A DNA stretch of 63,184 bases. It comes from Nocardia araoensis NBRC 100135. Its GTDB lineage: Bacteria; Actinomycetota; Actinomycetes; Mycobacteriales; Mycobacteriaceae. The stretch's first letter is position 1. Every line of letters starts with the position of its first letter. The stretch spans positions 1 to 63,184 of the forward strand of contig NZ_BAFR01000033.1 of NCBI RefSeq assembly GCF_000308435.1, read 5' to 3'. Below the pieces are notes generated by a model. That model was not told the DNA's origin. It saw only the letters and a program-made list of their open reading frames with translations, and did not search any database. This document shows, piece by piece, positions 1 through 63,184 of the stretch. The translations under genes and the position numbers were made by a program.

Positions 1-53
1 CCTCGCTCAGACGTAGAACGTCGGCCCGGCGAGGTAGGTGACGGCCGCGCCGC

Positions 54-1034
54 CTACTTCGCCGCGGCGGCGAAGGCGGGCTCCAGCTTCTCCAGGATGT
101 AGGGCACCGACAGCGCCGTCGGCGTGTTCACGGCGCTGATCTCCTGGGTGGTGAGGAATACGACCGAGCCCGTCTTCACCGCGGGCAGGTCGGCGTATCC
201 CGGTAGCTGCCGGTACTTCTCGTCCAAGCCGGGGGCATAACCGGCCAGCAGCACATCGGCGGTCAGTTCGTCCACCCGTTCCGGGGACAGGGCGAGCCTG
301 CCCTGATTGGCGGGCAGGTCGGTGAGATTCTTCGGAATGCTCAGACCCAGTTGGGCGAACACCTTCGACGATCCGTCGTCGGGGTCGGTCAGCACCATGA
401 GCTGTGCCGGTCCGGCCAGCCAGGTGCTCGCGATCGTCTTGCCTCGCAATCCGGGGTGCGCGGCGGCGATGGCGGCGATCTTGTCATCCACCTTCGCGAT
501 CGCCTTGCTCGCCTCGTCCGGCTTGCGCAGCACCTTGCCGAGGGTGGTGACCTGGTCCTGCCAGGGCGCCACGGCCTCCTTGCTCAGGGCGGGCAGGGTC
601 GGCGCGACGCGGGAGAGCTCGTCGTAGGTCTTCTGGTCGGCGAGGAACGGATCGACCAGGATCAGGTCCGGTTCCAGTGTGGCGACCTGTTCGGCGAGGT
701 TGCCCGTGGTGGTGAGCGCCTTCGCCGACTCCAGGCTCTTCGGCTCCCACGGCGGCGTGCTCTTGGAGGCAACCGCGACATTGTCGAGGTAGCCGACGGG
801 GACGACGCCGAGCGCGAGCGTGCTGTCCAGCCACTGGTTGCCGAGGGCGACGATCTTCTCCGGTGTGCCTTCGATGGTCGTCTCGCCGCGGGCGTGGGTG
901 ATGGTCACCTTCTCGCCGCCGGAGGCCGAGTCGTCCTCCGCCGCTCCGCACGCGGCCGAGCCGAGGACGAGGACTCCCGCCAGCACCGTCAGCGCCGCCC
1001 GCGCCCAACGGCCGCGCGTCCGAACAGACTTCAT
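54..1034 (-). CDS. Iron-siderophore ABC transporter substrate-binding lipoprotein
   Basis: Binds a ferric siderophore (or related chelate) outside the membrane and delivers it to an ABC importer. The start at 1034 (MKSVRTRGR) gives a short basic segment, a hydrophobic signal stretch and a lipobox ending SAAC; an in-frame GTG/ATG further upstream would put 11 extra residues before the signal peptide. After the lipobox the protein shows the usual opening of the FecB/FhuD family: a KVTITHARGETTIEG beta-strand segment, then PEKIVALGNQWLD. Length (326 residues) fits the family. Cognate permease and ATPase genes are not in the window and may lie to the left. An IdeR-like box directly upstream implies iron repression. 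The gene diverges from the MFS exporter. Family assignment is firm; the exact ligand cannot be told. Confidence 0.88.
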   Translation of the reverse strand: MKSVRTRGRWARAALTVLAGVLVLGSAACGAAEDDSASGGEKVTITHARGETTIEGTPEKIVALGNQWLDSTLALGVVPVGYLDNVAVASKSTPPWEPKSLESAKALTTTGNLAEQVATLEPDLILVDPFLADQKTYDELSRVAPTLPALSKEAVAPWQDQVTTLGKVLRKPDEASKAIAKVDDKIAAIAAAHPGLRGKTIASTWLAGPAQLMVLTDPDDGSSKVFAQLGLSIPKNLTDLPANQGRLALSPERVDELTADVLLAGYAPGLDEKYRQLPGYADLPAVKTGSVVFLTTQEISAVNTPTALSVPYILEKLEPAFAAAAK

Positions 1035-1059
1035 CTGCCACACCTTCCTTCCAAGCAAG

Positions 1060-1078
1060 ATAGCCAAGGCTAACCTAT
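1060..1078 (-). promoter_or_regulatory. IdeR/DtxR-type iron box
   Basis: On the minus strand these 19 bases read ATAGGTTAGCCTTGGCTAT. They match about 15 of 19 positions of the actinobacterial consensus TTAGGTTAGSCTAACCTAA, with the left half nearly perfect. The box lies 26 bp upstream of the binding-protein start, where a bound iron-loaded repressor would block transcription. It could also affect the divergent MFS gene. Confidence 0.75.
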
Positions 1079-1120
1079 GTTGCTTTGTGTCGGCATCGGG
1101 TGCGGCGAGGGCGACTCCGG

Positions 1121-1165
1121 TTGATGGTTACATCCGCTAACTATATAGTTTGCCGTGGTAACTAT
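1121..1165 (+). promoter_or_regulatory. Promoter and operator-like palindrome of the MFS gene
   Basis: TTGATG (1121-1126) and TATAGT (1144-1149) are separated by 17 bp and form a good sigma-A-type promoter ahead of the GTG start at 1182. The -10 is embedded in a perfect 12-bp palindrome AACTATATAGTT (1139-1150), and the heptamer TAACTAT recurs at 1138 and 1159. This layout suggests a TetR- or MarR-type operator over the -10 element. No such regulator gene is in the window. Confidence 0.55.
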
Positions 1166-1181
1166 CTGGTGAGGGGCTGTC

Positions 1182-2972
1182 GTGACGAATCCATCCATCG
1201 AAGTCGATCCGGGGGATGTCCGAACCATCCGGCGCCGGTTGCGCTACGACCGGGACCATCCGCGCTACAAGTGGATCGTTCTGACCAACACCACCCTCGG
1301 CGTGCTGCTCACGGCGATCAACTCCTCGATCGTGCTGATCTCGCTGCCCGCGATCTTCCGCGGCGTCGGGCTCGATCCGCTCGAGGCGGGCAATGTCGGC
1401 TACCTGCTGTGGATGCTGATGGGTTACCTGCTGGCCACGGCCGTGCTGGTGGTGATGTTCGGCAGACTCGGTGACATCTTCGGCCGCGTGCGGGTCTACA
1501 ACCTCGGCTTCACGATCTTCGCGCTCTCGGCGGTCGCCCTGTCCTTCGACCCGTGGCACGGTGGCGCCGGTGCGCTGTGGATCATCGTCTGGCGCGTCGT
1601 CCAGGGCGTCGGCGGCGCGATGCTGACGGCGAACTCCTCGGCGATTCTCACCGATGCCTTTCCCGCCGGTCAGCGCGGCACGGCGCTCGGCATCAACATG
1701 GTCGCTGCGGTGGCCGGTTCGTTCTTCGGCCTGCTCATCGGCGGCGTGCTGTCGGAATGGGATTGGCGAGCGGTGTTCTGGGTCAGCGTGCCGATCGCCG
1801 TGCTCGGCGCGGTCTGGTCCTATCGGTCGCTGCACGAGGTCGGCATCCGGACCGCGGGCAAGCTGGACTGGGCGGGCACCATCACGTTCGGTCTCGGTCT
1901 CACGGCGCTGCTCACCGGCATCACCTACGGCATCCAGCCCTACGGCGGCCACGCGACCGGCTGGACGAGCCCATGGGTGCTGTCGGCGGTGCTCGGCGGC
2001 CTTCTCCTGCTGGTCGTGTTCTGCGTGGTGGAGACCAGGGTCTCCGATCCGATGTTCCACCTGGGTCTGTTCCGCCACCACGCCTTCGGGCTCGGCAACT
2101 TCGCCAACCTGATGGTCTCGATCGGCCGCGGCGGTATGCAGTTCATGCTCATCATCTGGTTGCAGGGCATCTGGCTGCCCCTGCACGGTTACGACTTCGA
2201 GTCCACCCCGCTGTGGGCGGGTATCCACCTGTTGCCGCTGACCATCGGCTTCCTCGCCGCCGGGCCCGTCTCCGGCTGGCTGTCCGATCGCTACGGACCT
2301 CGGCTGTTCACCACCGGAGGCGCGCTGCTGACCGGCGCGACGTTCATCCTGCTGCTCGTCATTCCGGTGGACTTCGACTACTGGCTGTTCGCGTCGATCA
2401 CCTTGCTCAACGGTATCGGCAGCGGCCTGTTCTTCTCGCCCAACACCGCCGCCATCATGTCCAGCGTGCCCGCCGCCCAGCGCGGCGCGGCCTCCGGCAT
2501 GCGCGGCACCCTCTTCAACGGCGGCAACGCGCTGTCGATGGGAATCTTCTTCTCCCTCATGGTCGTCGGGCTGGCGGCGAGCCTGCCATCGGCGCTGGAC
2601 TCCGGTCTGCGCGCACAGGGCGTCTCCGCCGGAGCCGCCGCGGAACTCGCCGGGATGCCGCCGGTGGCCAGCATGTTCGCCGCGTTCCTCGGTTACAACC
2701 CGATCCAGGAGCTGCTCGGACCGTCGGGCGAGCTCGGCAAGCGGGGCGTCGACGCCGAAACCCTCACGGGTCAAGAGTTCTTCCCGAATCTGCTCACCGG
2801 ACCCTTCCACTCGGGCTTGGTGGTGGTGTTCGTCTCGGCGGCCGTGATGATGCTCCTGGCGGCCGTGGCGTCGTGGTTCATCGGCGAGAAGTACGTCTAC
2901 GATGAGGCCGCCGAGCTCGCCGAAGCCGATCGGATCGCCGAGGACGTGCCCGCGGCGGTGCCCGTCCGCTGA
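1182..2972 (+). CDS. MFS transporter, DHA2 (14-TM, EmrB/QacA-like)
   Basis: A 596-residue proton-driven exporter in the cytoplasmic membrane. After a charged, arginine-rich cytoplasmic N-terminus (about 40 residues), TM1 begins at YKWIVLTNTTLGVLLTAI, followed by the family motif NSSIVLISLPAIF and the loop motif GRLGDIFGRVRVY between TM2 and TM3. Hydrophobic segments continue to about residue 570, in line with 14 helices. It starts at GTG 1182, downstream of a clear promoter. It diverges from a siderophore-binding lipoprotein and shares the iron-box region, so siderophore or xenobiotic export is a reasonable guess. The substrate cannot be read from the sequence. The two sub-halves and lengths are normal and nothing looks broken. 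Confidence 0.9.
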   Translation: MTNPSIEVDPGDVRTIRRRLRYDRDHPRYKWIVLTNTTLGVLLTAINSSIVLISLPAIFRGVGLDPLEAGNVGYLLWMLMGYLLATAVLVVMFGRLGDIFGRVRVYNLGFTIFALSAVALSFDPWHGGAGALWIIVWRVVQGVGGAMLTANSSAILTDAFPAGQRGTALGINMVAAVAGSFFGLLIGGVLSEWDWRAVFWVSVPIAVLGAVWSYRSLHEVGIRTAGKLDWAGTITFGLGLTALLTGITYGIQPYGGHATGWTSPWVLSAVLGGLLLLVVFCVVETRVSDPMFHLGLFRHHAFGLGNFANLMVSIGRGGMQFMLIIWLQGIWLPLHGYDFESTPLWAGIHLLPLTIGFLAAGPVSGWLSDRYGPRLFTTGGALLTGATFILLLVIPVDFDYWLFASITLLNGIGSGLFFSPNTAAIMSSVPAAQRGAASGMRGTLFNGGNALSMGIFFSLMVVGLAASLPSALDSGLRAQGVSAGAAAELAGMPPVASMFAAFLGYNPIQELLGPSGELGKRGVDAETLTGQEFFPNLLTGPFHSGLVVVFVSAAVMMLLAAVASWFIGEKYVYDEAAELAEADRIAEDVPAAVPVR

Positions 2973-3036
2973 ACCGCCGCGGCGGTTGCACGCGCGGGCT
3001 GGCCCGCAGCCGCGCGACGGCATACGGTCTTTCACG

Positions 3037-4158
3037 ATGAATGCTGTTCCGACCCCGGTGGTGCTGTCGGTCGTCGTCTTCGTGGCGCTGATGACCGCGG
3101 GGCGGTGGCTGCTCGTCGACGAGACGGCCACCGACCGGCTGATCAACCGTACGTTCAGCTGGAACCTGGTAGGTCTGCTGCTCTACGAGGTGGCCGTGGC
3201 GGTGGGCCGTCCCGACCTCGGGCCCCGCCTGTACCTCGGCGGCGGTCTCCTGGCGCTCGCCAGTTTCAGTGGGCTGGCCAGGCTGGTCGACGGTGCCGAT
3301 GTGGCAACCGCCCATCTGCGTCAGCGGCGATACGATGCGACGGCCGTGGTTGTCGCCGTTTCGCTGTTTGTCGCGACACCGATCCTGCGCTCGCTGTGGC
3401 GGATCGACTATGTCGAAGTGGTGTGGACACTATCGGCGCTTCCCGGCGGTGTCTGTGGGTTGCTTTTCGCTCGCGCCTGCGTTCGCGAGCTGCGCGCCAG
3501 AGGCGTTTCGACCAGAGAGAAGCTGACTTTCGCGGTGTTGCTGGCGTTCGCGACCTACTGGTTGGTCTCGATGGCGATCATGGTCGTTCGCGCGCTGGCC
3601 GGTACGCCGCCGAGCGAGCCCGGCAAGGTGTGGGCTGTCGCGGCCGTCCTCACCTTCTCCGCCATCACCCTGTTGACGATGATCCCCTTGGTCACGGCGC
3701 TGCTGGCGTGGGCGGGTTGGGATCGGACCGGCCGGGCCTGCCGCCGGCTGCGGCCGCTGTGGCGAGATCTCACCGCCGTGGTGCCGGAAGTGGTTCTGGC
3801 GGAGGACGTTTCCGTACCGAGGGAAGCCGCGTCCCGGCTCTACCGGATGACCGTCGAGATCTGGGACGCGCTGCTGCATCTGAAGCCGTACGCACCCGGG
3901 CCGGGCTCGCCGGCCGAGCTCGATGACGTGCGCCGCTCCGCCCTCCAGGTCGCGCTGGCAGTGCGGGCCAAGCGCGACGGTGGCGCACCGGCTCCCGGCT
4001 CCACCGCTGCGAGCGCGCCGCCGGGCGAGGCCCGCGATCGAGCGGCGGAATTACGGTTCCTGCTCGAATTGGCCAGAGCGTGGCCGGAAGCTGTCGCTGC
4101 CGTCCGCAATCGGCCCGATACGGCGCGGATGCCCACTGCCGCCGCGCTATCCCGATAG
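3037..4158 (+). CDS. MAB_1171c-like DUF6545 membrane protein
   Basis: A 373-residue protein with about seven hydrophobic helices in the first 235 residues (from VVLSVVVFVALMTAGRWLL to the segment around LLTMIPLVTALLAWA). A cytoplasmic C-terminal domain follows, opening CRRLRPLWRDLTAVVPEVVL and containing ASRLYRMTVEIWDALLHL. This layout is that of the actinobacterial family annotated as MAB_1171c-type putative transporters (DUF6545), whose biochemical role is unknown. The start at 3037 was chosen because TM1 begins a few residues later and the upstream in-frame extension overlaps the MFS gene. Family members often sit beside an XRE regulator; none is adjacent here. It converges with the M13 peptidase gene across a shared terminator. 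Confidence 0.7.
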   Translation: MNAVPTPVVLSVVVFVALMTAGRWLLVDETATDRLINRTFSWNLVGLLLYEVAVAVGRPDLGPRLYLGGGLLALASFSGLARLVDGADVATAHLRQRRYDATAVVVAVSLFVATPILRSLWRIDYVEVVWTLSALPGGVCGLLFARACVRELRARGVSTREKLTFAVLLAFATYWLVSMAIMVVRALAGTPPSEPGKVWAVAAVLTFSAITLLTMIPLVTALLAWAGWDRTGRACRRLRPLWRDLTAVVPEVVLAEDVSVPREAASRLYRMTVEIWDALLHLKPYAPGPGSPAELDDVRRSALQVALAVRAKRDGGAPAPGSTAASAPPGEARDRAAELRFLLELARAWPEAVAAVRNRPDTARMPTAAALSR

Positions 4159-4211
4159 CGGAGCCGCACGACGGCCGGCAGATCGCCCGGGCGGTGCTCG
4201 CCCCGCACAGC

Positions 4212-4243
4212 ATTCGAGCCCGCCACAACGGGCGGGCTCGAAT
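4212..4243. terminator. Bidirectional terminator between convergent genes
   Basis: A perfect 13-bp inverted repeat, ATTCGAGCCCGCC (4212-4224) and its complement (4231-4243), closes a 6-nt loop. It lies between the stop codons of two convergent genes, 53 bp and 7 bp away, so it probably serves both. Confidence 0.85.
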
Positions 4244-4250
4244 ACTCAGC

Positions 4251-6299
4251 TCAGAATGTGACGCGCTGATCAGGCGGCATATACAGCTTGTCGCCTTCTT
4301 TCACTTCGAAGGTCTTGTAGAACTCCTCGAGATTGCGCACCACCTGATTGCAGCGGAATTCGTTGGGGGAGTGCGTATCTGTGCTGAGGTAGCGGACGGT
4401 CAGTTCCTTCGTCTGCTTCTCCCGCCAGCTGCGGGCCCAGGACAGGAACATGGTGCGGTAGTCGGGATCCTCGATGCCCCGCCGCTTTTCGGCGATGCGG
4501 AATGCGGCCAAGGTGATCTGCAATCCGCGCAGATCGGCGAGGTTCTCGCCCACGGTGAGTTCGCCGTTGACGTGCTGGCTCGGTGCGAGACCCTCGGGGA
4601 CGAGCGCGTTGTACTGGTCGATCAGCTGCTTGGCCTTGGCGTCGAACGCGGCGCGATCCTCCGGCGTCCACCAGTCGCGGCGATTGCCGTCGCCGTCGTA
4701 CTTGGAGCCCTGGTCGTCGAAGCCGTGGCCGATCTCGTGCCCGATGGTGGACCCGACCGCGCCGAAATTGACCGCGGGCAGCGCGTCCTTGTCGAAGAAG
4801 GGCGGCTGAAGATAGGCGGCCGGGAAGACGATCTGGTTGGAGGTCGCCGAATAGTAGGCATTCACCGTTTGCGGCGACATGCCCCATTCGGTCTTGTCCA
4901 CGGGGGTGCCCAAGCGTGCGAACGTACGCTTGACCTCGAACTCGTTGATGGCGAGCAACGACTCGATCAGTTTGCCCTTGGTGATCTTCAGCTTCGAGTA
5001 GTCGACCCACTTGTCCGGATAACCGATCTTGGGATCGATCTTGTCCAGCTTCGCAAGCGATGCCGCCCTGGTGGCAGGCGACATCCACGTCGAATTGGTG
5101 AAGTTCTCCCGGTAGGCCGCGATCACGTCGGCGAGCATTTCCTTGGCGCGCTCCTTGGCATCCGGCGGGAAATGCTTGGCCACATAGAGTTTCCCGAGCT
5201 GTTCGCCGAGCTTGTCGTCGACGATGCTCACGCCGTACTTCCAGCGTTCCGGGCGCTCGTCCTGTCCGTTGAGGACTCTGCCCTTGAAGTCGAAATTCGC
5301 GTCGTTGACGGCCTTGGGCAGGTACGGCGCGAACTCACGCAGCACGGACAGTTTCAAGTAGTCCCGCCAGGTGGCGATGTCCACCTCGGTCCACAGCTGA
5401 CCCGCCGCCGTGATGAAGGACGGCTGGTTGACCACCATCGTGGCGAACAGCTCGCGCGGGCGGTCGGTGTTTCCCGCCAGCCACGGATCCCAGTCGAAGC
5501 CGGGGGCGAGCGCGGTCAGGTCGGCCCAGCTGTAGACGTTGTACGTGGCGTCGGTGTCGCGATTGCGCACGTTGTCCCAATGCGCGGGCGCGATGCGCTT
5601 CTCCAGGTCGAAGACCCGCTGCGCGAAACCGGCCGGGTCGGGCCATCCCGCGCCCGCGACGATGCGCTCGAGAAAGGTGCGGTACTGCCCGAGCACCTCG
5701 GCGTACTCCGGCTTCCGGTAGTACTGCTCCCCGAGCCCGAGTCCGGACTGCCCGACCGAGGGGATGTAGGCGTTGGAATTCTTCCGATCGACGCCGATAC
5801 CGAGCCCGATCAACCCGCCGATCGGCAGCTGGGCCATCACCTTGGCCAGCTCCGGCTTGGTGGCGGCCCCATCGATCTTCGCCAGCAGCGGCGCCAGCGG
5901 CGTCATGCCGAGCCGTTCGATCTCGTCCCAGTCCACCCTGGCGTCGTAGAGATCCCGGATCTGCTGTTCTTCCGAGCCGGGCTTCGGGTCTTTGATCCCG
6001 TCGATGATCTCCCGCAACTGCTGCTCGGTGCGCTCGCCCGCCTCGCTGCCCGAGCCGTAGCTGACCTTGTCCGGCGGCAGCTGGTACTCCCGCAGCCACT
6101 TCCCGTTGACGTGCCGGTACAAGTCGTCCTGGGGCCGGATCGTCTCGTCCGCTCCGGTGAGATCGACGCCGGTGAGCGTCCGGCTCGCCGGTTCGGTGTC
6201 GTCCGAGCAGGCGACGAGCGCGGCGGCGGCCGGAACGGCTCCGAGGGCGATCAGGAAGGCACGACGATCCAGCTTCGCTGGCCGACCGGTAGATGTCAC
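4251..6299 (-). CDS. M13 family zinc metallopeptidase lipoprotein (PepO/neprilysin-like)
   Basis: A cell-surface gluzincin that cuts oligopeptides. The zinc signature HEIGH lies at about residues 521-525 in the M13 context [12 protein letters not shown]. The third ligand is in ENLADLRGL about 60 residues later, and the M13 substrate-site motif [15 protein letters not shown] lies some 30 residues before HEIGH. Starting at GTG 6299, which has GGAGAGG upstream, gives [23 protein letters not shown]: a twin-arginine-like signal peptide running into a lipobox cysteine. Length (682 residues) is normal for M13. It stands alone as a transcription unit converging with the DUF6545 gene. The family is certain; substrate and physiological role are not shown. 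Confidence 0.93.
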
Positions 6300-6435
6300 G
6301 AGAATCCTCTCCCCGACGCGGCGGTGCCGCTGGTGTACGAAGGCAGGCTTGCAGGACACGAGGCTACCGGCGCGGCGCCGGTCCGGCCCGGATTGGGAAC
6401 GGGCGCGGTCGGATGACCGGGCGACCACCCTCGAT

Positions 6436-6496
6436 TTGGGAACGACCTGCGGTTTCCCATACACTAGACCGGTTGCCTGCGGGAGCTGTGCCCGCA
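6436..6496 (+). promoter_or_regulatory. Promoter and leader hairpin of the rplN operon
   Basis: TTGGGA (6436-6441) and TACACT (6460-6465) are separated by 18 bp. Beyond the probable start lies a hairpin TGCGGG/CCCGCA (6478-6483 with 6491-6496). The 20 bases from the -10 onward (tacactagaccggttgcct) recur with a single mismatch upstream of rpsH at 23748. About 140 nt of leader separate the hairpin from the rplN start. Confidence 0.65.
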
Positions 6497-6636
6497 ATCC
6501 GGCAGTGAACCCCCAGCGCGATTCTGGCTCGAACCGAGAAAACCGCTGGCAGGCGCGCGTCCGGAGGGCAACCGACCATGCCCGTCGGGTCGGCAATCCG
6601 GCGTGCACATACGTCCAGGTCAAGGAGGACGCTGAA

Positions 6637-7005
6637 GTGATTCAGCAGGAGTCGCGACTGCGCGTCGCCGACAACACGGGCGCGAAGGAGATCCTTTGCA
6701 TCCGCGTTCTCGGCGGTTCGTCGCGTCGCTATGCCGGTATCGGCGACATCATCGTCGCTACCGTGAAGGACGCCATCCCCGGCGGCAACGTGAAGCGGGG
6801 TGACGTCGTCAAGGCCGTCGTCGTGCGCACCACCAAGGAGCGTCGTCGTCCGGACGGTTCCTACATCAAGTTCGACGAGAACGCGGCCGTGCTCATCAAG
6901 GCGGACAACGACCCGCGCGGCACCCGCATCTTCGGCCCGGTGGGCCGCGAACTGCGCGACAAGAAGTTCATGAAGATCGTGTCGCTGGCCCCGGAGGTGC
7001 TCTGA
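6637..7005 (+). CDS. rplN: 50S ribosomal protein L14
   Basis: A 122-residue large-subunit protein of the L14/L23P family. It sits at the subunit interface and contacts 16S helix 14 and L19. The N-terminus [18 protein letters not shown] and the segment [19 protein letters not shown] are diagnostic. The GTG at 6637 is preceded by AAGGAGG at 6622-6628 and gives the exact family length; longer upstream reading is spurious. It is the first gene of the four-gene unit rplN-rplX-rplE-rpsN, with only one base between its stop and the rplX start. Confidence 0.97.
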
Positions 7006-7006
7006 C

Positions 7007-7324
7007 ATGAAGGTGCACAAGGGTGACACCGTGCTCGTCATCTCGGGCAAGGACAAGGGCGCCAAGGGCAAGGTCATCCAGGCCTACCCGAAGGAGAACC
7101 GGGTTCTCGTCGAGGGCGTGAACCGGATCAAGAAGCACGTCGCGAACTCCGCCAACCAGCGCGGCGCCTCCTCGGGCGGCATCGTGACCCAGGAAGCCCC
7201 CATCCACGTCTCGAACGTGATGGTCGTCGACTCCGACGGCAAGCCGGCCCGCGTCGGCTACCGGACCGACGAGGAGAGCGGCAAGCGGGTCCGGATCTCC
7301 CGTAAGAACGGGAAGGACATCTGA
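7007..7324 (+). CDS. rplX: 50S ribosomal protein L24
   Basis: A 105-residue assembly-initiating protein that binds domain I of 23S rRNA. The KOW motif lies at residues 4-30 ([19 protein letters not shown]), followed by [11 protein letters not shown] and the C-terminal [18 protein letters not shown] typical of actinobacterial L24. Its ATG begins one base after the rplN stop and its stop lies one base before rplE, so the three are translationally coupled. Confidence 0.97.
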
Positions 7325-7325
7325 C

Positions 7326-7889
7326 ATGACCACGACGGAAAAAGTGCAGCCCCGGCTGAAGCAGCGCTACCGCGAAGAGATCAAGGACGCGCTGAACAAG
7401 GAATTCAACTACGCCAACGTGATGCAGATCCCGGGCGTGGTGAAGGTCGTCGTCAACATGGGTGTCGGCGACGCCGCCCGCGACGCGAAGCTGATCAACG
7501 GCGCCGTCGAGGACCTGGCCCTGATCACCGGTCAGAAGCCGCAGATCCGCAAGGCGACCAAGTCCATCGCGCAGTTCAAGCTGCGTGAGGGCATGCCGAT
7601 CGGCGCCAAGGTCACCCTGCGCGGCGACCGGATGTGGGAGTTCCTCGACCGCCTGGTCTCCATCGCGCTGCCGCGTATCCGCGACTTCCGCGGCCTGTCG
7701 CCGAAGCAGTTCGACGGCAACGGCAACTACACGTTCGGCCTGAGCGAGCAGTCGATGTTCCACGAGATCGACGTGGACCGGATCGACCGTCCGCGTGGTA
7801 TGGACATCACCGTGGTGACCACCGCGACCAACAACGAAGAAGGCCGTGCCCTGCTCAAGCACCTCGGCTTCCCGTTCAAGGAGAACTGA
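7326..7889 (+). CDS. rplE: 50S ribosomal protein L5
   Basis: A 187-residue protein of the central protuberance that binds 5S rRNA. Recognised by [19 protein letters not shown], the segment [27 protein letters not shown], and the C-terminal [20 protein letters not shown]. Length and domain order are normal. It is immediately followed by rpsN after a four-base gap. Confidence 0.97.
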
Positions 7890-7893
7890 GCAC

Positions 7894-8079
7894 ATGGCTA
7901 AGAAAGCACTGGTCAACAAGGCCAACGCCAAGCCGAAGTTCGCTGTCCGCGCCTACACCCGCTGCCAGCGCTGCGGCCGCCCCCACGCGGTCTACCGCAA
8001 GTTCGGCCTGTGCCGCGTGTGCCTGCGCGAGATGGCCCACCGTGGCGAGCTGCCGGGCGTGCACAAGAGCTCCTGGTGA
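7894..8079 (+). CDS. rpsN: 30S ribosomal protein S14, zinc-binding type Z
   Basis: A 61-residue S14 needed for assembly of the 30S head. The short length and the two cysteine pairs CQRC and CRVC mark the zinc-ribbon (C+) form; the zinc-independent paralogue would be about 101 residues. [16 protein letters not shown] at the N-terminus and [22 protein letters not shown] are typical. Normally rpsH follows within a few dozen bases. Here a strong terminator follows and rpsH lies nearly 16 kb further on. Confidence 0.97.
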
Positions 8080-8111
8080 GCTGACGCTCTGCGCGTCACC
8101 AACTGAACACT

Positions 8112-8151
8112 GAGCGAGGGCACGGACTCCTACGAGTCCGTGCCCTCGCTC
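8112..8151 (+). terminator. Strong terminator after rpsN
   Basis: A 17-bp perfect inverted repeat GAGCGAGGGCACGGACT (8112-8128) and its complement (8135-8151) with loop CCTACG. It is one of the most stable hairpins in the window. A near copy with the same loop occurs at 15294-15334, where no gene ends. Confidence 0.9.
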
Positions 8152-8191
8152 GCGTTCATGATCGTCGTCAAGGCGAACTGGATAGGGTTCT

Positions 8192-8776
8192 GTGGTGACG
8201 ATCGGAGCTTCGGACCACTTGCCGCACGATCTGACCGAAGAGCAATACCACCGGCTGCCCGAGGGTGTCGCGCGCGAAATCGAAGTGGTGCACGGGCATG
8301 TGATCGTTCGTGAACCACCGGTTCCTGAGCACAATCGCGTGGCACGCCGTTTGGCAGGCTCGATGGAGGAGTTACCGAGCACCGAACCGTGCATCCGCGT
8401 CGAGACGGATATCGATGTGGTCCTCTGGCGGATACCGAAGTTCACGTTCCGCCGACCGGATGTGACGGTGTATCGCTGCTTGCCCGAGCGTGGAGCGAAG
8501 CCGGAAGCCGGTGACGCGCTGATCGTCGTAGAGGTGTCTTCACCGTCCACCGCGGCCGAAGACCTGTTGGACAAGAAGGTTCAGTACGCCCGCGCAGGCA
8601 TACCGCTCTACCTGGTCGTCGTCCTGGACACCAAGTTCGACATCGAAGAAGTGCGGGAATTTCGCCTCGACGCCCACGCCGCCGAGTACCGCCTGCACCG
8701 GCTGCACCGCGACGGATTCGTCCGCCTGGAGCATGTGGTGCTCGGCGACATCAGCTTCGCCGACTTGGTTCGGTAG
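8192..8776 (+). CDS. Uma2 family endonuclease-like protein
   Basis: A 194-residue protein of the Uma2 family (PD-(D/E)XK nuclease fold), common in cyanobacteria and actinobacteria and of unclear physiological role. The active-site pattern is intact: PDVTVYR carries the aspartate, IVVEVSSPS the glutamate, and LLDKKVQYARAGIPLYLVV the downstream lysine and conserved YAxxGIPxY. Translation from GTG 8192 (a second GTG follows directly) leaves little leader and no clear Shine-Dalgarno, so the mRNA may be leaderless. It is the first gene of the island inserted between rpsN and rpsH. A decayed copy of its last 16 codons is present at 14272-14321. Confidence 0.85.
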   Translation: MVTIGASDHLPHDLTEEQYHRLPEGVAREIEVVHGHVIVREPPVPEHNRVARRLAGSMEELPSTEPCIRVETDIDVVLWRIPKFTFRRPDVTVYRCLPERGAKPEAGDALIVVEVSSPSTAAEDLLDKKVQYARAGIPLYLVVVLDTKFDIEEVREFRLDAHAAEYRLHRLHRDGFVRLEHVVLGDISFADLVR

Positions 8777-9117
8777 TCGCGGGCTTCGCCGTATCCCGAC
8801 GCGAAGCTGATCGGTGCGGTACTGATCTCTATCGTCGCCACTGCGGCAGCGTTGATCGGGCCGGCCGGGCATAGGCGACGAATGCCACTGTGAAGCCTCG
8901 ACCGTAGCCGAAATCGTGTGCCACTTCATCGGTAGGCTGCCCTGACAAGGGCTTCGAGTCGTCCAAGGCGATCGCGTCTGAACGTCGTTGGAGCCGTGCC
9001 CTGCCGTCAGCTCTCGAAAGCCGTTGGTTCCAAGGTTGTCTGGGAAGGCCCTGTGCTCATAGATGGTTGAGGCGTTAAGGTTTCAACAACAGTCAGCACT
9101 GCCTAGGGGGATAGCTC
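8777..9117. other. Intergenic region upstream of the ABC-3C operon
   Basis: No credible gene is seen. It holds the probable promoter region of the three-gene ABC system and, at 9105-9110, the strong ribosome site AGGGGG that selects the TTG start at 9118. No convincing -35/-10 pair could be fixed. Confidence 0.4.
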
Positions 9118-10065
9118 TTGCTGCCGCATCAACTGCAATACGCGCACAGCAAGTTCCGATCGATGGTGGAGACCAGTTCGGGCAACGAGTTCGAGAAGCT
9201 GTTCCACCAGCTCATGGAGTATCGGTACAGCGACTACGTGCCGATTCGAACTCATGGCAATCTCGGCGACCTCGGCGGAGACGGTCTACGTACGAAGAGC
9301 CGGACGCTCTATGCATGCTATGCGCCGGAGATATTCGAGGTGTCCAGGGTCCAGCGCAAGTTTCGCGGTGACGTCGAAAGTGCGATCACCAAACGGTCGG
9401 AGCAGTTCACGACCTTCGTGTTCGTCCACAACGACCAACGCGGCATCCACCCGGTGATTTCTGGAGAACTCGTGACGGTCGGGGATGACCACCCCGACAA
9501 GGTATTCGAGCAGATGGGTCCGCGGAAACTCTGGAACGAGGCCATGCGTCTCGCCCGTGTCGAACTGGAGGATCTCCTCGGTGCTCCCATACCGGTGGAG
9601 CACGTCGTCTACAGCATCGGAATGGCGGAGATCGAGCCGCTCCTCAAGCATCTGGCGGAACACCGGGATCACCATGCTGCGGTCGAGCCCATCCCCCTGC
9701 CAACGACATATAAGGTCGATTACAACCGGCTCTCGGTCTTTGCTCGGGACAGGCTTCAGGCAGGCCGGCGTTATGCGCACCTCATCGAAGCGTATTACCG
9801 CAACGTGCTCGACCTCAGGGAACGTGACGAAGTGGCAGCCGATTTCCGTGAGTATTACCGGCGCATGCGTCGCCAGCACGGAGATGACACGGACGAGATT
9901 TTTTGGGAAATGCAGTGTTATGTTCTGGGGCAGGCCGCCCCCAGGTGGGATCGTGATGATGCGGCCAAGGCGGTGCTTGCCTACTTCTTTGACGAATGCG
10001 ACATCTTCGAAGTGCCGCCTCCTGGATGGCAGCCAACCAAGGTGAAGCAGGGAGGGATGGCATGA
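9118..10065 (+). CDS. ABC-three component (ABC-3C) system effector with nuclease-like N-terminus
   Basis: A 315-residue protein starting at TTG 9118, chosen because AGGGGG lies 7 bases upstream. The N-terminal third looks like a PD-(D/E)XK restriction-type domain: a helix SGNEFEKLFHQLMEYRY (about residues 20-36), then HGNLGDLGGDGLRTKS (about 43-58) and LYACYAPE, echoing the GxxGDxGxDG…Q/C-Y-x-P pattern of Mrr-like and ABC-3C effector nucleases. The classical ExK is not clear, so activity is uncertain. The helical remainder, ending in a tryptophan- and aspartate-rich stretch, fits the ABC-3C C-terminal domain that couples effectors to the ATPase. It overlaps the next gene by four bases (ATGA). 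Predicted role: DNA-targeting arm of an anti-phage or anti-plasmid conflict system. Confidence 0.72.
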   Translation: MLPHQLQYAHSKFRSMVETSSGNEFEKLFHQLMEYRYSDYVPIRTHGNLGDLGGDGLRTKSRTLYACYAPEIFEVSRVQRKFRGDVESAITKRSEQFTTFVFVHNDQRGIHPVISGELVTVGDDHPDKVFEQMGPRKLWNEAMRLARVELEDLLGAPIPVEHVVYSIGMAEIEPLLKHLAEHRDHHAAVEPIPLPTTYKVDYNRLSVFARDRLQAGRRYAHLIEAYYRNVLDLRERDEVAADFREYYRRMRRQHGDDTDEIFWEMQCYVLGQAAPRWDRDDAAKAVLAYFFDECDIFEVPPPGWQPTKVKQGGMA

Positions 10066-10328
10066 TCACACCGACCAAGGGCATTGCACCTGACCGTGCT
10101 CTTCTCGCCGTCGGCGCCCAGATCGCGATGCAACTGGATCGGCCGCTCACGGTCAGCCAGACCTGGTTGCGGCTGCGCGAGTGGCGTCGACAAAACGGTC
10201 ATTCGGCTCCGCTGTCGTTTGGCTGGTTCGTCCTGGCATTGGACGTCCTGCACGCACTTGGCTCGATAGATCTGGACGATGACCTGATCACGAGGAGGGC
10301 CGCCCATGCTGCGCAGGCTGAGCGCTGA
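10062..10328 (+). CDS. ABC-3C system middle component (MC6-like)
   Basis: An 88-residue protein placed between the effector and the ATPase, exactly where ABC-three component systems carry their middle component. The opening ITPTKGIAPDRALLAVGAQI, a central helix-turn-helix-like stretch (VSQTWLRLREWRR) and FGWFVLALDVLHALGSIDL resemble the small winged-helix middle components of the MC6 type. ATG 10062 overlaps the effector stop, and the 3' end overlaps the ATPase start by 23 bases, so all three are translationally coupled. Function is inferred: an adaptor linking ATPase and effector. Confidence 0.68.
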   Translation: MITPTKGIAPDRALLAVGAQIAMQLDRPLTVSQTWLRLREWRRQNGHSAPLSFGWFVLALDVLHALGSIDLDDDLITRRAAHAAQAER

Positions 10329-12129
10329 CGACGAGCGGTTCAAGACGGTTGTCTTCAAGGCGGGGCTCAACCTGCTGGTAGCGGAGAAGACCGCGACCTC
10401 ACGATCAACCGACAGTCGTAACGGCGCAGGCAAGTCCAGCATGATAGAGCTGCTGCACTTCCTGTTGGGTGCACGTGCTGACAATAAGCACTTGGCCGCT
10501 CGAAGAGAACTTCGTCGAACTACTTTCACCCTTGCCCTGGACTGGCCGGACATGAGGGAACAGCTACGAGTCAGTCGAACCGGTAGAGACGCTGGGAAAG
10601 TCACACTCTTTCCTGCTTTGCGCGCGCAGACTCTTGCACTCGAATCGGGAAACACTCCAGCATCACCTGAACTCGCGCTGCCGCTTTCCGTCGAACAGGT
10701 TGCGCCGACCCGGATCGAGACCGCAGAGCAGCAGATGGTGTCGCTCGCTGAGTGGCAGACGCTCATTGAACAGAAGCTGTTCGGACTCAGCGGCGAGCAT
10801 CCGGGTGTCAGCGGACGGGCATTGCTGGCGTTTCTCATCCGCAGGGTAGGCGACCACGGGTTCAACGAAGCGGTACGCAGCTTCTCGCGTCAGCCCGAGG
10901 CCAAGGCCACGCCCAATCTTGCGTATCTCCTCGGGCTCGATTCCACCCTCGCCGCGCGCTACCAGGACATCGCGGCAAAGAAGGCCACCCGTGACCAATT
11001 GAGGAAAGCGGTGAACGACCCGGTTTGGGGACAAGTGGTCGGTAAGCCCGCCGATCTCCGCGGCGAAATCGCCGTTCAGAATAAGAAGATCAGTGATCTT
11101 CGACGGCATTTGCAGTCGTTCCGGGTGGTGCCGCAGTACGAGGAGCTCAAGGAACGCGCTGATGAACTGACGCGCCGCATCCGGGACCTCGGCACACAGG
11201 ACGTCATTGATCGGAGGAACCTCGATCACCTCGAACAAGCTGTCGAAGAATCGGTAGATCCCGAAGTTCGCTACCTCGAACAGGTCTACCAGGAGCTCGG
11301 CGTCACCCTGCCTGGCCAGGCGCTGCGCCGATTCGACGAGGTCCGAGCCTTCCATGCCGCAGTTGTCCGGAATCGGCGCACTTATCTCGAAAGCGAGATA
11401 GCGGCAACTCGAAAGGCGCTGGCGGCCCGTAAGGCAGAACGTGCTCGTCTGGACGAGGAACAGAGCAGGATCCTGGCGGAGTTGAGCGAAGGCGGTGCCT
11501 TAGAGGTTCTCACCACGCTGCAGAAGGCCTTGGCTCAGGAAGAAGCAAAACTCGGGGCGCTGCAGCACCGTCTGAAGTCGGCCGAGACAGTGGAGGCAAG
11601 CAGCAGGGAGATCGAGGCGTCTCGGGTAGCGCTTCGGGAGGAAGTCGCTGTCGACCTGGAAGAACGTCAACAACAGATCAACCGGGCGACTGAACTCTTC
11701 CACGAATTGGCCAGCAGGCTCTACGGTCGTGACAGGACCGCCTATCTTTCGGTCGAAGCCGGACCAAGCAGCTTGAAGATCATGCCGAAAATCCATAGTG
11801 ATAACAGCCAGGGGATCAACAAGATGTCGATCTTCTGCTTCGACCTAACCATGGCAGCGATCGCCCACCGTGACGGCCGCGCGCCAGACTTTCTGGTGCA
11901 CGATAGTCACATCTTCGACGGGGTGGACGACCGGCAACTCAGCAGAGCGCTCGAGGCCGCGGCCGACCTCACCGAAGCGGAGGGCATGCAATACATTGCG
12001 ACGATCAATGAGGACGATCTATCGAAGGCCCGGAACCTCGGCTTCGATCCAGAGCCGTTCATCATTCAGCCCCGATTGACCGACGCTTACGGCGGTGGCG
12101 GACTGTTCGGATTCCGATTCGAACGTTGA
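10306..12129 (+). CDS. ABC-3C system ATPase, DUF2326 (SMC/RecN-like)
   Basis: A 607-residue SMC-like ATPase. Walker A is GAGKSS, at about residues 42-47 in SRNGAGKSSMIELLHFLLG. A long coiled coil runs from about residue 225 to 460 (ERADELTRRIRDL; KALAARKAERARLDEEQ). The C-terminal head carries a Walker-B-like FLVHDS with aspartate and a following IFDGVD at about residue 530, the DUF2326 hallmark. ATG 10306 has GAGGAGGG upstream at 10292-10298. This is the motor or sensor of the ABC-3C system. Base composition is somewhat less GC-rich than the ribosomal neighbours, consistent with a mobile defence cassette. Confidence 0.82.
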   Translation: MLRRLSADDERFKTVVFKAGLNLLVAEKTATSRSTDSRNGAGKSSMIELLHFLLGARADNKHLAARRELRRTTFTLALDWPDMREQLRVSRTGRDAGKVTLFPALRAQTLALESGNTPASPELALPLSVEQVAPTRIETAEQQMVSLAEWQTLIEQKLFGLSGEHPGVSGRALLAFLIRRVGDHGFNEAVRSFSRQPEAKATPNLAYLLGLDSTLAARYQDIAAKKATRDQLRKAVNDPVWGQVVGKPADLRGEIAVQNKKISDLRRHLQSFRVVPQYEELKERADELTRRIRDLGTQDVIDRRNLDHLEQAVEESVDPEVRYLEQVYQELGVTLPGQALRRFDEVRAFHAAVVRNRRTYLESEIAATRKALAARKAERARLDEEQSRILAELSEGGALEVLTTLQKALAQEEAKLGALQHRLKSAETVEASSREIEASRVALREEVAVDLEERQQQINRATELFHELASRLYGRDRTAYLSVEAGPSSLKIMPKIHSDNSQGINKMSIFCFDLTMAAIAHRDGRAPDFLVHDSHIFDGVDDRQLSRALEAAADLTEAEGMQYIATINEDDLSKARNLGFDPEPFIIQPRLTDAYGGGGLFGFRFER

Positions 12130-12210
12130 GCCAAGGAGTGTGAAACGTCGGAGTTGGGGTGGACGCGCTTGCCGCGCGTCTGCTGCCTCGTAGGTTGTGC
12201 ATGTAAGTCG

Positions 12211-12239
12211 GGTGAGGGCGGGCTGGTGCCGCCCTCACC
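12211..12239 (+). terminator. Terminator of the ABC-3C operon
   Basis: A perfect 11-bp stem GGTGAGGGCGG (12211-12221) with CCGCCCTCACC (12229-12239) and a 7-nt loop, 81 bp after the DUF2326 stop. The remaining sequence to 12366 shows no gene. Confidence 0.8.
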
Positions 12240-12366
12240 TGTGTGGAATCAATTGACTGAGGCAGCGATGTGGATTGTGGCTGGATAACGGACGGTCAGT
12301 TCGTCGAATCGTGTAGCTGCGGCCGGTTCTGTTCGAGCTGGTTCGATGCCGCGCTCGACTGTGTGG

Positions 12367-13071
12367 TCAGGCCGAAACCCGGTCGGCGGCGAGGAATTCG
12401 TCGACGAAGCCCAGCGCCCGGTTCTCCAACTCCGCGTAGTGCGCTTCGCGCGCCGCGCCGGTGAGGGCTTCGTCGAGTAGCAGGTTGCCCGCGGCATCCA
12501 GGCGCTGCCGCTTCTCTTCCGCGCCGGGCAACAATCCCACCGATGACTGCGCGAGCCCGCAGTAGTAGGCGATGCCGTCGTCGAGTTGCGCGCTGAGCGC
12601 ATCCTGCATCGGTCCGACGAGCGGGTCGTCGTCTGCCACGCCCGCCAGGCCCAGCCACAGCATCCGCTTGCCCGCGAGCCGGGGTTTGCTGCGGCCGTAG
12701 GCGAATCCGTAGTTCCACACCCGATCGATCCAGCCCTTCAGAATCGCCGGGACCTGCATCCAATACACCGGGAACACTGCGACGATCACATCGGCGCCGA
12801 GGATGCGCCGCATATGGCTCTCGACCTCGGGGGAGTAGGTCTTCTCCCGGTTGCCCCATTCCGGGAGGTCGGCGGCGGTCATCCGGGGATCGAAGTTCTC
12901 GGCGTGCAGGTCGAGCAGATCGATCCGGTAGTCGGCCGCGGTGAGCCGCCGGATGGCCAGTTCGGCGATATGGGCGGTCAGCGAATCGGGCCGGGGATGG
13001 GCGACGACGACCAGCGCGGTGCGGGTGATCGCGGTGTCCACGGTCGGGTTGTGCGGCAAGGTGGCCTCCAC
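12367..13071 (-). CDS. NAD(P)H-dependent quinone reductase-like flavoprotein (MdaB/KefF family)
   Basis: About 234 residues with the flavodoxin-like fold of NAD(P)H:quinone oxidoreductases. The FMN/FAD-binding start is RTALVVVAHPRPDSLTAHIA. The family signature VFPVYWMQVPAILKGWIDRVW followed by NYGFAYG lies mid-protein. It would reduce quinones or related electrophiles in the cytosol using NAD(P)H. The start is uncertain: GTG 13071 is preferred, with GTG 13041 possible, and neither has a good ribosome site. It diverges from an AraC regulator 120 bp away, the usual arrangement for regulation by that protein. Any larger upstream extension overlaps the regulator and is unlikely. Confidence 0.82.
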   Translation of the reverse strand: MEATLPHNPTVDTAITRTALVVVAHPRPDSLTAHIAELAIRRLTAADYRIDLLDLHAENFDPRMTAADLPEWGNREKTYSPEVESHMRRILGADVIVAVFPVYWMQVPAILKGWIDRVWNYGFAYGRSKPRLAGKRMLWLGLAGVADDDPLVGPMQDALSAQLDDGIAYYCGLAQSSVGLLPGAEEKRQRLDAAGNLLLDEALTGAAREAHYAELENRALGFVDEFLAADRVSA

Positions 13072-13191
13072 TGTTGGTCCGGAGTTTCGGACGATCGGTT
13101 GTTCGGTCCGGTTTCCATTCCATACCTCGAGCAGTGGACGATCTATGGGTGAAGATCTACGTCTGATAGGAGTTCGTCTACTCTCGATGGT

Positions 13192-14130
13192 GTGGACCCT
13201 CTGAGCAAACTGCTGGGCGGTATACGCGCCGAGGGCGCCGTGCTCACCACCGCGGTGCTGGAAGCACCGTGGAGCATCCGGTTCGCCGACGAGGCGCCGC
13301 TGACCATGGTCACCGTGCTGCGCGGTGCTGGGACACTGCTGCTTCCGAGCGGTCTCGAACGCCGGATCACCATGGGAGACACCGCGATCGTGCGCGGCCC
13401 GCAACCGTTCGTTCTCGTCGACCGCGCCGACACCGTCGACCTGCCGCACGAGGAATACGAGGTCGCCTGCTTCGCGCCGGACGCGAAATGCGATCCCGCG
13501 CTCGATCGCGGTCGCTGGGAGAACGACCTCACCGGTGAGACCGCTCTGATCGTCGGCGCCTATCGGGCTTCCGGCCGACGCCACGAACGTCTGCTGCGTG
13601 CTCTACCGCCCGTCCTGGTGGTGACCGACGACGTGGAGGTGTGCGCGTGGATGGAGTCGATCGCCGCCGATGCCGCCCGGCGTCCGGCCGGAGCGCAGGC
13701 GATGATGGACCGGCTGCTCGACTGGGCGCTGGTCTGCACGCTGCGCGACTGGTTCGATGAACTGGACGCTGACGCGCCGGGGTGGTATCGAGGGCCGGCC
13801 GATCCGGTGGTCGGGCCGGCGTTGGAGGCCATGCACGGAAAGCCCTCAGCCGGTTGGACGGTCGCGTCGCTGGCCGCCGAGGCGGGGGTATCCCGGGCGC
13901 TGTTCGCACGGCGGTTCTCCGAGGTCATGGGCCAGTCGCCCCTGGCGTACCTCACCGAATGCCGGATGGATGAGGCGGAGGAACTACTGGCTGACCGGAG
14001 TCTCACCGTGGCGCAGGTGGCGAAGGCCGTCGGCTATGCGGACGCTTTCGGTTTCAGCGCGGCGTTCAAGCGACTTCGAGGTATCCGCCCCACTGATTTC
14101 CGCGCTGCCACCACCGGTCTCGGAGCGTGA
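13192..14130 (+). CDS. AraC family transcriptional regulator with cupin N-terminus
   Basis: A 312-residue one-component regulator. The N-terminal cupin-type sensor (EAPWSIRFADEAPLTMVTVLRG, then GDTAIVRGPQPFVLVD) matches the AraC_binding_2/cupin_6 class that often controls oxidoreductases. The C-terminal AraC DNA-binding domain contains both helix-turn-helix units: WTVASLAAEAGVSRALFARRF at about residue 222, then LTVAQVAKAVGYADAFGFSAA with the family's FKRLRGIRPTDFR end. It starts at GTG 13192, with AGGAG 19 bases upstream. It diverges from the quinone reductase gene and most likely controls it and perhaps itself from the 120-bp shared gap. Confidence 0.88.
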   Translation: MDPLSKLLGGIRAEGAVLTTAVLEAPWSIRFADEAPLTMVTVLRGAGTLLLPSGLERRITMGDTAIVRGPQPFVLVDRADTVDLPHEEYEVACFAPDAKCDPALDRGRWENDLTGETALIVGAYRASGRRHERLLRALPPVLVVTDDVEVCAWMESIAADAARRPAGAQAMMDRLLDWALVCTLRDWFDELDADAPGWYRGPADPVVGPALEAMHGKPSAGWTVASLAAEAGVSRALFARRFSEVMGQSPLAYLTECRMDEAEELLADRSLTVAQVAKAVGYADAFGFSAAFKRLRGIRPTDFRAATTGLGA

Positions 14131-14195
14131 ACCGGTTCCGCCGCTTCGAGACCGACTCCAGCGCGTTCTCGATCGGCAGAGCCGAGTGAAGACTT

Positions 14196-14321
14196 CCGAC
14201 GTCGTCGATGCAGAGGTGGCGATCACCTGTCTCGATTCGGAGGCGGTGGCGCTGGTCGAGACGGAAGCGCTTGGAGCACGTGGTGCTCGGCGACATCAGC
14301 TTCGCCGACCTGGTTCGGTAG
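14196..14321 (+). pseudogene. Chimeric gene relic: Fic fragment joined to Uma2 3' end
   Basis: Bases 14196-14270 closely match an internal part of the Fic gene at 18262-18336: DVVDAEVAITCLDSEAVALVETEA against DVVDAEVAITRLDTEAVALVETEA. They run straight into 14271-14321, which matches the last 16 codons and stop of the Uma2 gene at 8192 (LEHVVLGDISFADL, then VR and TAG). The two pieces are in different frames, so no product is likely. The rest of 14131-14378 has no recognisable gene. Both parent genes are present intact in the same island, which makes this a clear recombination scar. Confidence 0.8.
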
Positions 14322-14378
14322 TCGCTGGCTCGGCCACCCCGCCGACACCGAAAGCACCGGTCAGGGGTCGCACCGGCC

Positions 14379-15197
14379 TCATGCCTTGATGAAATCGAGG
14401 ATGTCGGCATTGAGCTGCGTGGCGTGCGAGATCATGATGCCGTGTCCGGTCGCCGGGTATTCCTTGTAGGTGTTGCTGGGAATCAGATCCTTGATCACCC
14501 GACCGCAGAGGTCGATGGGAGCCGAGGCGTCGGCGTCACCATGGATGACCAGCGTGGGCACGGTGAGTGCGCGCAACTCGTCGCGGAAGTCGGCGTGGTA
14601 GATCGTATTCATGATCTCGTCCGCGGCGAGAAGTGAACAGTCCATGCACTTCTGCACCATCCACGCGATCCGCGCCGAAGACACCTGGTTGCCCAGATGC
14701 GTCGCGAAGAATGCCTGCGCGTTCTGTTCCATCCACAGCGGCCGATCCGCGGCGCGAGCCGCGCCCACCGCATCGAAGACCGCCTTCGGCACGCCGTTCG
14801 GATTGTCCTCGGCCTGTGCGAAATACGGCATCGTCACCGATACCAGCGCGACCCGGCTGATCCGATCGCTGCCGTACCGGGTCAGATACCGGACGATCTC
14901 ACCGCCCGCCATCGAATGCGCGACCACGGTGACTTCGCGCAGATCGAGATGGTCCAGGAATGCGGCCAGATCCACGGCCAGCGTGTCGTAGTCGTACCCG
15001 TGCCCGACCCAGTCCGACTTGCCGTGCCCACGCCGGTCATACGACAGGCACCGCAGGCCCTGCTTGGACAGCGGCAGCATTTGCAGCTCCCACGAAGTGC
15101 TGCTCAACCAGCCACCGGCCAGGAAGAGCACCGGCTGTCCGGAACCCCAGTCCTGGTAGTGCAGGGTGGTGCCGTCGTGCGATTCGAAGTAGGGCAT
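14379..15197 (-). CDS. Alpha/beta hydrolase (non-haem chloroperoxidase/esterase-like)
   Basis: A 272-residue alpha/beta-hydrolase fold enzyme. The start MPYFESHDGTTLHYQDWG and the oxyanion region VLFLAGGWLSSTSWE resemble bacterial perhydrolase-type esterases. The nucleophile elbow is VVAHSMAGGEIVRYL (serine at about residue 93). The acid is probably in TLVIHGDADASAPID and the histidine in ATGHGIMISH. ATG 15197 is chosen because GGAG lies 8 bases upstream; a TTG at 15209 would overlap that site. It is transcribed away from the type VII secretion module. Substrate unknown; the elbow has alanine where many relatives have glycine (HSMAG against HSMGG). Confidence 0.85.
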   Translation of the reverse strand: MPYFESHDGTTLHYQDWGSGQPVLFLAGGWLSSTSWELQMLPLSKQGLRCLSYDRRGHGKSDWVGHGYDYDTLAVDLAAFLDHLDLREVTVVAHSMAGGEIVRYLTRYGSDRISRVALVSVTMPYFAQAEDNPNGVPKAVFDAVGAARAADRPLWMEQNAQAFFATHLGNQVSSARIAWMVQKCMDCSLLAADEIMNTIYHADFRDELRALTVPTLVIHGDADASAPIDLCGRVIKDLIPSNTYKEYPATGHGIMISHATQLNADILDFIKA

Positions 15198-15293
15198 CGT
15201 TTTCTCCAATCCTCGGATACCGCATCATCATCTCGGGCTCTGATAATGAAGTCGATTACCTCTCGGGTAAGAGTCGTGCGATACCTGAATCTG

Positions 15294-15334
15294 GAGCGAG
15301 GGCACCGACTCCTACGAGTCCCGTGCCCTCGCTC
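15294..15334. repeat. Second copy of the rpsN terminator hairpin
   Basis: GAGCGAGGGCACCGACT, loop CCTACG, then AGTCCCGTGCCCTCGCTC. It differs from 8112-8151 by one substitution and one inserted C, which turn the perfect stem into a slightly bulged one. It lies between divergent genes (15197 minus, 15478 plus), where a terminator has no gene to end. With 8112 it forms direct repeats bounding about 7.2 kb. Confidence 0.8.
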
Positions 15335-15477
15335 GAGTTCGGGGCAGTGGTTGTTCGGTGTTCCGCTTCCGGGTGGGGGCCGTTCTCGCGTTCAGTCCTG
15401 TCGGGCAACGCTTTTCCCGTTGCCATGCTCGGAGTACTTTGTCGGTGGGACTGTTCGGTGGGAGAGGGGGCAGAGGG

Positions 15478-15792
15478 TTGGTCGGGGAGCAGCCATCGCT
15501 GTCGGTCGATGCCGATGCAGTCAAAGCTCTGGGGCGCTTGGCATTCGATGTCGCCACTCAGTGCCGGGACGGGTATTCGGCCTTGGAGACCGATGTCCGG
15601 GACATGCTGGAGAGCTGGACCGGTAGCAACGCCGGCGCTTTCGCGGCCGGATGGGAAGAGTTCCATCAAGGGGCGGTGCAGGTCTGGGATGCGCTGTTCG
15701 AGTTGGCGGAGAAGCTGGGAATCACCGCGGACACCGTGCGCGGCGCCGATCAATTATTCGCGGCGGGCGTCAGCTCGCTCGATCTGCCCTGA
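15478..15792 (+). CDS. EspC/WXG100-like type VII secretion partner
   Basis: A small (about 104 residues) all-alpha protein opening with a beta-like SLSVDADAVKALGRLAFDVA, then MLESWTGSNAGAFAAGWEEF: a W-T-G turn between two amphipathic helices, as in WXG100 and ESX-1 EspC-type substrates. TTG 15478 is preferred because purine-rich GGAGAGGGGGCAGAGGG lies upstream; GTG 15445 is an alternative. It is the first of four tightly packed genes ending in a toxin and its immunity candidate, and is likely a co-secreted chaperone-like partner of the toxin. Confidence 0.7.
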   Translation: MVGEQPSLSVDADAVKALGRLAFDVATQCRDGYSALETDVRDMLESWTGSNAGAFAAGWEEFHQGAVQVWDALFELAEKLGITADTVRGADQLFAAGVSSLDLP

Positions 15793-15803
15793 GGGGGGCC
15801 CGT

Positions 15804-16103
15804 ATGTCCGATGAACAGGCGTTCTCGGTCGATCTCGACAAGCTCGAAAACTTGGCCGCCCGAATTCGCGGCTTCGCGGGGTTGCTGTCCGATCAGCTGA
15901 CGGCGATCGACCAGAAAGTCAAGGAAGTCGACGCCACGTCGGCCGGTGCGGCGATGGCGGCCTACCGTGAGGCGCACGACGAGTGGTTGGCGGGAGCCAC
16001 CGACATCGCCGAAGGGCTCACCGCTTTGGAGAAGGCCGTGAAGCTCGCCCACGACGGCTATACCGGCGCTGTTGCCGAGGGATTGAGGATCCTCGGGGTA
16101 TGA
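15804..16103 (+). CDS. WXG100-like type VII secretion protein
   Basis: A 99-residue helical hairpin protein. Helix 1 runs through LENLAARIRGFAGLLSDQLTAI. The turn region contains EWLAG in place of a strict W-x-G, and helix 2 carries ALEKAVKLAHDGYTGAV. Size and helix pattern fit the WXG100 superfamily secreted as heterodimers by type VII systems. It lies 11 bp after the EspC-like gene, and its stop overlaps the toxin start (ATGA). It probably pairs with the upstream protein or with the N-terminus of the toxin. Confidence 0.7.
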   Translation: MSDEQAFSVDLDKLENLAARIRGFAGLLSDQLTAIDQKVKEVDATSAGAAMAAYREAHDEWLAGATDIAEGLTALEKAVKLAHDGYTGAVAEGLRILGV

Positions 16104-17380
16104 CGGCTCTGGCTGTCGATCCGAAGGCGTACTACCAAGCGGCCACCAACTGCCTCGACGCGGCGTCCGCGCTGCGGGACAGCTTTCTGTACATCTTCGC
16201 GGAGCTGGCCGAATGTGGATCGATGGCGGGCGTGGACGAGAACGGCCAGGAGTGGGCACGCTCGTACAACACCTGCGCCTACGAAGCGGTGGGATTCTTC
16301 CAGGACGTCCACTCCACGCTGTACGCGTACGGCAGCGCCCTCAACGACATCGGCTTCACGCACGCGCAAGCCGACGCCACCATGAAGGGCGCACCGCAGC
16401 CGGACCGGCCGACGGACCCGGGAATGCCTGTGTTCGGCCCGTTCTCGGTCCCGGCTTCGGCTGGTGGCCCTGGTCAAGGGATCGTCGACAAGGGCATCAA
16501 TATCATCAGCCACATCGGCATGCCCGTTCCCGACGGTGACACCGGGAAACTCGCCAAGGCCGCCGACGCCTGGGATCGCCTCGGCACGATTTACCAGAAC
16601 ACGAACGCCCGCGACAAGATCACGATCGCGGCGAGCCTGTTCGACAGCGTCACCGCCGACGACGCGGGCCACATCCGAGACGACCTCAAATCCCTTGCGA
16701 GTTCGATCGATCAACTGCTGACCGCCTGCACGCAGATAAGCCAGTCCTGCCTCGCATACAAGGACGCGCTGACGGAACTCCGCAATGAGATCAAGGGCTT
16801 CTTGGATTCTCTCGTCCAAGAGCTCGCCATCGACGCCGCGATCACCGTGGGCCTGTCGCTGATCAGCTTCGGAGCGGGAGCGGTCACCGCCGCCAAGGCT
16901 CTGGACTCGGTGCGGAAATGGGCCGGGAAGATCAAAGACGGCATCATCGCCTGGCGTGCGCGCAAGGCCCTCCAGATCGCGGGGATCCGCCAGGAGGCGA
17001 AGGATGCCGCCGTCAAGGCCAGGAAAGTCGTCACCGACCTGCGCGATCGACTGCGGAAAAGGATTGACAACGTCGAGAAGGCGCCACCGAAGGTGGGCCC
17101 CAAGAATGCGGACGAAGTAAGGAACGAACTCGATGCCAGAACGACGCCCGGTAGAAATAAGCCGAATAGGCAATTGGACTCCGATGCTGAAATCAGGCAG
17201 CTGTACGAGGACTTGACCAGGGGCGCTGATACTCTGGATGTCGGTGGCTATCCCGGCAGGGGCGCTCGCTTGGAAGACGGTACAGAGATAAGAATCAGAG
17301 ACAAAAGCGAATCGGGTGGCGTTACTATCGACATCCTTTATCCGGGAAGTAAGAGGCCAGTAAAGGTGCATCTGCCATGA
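16100..17380 (+). CDS. Type VII-secreted polymorphic toxin
   Basis: A 426-residue protein. Residues 1-110 form a helical WXG/LXG-like region (DPKAYYQAATNCLDAASALRD; YNTCAYEAVGFFQDVHSTLY). A linker, a second helical region and a hydrophobic segment near residues 250-275 (AAITVGLSLISFGAGAVTAAK) follow. The last 80 residues change character: basic, less GC-rich, opening GRNKPNRQLDSDAEIRQLYEDL, then YPGRGARLEDGTEIRIRDKSESGGVTIDI, ending KRPVKVHLP. A DGT…R…SxSGGxTIDI tail resembles a recurrent C-terminal toxin tip of contact-dependent and LXG toxins, probably nucleic-acid-directed, but its activity is not established here. It overlaps the upstream WXG gene and the downstream immunity candidate by four bases each. 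Confidence 0.72.
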   Translation: MTALAVDPKAYYQAATNCLDAASALRDSFLYIFAELAECGSMAGVDENGQEWARSYNTCAYEAVGFFQDVHSTLYAYGSALNDIGFTHAQADATMKGAPQPDRPTDPGMPVFGPFSVPASAGGPGQGIVDKGINIISHIGMPVPDGDTGKLAKAADAWDRLGTIYQNTNARDKITIAASLFDSVTADDAGHIRDDLKSLASSIDQLLTACTQISQSCLAYKDALTELRNEIKGFLDSLVQELAIDAAITVGLSLISFGAGAVTAAKALDSVRKWAGKIKDGIIAWRARKALQIAGIRQEAKDAAVKARKVVTDLRDRLRKRIDNVEKAPPKVGPKNADEVRNELDARTTPGRNKPNRQLDSDAEIRQLYEDLTRGADTLDVGGYPGRGARLEDGTEIRIRDKSESGGVTIDILYPGSKRPVKVHLP

Positions 17381-17790
17381 TCGAGAAGCTGGAGAACTTC
17401 CTTCTATACAGCATAGCGGACGATTGGGCTCCGATCGGCGAGTTCGACGGGACGATCGAGAGAATTGCGGCGGAAGAATATTCGCGCACGTATGTGCTGC
17501 GGGTTGTCGAAGAATTGGCGAACGAGGGATATATCGAGTTCGGCGCCTTCCCCGGAGGCGGCAGGGGGTGGGAGCCCTGGAATGTCGGTACAAAGGAAGC
17601 GATCAGGCGGATTTCGGATGGCTATAACGGGGTTCCGGGGTATCTGAGTATTGCCGATAGCGAGATCGGCTCCAGCGAGATCTTCAGGGCGCGGATAACC
17701 GAAAGCGGCAGACGGCGGTTGCGGGAGCTGGGCGATCCGTACGAGAACTATGGTGATCCTTGGGCGGACGATCCCTACTTGCATGCGTAA
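17377..17790 (+). CDS. Probable immunity protein for the upstream toxin
   Basis: A 137-residue acidic protein whose ATG overlaps the toxin stop (ATGA), the classic position of a cognate immunity gene. No family is recognised. It begins IEKLENFLLYSIADDWAPIGEFDG, has a winged-helix-like middle (YVLRVVEELANEGYIEFGAF) and ends with an acidic tail, fitting neutralisation of a basic toxin domain. Codon use is less GC-rich than the surroundings, matching the toxin tip, so tip and immunity probably moved as a unit. Confidence 0.65.
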   Translation: MIEKLENFLLYSIADDWAPIGEFDGTIERIAAEEYSRTYVLRVVEELANEGYIEFGAFPGGGRGWEPWNVGTKEAIRRISDGYNGVPGYLSIADSEIGSSEIFRARITESGRRRLRELGDPYENYGDPWADDPYLHA

Positions 17791-18074
17791 GAAGGCCAGG
17801 CCCTTGCCATCGCAGTTGAGGTGGCGTTGTTCGCAGTCCTTGCTGTTGAAGGGGAAGGCTCGGCCGTTCGGAATGGGATCGTGATCTCCTTATAGGGCCT
17901 GGGCTTTCGATCCTGGTGCCGCTTCCCGCGTGGTGACGCCAGGCTTGCCGTATCCGGTGCGCAGCGTCTGCGATGTGGCGATTGGAGAGGCTCCCGGCGA
18001 TCTGGCCGGAGCGTGCCCGCCCGGATGCAGTCCCGCACTGCCGTCTCGCGGGGAACCTTAAAGTCGAGCCAGTC
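17791..18074. other. Intergenic region before the Fic gene
   Basis: No gene or relic was recognised in these 284 bases. They end in the operator and ribosome site of the Fic gene. Confidence 0.35.
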
Positions 18075-18105
18075 TTATTAAAGGTTATCTGTTAACCTTT
18101 AATAA
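18075..18105 (+). promoter_or_regulatory. Palindromic operator of the Fic gene
   Basis: A perfect 13-bp inverted repeat TTATTAAAGGTTA (18075-18087) and TAACCTTTAATAA (18093-18105) with a 5-nt spacer. It ends immediately before GGAGG (18106-18110) and the ATG at 18115. It is very AT-rich in a GC-rich genome. A protein bound here would cover the transcript start or ribosome site; the Fic protein's own C-terminal winged helix is a candidate. Confidence 0.7.
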
Positions 18106-18114
18106 GGAGGTGGC

Positions 18115-19404
18115 ATGGCAAAGTTTGCGCGACGGCGGTGGGCCGGCAACCTGGATGGTGGCGGCCTGTCTCGACGGGACCGTGGCTCTGGCACATACGA
18201 GGTGTACCTGCCCGATTCGCTGACTGGTCGCCGCATTGTCTTGACCAGCGAGACTGCTGCCGACGTGGTCGATGCGGAGGTGGCGATCACTCGTCTCGAT
18301 ACCGAGGCGGTAGCGCTTGTCGAGACCGAAGCGTTGTCTCGGTTGCTGCTGCGCGCCGAGGCCATCGCATCGTCACGGATCGAGGGGCTGGTGGTCGGTG
18401 CACGTCGGCTATTGCGCGCGGAAGCGGCGCGCCAGCTCGAGGGCGAATCATCGGACGTGACGGCCGCCGAGGTTCTGGCGAATATCGACGCTATGGCACT
18501 GGCCACCAGTGCGGTCGGCCGTGGTGAGCCGATCACCGAGGATGTCCTGCTCGAAATCCATCGGCGGCTGCTCACCGGCACCAGACTCGCACAGCACGGC
18601 GGGTGTTTTCGAGACGCGCAGAACTGGATCGGCGGCAGCTCCTTCAATCCCTGCTCGGCCGCATTCGTTCCGCCGCCCCCAGAGCTCGTCCCCGAACTGA
18701 TGAAGGACTTGATCGCGTTTTGTAATAGCGACGATCTGCCCGCTGTCGCGCAAGCCGCCATCGCCCACGCACAGTTCGAGACGATCCACCCCTTCATCGA
18801 CGGCAACGGCCGAACCGGTCGAGCATTGATCCATCTGATCCTGCGCCGTCGTGGCGTGGCCGAACGCGTCGTCGCGCCCGTCTCGCTCATCCTCGCCACG
18901 TGGAGCGACAGTTATATCGACGGTCTGACTCGCTTCCGGTACGTCGGTGTGCCCGATTCCCAACAGGCCACCGACGACTTGAACATCTGGGTGGCGCGCT
19001 TCGCCGCCGCCTGTACTCGCGCGGCGCAGGATGCGACCGCTTTCGAAATGAAAGCTGCTGAATTGCAGAGATCGTGGCGAGATCGAGTGGCACCGATACG
19101 GGCGAACTCCGCGCTCGATCTGCTGCTCGGCAAGCTGGTCGGAGCTCCCATCCTCACCGTCGCCACAGCGGCGACGCTGACCGGGCGCAGCTTTCCAGCC
19201 GCGAACGCGGCCGTACAGCGTCTGGCCGAAGCCGGAATCCTGCGCCAGCTCACCGTCGGTCGACGAAACAGGGCCTTCGAGTCGCCTGAGGCGATCAGCG
19301 CTTTCACCGCCTTGGAACGACGTCTTGCGAGCCCGGAGGGCGACACTCGAACATCGGACCCAGCACGGCCGGTGCCGTCGAGGAAGATGCAGTCTGGCCG
19401 CTGA
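18115..19404 (+). CDS. Fic family protein (class II AMP-transferase) with C-terminal winged helix
   Basis: A 429-residue Fic enzyme that would transfer AMP (or another nucleotide) from NTP to a protein hydroxyl. The catalytic motif HPFIDGNGRTGR is complete at about residue 225, in the setting FETIHPFIDGNGRTGRALIH. An inhibitory-helix motif S-x-x-x-E-G (SSRIEGL, about residues 86-92) precedes the core, which marks class II, self-restrained by an N-terminal helix. An N-terminal Fic_N region is present. The C-terminus (about 330-400) reads as a winged helix (VATAATLTGRSFPAANAAVQRLAEAGILRQL), so the protein may bind DNA, perhaps its own operator. AAGGAGG upstream fixes the ATG start. A fragment copy exists at 14196-14270. 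Confidence 0.9.
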   Translation: MAKFARRRWAGNLDGGGLSRRDRGSGTYEVYLPDSLTGRRIVLTSETAADVVDAEVAITRLDTEAVALVETEALSRLLLRAEAIASSRIEGLVVGARRLLRAEAARQLEGESSDVTAAEVLANIDAMALATSAVGRGEPITEDVLLEIHRRLLTGTRLAQHGGCFRDAQNWIGGSSFNPCSAAFVPPPPELVPELMKDLIAFCNSDDLPAVAQAAIAHAQFETIHPFIDGNGRTGRALIHLILRRRGVAERVVAPVSLILATWSDSYIDGLTRFRYVGVPDSQQATDDLNIWVARFAAACTRAAQDATAFEMKAAELQRSWRDRVAPIRANSALDLLLGKLVGAPILTVATAATLTGRSFPAANAAVQRLAEAGILRQLTVGRRNRAFESPEAISAFTALERRLASPEGDTRTSDPARPVPSRKMQSGR

Positions 19405-19557
19405 CCTGCGGCCGACGAGGGCGGCTCTCCCGATTCGAGCGTCCGCGAGCGTCTCAGGACGCCAGCGTCATCACGCACGGCTCGTCGTTCGACTGGGAGT
19501 TGGCTGCTGTTGGACTACTGATCGTCTGGCGCTCGGGAAACGATCCAAGGCACGGAA

Positions 19558-19764
19558 TTATCGGCAGGTGAATTCGCCGTCTTTGGTTGCGGAGAGGAAG
19601 GTGTCCCAGGCGGTGGGGGTGAAGGTCAGGGTGGGGCCGGTCGGGTTTTTGGAGTCGCGCATGCCGACTGTGCCGTTGCTCAGGTGGGCGATCTCTACGC
19701 ATTGGCCGTTGGATTCGCTGAAGCTGCTCTTGAACCAGCGCGCTCCGGATAGGTCAGCGGTCAC
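19558..19764 (-). CDS. DUF397 domain protein
   Basis: A 68-residue protein with the DUF397 signature: W(F)KSSFSESNGQCVEIA near the start, VGMRDSKNPTGPTLTFT, and a C-terminal WDTFLSATKDGEF. GTG 19764, with GGAG 9 bases before it, is the start. It overlaps the 3' end of the upstream XRE-DUF5753 regulator by 11 bp. DUF397 proteins are small partners (often antitoxin-like or regulator-binding) of such regulators across actinobacteria; WhiJ-type pairs are the studied case. Confidence 0.88.
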   Translation of the reverse strand: MTADLSGARWFKSSFSESNGQCVEIAHLSNGTVGMRDSKNPTGPTLTFTPTAWDTFLSATKDGEFTCR

Positions 19765-20653
19765 CGTCAAAACTCCTTGCTGCCCGGCGGAGCAGGTCGC
19801 GCGTAGTCTTCTCGTCCAGGGCCGTCTCTCGGATGGCGTCGGCCATTTCAGTGTAACGCTGTACCAATTCGGGCCTTTCCAGGTAGAAATCACTGCTCAT
19901 CCCGCCGTCGAGGTAGACGACCGGGGGTTCGATCGGTCTTCCTCTGCTGTCCGTGCCGAAGTCCAGGAGCACGAACGAGCCGTGCAAGATGCCGCGCGTG
20001 TATCCGGCCGAGTACGGGTGGATTCGCAGAGTGACGTTCGGCCGGGTGCTGACATCGGCTAGATACCGATGTTGTGCGGCCATCACCTTCGGCCCGCCGA
20101 CCACCCGGTAGACCGCTGATTCATCGAGAAGCACGTGAAGGTCCACCGGGCGGGTCTTGCGGGTGACCGCCACTTGCCTGTTGAGGCGAAGACGCACTCG
20201 TTGCTCGATCTCCTCGTGAGGACCGTCGTGCAGAAAAGCGCCGATCAGTGCGCGGACATAGTCGGCGGTTTGCAGCAATCCAGGGACCTGCACCGCATAA
20301 GACGTGAGCCGCTGGGCCGACCGCTCCATCCCGACGTACATGTTGAAAGCATCCGAGAACAGTCCGCCGAGCGGCGTGATGCCGTCCTCGTCTCGCGCCG
20401 TCGCCGCGCGCGACGCCAGCCCCACCGCCTGTTCGGTCTGCTCGGCGGTCACCTCGTAGAGCATGCACAGTTCGCGCACGTCTTGGCGGCGTGGTTTCAC
20501 CGCTCGTCCGGCTTCCAGGCGTTGTAACCCGTTGAAGCTGAGTTGAACTTCCTTCGCGGCGATGGCGATCGTCAGGCCGCAGCCTTCACGCGCCTCGCGC
20601 AGGAATCTGCCGAGCTGGCGGCGCAGCAGCGTCGGCGACTCGACTTCGGCCAT
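19754..20653 (-). CDS. XRE-family regulator with DUF5753 (Scr1/WhiJ-like)
   Basis: A 299-residue regulator. The N-terminal helix-turn-helix spans about residues 6-70 (LRRQLGRFLREAREGCGLTIA, EVQLSFNGLQRLEAGRAVKPR). The DUF5753 ligand-like domain fills the rest, with its marker strings VPGLLQTADYVRALI, TLRIHPYSAGY and FVLLDFGT. ATG 20653 has GGGGGA seven bases upstream; an in-frame ATG at 20704 lacks one. It overlaps the downstream DUF397 gene. Such pairs regulate development or neighbouring genes in streptomycetes; the target here is unknown. Confidence 0.88.
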   Translation of the reverse strand: MAEVESPTLLRRQLGRFLREAREGCGLTIAIAAKEVQLSFNGLQRLEAGRAVKPRRQDVRELCMLYEVTAEQTEQAVGLASRAATARDEDGITPLGGLFSDAFNMYVGMERSAQRLTSYAVQVPGLLQTADYVRALIGAFLHDGPHEEIEQRVRLRLNRQVAVTRKTRPVDLHVLLDESAVYRVVGGPKVMAAQHRYLADVSTRPNVTLRIHPYSAGYTRGILHGSFVLLDFGTDSRGRPIEPPVVYLDGGMSSDFYLERPELVQRYTEMADAIRETALDEKTTRDLLRRAARSFDGDR

Positions 20654-20693
20654 CGGCTTTCCCCCAGGTGAATGAATCCAGCACACGGTCTGA

Positions 20694-20728
20694 ACTGCAT
20701 CCATTGATACACCGAAGTTCGATGCAGT
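20694..20728 (-). promoter_or_regulatory. Inverted repeat upstream of the XRE regulator
   Basis: ACTGCATC (20694-20701) and GATGCAGT (20721-20728) form a spaced 8-bp palindrome 41-75 bp before the regulator start. It could be an autoregulatory operator; there is no other support. Confidence 0.35.
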
Positions 20729-20897
20729 CCAGGGCTTTCGGTGAAGTTGTCGGGAATACGCGAATCAGGTCGAAGTGGGCCGTCCCCGGCTGGTGTGCTG
20801 TGCCTGCGCCGGGCCGCTGAACAGGGCTTTGTCGGTTCTAAGCGGCGAGCGATTCGCGATAGGCGCGCTTCCGACTCATTCGACGGCAGGGGAACAC

Positions 20898-21410
20898 ATG
20901 CAGGAAGGCTCCTTTCGAGACACTCCCACCACCAGGTGCGCGTTCTATCGCCGTCTCGGCGGACTCGCCGCAGGTGTGGACCCGCACACCGGCCGCATCA
21001 CGGTCCCGGCCGGCAGCGTATGGGGATTGGGGATGGCGGCGTATCTCGGCCATGAGGTCCGCGAGGAACTGCGGCGGCGGGAAAGCGCTACCGGACCGAT
21101 CGTGTCCTACCCGAGGCCGGGTTGCTGGGTCTTTCTCGTGCGTCCCGATCTTCCGGACTCGACCGCTGCTTTCGCCCAGTTGTATCGGGCTGGTGTCACG
21201 GTTTACGCCCACGGCCGGGTGATCGCGTTGCCGTCGCCGGCCGACCGGCCTCCTGCGGTGCGGCATTGGGTCGAGCCGCCTCGCGACGGTTTCCGGCCCT
21301 CGGCGATGGTGGTGGTCGCGGCGATCAGCCGATTCCTTCCGCCGCGAGCGATCGACCTGTCCGCCCTCGGCATCTCCGAAGTTTCGACCCGGACCAGGGG
21401 AGTTCGGTGA
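20898..21410 (+). CDS. Conserved hypothetical protein, paralogue of the gene at 31172-31630
   Basis: A 170-residue protein of unknown function. ATG 20898 has AGGGGAA upstream. It shares a full-length pattern with the protein at 31172-31630: TTRCAFYRRLGGLAAGVDPHTGRI, GMAAYLGHEVREEL, GPIVSYPRPGCWVFLVRPDLPD, a loop ending IALPSPAD, then HWVEPPRDGFRPS. The alternation of strands with a RxxxFLVxPDLP core and an LPSP turn hints at a compact alpha/beta domain, but no family name is secure. Its stop overlaps the next gene's GTG start (GTGA), as its paralogue overlaps its own neighbour, so both lead two-gene units. Confidence 0.6.
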   Translation: MQEGSFRDTPTTRCAFYRRLGGLAAGVDPHTGRITVPAGSVWGLGMAAYLGHEVREELRRRESATGPIVSYPRPGCWVFLVRPDLPDSTAAFAQLYRAGVTVYAHGRVIALPSPADRPPAVRHWVEPPRDGFRPSAMVVVAAISRFLPPRAIDLSALGISEVSTRTRGVR

Positions 21411-21937
21411 CAACCCATCCCCGAAGTCCTCAGAGCGCCAACCAGGTTCGTGCGCCGCGCCTGCCGGGCACCCGCGCTTTTTTCGACGTCTTCAACGCCC
21501 GCATCGAGCCGGTGGACGCGCTGATGGTGTCGGCCGTGGGGCTGCTCGGCGTGTGGGTCCGGCATTACGAGGCCCGCAAGCCCGGCCGTCCGATGAGCCA
21601 GCGGTTGGCCTATTTGATGGACCTGCATATCTGGGCCATCGACCGATACGTGGAAGACCTGCTCGAAACGGCGGGTCACCGGCCTGCTGCGGACGCCGAG
21701 GAGATGCATTACTCCTACGGCGAGATGGTCAGCCTGCTCACCGCGGATTTCGTGCGCTGCCGCCGAGAGGAACGGCAACCCGGCGGCATCACCGAGGATC
21801 AGGTGCTCCACCACGTCAGGCACTGGGACGGGTTCAACGCCATGGTGGACGCGGTAGCCGCCGGGCGAGTGCGCCCGAAGGTTCCGCACAGGGCGCGGCC
21901 CGCGTCTCCGGCTGCCGAACCGCAGGAGAGGGTGTGA
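21407..21937 (+). CDS. Hypothetical helical protein coupled to the upstream gene
   Basis: A 176-residue protein starting at GTG 21407 (AGGGGAG upstream; four-base overlap). Mostly helical: IEPVDALMVSAVGLLGVWVRHYEAR, RLAYLMDLHIWAIDRYVEDLLE, then YGEMVSLLTADFVRCRREE. It occupies the slot taken by a DUF4254 protein in the paralogous pair at 30744-31630, and its regularly spaced helices and mid-protein aspartates are loosely reminiscent, but I cannot show homology. It is followed by another overlapping small gene. Confidence 0.5.
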   Translation: MTTHPRSPQSANQVRAPRLPGTRAFFDVFNARIEPVDALMVSAVGLLGVWVRHYEARKPGRPMSQRLAYLMDLHIWAIDRYVEDLLETAGHRPAADAEEMHYSYGEMVSLLTADFVRCRREERQPGGITEDQVLHHVRHWDGFNAMVDAVAAGRVRPKVPHRARPASPAAEPQERV

Positions 21938-22143
21938 CCACCCCCCGCCCAGAGGGGCCCGATGTCCACCTGCGCGTCCTGCTCGGCGGCCTGAGTCTCG
22001 ACTTCGCCGCTTGCCATACCGCAGCCGTGCGGTTCATCAAGGAGTGGCGTGCGGTGCGCGCTGCTGCCGACCTCATCGTTGTTCCTGGCGATACAGCCGG
22101 GCTGCCGCGTTTGCCGTGCGAGCGCCTCTACTTGCAACCGTGA
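21934..22143 (+). CDS. Small hypothetical protein
   Basis: A 69-residue protein starting at GTG 21934, which overlaps the previous stop (GTGA). It reads HLRVLLGGLSLDFAACHTAAVRF, then helical EWRAVRAAADLIVVPGDTAG, ending in CERLYLQP. No family is recognised. The translational coupling to two upstream genes is the main evidence that it is real. Confidence 0.4.
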   Translation: MTTPRPEGPDVHLRVLLGGLSLDFAACHTAAVRFIKEWRAVRAAADLIVVPGDTAGLPRLPCERLYLQP

Positions 22144-22207
22144 AGACGCTCGCGCCACACGCCGCGGACGAATTCTCGACTCGGGCGCAATCACCCCGTG
22201 CGATGGT

Positions 22208-22270
22208 CCGCGAGTGGCACACCGTCGAGAGGCTTACTAGGCCGATGGCGCGGTGGTGTGCCACTCGCGG
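22208..22270. terminator. Long-stem inverted repeat between convergent genes
   Basis: A perfect 16-bp inverted repeat CCGCGAGTGGCACACC (22208-22223) and its complement (22255-22270) around a 31-nt loop. It lies between the plus-strand small gene ending at 22143 and the minus-strand gene ending at 22281. It may terminate both, although the large loop is unusual and a transposon-end relic is possible. Confidence 0.5.
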
Positions 22271-22280
22271 ACGCCGCGTG

Positions 22281-22526
22281 TCATCGGCGGTCCGGATTGT
22301 CATGGAGGTCACCGGCGAGGATGTCGTCGACGCGTGCGGCGAGTGTGTGATCGCCGCTGGCGAAACGGTTCAGGCGTAGAGGCCGCGATCGGCGGACCCG
22401 CATCGCGGCCAGGTGAATAGCGTCGCGAAGGATATCCGCACTGCTGATGCCCGTCCGCATTGCCGCGTCCTCGATGACGGCCAAGTCGGCAGTATCAGCG
22501 TGGACCGTGATTTGCTCGAGAGGCAT
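22281..22526 (-). CDS. Ribbon-helix-helix/VapB-like antitoxin-type protein
   Basis: An 81-residue protein from ATG 22526: PLEQITVHADTADLAVIEDAAMRTG is a strand-helix opening typical of CopG/VapB-like DNA-binding antitoxins, followed by SSADILRDAIHLAAMRVRR and a toxin-wrapping style tail (RFASGDHTLAARVDDILAGDL). No PIN or other toxin gene follows; the next element downstream is a terminator-like repeat. It is therefore either an orphan antitoxin or a stand-alone regulator. Longer upstream extensions are rejected because they enter the HigA-like gene region. Confidence 0.5.
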   Translation of the reverse strand: MPLEQITVHADTADLAVIEDAAMRTGISSADILRDAIHLAAMRVRRSRPLRLNRFASGDHTLAARVDDILAGDLHDNPDRR

Positions 22527-22635
22527 ATGCACACTGTGGCAGAGGTGTGCGCGAAGCTGTCGCGAGCCATATGGGAGGCGGTTCATTTCGGCTCTGTGCG
22601 AGGGGACGAACGCCGGAAGCCGGGCGCAGCGATCG

Positions 22636-22962
22636 CTACGCCGCGCTGGTGTGCGGCGTGAAACTGACGCGCGCGTCGTCGGCATCGATGGCGATGTTCA
22701 GCGAAGCGTCCAGGGCTCGTGCCAGCTTTGTCAGTAGCGGAAGGGTGGGGACGGCGTCGGATCCCTCGATCCGGGAGATCTTCGCCTGCGTCAGTCCCGC
22801 CCGGTCGGCGAGTTCGGCTTGGGTGAGGCCGAGCTCCGTGCGAGGGTTGTATACGGCGGCGGCCAGCTCCATGGCCAGTCGGATTTCATGACGCACTTCG
22901 CTGACGGCCTCGGGCTCGGTCAGTCCCTGGTCTCTACCCGTCTTCCATCGACTGTGGGGCAT
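22636..22962 (-). CDS. XRE-family antitoxin-like regulator (HigA-type)
   Basis: A 108-residue protein with a central Cro/CI helix-turn-helix: RTELGLTQAELADRAGLTQAKISRIEGSD, followed by PTLPLLTKLARALDASLNIAID, a tail common in HigA-like antitoxins. Start ATG 22962 is chosen over GTG 22965 because GGGAG lies 7 bases before it. No HigB/RelE-type toxin gene is next to it; the flanking genes are the RHH protein and a Uma2-like protein, either of which could be the functional partner. Confidence 0.75.
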   Translation of the reverse strand: MPHSRWKTGRDQGLTEPEAVSEVRHEIRLAMELAAAVYNPRTELGLTQAELADRAGLTQAKISRIEGSDAVPTLPLLTKLARALDASLNIAIDADDARVSFTPHTSAA

Positions 22963-22993
22963 CACAGCTCTCCCTTCTCGACCGACCTGCGCG

Positions 22994-23647
22994 TCAGAAT
23001 TCCAACTCGGACCAGGGGATGTGGATCGGGAACGGGAAGTCGATGGTGATGGCGTCGGAATCGTTCGGTGACCATTCGCCGATCAGCAAGTAGTTCGTCG
23101 GATGGAGCGGGCGTACGCCGGGTGGGAGCTCGCCGGGTTCGGTTTCCAGGGCGTACGCGCGGACTGTCGCGATGGCCCTCTTCTTACGCGCGAGCGCCAC
23201 CTCCCAATACCAGGGGATGCCCCCATCGGCGTACCGTCGCTGCTCCTTGTACGGATCGAATGCGATGTTCGCCGGAGAACTGATGTGGCCGACAAGAAGC
23301 ACGTCGTCAGCTCGGATGTCCTGGTAGGGGGTGTCGAGGCGGCGGTAGACGAGCACGTCGGGGGTGGCGAAGTCCGACTTGCCGATCTTGCCGAAGAAGA
23401 CGTTGGTTTCGAAGTCGACACGCCACCAGCTTTGTGGCTGCTCGGCCATGCCATCGCGGGCGCAGCGCTTGAGTGCGCTGGTCAGCGCGAACGTGAACGC
23501 TTGATGTTCGGCAGGTCCCCGCTGGCGCCAGACGACGCGCCCGTTGCGCAGCTCGATCTGTCCGGCGATCTCCTCGGGTAGCTGCTCGAGCTCCTCCCAG
23601 GTCATGGACTCCGGGAGGTCGGGTCGTTCGACGCCTGAGCTCGACAT
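22994..23647 (-). CDS. Uma2-like protein with altered active site
   Basis: A 217-residue member of the Uma2/PD-(D/E)XK group. Family features are present: MTWEELEQLPEEIAGQIELRNGRVV at the N-terminus, FATPDVLVYRRL with the aspartate, and YADGGIPWYWEV. The expected ExxSP catalytic strand instead reads LLVGHISSPAN, so the glutamate (normally VVEIxSP) is replaced by histidine or glycine. The lysine-bearing DPYKEQRRYA remains. It is probably catalytically impaired, or a DNA-binding derivative. It lies 29 bp upstream of the HigA-like gene on the same strand, and the two may form a unit. It ends the island before the rpsH promoter. Confidence 0.75.
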   Translation of the reverse strand: MSSSGVERPDLPESMTWEELEQLPEEIAGQIELRNGRVVWRQRGPAEHQAFTFALTSALKRCARDGMAEQPQSWWRVDFETNVFFGKIGKSDFATPDVLVYRRLDTPYQDIRADDVLLVGHISSPANIAFDPYKEQRRYADGGIPWYWEVALARKKRAIATVRAYALETEPGELPPGVRPLHPTNYLLIGEWSPNDSDAITIDFPFPIHIPWSELEF

Positions 23648-23725
23648 AGGCCCATGTTAGCCCGGTCACGGGCTGTTTCCGCTGGTCATGGGTCCAGCGA
23701 AGCGGGCACCTCACAGACCCCGATT

Positions 23726-23782
23726 TTGCCCAGGTGAACCCCTTGCCTACACTAGAGCGGTTGCCTGGGCACCTCCATGCCC
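23726..23782 (+). promoter_or_regulatory. Promoter and leader hairpin of the rpsH operon
   Basis: TTGCCC (23726-23731) and TACACT (23748-23753) are separated by 16 bp. A hairpin GGGCA/TGCCC (23767-23771 with 23778-23782) follows. The sequence tacactagagcggttgcct equals the rplN promoter core but for one base. A leader of about 150 nt precedes rpsH. Confidence 0.65.
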
Positions 23783-23930
23783 GCATGCGTGCGCCCGGGC
23801 GATCGAACCTCCTCCGGTCGGCAAGGGTCGGCCGGACCATCCGAATTGTCGTAGGCCCACCGCTGGGCATGCCGATGTGCATGGCGGCGCTGTATGGGAA
23901 CCGCGGCGAGAAAGGTGTCTAGGTCGAACC

Positions 23931-24329
23931 ATGACCATGACTGATCCGATCGCAGACTTCCTGACACGTCTGCGCAACGCCAACTCGGCGTACCACGATC
24001 AGGTGAAGGCTCCGCACTCGAAGCTCAAGGCGAACATCGCCGAGATCCTCAAGCGCGAGGGTTACATCGCCGACTACCGGACCGAGGACGCACAGGTGGG
24101 CAAGACGCTCATCGTCGACCTCAAGTACGGCCCGAGCCGTGAGCGCAGCCTCGCCGGCGTGCGCCGCGTCTCCAAGCCCGGTCTGCGCGTGTACGCGAAA
24201 TCCACCAACCTGCCCAAGGTGCTCGGCGGCCTCGGCGTGGCGATCATCTCCACGTCCTCCGGCCTGCTGACCGACAAGCAGGCGGCCAAGCAGGGCGTGG
24301 GCGGCGAAGTCCTCGCTTACGTCTGGTAA
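23931..24329 (+). CDS. rpsH: 30S ribosomal protein S8
   Basis: A 132-residue 16S-binding assembly protein and, in model bacteria, the translational repressor of the spc operon. Recognised by [34 protein letters not shown] and the C-terminal [25 protein letters not shown]. It begins the second half of the split operon, with its own promoter, instead of following rpsN. Confidence 0.97.
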
Positions 24330-24343
24330 GGGAGGTCAGGACA

Positions 24344-24883
24344 ATGTCGCGTATTGGTAAAAAGCCCATCGCAATCCCCGCTGGCGTCGACATCACCATC
24401 GACGGCCAGGACATCGCGGTGAAGGGGCCCAAGGGCACCCTGTCGCTCACCGTCGCCGAGCCGATCACCGTCGCCAAGGGCGAGGACGGCCAGCTCGAGG
24501 TCGCCCGTCCGGACGACGAGCGCCGCAGCCGCGCACTGCACGGCCTGACCCGCACCCTCGTGTCGAACATGATCGTCGGTGTGACCCAGGGCTACGAGAA
24601 GAAGATGGAGATCTTCGGCGTCGGTTACCGTGTCGCGCTGAAGGGCCAGAACCTCGAGTTCGCCCTCGGCTACAGCCACCCGGTGCCGATCGAGGCGCCC
24701 GAGGGCATCACGTTCGCGGTGGAGTCGCCCACCAAGTTCTCCGTGTCCGGAATCGACAAGCAGAAGGTCGGCCAGATTTCGGCGGTCATCCACGGCCTGC
24801 GCAAGCCCGACCCGTACAAGGGCAAGGGCATCCGCTACGCAGGCGAGGTCGTTCGCCGCAAGGTCGGAAAGACGGGTAAGTGA
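24344..24883 (+). CDS. rplF: 50S ribosomal protein L6
   Basis: A 179-residue protein near the GTPase-associated centre. [20 protein letters not shown] opens it, and the L6 signature [20 protein letters not shown] closes it. GGGAGG lies a few bases before the ATG (24329-24334). Normal length; the stop overlaps a GTG of the next frame. Confidence 0.97.
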
Positions 24884-24885
24884 TC

Positions 24886-25293
24886 ATGGCGCAAACCGAA
24901 AACCAGAAGGCCAAGCGCATCCCCCTGGGCAAGGACGTGTCGACGCAGCGCCGTCTGTCGAAGACGCGCCGTCACTTCCGCCTGCGCAAGAAGGTCGCGG
25001 GTACCACCGAGCGTCCGCGCCTGGTGGTCAACCGCTCCTCGCGCCACCTGCACGCGCAGCTGGTCGACGACTCGGTCGGCAAGACCATCGCCGCCGCCTC
25101 GACCATCGAGGCCGACGTGCGTGCGCTGGACGGCGACAAGTCGGCCAAGAGCAAGAAGGTCGGCGCCCTGCTGGCCGAGCGTGCCAAGGCCGCCGGTGTC
25201 GAGGCCGTCGTGTTCGACCGTGGTGGGCACGACTACCACGGCCGGATCGCCGCACTGGCCGATGCCGCTCGCGAAGGTGGGTTGAAATTCTGA
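24886..25293 (+). CDS. rplR: 50S ribosomal protein L18
   Basis: A 135-residue 5S rRNA-binding protein. ATG 24886 gives the usual actinobacterial N-terminus [16 protein letters not shown]; a GTG two codons earlier (24880) overlaps the rplF stop and is possible. [18 protein letters not shown] and [24 protein letters not shown] are diagnostic. Confidence 0.96.
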
Positions 25294-25324
25294 TGATCGA
25301 TAACAAGAACGGAAGGAACGTCTG

Positions 25325-25984
25325 ATGCCGGGACGTCAGAGGCGTGACGGCGGAAGCGGACCCGCCGGACAGAATGGCAGCGCCCCCGAGGGCGGCCGCG
25401 GCGACCGTCGCGGTGGCGGCGACCGTCGGGGCGGTGGCGACCGTCGCGACAACGCCGCGGAGAAGAACCAGCTCGAGCGGGTCGTCGCGATCAACCGCGT
25501 CTCCAAGGTCGTGAAGGGTGGTCGGCGCTTCAGCTTCACCGCCCTGGTGATCGTCGGTGACGGCAACGGTCTGGTCGGCGTCGGCTACGGCAAGGCCAAG
25601 GAAGTTCCCGCGGCCATCCAGAAGGGCGTCGAAGAGGCTCGCAAGAACTTCTTCCGCGTCCCGATGATCGGCTCCACCATCACCCACCCGGTTCAGGGTG
25701 AGGCGGCGGCCGGTGTGGTCATGCTGCGCCCGGCCTCGCCCGGTACCGGTGTGATCGCCGGCGGCGCGGCCCGTGCCGTGCTGGAATGCGCCGGTATCCA
25801 CGACATTCTGGCGAAGTCGCTCGGTAGCGACAACGCCATCAACGTCGTGCACGCGACTGTCACTGCCCTCAAGCAGTTGCAGCGTCCGGAAGAGGTCGCG
25901 GCCCGCCGTGGCCTGCCGCTCGAGGACGTCGCCCCTGCCGGCATGCTGCGTGCGCGCGCCCAGGCTGCCGGAGGTGTCAAGTAA
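25325..25984 (+). CDS. rpsE: 30S ribosomal protein S5 with Gly/Arg/Asp-rich N-terminal extension
   Basis: A 219-residue S5, which lines the mRNA entry site and affects fidelity. The core starts near residue 42 ([20 protein letters not shown]) and holds the double-stranded RNA-binding motif and [19 protein letters not shown]. The first 40 residues are low-complexity, including a repeated RRGGGD unit encoded by near-identical tandem DNA. Actinobacterial S5 often has such extensions, but this repetitive form is notable. Its last base overlaps the rpmD start (TAATG). Confidence 0.96.
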
Positions 25985-26163
25985 TGGCAGATCTCAAGGT
26001 GACCCAGATCAAGAGTTCGATCGGCGCCAAGAAGAATCAGCGGGACAGCCTTCGCACCCTCGGTCTGCGCGGAATCCGCAAGACCGTGGTCCGCGAGGAC
26101 AACGCCCAGAACCGCGGGCTGATCAACGTCGTGCGCCACCTCGTGACCGTTGAGGAGGTCTGA
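25984..26163 (+). CDS. rpmD: 50S ribosomal protein L30
   Basis: A 59-residue L30: [30 protein letters not shown], then [20 protein letters not shown]. It starts one base inside the rpsE stop and ends one base before rplO; translation is coupled on both sides. Confidence 0.96.
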
Positions 26164-26164
26164 C

Positions 26165-26608
26165 ATGACCATCAAGTTGCATCACCTGCGTCCGGCTCCC
26201 GGCGCCAAGACCGAGAAGATCCGTGTGGGTCGCGGTGAGGGCTCCAAGGGCAAGACCGCGGGCCGTGGTACCAAGGGCACCAAGGCGCGCAAGAACGTCC
26301 CGGCCGCCTTCGAGGGCGGGCAGATGCCGATCCACATGCGGCTGCCCAAGCTCAAGGGCTTCACGAACCCGTTCCGCACGGAATACCAGGTCGTGAACGT
26401 CGGCAAGATCGCGAAGCTGTTCCCCGAGGGCGGCGAGGTCGGCAAGGCCGAGCTCGTGGCGGCCGGCGCGGTTCGCAAGAACCAGCTGGTCAAGGTTCTC
26501 GGCGATGGTGAGATCGGCGTCGCGGTCCAGGTGACCGCGGACAAGGTCACCGGCGCGGCGAAGGAGAAGATCACCGCCGCCGGTGGCACCGTCACCGAGC
26601 TGGGCTGA
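26165..26608 (+). CDS. rplO: 50S ribosomal protein L15
   Basis: A 147-residue late-assembly protein. [41 protein letters not shown] is the classic basic, glycine-rich N-terminus (quoted here only to mark residues 2-40 in shortened sense: HHLRPAPG … GRGEGSKGK … GTKG). The C-terminus carries [22 protein letters not shown] 26165 is preferred over an in-frame ATG five codons upstream because GAGGAGG lies directly before it. A hairpin separates it from secY. Confidence 0.96.
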
Positions 26609-26623
26609 CGGTACTCTGCATGA

Positions 26624-26664
26624 CAGCGGCGCCGGACGAGTGAACAGCTCGTCCGGTGCCACTG
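26624..26664 (+). terminator. Terminator or attenuator between rplO and secY
   Basis: CAGCGGCGCCGGACGAG (26624-26640) pairs with CTCGTCCGGTGCCACTG (26648-26664) over 17 bp with two G-T pairs and a 7-nt loop. A modest T-rich tract follows. The remaining 116 bp to secY may hold a separate promoter that I could not define. Confidence 0.75.
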
Positions 26665-26780
26665 TTAGAGTTCAATTGTTGTCTGCCAAGCCTCGTCGTG
26701 GTTTTCGGCGTCCCTTCTGTGTCGAGCAGGGACATCGCTGAACATCCATGTCATGACCATGTCGTTCGCCAGGAGGATCA

Positions 26781-28103
26781 GTGCTTTCCGCCTTCGTATC
26801 GGCCTTCCGGACTCCGGACTTACGGCGGAAGATTCTCTTCACGCTGGGGTTGATCGCGTTGTACCGGCTGGGTGCCTCGCTGCCGTCCCCCGGCGTCGAC
26901 TACAAGTCGGTCCAGGAGTGCATCGACCTGGTCTCGGGCGGTTCGTCCGGCGGCATCTACCAGCTGATCAACCTGTTCTCCGGTGGTGCGCTGCTGCAGC
27001 TGTCGGTCTTCGCGATCGGCATCATGCCCTACATCACCGCGAGCATCATCATCCAGCTGCTCACCGTCGTCATCCCGCGGTTCGAGGAACTGCGCAAGGA
27101 AGGCCAATCCGGCCAGACCAAGATGACGCAGTACACCAGATACCTGTCGATCGCCTTGGCGATTCTCCAGGCCACCGGCCTGGTCGCGCTGGCGGCTCGT
27201 GGCCAGCTCCTGCAGGGCTGCCAGAAGGACATCCTGGCCGACACCAGCATCTTCGGCATGATCATCATCGTGCTCGTGATGACCGCGGGCGCGGCACTGG
27301 TGATGTGGTTCGGCGAGCAGATCACCGAGCGCGGCATCGGCAACGGCATGTCCCTGTTGATCTTCTCCGGCATCGCCGCCCGCATCCCGAGCGAGGGCAA
27401 GGCGATCCTGGACAACCGAGGCGGCCTGGTCTTCGGTCTGGTGTGCGTCGCCGCGCTGGCGATCATCACCGCCGTGATCTTCGTCGAGCAGGGCCAACGC
27501 CGGATCCCGGTCCAATACGCCAAGCGCGTGGTGGGCCGGAAGATGTACGGCGGCTCCTCGACCTACCTGCCGCTGAAGGTGAACCAGGCGGGTGTCATCC
27601 CGGTCATCTTCGCCTCGTCGCTGCTGTACCTGCCGAACCTGATCGCGCAGCTGACCGGATCGCAGAACAACCAGAATCCGAGCTGGTGGCAGGAGATCAT
27701 CCAGAAATACCTGGTGAATCCCGGCAACCCGGTGTACATCGCGATCTACTTCAGTCTGATCGTGTTCTTCACCTACTTCTACGTCGCGATCACCTTCAAC
27801 CCGGAGGAGCGCGCCGACGAGATGAAGAAGTTCGGTGGCTTCATCCCGGGCTACCGTCCCGGTAAGCCGACCGCCGACTACCTCAACTTCGTCCTGAGCC
27901 GTATCACCCTCCCCGGCTCGATCTATCTCGGTCTGGTAGCGGTGCTGCCGAACCTGTTCCTCGACATCGGCGCCTCCGGCGGTACCCAGAACCTTCCGTT
28001 CGGCGGTACCGCGGTGCTGATCATGGTGAGCGTCGGTTTGGACACCGTGAAGCAGATCGAGAGCCAGCTGATGAATCGAAATTACGAAGGGTTCCTCAAG
28101 TGA
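26781..28103 (+). CDS. secY: Preprotein translocase subunit SecY
   Basis: The 440-residue channel subunit of the Sec translocon, with ten membrane helices. GTG 26781 is preceded by AGGAGG (26771-26776). Typical landmarks: [23 protein letters not shown] at TM1, the plug region, the C-terminal loop motif [18 protein letters not shown], and a C-terminal [14 protein letters not shown]. The stop overlaps the adk start (GTGA), coupling secretion and adenylate kinase as in many bacteria. Confidence 0.97.
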
Positions 28104-28645
28104 GAGTTGTACTGCTCGGTCCGCCGGGCGCCGGTAAAGGCACCCAGGCCGTCCTGCTGTCGGAGAAGCTGGGCGTTCCGCACATCTCCACCGGGGACCT
28201 GTTCCGCGCGAATATCGGCCAGCAGACTCCGCTGGGCCGCGAGGCGCAGAAGTACATGGACGCGGGCGACCTGGTGCCCAGCGACGTGACCAATCGCATG
28301 GTGGAGGCGCGGGTCAACGAGCCCGACGCCGCCAACGGCTTCGTCCTCGACGGATACCCGCGCACGGTCGACCAGGCAGACGCGCTGGAGAAGATCCTCA
28401 AGGACATGAACGCCAAGCTCGACGCGGTGCTGCGCTTCGTCGTGCCGGAGGACACCGTGGTCGAGCGGATGCTCGCGCGCGGCCGTGCCGACGACAACGA
28501 GAGCGTGATCCGTAACCGGCTCCGGGTGTACCGCGAGGAGACCGAGCCGCTGCTGGACCACTACGACGGCCTGGTCGTCTCGGTGGACGGCGTCGGCGAG
28601 GTCGACGACGTCAACGCGCGGGCATTGCGCGCGCTGGGCCACTGA
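28100..28645 (+). CDS. adk: Adenylate kinase
   Basis: A 181-residue cytosolic kinase interconverting ATP + AMP and 2 ADP. The P-loop is [10 protein letters not shown] (residues 7-16), followed by [13 protein letters not shown], the AMP-binding [10 protein letters not shown] and the LID arginines in [20 protein letters not shown]. The short LID, without the zinc-binding insertion, is the actinobacterial form. It starts at GTG 28100 within the secY stop. Confidence 0.97.
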
Positions 28646-28675
28646 GCCGGCTCGCGATGGAGCGCTGAGGCCCGA

Positions 28676-29473
28676 ATGGTCTTCAACCGCAAGAAGAAGG
28701 TCGTGCCGTTCCGGACGGCGGGCGAACTGGACGCCATGGCGGCGGCAGGCGCGATCGTCGGCCGCGCTTTGGTGGCCGTGCGCGCGGCCGCCAAGCCCGG
28801 CGTGTCCACCTTGGAACTGGACGAGGTCGCCGAGCAGGTGATCCGGGACGCGGGCGCAGTGCCGTCCTTCAAGGGCTACCACGGCTTCCCCGCGTCCATC
28901 TGCGCCTCGGTGAACGACCGTGTGGTGCACGGGATTCCGACGGCGGCGGAGATTCTGGCCGAAGGTGACCTGGTCTCCATCGACTGCGGCGCCATTCTCG
29001 ACGGCTGGCACGGCGATTCGGCCTGGACCTTCGGCGTCGGCACGATCATCGAGGCCGATCGGTTGCTCAGCGAGGCGACCAAGTCGTCGATGGAGGCCGG
29101 TATCGCGGCGATGCTGCCCGGTAACCGGCTGACGGACGTCTCGCACGCCATCGAGTTGGGCACCCGGGCGGCCGAGAAGGAGCACGGGCGCGCCTACGGC
29201 ATCGTCGACGGTTACGGCGGGCACGCCATCGGGCGCGAGATGCACCTCGATCCGTTTCTGGCCAACGAAGGCGAGCCGGGCAAGGGCCCGAAACTCGTGG
29301 TGGGCTCGGTGCTCGCGATCGAGCCGATGCTCACGCTCGGCACCACCCAGACGAAGGTGCTCGACGACGACTGGACCGTGGTCACCGTGGACGGCAGTCG
29401 TGCGGCACATTGGGAGCACACGGTCGCCGTCACGGAGGACGGACCACGGATCCTGACATTGCGTCCGGAGTAG
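28676..29473 (+). CDS. map: Type I methionine aminopeptidase
   Basis: A 265-residue dinuclear-metal peptidase removing initiator methionine from nascent chains. The metal ligands are seen in [19 protein letters not shown] (both aspartates), the histidine of [15 protein letters not shown], and the glutamates of AIEPMLTLG and [36 protein letters not shown] carries the substrate histidine. It follows adk by 30 bp and completes the secY-adk-map order. Confidence 0.96.
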
Positions 29474-29909
29474 GGCACGGCCGTGGGGCTGCCCCGGTTC
29501 GATGACACTGCGCGGCGAGGAAACGAGGCGCACCGACGCCAGGATGCCCTGGTCGATCTCGCCGTTCTCCGCGTGCCGACACCATGCGCCGACACGCCAC
29601 CGGGCGATACCCAGCGTTCGCTGGATCGGTGACGTCATTCCTTGCGCCCGCGTCCTTCGCGTCGAGCCGAAGCGGTGGGCCCGGTCGGTGCCCGTGCGGG
29701 GTGGAACGGTTATCTCTCCTTGTGGGTCGGGACTGTTCTGAACGATGCCGTCAGCGTATGGCCGGGCAATAGGCGTTGACCTGAGTAGACCGCTACTCGA
29801 ATCGGCTTGGCGCACGCCGCAGTTCGACGTGATCCTGCCCGCCCCGCAGGCGCGGCGACGGTGCGGGCAATGCTGTGGCCTGGCTGTTCCGTGTGCGTAA
29901 GTAGCCGCT
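29474..29909. other. Non-coding gap after map
   Basis: These 436 bases separate map (plus) from the methyltransferase (minus). Apart from a short palindrome CACGGCCGTG at 29477-29486 just beyond the map stop, I see no gene, RNA or repeat. Open frames here lack start context and family resemblance. Confidence 0.4.
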
Positions 29910-30707
29910 TCAGCCCGCGGGGCGCAGGGTTGTGCGCAGCGCCAAAGTGATTATGGGCAGATCGAATTCGCCCTGGGCCGTCTCCGGCCGCTCGCGCAGA
30001 TAGGCCATTGTCCGGCCGAGCACCTCGGCCCGCTCCTCGGGCGAGATCACCAGCGTGTGGGATTGGGTGCCGATGGTCGCGGTCAGGGACTCGGCCGTAC
30101 GCCGATACCGGTGCGGGAAGGTCGACCGTTCGAACCGGTGCTCGCGGAAGATCGGGTGGGCGGGTAGAACGACGTGCCCGCTCGGCGGCTGGGGTGGGGA
30201 CACGCTGGATCCGGCGACTTCTCTCAGCCCGGCGACCCACGCCACGGAATCGTCGTCGGTGTTCCACAGGGCTGCGAGAACGCCACCGGGTCGCAGCACT
30301 CTGAGGAATTCCGGATAGGCACGGTCCAAGTCGAACCAATGGAAAGCCTGTCCGACGACAATCGCGTCCACCGAATCAGCCGGGAGGGGAATGGCTTCGG
30401 CCGAACCGGCGTGGGCGGCGACATCCGGGAATCGGCGGCTCAGCTCGCCGCGCATGTGCTCGTCGGGTTCGACGGCGATCACGATGGCGCCTGCTTCGAG
30501 CAGACCCTGGGTCAGCTTGCCCGTGCCGGCGCCGAGATCGAGAACGGTCGGCGGTCGCCGGTGGGCGACGGAGGCCAGCGCCCAGCGAATGGCCGCGGCC
30601 GGATAATCGGGACGGTGCTCGGCGTACGCGGCGGCCTGCGCGCCGAACGAACTCGCCCGCCTGGTGTGCAGGGCGAGCTTCTCTTCGTGGTGGTCCGGAC
30701 TCCCCAT
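29910..30707 (-). CDS. Class I SAM-dependent methyltransferase
   Basis: A 265-residue Methyltransf_11-type enzyme. Motif I TVLDLGAGTGKLTQGLLEAGA (about residues 54-74) binds SAM, followed by the acidic loop IAVEPDEHMRGEL, motif II SVDAIVVGQAFHWFD and motif III FLRVLRPGGVLAALWN. The QAFHWFD string is typical of the subgroup close to trans-aconitate/UbiE-like methylases. Substrate unknown. The start codon lies inside an 11-bp inverted repeat, so expression may be controlled by a hairpin or by a protein at the start site. Confidence 0.87.
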   Translation of the reverse strand: MGSPDHHEEKLALHTRRASSFGAQAAAYAEHRPDYPAAAIRWALASVAHRRPPTVLDLGAGTGKLTQGLLEAGAIVIAVEPDEHMRGELSRRFPDVAAHAGSAEAIPLPADSVDAIVVGQAFHWFDLDRAYPEFLRVLRPGGVLAALWNTDDDSVAWVAGLREVAGSSVSPPQPPSGHVVLPAHPIFREHRFERSTFPHRYRRTAESLTATIGTQSHTLVISPEERAEVLGRTMAYLRERPETAQGEFDLPIITLALRTTLRPAG

Positions 30708-30731
30708 CCGTTCAACTTTACGGATGGGGAG
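30700..30731 (-). promoter_or_regulatory. Inverted repeat covering the methyltransferase start
   Basis: CTCCCCATCCG (30700-30710) and CGGATGGGGAG (30721-30731) are perfect 11-bp complements around a 10-nt loop. The ATG at 30707-30705 lies in the stem. In the transcript this would fold the initiation region; as DNA it would be a good operator. Confidence 0.55.
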
Positions 30732-30743
30732 CCGCGACGGAAC

Positions 30744-31175
30744 CTATGATGCGCCAGGGAGTCTCCGTACGCCGGCGCAGACCTCGGCGGCCAGGTCGTC
30801 GTAGCCGACGGCCAGTTCGGCCAAGCGCTGCCAGGCGTCCCACAGATCCCATTCCGAGGCGCTGGCCAGCGCCGCATACGCGTTCGCGGTGAACTGGGCC
30901 AGGCGATCGATCACGGCGCCGACGGTCTCGGTGTGCACGTGCGCCGCGCCATGGGCGGGAGGCAACTGCACGGTGATCCAGCGGTCGATGTCGCGAACCA
31001 GGCTCGCGCGCAACGCGTCTATCTCATCGAGCGATTCGTGTCCCGCGCTGAGCCTGCGTTCGTGCAACGTGGTGAGCTCGTGCGCGCAGCGCAGCAGCGG
31101 GTTGCTCTCGTGCAGCTCGCCTCGGCAGGCTTGCAGCACTTGATGTTTGGCCGGAAGGACCGCCCCGGTGGTCAT
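30744..31175 (-). CDS. DUF4254 domain protein
   Basis: A 143-residue helical protein with the actinobacterial DUF4254 pattern: LQACRGELHESNPLLRCAHELTTLHERRL, LVRDIDRWITVQLP, HVHTETVGAVIDRLAQFTANAYAAL and WQRLAELAVGYDDLAAEV. Function unknown. ATG 31175 overlaps the stop of the upstream gene by two bases (ATGA), so the two are translated together. The same kind of two-gene pair occurs at 20898-21937 on the other strand. Confidence 0.78.
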   Translation of the reverse strand: MTTGAVLPAKHQVLQACRGELHESNPLLRCAHELTTLHERRLSAGHESLDEIDALRASLVRDIDRWITVQLPPAHGAAHVHTETVGAVIDRLAQFTANAYAALASASEWDLWDAWQRLAELAVGYDDLAAEVCAGVRRLPGAS

Positions 31176-31630
31176 CGCCCGACCGTTCTCGTGCAGAACC
31201 GTACGGTGTCGACGATGGACGAGCCGGAGGGGCGGAAACCGTTCTCGGGAGCCACGATCCAGTGCCGGTAGTCGGCATCGGTCGCGGCGGGCGACGGCAG
31301 GGCGATCTCGCCGCCGGAGGGCACGATGGAGACGTTCAGGCGGAACAGCTCTGCGAACAGCCGAACGTCGTCGGGTAAGTCGGGCCGGGTGAGGAAGGTC
31401 CACCGTTTGGACCGGACGTGAGAAATGATCGGACCCAACGCGTTTCGGCGATGGATGAGATCCTCGCGAACCTTCTGCCCCAATGCGGCGGGCATCGTGA
31501 TCGCGCCGACGAATCCGGCGCGCAGGACGATCCGGCCTATCTCCGGATGAACTCCGGCGGGCAAGTCGCAGGTGTGTCGATAGTAGGCGCATCGGGCGGT
31601 CGGGGTATCCGCCAACGCCAGTTGGTCCAT
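31172..31630 (-). CDS. Conserved hypothetical protein, paralogue of the gene at 20898-21410
   Basis: A 152-residue protein sharing most landmarks with the island gene at 20898: TARCAYYRHTCDLPAGVHPEIGRI, MPAALGQKVREDL, GPIISHVRSKRWTFLTRPDLPDD, the IALPSPA turn and the W…P…GFRPSG end. It reads as a compact alpha/beta domain of unknown function. It is coupled to the DUF4254 gene downstream. No close family name is offered. Confidence 0.6.
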   Translation of the reverse strand: MDQLALADTPTARCAYYRHTCDLPAGVHPEIGRIVLRAGFVGAITMPAALGQKVREDLIHRRNALGPIISHVRSKRWTFLTRPDLPDDVRLFAELFRLNVSIVPSGGEIALPSPAATDADYRHWIVAPENGFRPSGSSIVDTVRFCTRTVGR

Positions 31631-31977
31631 AGAGCCCTCGGGTAGCTTCGTGTGACTTTTTCCAAGCCGCCCGGACGGCGCTGCGGCATCAATGCTGCGA
31701 TCCGGTACATCGTGCGGGCGTTGTCTCAGTAGAGCACTCCATGGAGCGGATCAAACATTCCGTTCAATTAGTTCTCGAGAAATTCGTTTGCCTGCGGGTT
31801 ACCGGCGGGTGCGGTAACCGGCAGGGGACGCGATGCAGCCCAGTGTTCAGCTCGGCGTACGTATTTCCTGGTCAAATGACCTGCGCAGATGCGGGGCCGC
31901 AACGCCGGATATTTTGTTCACCGCCGCCGCTGATGTGTGCGTTACCTTGCCGCAAATCGTTACCGCGGCAGCGGGCC
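31631..31977. other. Intergenic region with a strong hairpin
   Basis: No gene was recognised in this 347-bp stretch, which is less GC-rich than average. It carries an inverted repeat at 31791-31825: CCTGCGGGTTACCG against CGGTAACCGGCAGG, 13 of 14 paired, 7-nt loop. The hairpin may terminate the minus-strand gene ending at 31978 or act upstream of the gene starting at 31630. Confidence 0.45.
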
Positions 31978-33480
31978 TCAGGGTGTCGTGCGGAAGAACA
32001 GGACGCGATCGCCGTGCTCGGACAACGGCGTGTCGACGCTGATCTGGCGCAGGCCGCAGTCCGGCAGGTAGGTCAGGTTGGCGAACACCTTCGTATTGCC
32101 GAAGGCCGCGCGCAGCTTGCTCTCCGTCGCTCGGTCTGGGTTGTACAGGGCCAGCGTCTCGAAATTCAATGGCGCCAGCGGCTTGTCGAGGGGAGCCTGC
32201 CCGGCCGGACGGCCGAGTGCGGCGTACTGGGTGGCCGCGCCGCGCTCGTACCAGCACAACTCGTATGCCACGTCCTCCGTGACCGTGATCGCCGCGACGG
32301 GCCAGTCCTGGGAGAGGCGCAGTGCCAGTGGGTTTTTCGCCACCGGGGTGAGTTCCCAGTTCAGGCTCATGACAGTCACCCAGCCGCCGTAGGGCTGGTC
32401 GATCAGCACGATGTCGTCGCCCAGGGTGGGGGAAGTGTTCAGCTTCGGCTCGCGGATCTTCCACTTCGAATCGTGCGTACCGAGATAACTCTCGCGGTCG
32501 AGGGGATAGGCGTCGTCGACGGCGTAGGCCGCGATGATCGCGGCGCGCACCTGGGCGATCGCGTCCCGTTCCGGCACGTACACGCTGAGTGCGCCGAAGG
32601 TGGAGCCGATCTGCACGGGTGTGGACGGCTGATCCTGCTCGGTGCCGGGCGCGAGCGGTCGCAGGCCGACCAGGGCCAGCTTCCAGTTGATCTCCTCGAC
32701 GGTCGACAGATCGCCGGAGGATTTGAACATGATCTGCTGCTGGGTGAGTCGTCCGGCTGCCTCCAGGGTGCGGCAACCCAGTTCGACCAACGCCCGGTGC
32801 GACTTCGGGGTGAGGTCCAGATCTTGGATGCCGCAGGCGCGCAAGCGGATCGACATGGTGGTGGAGGTGAACGCGGCGTACCGCTCCCGGTACATGGCGA
32901 TGGCCTGCTTGCGCGACCGGCCGACCATGAGGGTGCGCAGCAGCGTGCTCAGGCTGGCGAGGTACTTGCCGGACAGCTCCGGGTTCGCCGCGGCGAGGGA
33001 GGCGCGGATGCGGGCCGCCTCCTCGGTCGCGGCCACGGCGGCGTCCTGGTCCAGCCTGCCCAGCCAGACACCGCACTTGGACAGGCCGTCGGCGCACGGG
33101 CCCGCGACTTCGGGATGCTCCCGCGCCACCTGCCGGTAGACATCGCAGGCACGCCGGATCGTCGTGGTGGCCAGTTCCCTGCGGCCGCTGTGCCGTGCCG
33201 CTTGCTCGAAGGAGCGCAGCGCGTCGTTCAACTCGCCGGCCAGGCGGGCGGTGAGCACTTGGCCCCTGGACAGCAGGCGCAGGCGGATCGCCACCGCTTC
33301 TTCGGCGGGCGCCAGCGCTTCCCTGGTGCGGTCGCGCGTCGAGCCGTTGCCCTTGGTGGCGATCAGCCCTTTGGCGAGTTCGCCGAGGGAGGTGGCCAAG
33401 CGCAATTCGGATTCGACCGTCCGGTCGAGGGCCGCATACCGATCCGCCGCGATCTGACGCTCCATCGCGTCCAGATCCAT
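31978..33480 (-). CDS. Large helical-repeat (TPR-like) protein of unknown function
   Basis: A 500-residue protein. ATG 33480 follows GAGGAGCGCG, a good ribosome site. Residues 30-230 are helical repeats with TPR-like spacing (AEEAVAIRLRLLSRGQVL, ALRSFEQAARHSG, ATEEAARIRASLAAANPEL, LASLSTLLRTLMVGRSRKQAIAMY). The C-terminal half (about 300-500) is strand-rich, with VYVPERDAIAQVRAAIIAAYAV and DDIVLIDQPYGGWVTVMSLNWELTPV, and ends DRVLFFRTTP. No signal peptide or membrane segment is seen. It is a single-gene unit divergent from dtd. I recognise no family; a protein-binding scaffold with a C-terminal globular domain is the most one can say. Confidence 0.6.
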   Translation of the reverse strand: MDLDAMERQIAADRYAALDRTVESELRLATSLGELAKGLIATKGNGSTRDRTREALAPAEEAVAIRLRLLSRGQVLTARLAGELNDALRSFEQAARHSGRRELATTTIRRACDVYRQVAREHPEVAGPCADGLSKCGVWLGRLDQDAAVAATEEAARIRASLAAANPELSGKYLASLSTLLRTLMVGRSRKQAIAMYRERYAAFTSTTMSIRLRACGIQDLDLTPKSHRALVELGCRTLEAAGRLTQQQIMFKSSGDLSTVEEINWKLALVGLRPLAPGTEQDQPSTPVQIGSTFGALSVYVPERDAIAQVRAAIIAAYAVDDAYPLDRESYLGTHDSKWKIREPKLNTSPTLGDDIVLIDQPYGGWVTVMSLNWELTPVAKNPLALRLSQDWPVAAITVTEDVAYELCWYERGAATQYAALGRPAGQAPLDKPLAPLNFETLALYNPDRATESKLRAAFGNTKVFANLTYLPDCGLRQISVDTPLSEHGDRVLFFRTTP

Positions 33481-33667
33481 CGCGCTCCTCGTTTCCAGCA
33501 TGATCCTCCGCCAACGCGCGGCAACCGCGCAACACAATCTTCTGCGCACCGAGTTTGACACGCTTGCGGTCCGCGCGCACCTGTATCTTGCCAGGCAGGC
33601 CGGGCCGTTCGGCGGTCGACGACCCGCGCGGCGGCCGTCGCCGTGACAGAAGGCATGATCGAGGGTT

Positions 33668-34111
33668 GTGCGAGCCCTTCTGCAGCGCGTGAGTTCGGCG
33701 CGGGTCATCGTCGACGAGCAGGTCGTCGGCCGGATCGATCCGGTGGCCGACGGCCTCCCGCACGGCCTGGTCGCCCTGGTCGGCGTGACGCATTCCGACA
33801 CCGAGGCGAGCGCGCGGGCGCTGGCCGACAAGGTGTGGCGGTTGCGCGTCCTCGACGGGGAGCGCTCGGCCGCGGATCTGGGCGCGCCGATTCTGGTGGT
33901 CAGCCAGTTCACGCTGTACGCGGACACGAAGAAGGGCAGGCGCCCGTCCTGGTCGGCTGCCGCGCCCGGCGCCGTGGCCGAACCGCTCGTCGAGCACTTC
34001 GCGCAGGCATTGCGCGAACTCGGCGCAACCGTGGCCACCGGGCGGTTCGGTGCGCACATGCAGGTCGAGTTGGTGAACGACGGTCCGGTCACCCTCTTGG
34101 TGGAGCTGTGA
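33668..34111 (+). CDS. dtd: D-aminoacyl-tRNA deacylase
   Basis: A 147-residue homodimeric enzyme that removes D-amino acids (and glycine from mischarged tRNA-Ala) from tRNA. Signature motifs [17 protein letters not shown] and, near the C-terminus, [11 protein letters not shown] (the NxGPxT motif) are both intact. [21 protein letters not shown] is the usual N-terminus. It starts at GTG 33668 with little upstream leader. A short GC hairpin follows the stop. Confidence 0.95.
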
Positions 34112-34122
34112 GCTGCCGTCCT

Positions 34123-34140
34123 GCCCCGAAAATTTGGGGC
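34123..34140 (+). terminator. Probable weak terminator after dtd
   Basis: GCCCC (34123-34127) pairs with GGGGC (34136-34140), with AAA/TTT extending the stem past one unpaired G. It begins 12 bp after the dtd stop. Confidence 0.45.
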
Positions 34141-34295
34141 GCTGAAGGGATCTGACGACTCGGCACGTGCTGGACCTGGGCGCGGAGTCTGCCCGCAAAC
34201 ATCGAGGAATTTGCCGTTCACATTGGCGTCACTGGTGATTAGTCATCCGGTGTTACCGTGGGTGGGAAGAAATCGAGGGTGGAGGAGCGGACGCG

Positions 34296-34619
34296 ATGGC
34301 GGACAATGTCGAATTCGACGAGCATCTGTTCCGCAAGGCGGCCCAGAAGACGGGGCATGTCGAGGACCGGATCACCGGCATCATCGACAGATTGAGCGCG
34401 TCGATCGCCGCGCGGGGAAACTGCTGGGGCAACGACAGTATCGGCCGCAACTTCGCCAACGGACCCGATGGCTCGGGCGGTTACACCACGACCAGGGACA
34501 ACCTGATCAAGGGCGCCCGCAACGTGGCCGGCACCTTCGAGAACTTCAGTCAAGGACAGACGAAGACCGCGAATCTGCTGCGCGACATGGAGCACGGCAA
34601 CCGCGACGGCATCCGCTGA
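34296..34619 (+). CDS. WXG100-like type VII secretion partner of the giant protein
   Basis: A 107-residue protein. Helix 1 is LFRKAAQKTGHVEDRITGIIDRLSASIA. The turn is NCWGNDSIGRNFANG, whose W-G-N-D…G…F pattern is typical of WXG100-like proteins encoded before CpnT-type toxins. Helix 2 is DNLIKGARNVAGTFENFSQGQTK. ATG 34296 has GGAGGAG upstream. It leads the three-gene cassette, lies 19 bp before the YbaB-like gene, and probably pairs with the WXG100-like N-terminus of the giant protein during secretion. Confidence 0.72.
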   Translation: MADNVEFDEHLFRKAAQKTGHVEDRITGIIDRLSASIAARGNCWGNDSIGRNFANGPDGSGGYTTTRDNLIKGARNVAGTFENFSQGQTKTANLLRDMEHGNRDGIR

Positions 34620-34638
34620 CCCCGGGGTTCACCGACCG

Positions 34639-35139
34639 ATGACGAACGAGCAAGCCAAGGCGGACTTGGCCGACATTCTCGATGGCGTCCAAGAACAGAT
34701 GCGGATCATCGCACGGTTGCAGCAGGAGCGCGCCGAACTGACCGGTCGCGCGACGGTGCGCGGCAAGCGGGTGACGGTGGTCGTGAACGCCGACAACACG
34801 GTGATCGACACCCAGTTCGGTCCCAATATCGAGGATCTCAGCCATGCCGAGATCGCCAAGGCGGTCACCGAGGCGGCGCAGCAGGCCAGCGCGGATGTGG
34901 CCCGCAAGACGCGGGACCTGATGGCGCCCTTGGACACTCATCGGGCACGGATGCCGAAGCTGTCCGACCTGGTCGAGGGCATGCCCGACCTGCGTGCGCC
35001 GGAACCGGTCCCGGCCCCGACGGCTCCGCCCAACGCCAGGGAGCGCAGGGAGTTCTCGGACGGCAGCGGCATGCGCTTCACCGATACCGAGACCGTAGAA
35101 CGCGATCGTGGTGGATCGGTCACCGATTCCGGCTGGTGA
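34639..35139 (+). CDS. YbaB/EbfC-like protein in a type VII secretion cassette
   Basis: A 166-residue protein. A helix (LADILDGVQEQMRIIARLQQERAEL) is followed by strands (GRATVRGKRVTVVVNADNTVIDTQFG) and a second helix (AEIAKAVTEAAQQASADVARKTRDL): the YbaB/EbfC nucleoid-protein fold. The last 50 residues are a proline-rich tail. Such genes recur between WXG100-like and giant toxin genes in Nocardia-type genomes, which suggests a chaperone or secretion role and not chromosome binding. It lies 37 bp before the giant frame. Confidence 0.72.
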   Translation: MTNEQAKADLADILDGVQEQMRIIARLQQERAELTGRATVRGKRVTVVVNADNTVIDTQFGPNIEDLSHAEIAKAVTEAAQQASADVARKTRDLMAPLDTHRARMPKLSDLVEGMPDLRAPEPVPAPTAPPNARERREFSDGSGMRFTDTETVERDRGGSVTDSGW

Positions 35140-35176
35140 GCTCGGTCGCCGCACCGGGCCGTCGAGGTAGCTGCCC

Positions 35177-38100
35177 ATGGCTATCGAGCTGCCTTCCGCA
35201 CTGAAGTACCTCGAGCCGATCGTCGGCATGGAATGGCCCGAGGGCAACGAGGACCAGATGTGGGGTCTGGGCGGGGACTGGCGGACCGCCGCGGAGGAGT
35301 TGCGTTCGGTCATCCCCGACATCGTGGCGGCCAAGAGCGCGTCGATGACCGCCTATCCCTCGGGCGACGGCTACGAGGAGATGGTCAAGGCCTTCGACAG
35401 CTTCCTGACGTTCAGCGGCGGCAACCCGCAGGACGACCAGACGCTGTCGAAGCTGGCCGACTACTTCAAGGAGATCGGCGACTCCGCTTACGACGTCGGT
35501 ACCGAGATCGAGTACGGCAAGCTGATGTACTGGTCGTCGCTGGCGTTGCTGGCGGCGGAGCTGGCGGCGTCGTTCGCGTCCGGACCGTTCAAGCCCGCGG
35601 TGGACGCGGCGGCGATCGCGGCCACCCGGATCGCGGTCCGCATCATCGGCCAGCGGTTGGTGCAGGCGGTGATCCAGCGGGTGGGGCGGATCGTCGCGAA
35701 CCGGTTCGTGAGCTTCCTGCTCCGGCACGTCGCGATCGACACGATCCTCGGCACCATGCAGGAACTCGGCGTGCAGGCCTACCAGGTCGAGCAGGGGCAC
35801 CGCAAGAACATCAACGTCGAGCAGGTCGTCGTGACCGCCGTCAGCTCCGCGGCGGGCGGCGCAGCGGCGGGGCCGCTGGGCGAGAAGCTCGGCCATGCGC
35901 TGACCCGGAAGTTCGGCCCGGAGTTCAATCCGTTCCTGCACGGCATGATCACCGGTACGACGGCGGGATTGGTCGGCGCGGGCGCGGGTTTCGCCGGCGC
36001 GACCGCGACGCAGTTCGGCTTCGACGTGGCGACGGACGGGTTGGACCAGGCGCTGCAGAACCTGGGGAACACGCCGGTCGACTGGCGGATGTTCACCGCG
36101 GGCGCCTCGAACGGTGCGATGACCAGTGTCGCCAAGGTCGGTTCCGCGCAGATGTGGAACAAGGTGATGCCGACCACGATGAGCCGTCCCGATCTGGGCA
36201 CCCGCCTGAACAACCTCTTCGCCGACGCGAGCGGGCCGCGGGTGGGCTACCGGCCCGATGGTGCGGGGACGCCCGGCGCGGGCGACGGCAGTCTGGCTCC
36301 CGGCGCCGGGAACACTTCCGGCGCGTCGAACACGCCCGGGGCGTCCAACGGTGCGGGGGCTCCGCGCGCCGGAATGCCGGCGGCCGGGAACGGCGGCACG
36401 GACACGTCGCGCACCTCCGGTGCGTCCGGGGGAGATCGGGTTTCGAGCGCGGCCTCCGATGGGGCGAGGTCGGATGGGAACGAGGCCGGGCGTAACGGCG
36501 AGTCCGGCGCTCGGGCGCAGACCGGGGAGCAGGGCTCGTCCGGTGAGCGCGCGTCGTCGGGTGAGCAGTCTTCGTCGGGCGAGCAGTCGTCGTCGGGTGA
36601 GCGGACGACATCGGGTGAGCAGTCGTCGTCGGGTGAGCAGTCGTCGTCGGGTGAGCGGACGACATCGGGTGAGCAGTCTTCGACGGGTGAGCATTCCGCG
36701 TCAGGGGAACGGGCCACGTCCGGCGAGCGGTCGACCTCCGACACCGGAGCAGGGCTCGCCGACGAAGGAAGGCAAGACCGCGGAACCGGAGCCAGCCGGT
36801 CCGACGAGCCGAATATAGCTGCGGGCCAGCATGACAGGGCTGGCGACCCTGGGGTCGCGCAGCGCGGCGCCGTCGACGGTGTGCAGAACCCGGAGACGCG
36901 GTCGCTGTCGGACATGCCCCCGACGGGTGCGACACCGGTCGCGGGCGCCCCGCTGACCGGTCCCGCGGTCACGCCGCCCGCCGGGCCTGCCACCGCGGGC
37001 GCGCCACCGTCCTCCGGTGCCGCACCGGGCCCGACACACTCGTCGCCTGCTTCGCCGGGACCGAGCGACGCACGGCCCGCGCCGTCCGCCGATTCCCGCA
37101 CCCAGACCGGCACACCCGACGGCAGGGCGACCGCCGACCGGGGCCGCGCCGGTGTGGCCGATCGCGCCGCTGGTCCCGGCCGCGACGAGCCCGGAGTGCG
37201 GGCGGGTAAGACCGACGCCGAGGCGCCGCGCGCCGAATCGAGGCGGGAGACCGGTGCGACCCGCCAGGTCGGCGAGGCGCGTCCAACCGGAGAAACGCGT
37301 CCAGCCGGAGAGACGCGCCAGGCGGGTGCGGACCGCCCGGACGGCGAGGCGTCGCGATCCCGCGATACCTCGGAATCCGGAGACGGGCGGCGCGACACCG
37401 CGGAGCCGGTCGTGCTGCCGCTCGCCGGTGACGCGGGCGAGGCCAGGCCGGTGCGCAACGCGGGCGGAGATACGGAAGCCAGGACTCGCCGCCCGGGCAG
37501 GGATACCGATGGCGAGTCCCGTCGCCGGGATACGGACTCCGAGGACCCGGCTCGGCGGGACACGGACGAGACCACGCGGGACGACCCGGAATCCGACGCG
37601 GCGCAACAGGATCATCCGAAGAATCGCGGGGAGTGCGCCCGGCTTTCGCTAGCGGAGCTCCGAGAGGCCACCGGGAGCGATACCATCCGGCCGCCGGACG
37701 AGCCGGTCGGCGAGCGCGGCATGTCCCTGCGCGAAATCGAGCAGGCAGCGGGCGGCCGCCTGTGGGACTATCCCGACGGCGGACCGGAGCAGTCTCGCCA
37801 CCAAGGTATCGCCGACGAATTGCTGCGGATGGCGGCGGGGATGGACCCGCGCGATGTCGCCGAGGGCCGTGGACCGCGCGCCCTCGTGGTGGACGAATAC
37901 ACCGGCCCGGTCGACGAGCACGGGGTCGGCGCCCACGCCTACACCTTGACCGTGCGCATGCATCCGGACACCGGCGAGTTCCGCATCGAGGTATCCGATC
38001 CGGGGGCGGAGAGCCGCAAGGGGTTCCCGCCGGACGTGCCCGCGGATCTGCGCTCGGTGTCGGCGGTCCTGTTCGATGGTGCGGGAAAGGCGGTGTCGCC

Positions 38101-41100
38101 GAGCGGATCCGACCCACGCGTGCGACCGGCCGACGAACGCCCGATCTACGGTCCCGACGGTGAGATCGCCGGTCGGCGCGACGACGAGACGCCGAAGCAG
38201 TTCCGCGCGCGGCTGCGGGCGGAGATGGCGGACATGCACTCGAGGCGGGCCGCCGAGCAGGCGCGGCGGCTGCGTGACCTGGTGGACCGCATCGATGAGG
38301 CGGATCTGCCGGAAGGGGTGACGAAACGCTCGCTGCGGATCAAGGCGGGACAAGCCGAATGGCATGCCCGCGAGTTCCGCAAGAACGCCGACACCTGGTG
38401 GCGGGTCGCCGGTGGGCGTCCCGCGGACGATGCCCCGGTACCGCCGCATTCGTCGTCGGACCCGGCTCCGGACCCGGTGCGCTCGCGCAACGACCCGGAT
38501 TCACCGGAGCCTGCGCGTGTTCCGCCGGGTGACTCGGATTCACCGGAGCCTGCGCGTGTTCCGCCGGGTGGCCGTGACCCGGGCGCAGGGGACGATGTGA
38601 ATCGGCGATTCGATCCGGCGGCGCGGCCGCGCGACGGCGATGAGGTGTCGGAACCGGGGGACCGGAAGGCGGCGCCGCTGGACGGCGGCGATTCGGAACC
38701 GGCGCGCGTCCACGATGACTCGGATTCACCGGAGCCTGCGCGTGTTCCGCCGGGTGACCGTGACGCGGGCGCTGTGGATGAAGCGAATCGGCCATCAGAT
38801 CCGGCGGCCCGGCCACGCGACGCCGATGAGGTGCCGGAACCGGGGGACCGGAAGGTGGCGCCGCTGGACCGCGGCGATGCGGAGGGCGCGAGGCCTGCAC
38901 TCGACCGCGCCCCGGCGGCGGAGGGCGACGACACGCGGCCCGCACGCGACCGCACCCAGGCGCTCGACGAGACGCCCGACTTCCTCGGTGAATCCGACGA
39001 CGCGGAGCACCGGGGGGAACACGGCGACGACGATGTCCCCACCGGCATGTACCGCGACGCCGACGGGCTGTTGCACAAGTTCGGTGACCGCCCCGACTCC
39101 TACCGCGATCCGGACGGAACGTGGCATCACCAGGACGACGACCCGGGCACCTACCGCGACGACAGTTTCCGCTTGCACGACGCGCTGACCAAGGAATATC
39201 TACGCGATCCGCTGACGAACCGGCCCTATCGGTACCTGGCCGATCCCGGCGACAAGCAGCCGTACACCGTGGTCGACGAGACGATCGCGGGCCAGATCGC
39301 GAAAGCGGTCACCGAGCGGGCGACCTTGGAGGCGCAGCGCGACACGGCCAATGACGGGGTCAAGCGGCACATGGCGGAGTTCGGGATCGAGAAGATCAGC
39401 GATCTGGCCGAGGAGAAGCTCGCCGGGCGCGTGGCGAAACTCGAGATCGAGATCCTGGAGTCCGACCTCTCCGACGACGAGAAGCAGGCGAAGCTGGATC
39501 GCCTGGGCGAGATGGAGCGCAGCGCCGAGGAGTTCAACCGGCTGGGCCCACCGCTGGTGCAGGCATCGAAGACGCTCGGCGAACTGGGTGGCCGGGCGTT
39601 CGCGCTGGACGCGGACAAGCGGCCCGGTGCGGTGCTGCTGTCGCCGTTCGAAGGCGCGATCGATGGCGCCGATACCGTCGACATAGCTGTGCTGGTCCCC
39701 GGTATCGACGGGGGGCCGCCGAAGCTGGTGGTGATCGAGGCCAAGGGTGTCCACTGGGACCTCGGTGGTTCCAAAGTCGCCGAAGCGCAACAGGGTTCGC
39801 CGGAATATCTGCGCCGCACGGCCGCGATCGACAAGAACCTGCGGCGGATTCTGACCGAGACGCCCGAGGAGATGGCGGCGCGGGGCGTCAAGCCGGACAG
39901 TGCCGAAGGGCGCGCGCTGGCGCGGGCGCGCGAGCAACTGCTGAAGGCGCATCGGGATGGAACGCTCGAGGTCGAGTACCACCTGGTGCACGCCACCAAG
40001 AACGGCGTCGTCACCTCGCGTGAGTTCGATCTCCATCGGGACGGCGTGCTGGTGCGGGTCGATGTCATCGGCGGCATCGAATCGCCCGCGCTGACGCGGA
40101 CGCCGGACCGAGCATCGCCCGCTGACGCCTCGGTACGTGATGCCGACGCTCCAACGCACGACGCAGGCACTCCGGCGTGGGACGCCCACATTCCGGCGCG
40201 GGACGCCGAGGATTCGTCACTCCCGCCGCAGGACCACGACAGCGACGCGGCGGCCGCCCGCGACGCGGAGTTGCTCGGCGTTCCGGGCGAGGACGAATGG
40301 TCGCACCTGACGCCGGAGGAGGTCGGCGAGCGGCTGCGGGAGCACCTGCGCGGCGCGATGGCCAACCCCGACTTCGGAGTCTTCGGGTTCGACCTGGACG
40401 GTTTGAATCCCGAGGTGGTGCGCGAGTACGCCAGGGCGATGGTCGATCTGGTCGATCGGTTCCCCGCCGTCGACCTGCGCAGCATCGGTATCGGCGGGCT
40501 GCCGTCCGAGGTGATCGGCATGGCGCAGCCACGGCTGGACGCTTCCGGCCACATGTTCACCGAATCGATCGTCCTCAGCTACGACCATGCGACCGGGGCG
40601 CAGACGTTCCGGGATCGGATGCGGATCGGTGTCGACAACGGCCGGTTCTCCCCGGAAGTGCTGCGTCGTCCGGTCCGGGCCGTCGTGGCGCACGAATACG
40701 GGCACGCGCTCGACTACGCCGGTCAACAGAACGCGCGGCATCGGGCCGAGGAACACCTGTACGAGCGTTATCTCGACGACGACACCCGCGATCCGCGGCT
40801 CGCTTTCGAGGATTGGCTGCGCCAGCTCAGCGGCCACAGCTTCGACCGCGACGGCAACCTGCGGCCGGAAGAGGCGCTGCCCGAGGCGTTCGCCGATCAC
40901 GTGCTGCGTGGCGACGACGACCCGGCCGGCGCTCCCGCCCGAGCGCTGCACGACCTGCTGACCCGGTTGGCCGCCGAGCCGCCGGAGAACAGCGACGCGC
41001 CGCTCTCGCTCGAGGCCGACCACATCGACCTTCCGGACGATGGTTCGCGGGCGCGTGCTCCCGACGACTCGCTCGGCCGCCATGGGGACGTGCTGTTCGA

Positions 41101-44100
41101 GGGCAATCTGCCGGAGGACGGGACGCCGCTGTATCGCGGCATCCCTCGGCTGCTGCCCGACGGATCGGTGAATCCCGCGTATCACGAAGCGGTTTCGGGT
41201 CGCGCGGTGCCGCGCGGAACCGTGGACCTGTCCGTCGAGGAGCACATCTCCCAGCGTCGTGCCGCCGAGAGCGACACCACGTCGTGGTCGCGCACACGCA
41301 GTGCGGCCGAAGCGTTCACCAAGGGTGACGGAGTGATCCTGGAATGGCGCACCGGGCTGCCGCCGGAGGACGCGTCCTGGAAGTTCAAGCCGGTCTACGA
41401 TCTGCCGGACGGGTTCTCCCAGGTCCTCATCCAGGGGACGCTGTCCGACGCGCGCGCGACCAGGTTCGTCGCCGCGGACGCGCATCCCGAGCACGGCGTC
41501 AGGGAGATCTCGGAGCAATCGGCGGGCGACGCCAAGCCGCCGCGCACGCCGGACGGGGAGCCCGCGGCACATGTTCCCGACGCCGAACTGCTCGGCGCAC
41601 CCACCGGCGACGAGTGGTCGCGGCTGAGCCCCGCCGAGGTCGGTGAACGATTGCAAGAGCACTTGCGCCGAGAGACGGACAATCCCGAGTTCGAAGTCTT
41701 CGGCTTCGACCGTGACGGGCTCGACCCGGAGGCGGTGCGCGAGATCGCCCGCGCGATGGTCGACCTGCACTCCCGCTTCCCGCAGGTCGACATCCGCCGC
41801 ATCGGGATCGGCGACCTGCCGGGCAAGGCGATCGCGGCGGCGGATTCCGGGTACGAGGACGGGCACTCCTATACCAAGTCGATCACGGTGAGCTCGAAAT
41901 ACCTCGCGAGCGCACGGGATCTGCGGCAGACGATGATCAACCGGGTCGGCGACGGGCTGTACGACTCGGCTGTCCTGCGGCGACCCGCGTATTCGATCGC
42001 CGTCCACGAGTTCGGGCACGCGCTGGAGGACGCGGGCAACGACGCAGCGCGGAGCGGAGCCGAGGACCAGCTGCTCTACCACTACATGGAGAACCATCCG
42101 GACAACCGGACGATGGATGGCTTCATGGAGTGGTTGCGCGAGAACCTCAGCGGCTACAGCCTGACGTCTCGGGGCATCGACTCGTCGGAGGCGCTGGCCG
42201 AATCGTTGGTCCGGGTGGTGGCCCACGGTCGAGACAATGTGCCCGAGCCGGTCCGGATGCTCTACGACCGGTTGATCGAGGCGGTCGAGGGGGATGCGAA
42301 GCTGCTCGGCGCTCCGTTCGACGACGAGTGGTCGCAGCTGGGTCCGGCGGAGGTCGGGGAGAAGCTGCGCGACACGCTGCGACGGATCACCGGCGATGCC
42401 GAATTCGAGGTTTCCGGTTTCGACCGGCCCGGCCTCAACGGCGAGGTGCTGCGGGAATACGCCCGGTCGATGGTCGAGATGTTCGAGCGGAACCCGCAGG
42501 CGAAGCTGCGCCGAATCGTCATCGGCGACCTGCCGCGCGGCGTCTTCGCCGAAACCGGGCAGCTGATCGACCATGGCACCCGGCGGGTGTACGCGGACGA
42601 CCTGGTGATCAACGAACGCTATGCCGCCAGCGCGACGGAATTCCGGAAGGCCGTCGAGCAGAGCGTCGAATCCGGATGGTTGCATTCGAGCGCCACGCGC
42701 AGGCCCGTTCATGCGATGGCGGTACACGAGTTCGGCCACATCCTCGACATCGGCAGCAGCGGCTACGCCCGGCGCAAGCTCGACGCCGCACTGCTGAACC
42801 ACTACCTGTCGAAGCAGCTGGGCGAACCGACCACCGAGGGTTATCTGGCGTGGCTGAAGGCCGACCTCAGCGGGTACAGCTTCGACAAGTCCGGACTGCT
42901 CGATCCGGCGGAGGCGCTGGCCGAGGCGTTCGCCGAAGTGCAGTCACGGGGCTACTCCCGGGCCGGCGAACCCGCGCGCGTGGCCTACGGCCTGCTGCGT
43001 GAAGCGGTCGACCGCGGTGGCCGTCGTGGGTGGCTCGGCCGGTTCCTGGACGGGCTGCGGCTGGAGCGGTTCATCTCCCGCAACGAATCGGGCGGGATCG
43101 ACCGCGAGTCCGTCGAAGCACCGGAGAATACTCAGCGGCACGCGGTTCGGGTAGCGGAGCCCGGGGACGAGCCGCGACGCGAAACCGCGCTGCCGTCCAC
43201 CGATCTCACCGAGCCGCTCGCCGCCGGTGGCGACGAGATCGGCACGCGTGAGCTGGTCCGCCCGGACGACGGGCAACCGTCCGGCTGGCACCACCGCCCG
43301 ATCGACGTGGCCGCGGCGGAAGTGCGAGAAGTGCTGGCGCGCAGCGAGGTCGGCAGGCAAGCGCTCATCCGGCTGCGCGATCTCGGGGCCGCCATCCGGT
43401 TCGAGGAACCCGGCGACGGTCCCGGGCAGCCGGACGGTTTCGACGGGCGGACGATGGAAGTCTTCATCGGCACCCGTGGCCGCGACCAGCTGGCGCAGGC
43501 GGCGGCGGTCGTGCGGGCGGCGGAGCTGGCCGGTGCGGTCGCCGAGGGCAGGCTCGAGGTGAGCCCGGCCCGCATCCGCGAGCTGAACCGGGCCGATCAC
43601 ATCGCCGCGCGGGTGCGGGTGGAGGCCGAGGCGCTCGGCCGCCAAGCCGAATTCCACCGGGAGATGCGCGCGGCCGGTTACGACCCGTACGGCGGCCCGG
43701 TGCGCGATGTGGTCGATGCCGCGCAGCGCGGCACGCTGGAATCGGCCTACCTGGATGCCTTCGACGCGCCGGATCGTTCTTCGCTGGACAACCCGGTGCA
43801 CCGGGCGATCCGGGACGCCGAAGCGGCTCGGCTGACCGCACGGCGTGACGCCGTGGCCGCGGCGGTGGACGCGGCGCGTGTTCAGCGTGCGGAGGCGGCG
43901 CGCGGCCTGGCGGGCGACGGGGAATTGAGCACTCGCGCCGCGCTGGCCGACACCATGGAGCGGTTGCACGGCCGGACGGTCCGGATCGACCAGGCGAGCG
44001 CATGGCGGGACCGGTTGTCGGAGCTGGAGCGGGCGGCACTGCGGGTCATCGATCTGGAGGAGGTGCTGGCCCGTTCCGACGCGGACCTGCGTCATGTGCT

Positions 44101-47100
44101 CGATCTGGACTCCCCTGAGCGGCGACCGGATTCGAGCGCGGATCCGGCACGACGGCGCGCCGCCGCCGTGGACAGGTTGCTGGCTGATTCGCGGTTCGAC
44201 GACCCCGAGGATCCACGCAAGGGAGTCAGCGGCAGGCATGAGGCGGGCGAGGAGTGGGACGCCGCGCATCGCTCGCGCGCACCCGAGGGGACGGCGGAAT
44301 ACGCTCCCTCCGATCTCGCGACGGCCCGCGAACTGGAGCGGCTCCAGCGGGCGGAGGCGGCGGCCAGGCGCGAGTTGGCGCGCATCGAATCCGACTGGGA
44401 TCGCGCGTTCCGGCGGCTGAAGGACGGATTCAACCTTCCGGACGACGAGATTCCGGCCACCCGGCAGGAGATCTTCGACCTGCTCCGGGAACGGTCCGAG
44501 CGCATCGACATCTGGAACGGCCCCAGCTACGTGCGGCTCCTCGCGGATTTGACCGCACAGCACACTCGGGTGACCGCGGACCGGGCCCGCTTGCTGGGCG
44601 AGATCACCGACCTCGTGCGGCGGGACCTGTCCGCTCGCGCTGGCCGCGCCGACGACCCGCTGCCCACCGACATCCGGGTCCACCTCGACGAATCCGGTGA
44701 CCTGCGTGTTCTTCGAGACACCGACGCCCCTGCGACGAACACGCCGACCGATCCGCCCCGCAACCGTGTCGGCGAGGGGATGCACCAGCCGACGATCACC
44801 GAGCACGCGGGCACACTGCTGAACCGGGTGCTGGTCGAACTCAGCGGCAGCCCGCAGGGCAGATGGGCCGCGACCATGCTCGAGCGGCTCGGCGTGGACA
44901 TCCGCTTCAGCACCGAATCCGACGCGAACATCATCCGTCTCGACAGCGGGCGATACAACCTGCGCCCGGCAGCGGGATACGACCCGGTGACAGATACCGT
45001 CGTGCTGGATTCCGGTTCCGGGGCCGAGCGGCACGCCGCGGAGTTGGTGCGCGCGGCGCGGCTGTCCGAGCAGGTGCACGAGTCCGCGGGCGAACCCCTG
45101 GCGCGGCTGGCCCTTTCCCGTGACGAGTACGTCGACCTGATGCTGGACCGGATGGCCGAGGCGTACGCCCTGATGTACGCGGGCAACGCCGACGAGACCG
45201 GTGCGATCGATCTGAACCGGATCGGTGTCGACGACCTGGAACGCGCCTACGCCAAGGCATACGACGACGCGCTGAAGTACGCCGAGAAGACGTACTGGAA
45301 GTCCGGCGTCGTCCGGTCCTTCCCGCTCTACCACCGGGCCGCCTTCCGCGCCGGTGTGCGCGCGGTGCGCGAGCACCTGAACCACCTCGGGCCGCAGGTC
45401 GGCTGGCGCAACTACGGTGACCACTTCGGCGCGGCGTGGGACCGGGCGCACGGCATCGCACCGACCGATCGCGTCGCCGATACCGGCGCGCCGGCGCGCG
45501 ACACCGCCGCCAGGGTCGCCGAGCGCGCCACGCATGTCGCGCTGGAGATCGAAAGCCTGCGCATGCTGCGCGATCTGGGCGATTACGTCCCGGTCAGCCC
45601 GGCCGAACGCGCGTACACCGAGGCCTACGACAAGGCGTATCCCAAGGCGGAGAAGGCGCATCGCCGCAACCCCGAGGCCCCGCCGCCGGAGGAGGCCGCC
45701 TACCGGGCGGGTCGCGAGGCGGTACGGCGCTATCTCGATCGGGTCGGTTTGGACCGGGCCGAGATCGCCCTCGATGTCGTCCGCGCCGCGGGTAACGAGG
45801 ACGAGTCGCGCTGGGGTCATCCGAAGGCGCGCGAGGACGGGATCACCCAGCATTTCGACGACCCCGCGCCCCGCGAGATCGGGCCCGACGGCGACGCCGA
45901 CCTCGCCCGGCGCGTTCTCGATCAGGAATTCGACAGCGAGCCGCATCCCGAACGGCTCACCGACCGCGTCGTGCGCTACCCGGCCGATTCCGAGCCGGGG
46001 AGGCGGCCGCGTCTGGTGGTCGTCGCCGAGCCCGGGCAGCACCTCGACGCCCTGCGCGAACTCGCGGCGAGCCATCCGGAACTCGCCGACGTGCTCTGGG
46101 ACCGTTCGCACTATCTCGACTACCGCGAGGCGGTGCGCGGGGCGGGCGGCCTGCCGACCATGCACCACATCACGGTCACGGCGGCGGAGGGGCCGTACCG
46201 GCACCCCACCAGGAGCGAAGCGCTCACCCAGATGCTGGCGCACTATCTGCGCTACCGGGCCGAGGGCCGGACCCGCCTCGGGTTCGAGGAGTGGCTGAAA
46301 CAACTCGGCCCCGAGGCGTTCTACACCGCTGAAGACGCCGAACAGGCGCGTGGTACCCGCCGCCAAGGTTTCCACGTGCCCGGCAGGCTGACCGAGGGCT
46401 TTCACGAGGCGGGATACCGCACCGCGGCAGCCGCCGACCCGCCGTTGACGCCGCCGCATCCGGCCGAGGTCGCGCACCGGTTGTACACCCGCCGGATCCC
46501 GCTGCCGAGCGACCCGGGCATCCCGCGCCCGTCGCATCACCAGCTGGAGATCTTCCGGGTCGGCTCGACGATGTTGAGCATCCACTTGGAGCCCGACGGC
46601 AACGGCGGCTGGCGGGTGCCCGCTCCGCTGTCGAACCGATCGGAATCCGACGTCCTGTCGACGCATTTGCAGGGTCTGGCCGCGCCCGATCGGAAGAAGC
46701 TGGTCGCCAGGATCATCGAGTTGCTCGGCGACGGTACCACCGACCTGGCGGATCGCGGCAAGCCGCGCAGCAGGTTCGGCCGGTTCATCGATCGGATCAC
46801 GCCGGGCAGGACGAGCACACCGGAAGGCGAACAGCCGCAGCGCGAGGCGGGCACGGAACCGCACGTCGATCGGGACCGGATGGCGGACGAGTCCCCGCGC
46901 GGAACTCATCCGCCCGAGGACATCGCCGCGGACCTGCCCGATACGGAGGTGCTCGGCGCCCCGGCCGCGGACGAGTGGTCGCAGCTGAATCCGCACGAGG
47001 TCGGCGAGCTGTTGCAGGACCGGCTGCGCGAGGCCACGGGCAATCCGGGGTTCGAGGTGTTCGGCTTCGATCGGCCCGGACTGAATTCCGAGGTGGTGCG

Positions 47101-50100
47101 CGAATACGCCAGGGCGATGGTCGAACTGCACCAGCGGTTCCCGAACGTCGACCTGCGCGGTGTCGGCATCGGCGAGCTGAAGCGGGGCGAGCTCGGGTGG
47201 GCCGACGGTCAGATCGATGACGTCACCAGGAAGGTCTTCACCAGGGCGATCGTCCTCAGCCACGAGCACGCGACGAGCGCGCGGGCCTTCCGTGCCGCGG
47301 TGCACAACGCCGTCGGCAACGACCAACTGAAGCCGATAACGCTGCGGCGGCCGGTCTTCGCCGTCGCGGTGCACGAGTACGGTCACGTGCTCGACCACGC
47401 CGGTGGTCTCGCCGCGCGGATGCGGGCCGAGCGTCATCTGCTCGAACTGGCCGCCGCGGACCCCGACGGCGATTTCGGCCAGTGGCTGCGCGAGCTCAGC
47501 GGCTACAGCCTCGACGAGGACGGTCTGCTCGACGACCACGAGGCGGTGGCCGAAGCGTTCGCCGAAGTCGTCCTGCGCGATCACTTCGGCGATCTGGGTC
47601 CGGCGAGTAAACCCGTACGCGCGCTGCACGATCTGTTGCTGCACTACGCGCAGCAGCCGGGCGAGATCGGCCACCCCGGCGATGCCCCGAAGAACGACCG
47701 CCTGGTCCTCGACACCCACGACGACCAGGTCCGCGACCTGCTGCGGCAGACCGACTACGGCAAACAGATCCTGGCGAGCCTGGACAGCGGCCCGATCCGC
47801 ACCGACTACGAGGACAGCGCGCCGGACGGGCGCGCAGGCGAGTTCCGGCGTCGCGAATTGTCGGCGCTGGCCTTCACCGAGGGCAATTCGCACGTGCGGC
47901 AGGCGCTGGCGCTGGCGCACGAATCGCTGCACGCGCAACGCCATCTCCAGCGCACGACGGCGAACACGCCGGAGCGCATCCGCGCGATGTCGCGGGAGGA
48001 ATTCGTCGACGCGATGGTCGACGAGGAAGCCGCCGCCAGCGGCAGGCACTTCCGGCTCGCGGCGGAACTGCGTGCGCTCGGCTACGAGATCCCGGAGCAT
48101 CCGCTCGAGCAGCACTATCGCGAAGCGTTCGATCGGGAGTTCGCACGCCGCCGCTGGGACAACAGCGCCGAGGCCCACGATCTCGGCGTCGCGGCGCTGC
48201 GCGAGCCGCTCGGCCGGACCGAGTGGAACAACGGGCGCAACTACGCCGACTACTACGGAAACATCTGGGACGAGGCCAATGTCGGCCGTGACGGCGCGGC
48301 GGAGGCGGGCAGGCATCATCCGTTCTCCCCGATGACCGCGGACGAACTGTGGCAGGGCGCGCTGACCCGCCAGGACGCCAGGCTGCGGGCGCAGGATGCC
48401 GCCGCCGAGTTCGCCCACCAGGCCGAGGCGGTGTTCGGCACCCGTGACGTCACCCGGTCGCAGATCGAGCGGGCGCTGCGCGAGGCGCAGGACGCGGCCA
48501 CCCGATCCGACCACGACCCCGATCTGTTGCGCAGGCAGCACGATCTGCGTGTCCTCAGCGATTCGGCGGATCGGCGCGACCAGGCCGGTTTCCGGCTCGA
48601 GGGACAGCGGCACAGGCTCGCCGCACTGGCCGCGCGCGGTGTGCTCGGCGCGGCTGTTCGCGGCGAGCACGCCGCCCGGGTGCTGACCGATCACGTCGCT
48701 CATGTGCCCGGCGAGCCGGACCGGCTGGTGATCGCGGCGGAAGCCGGTGACCACGAGCGGGTCATGCGGGAAGCCGAGCGCGACCCGCTCGCCGCCGCGC
48801 TGCTCGGCCGCGACGACGTCGCCCGCCGGTTCCTCGAGGTGGAGATCGATGACTTCGGCCGCGTGCGGGTCCGTTCCGTGGACGAGCCGGGTCCGGCCGC
48901 GCCGAGCGACCCCGTCGGCGAGGTCACGCCGCGCGATCTGGCCGGGACCGCGGCGGCCGAGCGGACCGCCCGCCTGCGCGCGGAGCTGGCCAGGACCGAG
49001 ATCGGCAGGCAGATCGATCGGGCGTTGACCGAGCACAAGGTGCGGGTGGAGTACGAATCGGGTGCGCCGGATCGCTACTACCCGGCGCAGCGGCGACTGG
49101 TCCTCGATCCCGGCCTGACCGACACCCAGCAGCTGCTCGCCCTGGTGCGCGGCGGCACCCTCGCCGATCTGGCCCACGCGCCGGACATGCCCGACGCCGC
49201 CCGGATGCGGACGCAGTCCTCGCGCCGCGCGTACGTCGGCGCGATGCTCGACCTGGAGACCGCGGCCCGCATCATGGAGTTCGCCGCGGTCGGCGAACTG
49301 CGCGCGGCGCGGCACGACATCCCCGAGACCGAACTCGAGCGGGTGTACACCGAGGCGTACGACGCCGCGCACGCGGCCGCGAGGGCGGCGGAGCCGAACG
49401 CCTGGCCCGAGGATCTCCAGGACAAGGCCCGCGAGGCCGCGTTCGAGGCGCTGCGCCCACTGATGGACGCCGAGCCGGTCGGCCCGGATCAGACCTACGC
49501 CGATTTCTACGGCGACGCCTGGGACGCCGCGCACGGCGCGCGCTCGTTCGACCAGGTCGTGGCGGAGGCGCTGGCTTCCGGCGAGATCGGCGCGACCGTA
49601 CTGCGCGAGGGCGATTCGGCGCACGGCGCCCGGCGCGTCGAGCTGGTCCGGTTCGGCAACGGCACCGAACTGATCCGCAAGATCGTCGTCAATCCGCGGC
49701 ATGCCGTCGCCGAGGTGCTCACCGGCGTGCTCGGCCGGGCCGTCGACGCACCGGTGCCCGAGTCGGTGCTGCACGAGCCCACCGTCGTCTACCAGCAGGT
49801 GATGCCGGGTGAACCGGCCGGGAACCGGCACCGCGACTTCGCGGATCCGCACCGACTCGGGTACGCCGATTCGCTTCCCGGCCGCGCCCTCGGTCTGCTC
49901 GACACCATGGTCCGGCCCCCGGACCGGGATCGCTTCGGCTGGCTCGCCGGGCCGGACCGTCAGCCGGTCGGCATCGACCACAGCCGCGCCTTCGAGAACA
50001 GCGTCGAGGCGCGCGAGGCGGTGAGCCCGTTCGCCGAAGGATTCCTCACCCGCGACGCCGACGGCGGCGTCCGCTATCGCGACAACGGGCTGACCCGCGA

Positions 50101-53100
50101 GGCCGTCGACATCCTCATCGAACGCGTCGCCGCGCTGCGGCCCCGGTTCGAGCGCTACGGCCGCACCGACTGGCACGACCTGGCCATGGAACGGCTGACG
50201 CGGGTACGCGAGCACGCGCGCGACATCGTCCCCGGTCCGCCGCCCGACGCCACCACTCCGCTCGGCGACGACCACACCGCGGTCCGCGAATACGACAGAC
50301 GCAACACCTGGCTCTACCCCGACGGCGAAGGCGGCATCCACGCCACTGTCGACGGTGAAGGCGTGCTGCGCGTCCGGATACAGCCCGCCACCAGACCGCG
50401 CGACGGCGCGGGCCTTTTCCGCAGCGCCATGTCCGAACTCGGGCACTTGGTGACCGAGATCCGAGGCGAGTGGCACCGGGAAGGCGGCCCGGGAGCCGAC
50501 CCGGACCTCTACCGGACGCCCGAGGAAGCGATGCGCGACACCCTCCTCGGCGAGCTGGCCGCCGAGTACGGCTTCACCGAAGTACGCGTCGAGCCAGGGG
50601 ATCCCGCACCGACGGTGCGTTTCACCGAGCCGGAGTTCGCCGGGCCGGACGCCCACTCGACGCCGGACGACACCGGATCGCGCGAGCGGACCGACGACAA
50701 CGAGCGGGAACCAGCGGCCGACGAGCCGGAGCCCGCCGATACCGAGGCCCGCGGCGAAGACCTGTGGCAGCTGACCCGGATCGACACCGAAACCTCCGAA
50801 GTGTGGCAGCTGCTCGAACAATCCGCCGTCGGGCGGGAGGCGGCGGAACTGCTCCGCGCGGAGGGCGCCCGGGTGCGGTTCGCCGACATCGGCGAGGAGA
50901 TCGGCGCGGCCGACGCCTTCGACCGCCGCACCATGGACATCCTGATCGACACCCATGACCGCGGACAGGTGGAGCTGGCGAGCGAACTCGTGCGCGTGGC
51001 CGCGCTGACCGAAGCGATTCGGGCAGGGGAGGTCGAGGTCACGCCGTCCCGCATCCGGGGCACGACGCGCGCGGACTACGTCGCGGCGCAATTGCGCGCC
51101 GATGCCGTGGCCACCGGCAGGCAGGCGGAATTCCTGCGTGAGCTGGAGAACGCGGGATACCCCGGTCGGCCGACCGCGCTGGCGCCGGTGGAGGTGAACT
51201 ATCAGCGCGCGGTGCGTGAGCAGTACCTCGACGCCTACGACGCGGCTGTGGCCAGGGCGCACGACCAGGCTCTCGACGCCGAGCGGCTGCGCGAGCTGGG
51301 ACGGGCGGCGGGTGTCGACGCGCTGCTCGCCGGGGACCTGTTCGACCCGCCGTGGTCGGAGGAGGAGAGCACCAGCGCGCGCAGCACGCACGGCCGGGAC
51401 TGGGACGCCGCCCAGCAATACGAGCGCTCCGCGGACGAATACCGCCCGGCGACCGCGGAGGCCGCGCGCGAGACGCAGGAACTCGTGCGCAGGCACGCGG
51501 CCCACACCAGGGAGATCGGCCGCATCGACGCGGTGTGGGATGAACTGGTCGGCAAACTCGAGGGATTCGATCCCGAACACAACGCCCTCGACCGCAGGGC
51601 GCAGGCGCAGGATCGGACGGATGTGCTGGCCCACCTGCGCGACCTCGCCCGCACTCGGCGCGAACTCGGCGACGATCAGCTGGCCACGTTCGACGCTCAG
51701 GTGCGCATCCTGAGCGAACTGGCCGCCGATCGCGGGCGCGCGGTGGCGGCGCGGGACGAGGTCGCCGTCGAGCTCGCGGCGCGGGTCGGGCACGACCTGA
51801 TGGACCGGCAGGTCCGCGAGGCCGGTGGCAGCTGGCTCACCGACCGGGTGGCGTGGCTGCCCGGACGGCCGCCGAAGGTGTTCGTCGCGGAGACCGGTGA
51901 CCGCTTCACCCGGGTGACCGGCGACGAGGCGCCCGACACGTCACTGCGCCACACCCTGGCGGTGGAGGATGTTGTCGCCGATCGAGTCTGGGTCGACGTC
52001 GACGACTCGGGCACCGTGCGGTTGCGGCACGAACAGACCGGTCCTTCCGCGGTCTGGTCCGAGGACGACGGCCACTGGATGCGCGAACGGACTTCGAGTC
52101 CGTCCGACGCCGTCGCTCGACCGGAGCGCTCCGCCTCCGAGGAGCCGGTACCGGACGACCACCTGGCCGACCGGCTCGACCGCGTCATGCGCGAGCTGGA
52201 CGGCGACAACCTGCGCGTCTACGTGAACATGCTCGGCGAGCGGGTGCGCGGCGACGGCAATTCCGTCGGCCGGTGGGCGATGAGCACTGTCGACCGGCTC
52301 GGCGTCGATATCCGCTTCACCTTCGACGACCCACCGGCCGCACGCGACGGCAGGCAGCAGCTGCGGTCCGACACCGGCTACGTCCCGTCCGCCGATAGCA
52401 TTGTGCTGCACTTGAATTCGTCGGCGCTGGAGCTCGCCGAAGCGTGGGTCCACGCCGCCGCCATGGCCGAGCAGATACGGGCGGGCGAGGGGCCGCTGGA
52501 ACGGCTCACGCTGTCGCGTGACGAGTACGTCAGCGCGATGCTCGACCGCCAGGCCGAGGCGCACGCCAGGGCCTTCGAGTTCACCCGGGTGCGCGAGGAA
52601 CGCGCGACGTATCAGAGCGAGCGGGATCGCACCGCCGACGAGCCGCGCGCCGTCGAGCACGACGACCGACTGCGGGAGACCTTCGATGAGGCACGCAAGA
52701 AGGCACGCAAGATCGCCGCGCGCGCGTATCGCGGCAACTCGTCGATCCGGCCTTCGATGCTCGACGCCGCGGCCTACCGTGCGGCGGTGCGCGAGGTGCG
52801 CGCCGCGCTGGTCGAGCGCGGGCCGCTGATCGACGGTGTCGACTACGCCACCCACTACGCCGCGGAATGGGACCGGGCCAACGGATTCACCGCCGCCGAC
52901 CTCGACCACGCCCCCAACCCGCACAAGGCGGACTCGCCGGAGCTGCGGCGGATGCGCACCGCTGACTTCGCGTTCGAGATCGAAACCCTGCGCGTACTGC
53001 GGGAATCGGGACGCTTCGTGCCCGTCGGCCCGGCCGAGACCGCCTACACCCAGGCCTACGACCGGGCCTATCGGAAGGCCTCGCACGCCGACGACGGCGT

Positions 53101-56100
53101 GCCGCCCGAGCGTCGTGCGATGGACGCCGGGCTGGCGGCGCTGCGCAAGTACGTCGACAAGGTGGGTCTGCCCGAGGCCGAGATCGCGATGGAAGTCGCC
53201 CGCTCCGCCGCGGACAACCATGGCCGCTATCAGCCGTGGCCGATGGCCGAGGATCCGGCGGCGCTCGCCCGGAGCGCGCCCGTCGAGGCCGACGACCTGG
53301 TGGCGGCGCGGCGCGCGGTCGACGCCATGCTCGACCGAGATCCCGCCGGCGTCCGCCTGACCGAACGCATCGCGCTGTTCACGGACGAGCGAGGTGTGCA
53401 TCGGCTCGTCATCGCGGCCGAGCCGGGCGGGCACGTCGACGCGTTGCGCGAATTGGCCGTGCGGAATTCGGCATACGCCGACGTGCTGTGGAGCGGAACG
53501 CATCGCCTCGACTACCTCGCGGTCTCGCCGGACGACGGTGGCACCCGCTGGCTGCCTGCGGGGGTGGCGGAGGGACCATACCGCGCGCCCGACCGCTACG
53601 AGACGATGCAACAGTTCCTGGCGCACTACCTGCGCTATCGCGAGGCGGGGCGAACCGGTCTCGGCTTCGAAGCGTGGCTGCGCCAGCTCGGTCCCGAGAT
53701 GTTCTACACGAAGCAGGATCAGCGGCAGGCGGACGCGCACGAGGCCTACGAGGGCCGCCAGAACCAAGGTTCGCTGCGCAGCGACGCCCTGACGAACTTC
53801 CGTACGGAACCGGAGGTCGGCGAGCCCCATCCGGCGGTGGTGGCCCACCGGCTGGCCACCAGGCAGGTGCCGCTGCCCGAGCCGGGCAGCGGACCGGGTG
53901 TGTCGTGGCCGCGGACCACGATAGGCACCATCCGGATCGCCGATTACTCGTTCGGCATAGTGCTGGAGGCCGACGGCAATGGCGGGTGGCGCGTGCCCGC
54001 CCCGACCGGCGGCGGCGGTTTGGACGACGCCTTCGGCAGGCTCTTCCGCGGCATGTCCGACAGCACCGTGAAGAAGCTGGTCAAGCGGATCACCCGGTTG
54101 CTCGACGACGGCGGGTCCGATCTGGTCCGGCGCGAACCCCGCGGTGCGTTGCGGCGCATGGCCGATCGGCTGTCCTTCGGGCCGCGCGACGATGCCCCGC
54201 GCGCGATCGATGCGGGCGAGACCGAGCACAACCCGCCGCAATTCGACCGGGCGCGCACCCCCGACCCCGACGAGGGCCGCCGCGCCGAGGCCGACCGGCG
54301 GCAGGCGGTGCTGGACCGGCTGGCCGCGCAGAACCACGCCGCGGTGCGCGAACGCGATGCCGCCCGCGCGGCGGACGATCCCGAGCGGCTCGCCAGGGCC
54401 GAGGAACGCGTCGAGCGGCTGGACCGCGCGATGGCGACCGCCTTGGAACGTGACGCGTTGTTGCGCGCCGATGCCCGGCCGGTCACCGATCGGGTCGGCA
54501 TTCTCGCGGGCGAGCCGCCGATGGTGCTGGTGGTGAACCTCGGCGGGACGGAGCCCACTCGTGTGCTGGCCGATGTCGCCGCACGGTATCCGGAGGTGGC
54601 CGACGCGCTCGCGCAAGGCGCGCGGCCGCGCGAACTGCGGGTCGACCCGGACGGCGCCATCCGGGTCGTGCCGATCGCCCCGCGTGTGGACGCGACCGCA
54701 GGCGGGGAGTCGCAACAGGCCGAAGCCGAAACCGGAAAGCCCGGTCCCGGCGACAACGCCGTCAGCGCGGAGCCGGGCCTTGGCGACGACGCCGAAACCT
54801 CGCAGCCCTCGGCGGGCGATGGCGGTGCCGAAAAGCCGCCCACCGCGCCGCCGTTCGCGGACGACCCCGGCGACGAGCCCGGCCCGCCATCGGACTGGTA
54901 CTTCCGGATGCGGATCGAGCAGGCCGACTGGGAAGCGGACATGGCCGCCGACCACGCCGCTTGGCTGCGCGAGCTGGCCGACGCGAACCCGGACGACCGG
55001 TGGGCGCGCTTGCGCGCCGAGCAGGCGGAATGGAACGCCCGCATGGCCGCCGATCGCGCGGCGTGGCTGCGCTTGGCGCAGGCGGAGAACGAGACCTGGA
55101 CCGCGGGCCTGGAAGCGGACCGGTTGCGGCGCACGGCCGACGCCGATCCGGACGATCCATGGGCGGAACTCCGTGCGCAACAGGCGGAGTGGAACGCCAG
55201 GATGGCCGAGGACCGGGCGCAGTGGTTGCGCAGGCTCTACGCGCCGATCGGGACCGAGCAACACGTCGATGCGGGTACACCGGACCCAGGGTCCTCGGCA
55301 CGGCCCGACCCCGCGACACCGTCCGCCGCCGCTCCGGAGGCGGGCACACCTTCGCCCGGCGCGGATGAATCGCACACCGGTGGAGCCGATGACGATCCGC
55401 GCGCCCGGATGTCACCCGAGACCCGGGCGGAATACGACCGGCGCACAGCCGAACTGGAACAGGCACGAGCCCGGCGGGACGAACTGCGCTCGCGGCGCGA
55501 CGAACTGGCGGGACGGCTGCCGATCGACGACGCCGACGACTGGGCGGCCCTGCGCCCCGGCCCCGACGGCCTGGACCGCACGCTGGAGGGCCTGCGTGGG
55601 CGGACCATGCCGGTCGGCGAGATGCCCGAACGTCTCGCCCGGATCGATGAGCTGGAACAGATAGCACGCGATTTCGCCGACGCCGATGCGGAAACCGCTC
55701 GCCTCGAAGCGGAACTCGCGGACCTCGAACTGTCCACCACCCCGGTTGGCGAATACGACCGGCTCGTCCAGCAGCGCCAGGCGCTGACCCGCGAACGCGA
55801 GTTCTGGCGGGCCAAACGTGACGGCCGGGTCGCGCGCTGCGAGTCGTGGAACGGGAACGTCGTCCTGGACGAGTCGGCGTTGCGCGGGGATCAGCTGGAG
55901 ACCACCGTGCTGCGGCTGTACGAGGCCGCGAACGTCCGCACGATCGACGATATCGGCGGCCCCGACGAAGCGCCGCACACCGATCGGGTCGCGCCCGAGC
56001 CGCTGGAACTCGAGCATCGCAGGCGGACGATCGAAAAGCTCGCCGCGGCCGCCGAGCAGGTCAACCAGCTCGACGAGCAGATCCAGCAGGTGGACCAGCG

Positions 56101-59100
56101 GCTCGATCAGTTGCGCGCGGCCGGCGTTGGCGCGGAACGGTCCCGGCCGCAGGACGTGATCGACGCGCTGGAGCGGCTGGCCCAGCAGCGGGCCGACGCG
56201 CTGCACGAGGTGCAGCCGCTGCGGCACGAGCGCGACGACCTTGCCGCCCGTCTGGGCCTGTTGGACCGGGACGGACGAGTCGATCAGGCGGCCTGTGAAC
56301 CGGAGCGGCTGGACCGGACCGTGGCCGTCCTGCGCGCGGCGGTCCGGGACGGGCTCGCGGACGGCACGCTCTCCGACGAGGAGGCCGCCGCTCGCCGCCG
56401 GGACGTCGACGCGCTCGACGCCGTCGCGCGCGAGGTGAACGACGCGCACAACGCGATCGGCCGCATCCAGGACGACATGGCCAGGGTGGCGGGCGCGTAC
56501 CGAGACATCGTCGAGCGCATGGGCGGCCGGATGGTGACCGACCGGGTCGGCATCATCGAAGGCGAGCGGCCGCGCATCATCGTGCTCGGTCCCCGGCCCG
56601 ATCCGGCCGCGCCGCGCGCCGAACACGACGCCGCTCTGGCCGACGCCCTGCGCCGCAGTTCCGAAGTGGCACAGGCGATCGTGCGTCCGGAGACCACCGT
56701 GGACTACCGTCACGTGCTCGCCGACCGCGAGGACAACGTGCGGACCCAGGACATGGATCCGCCGGAGATCGAACGGTTGAGTACCGGATGGATCGGCGGC
56801 CGCCGCCTGGACATCACCTCGTGGCGCGACGACGAGGGCGTCTGGCACCGCGTCGATCCGACCCGTCCGGACTGGGAATTCGGGCGCGACCGTAGCGAAC
56901 TGCCGAAGAAGTACTCGCCGAAGGAACTGCCGGACGGCGTCAGCGGGTGGGCGATGGAGGACGTCGTCAACGACATCACCCTGCCGACCGACGACGTCCC
57001 GCCCGGCATGATCCCGGAGAGCACCCTCCCGGTGCACATGCCGCAGGCGCCTTCGCGGTACGACACCTCGGGCGTCGACGAGAACGACGTGTTCACCCAG
57101 CACTGGGGCGGCGATTCGTACAACGTGGTGCGCCTGCTGCTGATGGCGGCGCAGGTGCCGAAGCATCCGGCGGTGAAGGCCTGGATCCAGCGCCATCCGG
57201 AGATCGGCGAATGGGTGCAGGCGCGGCCGTGGCTGCGGCATGTGCCGCCGTTCGGCACGGTGTTCCGCAACTACGAATGGTTCGCCCCGCCGCAGCGCAA
57301 CATCCAGCCGATGCACCGGCCGTGGAATACGGCCGACCATGTGCCGCCGGGCGACCGGGTCGACATCCCGGAGGGCCTGCAGCGCGAGTGGGACCGCGAC
57401 ATCGCCGCCTGGCAGCGGGTCCAGGACTGGGCCGACGGGGAATACGAGCGGTTCCTAGCCGACGACACCGATCTCGACCGGATCGCCGACGGCCTGGACC
57501 GGCATCGGCGCGCCGAGCGGGAAACCCGGGCGCGCGAGGTGGTGGACGTCGTCGCGCGGCTGGTCCAGCGGCAGCCTGGCATCGACCCGCTCGGCGACGT
57601 CGACGCGCAGCTGCGGCGCGTCCACGACGACATCGACCGGGTGGCGGGCGATCTGGCGGACCGGTTCGCCGCCGATGACCCCGAGGCGATTCGCGCCACG
57701 GTCGAGGACATCCGCGAACTGCTCGCGGGCGGTGGCGATCCGGAACAGATCGCGACGGCGCTCGCCGAGCACATGCGCGACGACGTTCCGACGTTCACCC
57801 GCGAGGAACTGGCGCGCATCAAGAACCACTTGATGGTCGACGAGCACCGGGTACGCGACCACGGCGACCCGCACGGCCGGTACGTGCACACGCGGATGGA
57901 TCGCCTGGCCGATGTCGCGGAGGCGTGGCGCCGCCTGATCGACGGCGCTGCGCTGCCGCAGGATTTCGTGCTGCTCGACGACATGCTGGCCGAGGCGCGA
58001 TTCCTGGACGACAATCCCGGCGCGAGCTGGCAGCAGGCCAACGCGCATGCGATCGCGCTCGGCTACCACTGGGACGCCGATCGCCCGCCGTTGACCGATT
58101 GGCGCGCGGGTATCCCGTACGCCCCTGCTCCGCTTCCGCCGAACCCGGGCTATCTGCCTCCCGCATCGGGTGCGACGCCCTCGCGGCCCCATGGCCCCGA
58201 CCCCGCGGAAGGACCTCGCGGCGGCGATCGTCGTCCGTCTGCCGGGGACGAGCCGTCGCGTCCCCGGGAAGAGAACGCCCCCGCGCCGGACGCCGATGGC
58301 GGCGCGCAGAAACCACCGGAGGACCCACCCGCCCTCGCACGGCCGGACGAGCCCGACGAACCCGACGACTCGGGCGACGGCGAGCGGGGCATGCCGCCCG
58401 CCGACCGTTCCGAGGGCGAACCGGACACGGCGAAGGCGTCACCGCCCGCTGTTCGTCCGGACGAACCCGGTCGAAGTGCGTCGGACGACCCGCGAAACGC
58501 CGCCCCTCGGGACCACCCGCCCGCCACCGCGCGGGACGACGCGCACCGTGCGCTCGCCGAACTCGACGAACTGCAGCGCCGAATCGACCAGCAGCTCGAT
58601 GACCTGCTGCGCCGAGCGGGCGCGGAGCTGGACCGGATCGAGCGACGCGCTGTCGACCGCCTGGCCGAAATCGAAGCCGAGGTCGCCGAACTATCCGCTC
58701 GGTCGGACCAAGGCGTCCCGGCCGGCGGCGAGGTCACGCCGCTCGAATCGCCCACGGTCCGCGCCGGAGCCGAGGACCCGGCCGAGGCGGCGTTGGAGCG
58801 CATCCGCGCGGAGTTCGACGACGCGGCCCGCCGCACCGACGAACGATTCGACGAACTGCTTCGTGACACCTTCGCCCAACTCGACGCGATCGCGGCGGAC
58901 CTCGATCGGCACTTCGACGCCGCCGTCGCCCGGCTCGACCGACTCGCCGCCGGACCGGTCGACGCGGTGCACCCGTCTCCGGAGGCCCAGGCACTGGACG
59001 AGCTGCACGCGCGTCTGGTGGCCGAACTGGACGAGATCCATCGCCGCGCCATGGACCGCCTCGCGGAACTCGAACGCGAACTCGACGAATTCGCCGTTGC

Positions 59101-62100
59101 CCCGGTCGATCCGGATACCCCGCCCAGCACATCCACCGCGGCGACTCCGCATGCCGCAGGACCGATTTCGCATGGAGCCGATCGCCCGGGCGTCGGACCG
59201 ACGCGCACGCAGGGCGAGCCGACAGCCCGGTCGGCTGAACGTGACGCGGCGGAGCGGGAGTTGGCGGACGCGCAGGCTGATCTCGCGGATGCTCGACGTG
59301 GTTTGCCGGTGAATGACGAGGATCTGACGCGGGATGCGTTGGATGATGCGCTCGATGCCCTGCGTGGGCGCACGATGCGGGTGGATGAGCAGGGCCCGTG
59401 GCAGGGGCGGGTTGCGGAGTTGGAGCGTGCCGCGCGGCGCGTGTTCGACGCCGAGGACGAATTGGCTCGGGCCGAGGACGCCCGTGCGCAGGCCGCTCGA
59501 CCGCTGCCGGAAGATGCTGGTGGAGAGCCTGTTTCGCGTGCGGGCGATGCGGCGGCCGACGGACCGGTGCGTTCGGACGCCGACCTGGAACGCCCGGTCG
59601 CGCAGCCGGACGCCGGGCCGCCGGACCCGGCCGATCCGCGAGCCGAGGGCGCGGGCGCCGGTGGTGAGCCGCCATCCGGGCCGCCGACGAACGCCGAGCC
59701 GCCGGCCGACAGCCGTCCGGAAGGCGCGCGCCACACCGGCAACCCGGTCCGCGATGTGCTCGATTTCCTTCGCGAACAGCGCGATTGGCCGAACCAGCGC
59801 GAAGCCGAACCGCTCACCGAGGCCGAGACCGAACATGTTCGCCTGCTCGCCCAGGCGCTCGGTCTCGACGAGAGGTTCACCGCGCTGCGCGATCCGCTGG
59901 CCGCGCTGGCCGAGCTGGCCGAAATGGCCAGGGCCCGAGGTTTCCTCGACGATGCCGACGGTCCGCGCATGCGTTACCCGGACGATTTCGAACCGCTCAC
60001 CAGCGAGGAACGCTACGGTGACGAGCAGTACTGGCTGGCCGAGGCGCCCGACGACGGCCTGCGTGTCGTACAGGACGACCTGCGCCGCGCGGGCTTGCCG
60101 ATCGAGCAACCGCGGCCCCCGCGATCGCCCGCGGCTCCCACGAGCCCGGAGGCCTTGCCTCCCGGCCGTCCGGCCGCCGCCGACCCGGCACGCCTGTCCG
60201 CGCAACGGGACGCGGCAGCCCGCGAATTGTCCGACGCGCGAGGCGAACTCGCGGACGCTCGGCGTGGTCTGCCGGTCGATGACGCGGACCTGACCCGGGA
60301 CGCGTTGGACGACGCGCTCGAAGCCCTGCGTGGCCGCACGTTGCGGGTGGATGAGCAGCAGCCGTGGCAGGAGCGGGTCGCGGAGTTGGAGCGCGCTGCC
60401 CGCCGCGTCTTCGATGCCGAAGCGGAAGTCGCTCGCCTGGACGATGCCCTCGCGCAGGCCACGCGGGCGGCCGAGCCGCACTCGAATGATGTGAGCCGAG
60501 CGCAGCCCGCCGAACACACGCACGCCCCGGAGCCGTCCGCTCGCGCCCCGCGCCCAGAACCGATCGACCGGACTCGCGACCGGCTCGCGCGTGGCTTCGG
60601 GCTCGACGACGCCGATCTGTCCCCGGAGCACCTCGGCGCGACCATCGCCGACCTGCGCTACCGAAACCTGTTGCAAGCGGGCATGGTCGAGGCGCTGGCG
60701 GCCGCCACCGAGCGGGCGCGTGACACGCAGCATCCGGACTTGCGCGCGCAGGTGCGAGAGACCCGCGACGCCTGGGCACGGCGGCTGCGCATCGATCCCG
60801 CCGATCTGGATCGCGATCCGGCCGGGACGGTGGAGCGGGCCCGCGCCGCGGTGCGCCGCGACGGGCGAGCCATCGCCGATCTCGCCGACGCCGTCCAAGC
60901 GGCGCGTAGGCAGACCGGCGCCGAACCGCCCGAACCGGGGGAGACCCGCCGGTACACCCTCGAGGTCGATGGCGAGCGCGTGCCCGCGCGGCTGGTCGCC
61001 GACGACAACGGCGGCTGGCGGGTCGAAGCGGCCGACCGTTTCGACGCACCCGAACCGGCGGACACCACCGTGCCCGCACCGCGGCAACCGGAGCGGCCGA
61101 AGTCGCGGCTGCGCCGCCTGTGGGAGGCGCTGACGGCGGGGTATGTCGGCGAGAGCCCGAAGTACCCGTCCGGCTCCGGCATCGACAGCGCAGGCCAGTC
61201 GCTGCTCGCCCACGAAGCCGGGCTGCCGCTCACCAAGCACTACGATCCGACACCGGCGCCCGGCGATGAATACGAAGTGATGCAGACCAAGTTCAGTCCG
61301 GTCCGCATCCTCAAGGAAGCCGTCACCATGTGGCGCAAGCGGGAACTCATCCCGTTCCTGAAGCGCCTGACCTCCCGGGTCGCGAGCCCGGCCGCCGAGT
61401 ACGGCACACCCATCGCCCGCGACGGCGAGGAGTACCGGTACTGGTTGGAGGAGGCCGATCCCGAACTGGTGCGCCGGGAACTCGGGGTGGAACTCGAGGA
61501 GCTGAAGCGACAGGCCGAGGACGCCGCCCGCGCGCTCGCCGCACCGGAGACCAGGCCGGAACCGACCGACGGCGATACGCCCGACGTCACGCCGGAACCG
61601 TCCATGCGACCCGGCGATGACTCGCCCGCGAGCACCGGTGAACTCGCGGACTGGCTGCACGAGTTGTCCGAGGCGACGGTACGTCGGCAGGAGCTGGCCG
61701 ACGCCTTGGCGGCCGCCGCCGATGCCCTCGGCGTCGATCTCGGTGAGCCGACCCCCGAGAACGTCCGCCGGGCCGTCGATCTGCTGCGGTATCAGCAGGT
61801 CCGCCGGATCGGCGCGCTCACCGGTCTCGCCGAGGCGTCCCGCCGGTACAACGCCGAGCACGAGCGGATCCCGTACAGCGACGAGGTCGGCTTCTTCGAC
61901 GCCAACCCGATGAACCGCTTCCTCGGTGAGGTCGTGCGGGCCTTCGGCGGCAACCCCACCCTGCTGGACTGGCAGGGCGTGAACAACGGCGGTGAGCCGA
62001 GCCGCGAGTGGGGCGATCTCTACGACAGCGATCAGCCGGGCCAGGACCAAGGCCTGCGCGCGTTCTTCGAGAACGCGCTGCGCCGCGACCAGATCAAGGA

Positions 62101-63184
62101 CGAGCGCTCGGTGTGGGCGCAGCTGCTCGGCACCGATCTGCACGCGCTCGACGCGCATCAGCTCGCGAACGCGCTCGCGGAGGAGATGGATCGCATCCGC
62201 GAGCACGCTCGCGGCCTGACCGCCTTCCTCGCCGACGCCGACGAGTTCTTGCGGGCCGATGCGGCGGCCGACGAGCTCACCGGCCTGATCGGCGACATGG
62301 CCGGGCGGGACTGGGTGCTCGCGCGGGGCGGTGCGCTGCTGGAGGACGGCACCGGGCTCGGCCTGGTCCCCGGCGAACCCGGTGGGCCGATGCGGTTGGT
62401 GGTCGTGGACGGCAGGCTGAACCACGACCGGGTCATCGCCGATGCGCTCGCGGCGCACCCGAGACTGGCCGAGGCGGTCGACGAGGGCATCGTCGAGGTG
62501 CACTATCTGGTCACCGACGTCCAGCCGGACCGGATCGCGATCGTCGACGGCGGGGTGACGCAGGTGCGTCACTTCACCGGTGCGGTCGAGGGACGTGCCT
62601 TGGACGTCACTGTGGTGAACGACGGCGACGGCTGGCGCGTCGTGCCGGACGCTGCCGTGGGCGCCGACGCGCCGCCCGCCGCCGACGAGACGCCGGAGCC
62701 GTTGTCGCGGGAGGAGATCGGCGCCGCCATCGGCGAACTGGCCGAGCGCCTCGGCATCACCGAAGCGGAGCTGGGCTCCCCGGACCTGCTCGCCCAGCGG
62801 CTCGCGGTGCTGCGCGACGAGAACGCCATTCGCGCGGGCCAGATCGAGGCGATCATCGATTACGCGCGTACCGCCTGGGACATCGACACCTATCACGAGG
62901 TCGGCGACGCGCGGAATGTGCTGGCACACCGGCTCGGCCTGGACGCCGCGGACATGACACCGCGGCGCCTCGCCGAGGCGATGGCGGACCCTGATATCCG
63001 CAACGCCCTGCGGCAGCAGCGGGCCGAGGCGCTGGTCAAATACGCGAAACTGTTGCGCGGCATGGACCCGGCCGCGGTCGATGCCGCCAACGATCGGCTG
63101 GTCCGCCGCCTCGCCGCCTTGCCGGGAAAGGTCCGCGTCACCGGCGTCGGTCAGTTGGGCGAGGTGATCGCCAACCTGTCGCAT
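35177..63184 (+). CDS. Giant WXG100-like multi-domain polymorphic-toxin-like protein, incomplete at the window edge
   Basis: Open from ATG 35177 (GAGG 9 bases upstream) to the window end: 9,336 codons, no stop, so at least 1 MDa. Residues read by eye. 1-130: WXG100-like (LKYLEPIVGMEWPEG; GLGGDWRTAAEELR), as in CpnT. 110-280: hydrophobic and glycine/alanine-rich, likely membrane-active. 355-815: low-complexity linkers. 815-960: papain-like, C820, H920, D941. 1475-1620: PD-(D/E)XK-like, D1502, E1521, K1523. Zincin repeats with HExxH at 1839, 2277, 2517 and 4066. 1970-2110: ADP-ribosyltransferase-like, R1987, S2036, E2056. Six DUF6782-like modules between 2714 and 5805, with HESLH (4248) only in the third. 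4800-5020: kinase-like, K4835, D4916, D4934. 7670-8600: coiled coils. Probably a type VII-exported effector; export and all activities are inferred. Confidence 0.88.
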   Translation, partial: MAIELPSALKYLEPIVGMEWPEGNEDQMWGLGGDWRTAAEELRSVIPDIVAAKSASMTAYPSGDGYEEMVKAFDSFLTFSGGNPQDDQTLSKLADYFKEIGDSAYDVGTEIEYGKLMYWSSLALLAAELAASFASGPFKPAVDAAAIAATRIAVRIIGQRLVQAVIQRVGRIVANRFVSFLLRHVAIDTILGTMQELGVQAYQVEQGHRKNINVEQVVVTAVSSAAGGAAAGPLGEKLGHALTRKFGPEFNPFLHGMITGTTAGLVGAGAGFAGATATQFGFDVATDGLDQALQNLGNTPVDWRMFTAGASNGAMTSVAKVGSAQMWNKVMPTTMSRPDLGTRLNNLFADASGPRVGYRPDGAGTPGAGDGSLAPGAGNTSGASNTPGASNGAGAPRAGMPAAGNGGTDTSRTSGASGGDRVSSAASDGARSDGNEAGRNGESGARAQTGEQGSSGERASSGEQSSSGEQSSSGERTTSGEQSSSGEQSSSGERTTSGEQSSTGEHSASGERATSGERSTSDTGAGLADEGRQDRGTGASRSDEPNIAAGQHDRAGDPGVAQRGAVDGVQNPETRSLSDMPPTGATPVAGAPLTGPAVTPPAGPATAGAPPSSGAAPGPTHSSPASPGPSDARPAPSADSRTQTGTPDGRATADRGRAGVADRAAGPGRDEPGVRAGKTDAEAPRAESRRETGATRQVGEARPTGETRPAGETRQAGADRPDGEASRSRDTSESGDGRRDTAEPVVLPLAGDAGEARPVRNAGGDTEARTRRPGRDTDGESRRRDTDSEDPARRDTDETTRDDPESDAAQQDHPKNRGECARLSLAELREATGSDTIRPPDEPVGERGMSLREIEQAAGGRLWDYPDGGPEQSRHQGIADELLRMAAGMDPRDVAEGRGPRALVVDEYTGPVDEHGVGAHAYTLTVRMHPDTGEFRIEVSDPGAESRKGFPPDVPADLRSVSAVLFDGAGKAVSPSGSDPRVRPADERPIYGPDGEIAGRRDDETPKQFRARLRAEMADMHSRRAAEQARRLRDLVDRIDEADLPEGVTKRSLRIKAGQAEWHAREFRKNADTWWRVAGGRPADDAPVPPHSSSDPAPDPVRSRNDPDSPEPARVPPGDSDSPEPARVPPGGRDPGAGDDVNRRFDPAARPRDGDEVSEPGDRKAAPLDGGDSEPARVHDDSDSPEPARVPPGDRDAGAVDEANRPSDPAARPRDADEVPEPGDRKVAPLDRGDAEGARPALDRAPAAEGDDTRPARDRTQALDETPDFLGESDDAEHRGEHGDDDVPTGMYRDADGLLHKFGDRPDSYRDPDGTWHHQDDDPGTYRDDSFRLHDALTKEYLRDPLTNRPYRYLADPGDKQPYTVVDETIAGQIAKAVTERATLEAQRDTANDGVKRHMAEFGIEKISDLAEEKLAGRVAKLEIEILESDLSDDEKQAKLDRLGEMERSAEEFNRLGPPLVQASKTLGELGGRAFALDADKRPGAVLLSPFEGAIDGADTVDIAVLVPGIDGGPPKLVVIEAKGVHWDLGGSKVAEAQQGSPEYLRRTAAIDKNLRRILTETPEEMAARGVKPDSAEGRALARAREQLLKAHRDGTLEVEYHLVHATKNGVVTSREFDLHRDGVLVRVDVIGGIESPALTRTPDRASPADASVRDADAPTHDAGTPAWDAHIPARDAEDSSLPPQDHDSDAAAARDAELLGVPGEDEWSHLTPEEVGERLREHLRGAMANPDFGVFGFDLDGLNPEVVREYARAMVDLVDRFPAVDLRSIGIGGLPSEVIGMAQPRLDASGHMFTESIVLSYDHATGAQTFRDRMRIGVDNGRFSPEVLRRPVRAVVAHEYGHALDYAGQQNARHRAEEHLYERYLDDDTRDPRLAFEDWLRQLSGHSFDRDGNLRPEEALPEAFADHVLRGDDDPAGAPARALHDLLTRLAAEPPENSDAPLSLEADHIDLPDDGSRARAPDDSLGRHGDVLFEGNLPEDGTPLYRGIPRLLPDGSVNPAYHEAVSGRAVPRGTVDLSVEEHISQRRAAESDTTSWSRTRSAAEAFTKGDGVILEWRTGLPPEDASWKFKPVYDLPDGFSQVLIQGTLSDARATRFVAADAHPEHGVREISEQSAGDAKPPRTPDGEPAAHVPDAELLGAPTGDEWSRLSPAEVGERLQEHLRRETDNPEFEVFGFDRDGLDPEAVREIARAMVDLHSRFPQVDIRRIGIGDLPGKAIAAADSGYEDGHSYTKSITVSSKYLASARDLRQTMINRVGDGLYDSAVLRRPAYSIAVHEFGHALEDAGNDAARSGAEDQLLYHYMENHPDNRTMDGFMEWLRENLSGYSLTSRGIDSSEALAESLVRVVAHGRDNVPEPVRMLYDRLIEAVEGDAKLLGAPFDDEWSQLGPAEVGEKLRDTLRRITGDAEFEVSGFDRPGLNGEVLREYARSMVEMFERNPQAKLRRIVIGDLPRGVFAETGQLIDHGTRRVYADDLVINERYAASATEFRKAVEQSVESGWLHSSATRRPVHAMAVHEFGHILDIGSSGYARRKLDAALLNHYLSKQLGEPTTEGYLAWLKADLSGYSFDKSGLLDPAEALAEAFAEVQSRGYSRAGEPARVAYGLLREAVDRGGRRGWLGRFLDGLRLERFISRNESGGIDRESVEAPENTQRHAVRVAEPGDEPRRETALPSTDLTEPLAAGGDEIGTRELVRPDDGQPSGWHHRPIDVAAAEVREVLARSEVGRQALIRLRDLGAAIRFEEPGDGPGQPDGFDGRTMEVFIGTRGRDQLAQAAAVVRAAELAGAVAEGRLEVSPARIRELNRADHIAARVRVEAEALGRQAEFHREMRAAGYDPYGGPVRDVVDAAQRGTLESAYLDAFDAPDRSSLDNPVHRAIRDAEAARLTARRDAVAAAVDAARVQRAEAARGLAGDGELSTRAALADTMERLHGRTVRIDQASAWRDRLSELERAALRVIDLEEVLARSDADLRHVLDLDSPERRPDSSADPARRRAAAVDRLLADSRFDDPEDPRKGVSGRHEAGEEWDAAHRSRAPEGTAEYAPSDLATARELERLQRAEAAARRELARIESDWDRAFRRLKDGFNLPDDEIPATRQEIFDLLRERSERIDIWNGPSYVRLLADLTAQHTRVTADRARLLGEITDLVRRDLSARAGRADDPLPTDIRVHLDESGDLRVLRDTDAPATNTPTDPPRNRVGEGMHQPTITEHAGTLLNRVLVELSGSPQGRWAATMLERLGVDIRFSTESDANIIRLDSGRYNLRPAAGYDPVTDTVVLDSGSGAERHAAELVRAARLSEQVHESAGEPLARLALSRDEYVDLMLDRMAEAYALMYAGNADETGAIDLNRIGVDDLERAYAKAYDDALKYAEKTYWKSGVVRSFPLYHRAAFRAGVRAVREHLNHLGPQVGWRNYGDHFGAAWDRAHGIAPTDRVADTGAPARDTAARVAERATHVALEIESLRMLRDLGDYVPVSPAERAYTEAYDKAYPKAEKAHRRNPEAPPPEEAAYRAGREAVRRYLDRVGLDRAEIALDVVRAAGNEDESRWGHPKAREDGITQHFDDPAPREIGPDGDADLARRVLDQEFDSEPHPERLTDRVVRYPADSEPGRRPRLVVVAEPGQHLDALRELAASHPELADVLWDRSHYLDYREAVRGAGGLPTMHHITVTAAEGPYRHPTRSEALTQMLAHYLRYRAEGRTRLGFEEWLKQLGPEAFYTAEDAEQARGTRRQGFHVPGRLTEGFHEAGYRTAAAADPPLTPPHPAEVAHRLYTRRIPLPSDPGIPRPSHHQLEIFRVGSTMLSIHLEPDGNGGWRVPAPLSNRSESDVLSTHLQGLAAPDRKKLVARIIELLGDGTTDLADRGKPRSRFGRFIDRITPGRTSTPEGEQPQREAGTEPHVDRDRMADESPRGTHPPEDIAADLPDTEVLGAPAADEWSQLNPHEVGELLQDRLREATGNPGFEVFGFDRPGLNSEVVREYARAMVELHQRFPNVDLRGVGIGELKRGELGWADGQIDDVTRKVFTRAIVLSHEHATSARAFRAAVHNAVGNDQLKPITLRRPVFAVAVHEYGHVLDHAGGLAARMRAERHLLELAAADPDGDFGQWLRELSGYSLDEDGLLDDHEAVAEAFAEVVLRDHFGDLGPASKPVRALHDLLLHYAQQPGEIGHPGDAPKNDRLVLDTHDDQVRDLLRQTDYGKQILASLDSGPIRTDYEDSAPDGRAGEFRRRELSALAFTEGNSHVRQALALAHESLHAQRHLQRTTANTPERIRAMSREEFVDAMVDEEAAASGRHFRLAAELRALGYEIPEHPLEQHYREAFDREFARRRWDNSAEAHDLGVAALREPLGRTEWNNGRNYADYYGNIWDEANVGRDGAAEAGRHHPFSPMTADELWQGALTRQDARLRAQDAAAEFAHQAEAVFGTRDVTRSQIERALREAQDAATRSDHDPDLLRRQHDLRVLSDSADRRDQAGFRLEGQRHRLAALAARGVLGAAVRGEHAARVLTDHVAHVPGEPDRLVIAAEAGDHERVMREAERDPLAAALLGRDDVARRFLEVEIDDFGRVRVRSVDEPGPAAPSDPVGEVTPRDLAGTAAAERTARLRAELARTEIGRQIDRALTEHKVRVEYESGAPDRYYPAQRRLVLDPGLTDTQQLLALVRGGTLADLAHAPDMPDAARMRTQSSRRAYVGAMLDLETAARIMEFAAVGELRAARHDIPETELERVYTEAYDAAHAAARAAEPNAWPEDLQDKAREAAFEALRPLMDAEPVGPDQTYADFYGDAWDAAHGARSFDQVVAEALASGEIGATVLREGDSAHGARRVELVRFGNGTELIRKIVVNPRHAVAEVLTGVLGRAVDAPVPESVLHEPTVVYQQVMPGEPAGNRHRDFADPHRLGYADSLPGRALGLLDTMVRPPDRDRFGWLAGPDRQPVGIDHSRAFENSVEAREAVSPFAEGFLTRDADGGVRYRDNGLTREAVDILIERVAALRPRFERYGRTDWHDLAMERLTRVREHARDIVPGPPPDATTPLGDDHTAVREYDRRNTWLYPDGEGGIHATVDGEGVLRVRIQPATRPRDGAGLFRSAMSELGHLVTEIRGEWHREGGPGADPDLYRTPEEAMRDTLLGELAAEYGFTEVRVEPGDPAPTVRFTEPEFAGPDAHSTPDDTGSRERTDDNEREPAADEPEPADTEARGEDLWQLTRIDTETSEVWQLLEQSAVGREAAELLRAEGARVRFADIGEEIGAADAFDRRTMDILIDTHDRGQVELASELVRVAALTEAIRAGEVEVTPSRIRGTTRADYVAAQLRADAVATGRQAEFLRELENAGYPGRPTALAPVEVNYQRAVREQYLDAYDAAVARAHDQALDAERLRELGRAAGVDALLAGDLFDPPWSEEESTSARSTHGRDWDAAQQYERSADEYRPATAEAARETQELVRRHAAHTREIGRIDAVWDELVGKLEGFDPEHNALDRRAQAQDRTDVLAHLRDLARTRRELGDDQLATFDAQVRILSELAADRGRAVAARDEVAVELAARVGHDLMDRQVREAGGSWLTDRVAWLPGRPPKVFVAETGDRFTRVTGDEAPDTSLRHTLAVEDVVADRVWVDVDDSGTVRLRHEQTGPSAVWSEDDGHWMRERTSSPSDAVARPERSASEEPVPDDHLADRLDRVMRELDGDNLRVYVNMLGERVRGDGNSVGRWAMSTVDRLGVDIRFTFDDPPAARDGRQQLRSDTGYVPSADSIVLHLNSSALELAEAWVHAAAMAEQIRAGEGPLERLTLSRDEYVSAMLDRQAEAHARAFEFTRVREERATYQSERDRTADEPRAVEHDDRLRETFDEARKKARKIAARAYRGNSSIRPSMLDAAAYRAAVREVRAALVERGPLIDGVDYATHYAAEWDRANGFTAADLDHAPNPHKADSPELRRMRTADFAFEIETLRVLRESGRFVPVGPAETAYTQAYDRAYRKASHADDGVPPERRAMDAGLAALRKYVDKVGLPEAEIAMEVARSAADNHGRYQPWPMAEDPAALARSAPVEADDLVAARRAVDAMLDRDPAGVRLTERIALFTDERGVHRLVIAAEPGGHVDALRELAVRNSAYADVLWSGTHRLDYLAVSPDDGGTRWLPAGVAEGPYRAPDRYETMQQFLAHYLRYREAGRTGLGFEAWLRQLGPEMFYTKQDQRQADAHEAYEGRQNQGSLRSDALTNFRTEPEVGEPHPAVVAHRLATRQVPLPEPGSGPGVSWPRTTIGTIRIADYSFGIVLEADGNGGWRVPAPTGGGGLDDAFGRLFRGMSDSTVKKLVKRITRLLDDGGSDLVRREPRGALRRMADRLSFGPRDDAPRAIDAGETEHNPPQFDRARTPDPDEGRRAEADRRQAVLDRLAAQNHAAVRERDAARAADDPERLARAEERVERLDRAMATALERDALLRADARPVTDRVGILAGEPPMVLVVNLGGTEPTRVLADVAARYPEVADALAQGARPRELRVDPDGAIRVVPIAPRVDATAGGESQQAEAETGKPGPGDNAVSAEPGLGDDAETSQPSAGDGGAEKPPTAPPFADDPGDEPGPPSDWYFRMRIEQADWEADMAADHAAWLRELADANPDDRWARLRAEQAEWNARMAADRAAWLRLAQAENETWTAGLEADRLRRTADADPDDPWAELRAQQAEWNARMAEDRAQWLRRLYAPIGTEQHVDAGTPDPGSSARPDPATPSAAAPEAGTPSPGADESHTGGADDDPRARMSPETRAEYDRRTAELEQARARRDELRSRRDELAGRLPIDDADDWAALRPGPDGLDRTLEGLRGRTMPVGEMPERLARIDELEQIARDFADADAETARLEAELADLELSTTPVGEYDRLVQQRQALTREREFWRAKRDGRVARCESWNGNVVLDESALRGDQLETTVLRLYEAANVRTIDDIGGPDEAPHTDRVAPEPLELEHRRRTIEKLAAAAEQVNQLDEQIQQVDQRLDQLRAAGVGAERSRPQDVIDALERLAQQRADALHEVQPLRHERDDLAARLGLLDRDGRVDQAACEPERLDRTVAVLRAAVRDGLADGTLSDEEAAARRRDVDALDAVAREVNDAHNAIGRIQDDMARVAGAYRDIVERMGGRMVTDRVGIIEGERPRIIVLGPRPDPAAPRAEHDAALADALRRSSEVAQAIVRPETTVDYRHVLADREDNVRTQDMDPPEIERLSTGWIGGRRLDITSWRDDEGVWHRVDPTRPDWEFGRDRSELPKKYSPKELPDGVSGWAMEDVVNDITLPTDDVPPGMIPESTLPVHMPQAPSRYDTSGVDENDVFTQHWGGDSYNVVRLLLMAAQVPKHPAVKAWIQRHPEIGEWVQARPWLRHVPPFGTVFRNYEWFAPPQRNIQPMHRPWNTADHVPPGDRVDIPEGLQREWDRDIAAWQRVQDWADGEYERFLADDTDLDRIADGLDRHRRAERETRAREVVDVVARLVQRQPGIDPLGDVDAQLRRVHDDIDRVAGDLADRFAADDPEAIRATVEDIRELLAGGGDPEQIATALAEHMRDDVPTFTREELARIKNHLMVDEHRVRDHGDPHGRYVHTRMDRLADVAEAWRRLIDGAALPQDFVLLDDMLAEARFLDDNPGASWQQANAHAIALGYHWDADRPPLTDWRAGIPYAPAPLPPNPGYLPPASGATPSRPHGPDPAEGPRGGDRRPSAGDEPSRPREENAPAPDADGGAQKPPEDPPALARPDEPDEPDDSGDGERGMPPADRSEGEPDTAKASPPAVRPDEPGRSASDDPRNAAPRDHPPATARDDAHRALAELDELQRRIDQQLDDLLRRAGAELDRIERRAVDRLAEIEAEVAELSARSDQGVPAGGEVTPLESPTVRAGAEDPAEAALERIRAEFDDAARRTDERFDELLRDTFAQLDAIAADLDRHFDAAVARLDRLAAGPVDAVHPSPEAQALDELHARLVAELDEIHRRAMDRLAELERELDEFAVAPVDPDTPPSTSTAATPHAAGPISHGADRPGVGPTRTQGEPTARSAERDAAERELADAQADLADARRGLPVNDEDLTRDALDDALDALRGRTMRVDEQGPWQGRVAELERAARRVFDAEDELARAEDARAQAARPLPEDAGGEPVSRAGDAAADGPVRSDADLERPVAQPDAGPPDPADPRAEGAGAGGEPPSGPPTNAEPPADSRPEGARHTGNPVRDVLDFLREQRDWPNQREAEPLTEAETEHVRLLAQALGLDERFTALRDPLAALAELAEMARARGFLDDADGPRMRYPDDFEPLTSEERYGDEQYWLAEAPDDGLRVVQDDLRRAGLPIEQPRPPRSPAAPTSPEALPPGRPAAADPARLSAQRDAAARELSDARGELADARRGLPVDDADLTRDALDDALEALRGRTLRVDEQQPWQERVAELERAARRVFDAEAEVARLDDALAQATRAAEPHSNDVSRAQPAEHTHAPEPSARAPRPEPIDRTRDRLARGFGLDDADLSPEHLGATIADLRYRNLLQAGMVEALAAATERARDTQHPDLRAQVRETRDAWARRLRIDPADLDRDPAGTVERARAAVRRDGRAIADLADAVQAARRQTGAEPPEPGETRRYTLEVDGERVPARLVADDNGGWRVEAADRFDAPEPADTTVPAPRQPERPKSRLRRLWEALTAGYVGESPKYPSGSGIDSAGQSLLAHEAGLPLTKHYDPTPAPGDEYEVMQTKFSPVRILKEAVTMWRKRELIPFLKRLTSRVASPAAEYGTPIARDGEEYRYWLEEADPELVRRELGVELEELKRQAEDAARALAAPETRPEPTDGDTPDVTPEPSMRPGDDSPASTGELADWLHELSEATVRRQELADALAAAADALGVDLGEPTPENVRRAVDLLRYQQVRRIGALTGLAEASRRYNAEHERIPYSDEVGFFDANPMNRFLGEVVRAFGGNPTLLDWQGVNNGGEPSREWGDLYDSDQPGQDQGLRAFFENALRRDQIKDERSVWAQLLGTDLHALDAHQLANALAEEMDRIREHARGLTAFLADADEFLRADAAADELTGLIGDMAGRDWVLARGGALLEDGTGLGLVPGEPGGPMRLVVVDGRLNHDRVIADALAAHPRLAEAVDEGIVEVHYLVTDVQPDRIAIVDGGVTQVRHFTGAVEGRALDVTVVNDGDGWRVVPDAAVGADAPPAADETPEPLSREEIGAAIGELAERLGITEAELGSPDLLAQRLAVLRDENAIRAGQIEAIIDYARTAWDIDTYHEVGDARNVLAHRLGLDAADMTPRRLAEAMADPDIRNALRQQRAEALVKYAKLLRGMDPAAVDAANDRLVRRLAALPGKVRVTGVGQLGEVIANLSH
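36500..36732 (+). repeat. Imperfect 18-bp tandem repeats inside the giant gene
   Basis: About thirteen units of a six-residue motif S-S-G-E-Q/R-S/T, encoded by near-identical 18-bp DNA units (tcgtcgggtgagcagtcg type). They lie in the disordered linker after the membrane-active region. Perfectly matching neighbours (for example 36560-36660) make this stretch prone to slippage in multiples of 18 bp, which keeps the frame. Confidence 0.85.
38496..38756 (+). repeat. Three perfect 36-bp repeats in a linker of the giant gene
   Basis: The same 36 bases, beginning cggattcaccggagcctgcg and encoding DSPEPARVPPG, occur at 38496-38531, 38535-38570 and 38721-38756. A wider block around the third copy also duplicates the 38580-38700 sequence (the AARPRDGDEVSEPGDRKAAPLD type). 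The identity at DNA level points to recent expansion. Confidence 0.85.
40262..43010 (+). repeat. Zincin repeats 1-3 of the giant protein
   Basis: Three related modules of about 240 residues (40262-40980, 41579-42290, 42296-43010) begin with a D/A-x-x-LLGxPxxDEWSxL string. Each runs through a beta-alpha region ending GIGxLP, carries HEYGHALD, HEFGHALE or HEFGHILD (40691, 42005, 42725), then WLRxxLSGYS and an EALAEAFAE-type helix that probably supplies the third, glutamate ligand. A fourth copy is at 46940-47650 (HEYGHVLD at 47372). All four keep HExxH. They resemble toxin-associated metallopeptidases. Confidence 0.8.
43316..46790 (+). repeat. Duplicated 3.4-kb unit A (copy B at 50795-54120)
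   Basis: Landmarks occur in the same order about 7.4 kb apart: the EVGRQALIRLRDLGAAIRF block (43316, against 50795), ERLGVDIRF (44890, against 52290), HYLRYRAEGRTRLGFEEWL (46230, against 53620) and DGNGGWRVPAP (46594, against 53971). The copies have diverged strongly in protein sequence, so the duplication is old. Unit B spans 50795-54120. The segment between them holds the fourth zincin, the HESLH module and the kinase-like domain. Confidence 0.75.
59290..60475 (+). repeat. Near-identical 190-bp coiled-coil repeats
   Basis: 59290-59480 and 60255-60450 encode RGLPVxDxDLTRDALDDALxALRGRT followed by VDEQxPWQxRVAELERAARRVFDAE, with high DNA identity. More distant relatives occur at 55510-55720 (LRGRTMPVGEM…) and 43960-44090 (LHGRTVRIDQASAWRDRLSELERAA). 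The unit is a helical hairpin module reused along the giant protein. Confidence 0.8.

What the first reader, a model, noticed from the sequence alone, without database searches (positions are those of the whole stretch)
35177..63184. A single reading frame of more than 9,300 codons: one of the largest conceivable bacterial proteins
From ATG 35177 the frame stays open for 28,008 bases to the window end with no in-frame stop. It encodes a mosaic of a WXG100-like N-terminus, membrane-active segments, several enzyme-like domains and coiled coils. CpnT-like proteins with this kind of N-terminus usually carry one C-terminal toxin. Here many catalytic-looking domains are strung along one chain, which suggests a multi-warhead effector or a self-processing polyprotein.
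Basis: partly seen in the sequence, partly recalled or inferred. Interest (0 to 1): 0.93.

Follow-up and report, generated by a model that had tools for sequence, protein, structure and literature searches.

The report
Giant multi-enzyme secreted protein of Nocardia
The huge reading frame is real: it is the first 9,336 codons of a giant gene whose family is found in most sampled Nocardia genomes and, in close relatives, lies beside a type VII (ESX) secretion machine; the protein is likely exported as one long chain that would carry several different attack enzymes at once.

Summary
In detail: 9,336 codons without a stop from ATG 35177, cut only by the contig end. Nocardia abscessus has an intact collinear homologue of 11,854 codons (52-93% identity by chunk). 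dN/dS is 0.23-0.28 over 9,115 codons, 40 of 40 windows at or below 0.5. The 3' part of such a gene opens contig C318, where the frame breaks in a repeat zone; EspG, WXG100, EccB, subtilase and EccC-like genes follow. In two relatives giant and ESX genes lie on one contig. The family shares a WXG100-like N-terminus, a proline-rich linker and a constant C-terminal domain (126 of 148 Nocardia genomes). Between these ends modules come and go in frame: glutamine-deamidase-like, PD-(D/E)XK nuclease-like, four lethal-factor-like zincins, ART-like, PI3/4-kinase-like, and mostly decayed copies of DUF6782-like and nuclease-like modules. I read it as a multi-payload ESX effector (inferred). 'CpnT-like with a C-terminal toxin' is contradicted. 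'Self-processing polyprotein' is unsupported: 17 of 31 complete members lack the zincin. Giant multi-toxin actinobacterial proteins were noted in 2012 (PMC3482391), so this is a new variant of a known kind. No function was tested.

The parts
35177..63184 (+). giant gene, first 9,336 codons; 3' end lies beyond the contig
35222..35641 (+). WXG100-like domain (PF25547), aa 16-155, within the conserved N-terminal ~345 aa (to 36211)
   Evidence: 75.6 bits, cut-off 27; N-terminal 343 aa match 42 of 60 genomes searched, own included
36212..37615 (+). low-complexity linker, aa 346-813
   Evidence: sequence
37616..38104 (+). domain A, papain-fold glutamine-deamidase-like, aa 814-976 (slot 1)
   Evidence: a homologous copy in P0012 passes PF15644 (29.3 bits, cut-off 24.1), the copy of P0032 does not; window copy itself no match
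39227..40081 (+). domain B, PD-(D/E)XK nuclease-like with coiled-coil lead, aa 1351-1635; E, D, ExK, Q all kept
   Evidence: 21 of 21 rows with over 60% coverage keep these residues; fold match weak
40280..40963 (+). zincin copy 1 (HExxH), aa 1702-1929
41129..41491 (+). domain D, ART-like by motif (recalled), aa 1985-2105; low confidence
   Evidence: 3 rows; no Pfam match
41597..42277 (+). zincin copy 2 (HExxH), aa 2141-2367
42311..43000 (+). zincin copy 3 (HExxH), aa 2379-2608
43304..43735 (+). DUF6782-like copy 1, no HExxH, aa 2710-2853
44813..45271 (+). DUF6782-like copy 2, no HExxH, aa 3213-3365
45956..46153 (+). nuclease-core-like decayed repeat, aa 3594-3659
46958..47641 (+). zincin copy 4 (HExxH), aa 3928-4155
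47711..48139 (+). DUF6782-like copy 3, the only one with HExxH (aa 4248), aa 4179-4321
   Evidence: relative P0013 matches PF20573 below its cut-off (18.2 of 27)
48683..48871 (+). nuclease-core-like decayed repeat, aa 4503-4565
48956..49369 (+). DUF6782-like copy 4, no HExxH, aa 4594-4731
49547..50251 (+). domain Gk, PI3/4-kinase-like, aa 4791-5025
   Evidence: 14 of 51 proteins; relative P0012 matches PF00454 below cut-off (17.4 of 27.1), P0034 none
50783..51223 (+). DUF6782-like copy 5, no HExxH, aa 5203-5349
51836..52024 (+). nuclease-core-like decayed repeat, aa 5554-5616
52238..52660 (+). DUF6782-like copy 6, no HExxH, aa 5688-5828
53357..53548 (+). nuclease-core-like decayed repeat, aa 6061-6124
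54482..54667 (+). nuclease-core-like decayed repeat, aa 6436-6497
55754..58162 (+). backbone module M, aa 6860-7662; holds a partial copy of domain B (aa 6987-7146) and a decayed repeat (aa 7120-7190)
   Evidence: 40 of 51 proteins; B copy E 3.4e-25
59216..59500 (+). ~110-aa repeat unit, first copy (aa 8014-8108), 77% identical to the next
60182..60466 (+). ~110-aa repeat unit, second copy (aa 8336-8430)
60947..63136 (+). backbone module J, aa 8591-9320, with a decayed repeat (aa 9058-9125)
   Evidence: 40 of 51 proteins
34639..35139 (+). YbaB/EbfC-family gene just upstream, conserved partner
   Evidence: PF02575 39.5 bits; directly before 14 of 16 giants in 14 loci, not before the first giants of G008 and G017
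34296..34619 (+). small WXG100-like gene upstream, conserved partner
   Evidence: PF06013 16.8 bits, below cut-off 27.3; before 16 of 16 giants in 14 loci

Best explanation
The frame is the 5' part (9,336 codons) of a giant gene that Nocardia species keep under purifying selection and that stands beside an ESX (type VII) secretion locus in close relatives; its product is likely exported by that machine as one chain that would deliver several enzyme payloads together. Shown: the frame, its conservation, the shared N-terminus and C-terminal domain, the in-frame gain and loss of modules, the neighbouring ESX genes. Inferred: export through that ESX system, with the WXG100-like N-terminus as the signal and the small WXG100-like and YbaB neighbours as helpers. 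Inferred: deamidase-, nuclease-, zincin- and kinase-like domains act on target-cell molecules, while decayed DUF6782-like and nuclease-like copies and the helical stretches serve as spacers. Inferred: the C-terminal domain (PH-like, weak) is a common cap or docking part, not a warhead. The target is unknown; a eukaryotic cell such as a predator or host is my slight guess.
For: Frame and contig end. dN/dS 0.23 and 0.28, 40 of 40 windows at or below 0.5; 0.26 against N. beijingensis and 0.25-0.26 against G023. N-terminus and C-terminal domain on the same contig in frames of the same length in 10 of 12 genomes picked for long frames. C-terminal domain in 126 of 148 Nocardia genomes, rare and weak in samples outside. 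ESX genes after the gene end: EspG, EspC, EspG, two WXG100 genes (one below cut-off), EccB, subtilase, FtsK/SpoIIIE ATPase; the same order with the giant on one contig in G023 and, as far as EccB, in G104. Domains and residues. Module turnover in frame: G104 has ~1,160 extra residues between window aa 1956 and 1962; G023 lacks window aa ~2000-6530.
Against: No export, transcript or activity data. Window copies of domains A, B, C, D, Gk and DUF6782-like copy 1 have no Pfam match themselves and no NCBIfam match; names rest on relatives, residue patterns or a fold match, and the PI3/4-kinase, DUF6782 and M91 matches are below cut-off. 40 of 50 DUF6782-like copies and 14 of 69 zincin copies lack HExxH, so part of the 'arsenal' is probably inactive. 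The nuclease fold has no significant PDB match (best E 0.64). In the window's own genome the 3' part on C318 carries a frame break between C318:490 and 520, so this strain's gene could be broken. An immunity role of a neighbour is not excluded: a piece of the G031 relative of the downstream gene d613 comes just under the YezG-like immunity cut-off (19.7 of 21.7; the own d613 shows no such match).
Confidence: 0.6

Rival explanations
1. Self-processing polyprotein: the built-in zincins (or the papain-fold domain) cut the chain after export into separate toxins.
Against: 17 of 31 complete members have no zincin; Pro-Pro counts in the linker do not differ with zincin presence (median 36 against 39, p = 0.54). 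No cleavage site was looked for beyond this. Slot 1 is not constant: P0010, which lacks domain A, is listed with PF14431 and shows a HAE...CxxC pattern, as does P0004 (motif recalled).
Confidence: 0.15
2. Surface-attached or structural giant (stalk, adhesin or biofilm protein) in which the enzyme folds are mostly relics.
For: Many decayed copies (40 of 50 DUF6782-like without HExxH; 7 nuclease-core-like repeats), proline-rich stretch and constant C-terminal domain. The major clusters of huge bacterial proteins are NRPS/PKS and surface proteins (PMC11573180, abstract and passages).
Against: Domain B keeps E, D, ExK and Q in 21 of 21 well-covered rows and 55 of 69 zincins keep HExxH; payload domains differ between species while the ends stay, as in effectors.
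Confidence: 0.15
3. CpnT-like effector or classic polymorphic toxin: the decisive toxin sits at the C-terminus beyond the contig end, with its immunity gene next to it.
For: WXG100-like N-terminus; a downstream neighbour whose relative comes just under the YezG-like immunity cut-off; DUF6301 and the 95-aa gene are present in some loci only.
Against: 30 of 30 family proteins in which the C-terminal domain is found end with it, 0-3 residues from the stop. The same end stands on C318 of this genome. d613 is kept in 12 of 12 loci with downstream sequence held whatever the payload.
Confidence: 0.05
4. Artefact: the frame is stop-free because of GC-rich codon structure or a collapsed assembly.
For: An antisense frame of the same stretch runs 2,998 codons, and C318 shows a frame break in a repeat zone.
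Against: dN/dS 0.23-0.28 along all of it and an intact homologue in another assembly.
Confidence: 0.02

Closest known systems
Gigantic multi-toxin-domain actinobacterial proteins (e.g. SACTE_5178 of Streptomyces sp. SirexAA-E, 13,652 aa; PMC3482391, passages)
   Same: Actinobacterial, around or above 10,000 residues, several toxin-type domains in one chain, including anthrax-lethal-factor-like metallopeptidases and ART domains.
   Different: Caspase and MCF1-SHE domains named there were not looked for here. The Nocardia family has its own constant C-terminal domain (rare and weak outside the genus in the samples), nuclease-, glutamine-deamidase- and PI3/4-kinase-like domains, and in close relatives sits at an ESX locus.
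CpnT of mycobacteria (abstracts of PMC8092274 and PMC7810871 seen in the listing)
   Same: An N-terminal domain needed for secretion, ESX-dependent export, WXG100 partners (abstracts); that CpnT's N-terminus is WXG100-like is recalled.
   Different: CpnT has two domains with the toxin at the C-terminus; here payloads lie in the middle and the C-terminus is a constant domain.
Polymorphic toxins of the WXG/LXG type VII class (PMC3482391, passages)
   Same: Shuffled toxin-type domains behind a conserved secretion N-terminus.
   Different: No variable C-terminal tip here; no immunity gene that follows the payload was seen, but payload-specific neighbours were not searched for in relatives.
Anthrax lethal factor / PPEP-1 metallopeptidase fold
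   Different: About 14% identity; part of a giant chain in four copies; no binding or translocation partner of that toxin is implied.

Membership tests
Giant multi-toxin-domain actinobacterial proteins | length around or above 10,000 residues | tested here: inconclusive
   9,336 codons held, cut by the contig end; collinear homologue in N. abscessus has 11,854 codons
Giant multi-toxin-domain actinobacterial proteins | anthrax-lethal-factor-like metallopeptidase domains | tested here: met
Giant multi-toxin-domain actinobacterial proteins | ART domains | tested here: inconclusive
   one ART-like domain by motif, without the expected final glutamate (motif recalled); no Pfam match
Giant multi-toxin-domain actinobacterial proteins | caspase-like and MCF1-SHE domains | not tested
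   no model of these was run by itself
CpnT-like ESX effector | WXG100-like N-terminal secretion domain | tested here: met
   PF25547, 75.6 bits against 27
CpnT-like ESX effector | single C-terminal toxin domain | tested here: not met
   constant C-terminal domain 0-3 residues from the end in 30 of 30 proteins that have it, out of 51; same end on C318
CpnT-like ESX effector | ESX-dependent secretion | not testable with these tools
   only gene neighbourhood:
Polymorphic toxin system | cognate immunity gene that varies with the toxin | tested here: inconclusive
   d613 in 12 of 12 loci but behind 12 of 14 giants; the 95-aa gene in 7 of 11 and DUF6301 in 4 of 11 loci, with no clear link to payload; payload-specific neighbours of relatives were not searched for
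Self-processing polyprotein | zincin as processing peptidase in every member | tested here: not met
   17 of 31 complete members lack the zincin; another peptidase cannot be excluded
PD-(D/E)XK nuclease superfamily (domain B) | conserved E, D, ExK, Q pattern | tested here: met
   21 of 21 rows with over 60% coverage; partial copies among the 79 hits were left out of this count
PD-(D/E)XK nuclease superfamily (domain B) | fold match to solved members | tested here: inconclusive
PF15644 glutamine deamidase (domain A) | profile match above cut-off | tested here: inconclusive
   window copy none; copy of P0012 29.3 bits over 24.1, copy of P0032 none

The most novel reading that the evidence does not exclude
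Nocardia ESX systems export single polypeptides of about one million daltons (roughly 10,000-12,000 residues and perhaps more), the largest type VII cargo, each a swappable rack of enzyme payloads between a constant WXG100-like head and a constant PH-like tail, with a body built largely from decayed copies of DUF6782-like and nuclease-like modules.
Probability: 0.4. Interest if true: 0.85.

Novelty: new variant of a known kind. Interest (0 to 1): 0.62.

Why it matters
If true, a type VII machine moves a chain of about 10,000 residues in one piece, which sets a hard test for how EccC-type motors and the mycomembrane pass cargo. It would also mean that many Nocardia species, some of them opportunistic germs of people, carry an uncharacterised multi-enzyme effector that databases mostly call 'hypothetical protein' or 'WXG100-like domain-containing protein'. 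Constant ends with a shuffled middle differ from the tip-swapping of polymorphic toxins and suggest how giant genes grow: duplicate a module, let the copy decay into a spacer, insert or lose blocks in frame.

Full report
1. The observation. The frame from ATG 35177 holds 9,336 codons without a stop and leaves the window open. The window is a complete contig of its genome, C319 of 351 contigs, so the gene is cut by the assembly. Chance is excluded (ln P about -166 with the local base composition). A stop-free antisense run of 2,998 codons in the same stretch warns that GC-rich codons alone lengthen frames, so I looked for evolutionary evidence.

2. It is a real protein-coding gene. Close N-terminal matches name the genus: Nocardia beijingensis 98%, N. 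abscessus 93-94%, N. gamkensis 94%, N. asiatica 92%. Over 1,785 and 7,330 aligned codons dN/dS is 0.23 and 0.28, and 40 of 40 windows of 250 columns are at or below 0.5. Against N. beijingensis (first 3,000 codons) it is 0.26 and against two parts of G023 0.25 and 0.26; the N. abscessus and N. gamkensis loci in the same call give 0.44 and 0.41, with windows up to 1.10 past aa 2000, where differing modules were aligned. The secY control in that call failed.

3. The 3' end. The conserved C-terminal domain of complete relatives is found once in this genome, at C318:2125-2532. C318 begins inside such a gene: bases 2-490 match G104's tail in frame 2 and the stretch from about 511-520 on in frame 1, inside a zone of ~110-aa repeats. 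Either the assembly collapsed repeats or this strain's gene carries a frameshift; I cannot tell and did not mend it. That C318 continues C319 is inferred from homology and from the gene order of G023 and G104. By the G104 alignment about 1,100 codons lie beyond the window end.

4. The neighbourhood. Upstream in the window stand a D-Tyr-tRNA deacylase, a WXG100-like (below cut-off) and a YbaB gene. After the gene's end on C318 come a 95-aa ORF, a DUF6301 gene, a 613-aa gene (d613), a 609-aa gene, an EspG, a weak YbaB and an EspC gene, then another EspG, two WXG100 genes (46 bits, and 25.4 bits just under the cut-off), EccB, a subtilase and a large FtsK/SpoIIIE ATPase, i.e. an ESX locus. EccB genes in this genome number three. 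In G023 the giant, d613, EspG, WXG100 pair, EccB, subtilase and EccC-like gene lie in this order on one contig, and in G104 as far as EccB. In the 14 loci, which hold 16 giants, the WXG100-like gene stands before 16 of 16 and YbaB before 14 of 16. d613 is found in 11 of 11 loci with downstream sequence held, plus G104, but not behind the second giants of G008 and G017, so behind 12 of 14 giants. The 95-aa gene is found in 7 and DUF6301 in 4 of those 11 loci.

5. The family. The N-terminal 343 aa match 42 of 60 genomes: 35 of 36 in the genus (own included) and 7 of 24 outside. The C-terminal domain is found in 126 of 148 Nocardia genomes. Of 150 matches listed, 82 lie in open frames of at least 5,000 codons, 11 of at least 9,336, the longest 14,244; some of the short ones lie at contig ends, as in the window's own genome. 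Of 12 genomes chosen for long frames, 10 show the N-terminus on the same contig in a frame of the same length as that of the C-terminal domain (up to 12,295 codons); G136 (14,244) and G107 (10,544) show no N-terminal match at E 1e-20. Outside the genus: in a family sample 1 of the 15 positive genomes (of 201 searched) is from another genus, weak and in short frames; in a class sample 3 of the 6 positives (of 296) are. In the protein database 34 proteins of 0.55-1.75 times the length share the N-terminus, mostly Nocardia, mostly named 'hypothetical' or 'WXG100-like domain-containing'.

8. Mechanism. The best reading is one exported chain with several payloads between a constant head and tail, in a family that in close relatives stands at an ESX locus. 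Export, activity and target are inferred. Against a toxin tip: the constant tail. Against universal self-cutting: 17 of 31 lack the zincin and the linker does not track it. An antibacterial role stays open because a piece of the G031 relative of d613 comes just under the YezG-like immunity cut-off (19.7 of 21.7), though a piece from G033 scores 14.6 and the own d613 shows no such match, and I did not search relatives for payload-specific immunity genes.

9. What is known. PMC3482391 (2012; passages read) already describes gigantic actinobacterial proteins of over 10,000 aa with lethal-factor-like peptidase, caspase, ART and MCF1-SHE domains, the longest 13,652 aa in Streptomyces. PMC11573180 (abstract and passages) surveys huge proteins and has no occurrence of Nocardia or toxin in its main text. 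CpnT is described in abstracts as N-terminal secretion domain plus C-terminal toxin, ESX-dependent (listing). The much larger bacterial proteins of tens of thousands of residues are recalled, not looked up.

Noticed in passing
G105:C1:798217-799059, G010:C11:27480-28262, G009:C43:12764-13489, G008:C1:377988-378842 (other genomes of the genus): More distant WXG100-like N-termini (29-36% identity) sit in open frames of 19,559, 18,319, 16,304 and 15,688 codons, larger than the family studied here.
   Followed up: no
window 42944-51793, minus strand: An antisense ORF of 2,949 codons inside the giant gene; most likely a GC-rich shadow frame.
   Followed up: partly
L029 (C318) 3640-5481: A 613-aa gene kept in 12 of 12 giant loci (behind 12 of 14 giants); a piece of the G031 relative scores just under the YezG-like immunity cut-off (19.7 of 21.7).
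   Followed up: partly
window aa 1956-1962 (nt about 41042-41062): Junction hot spot: G104 has a 1,160-aa block here, G026 too has module M right after the first zincin, and G023's large loss starts close by.
   Followed up: partly
window 26781-29473: Genes that look like secY, adk and map (by eye, not searched) stand upstream; the giant locus follows dtd at 33668-34111.
   Followed up: no
G008 and G017 (G008:C24, G017:C8): Two giants in tandem at one locus (3,138 and 6,511; 3,238 and 6,394 codons), both ending in the same kind of C-terminal domain.
   Followed up: no
G307, G469, G525 (other actinobacterial genera): Weak matches to the C-terminal domain in short frames of 169-234 codons, possibly free-standing relatives of the tail domain.
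   Followed up: no
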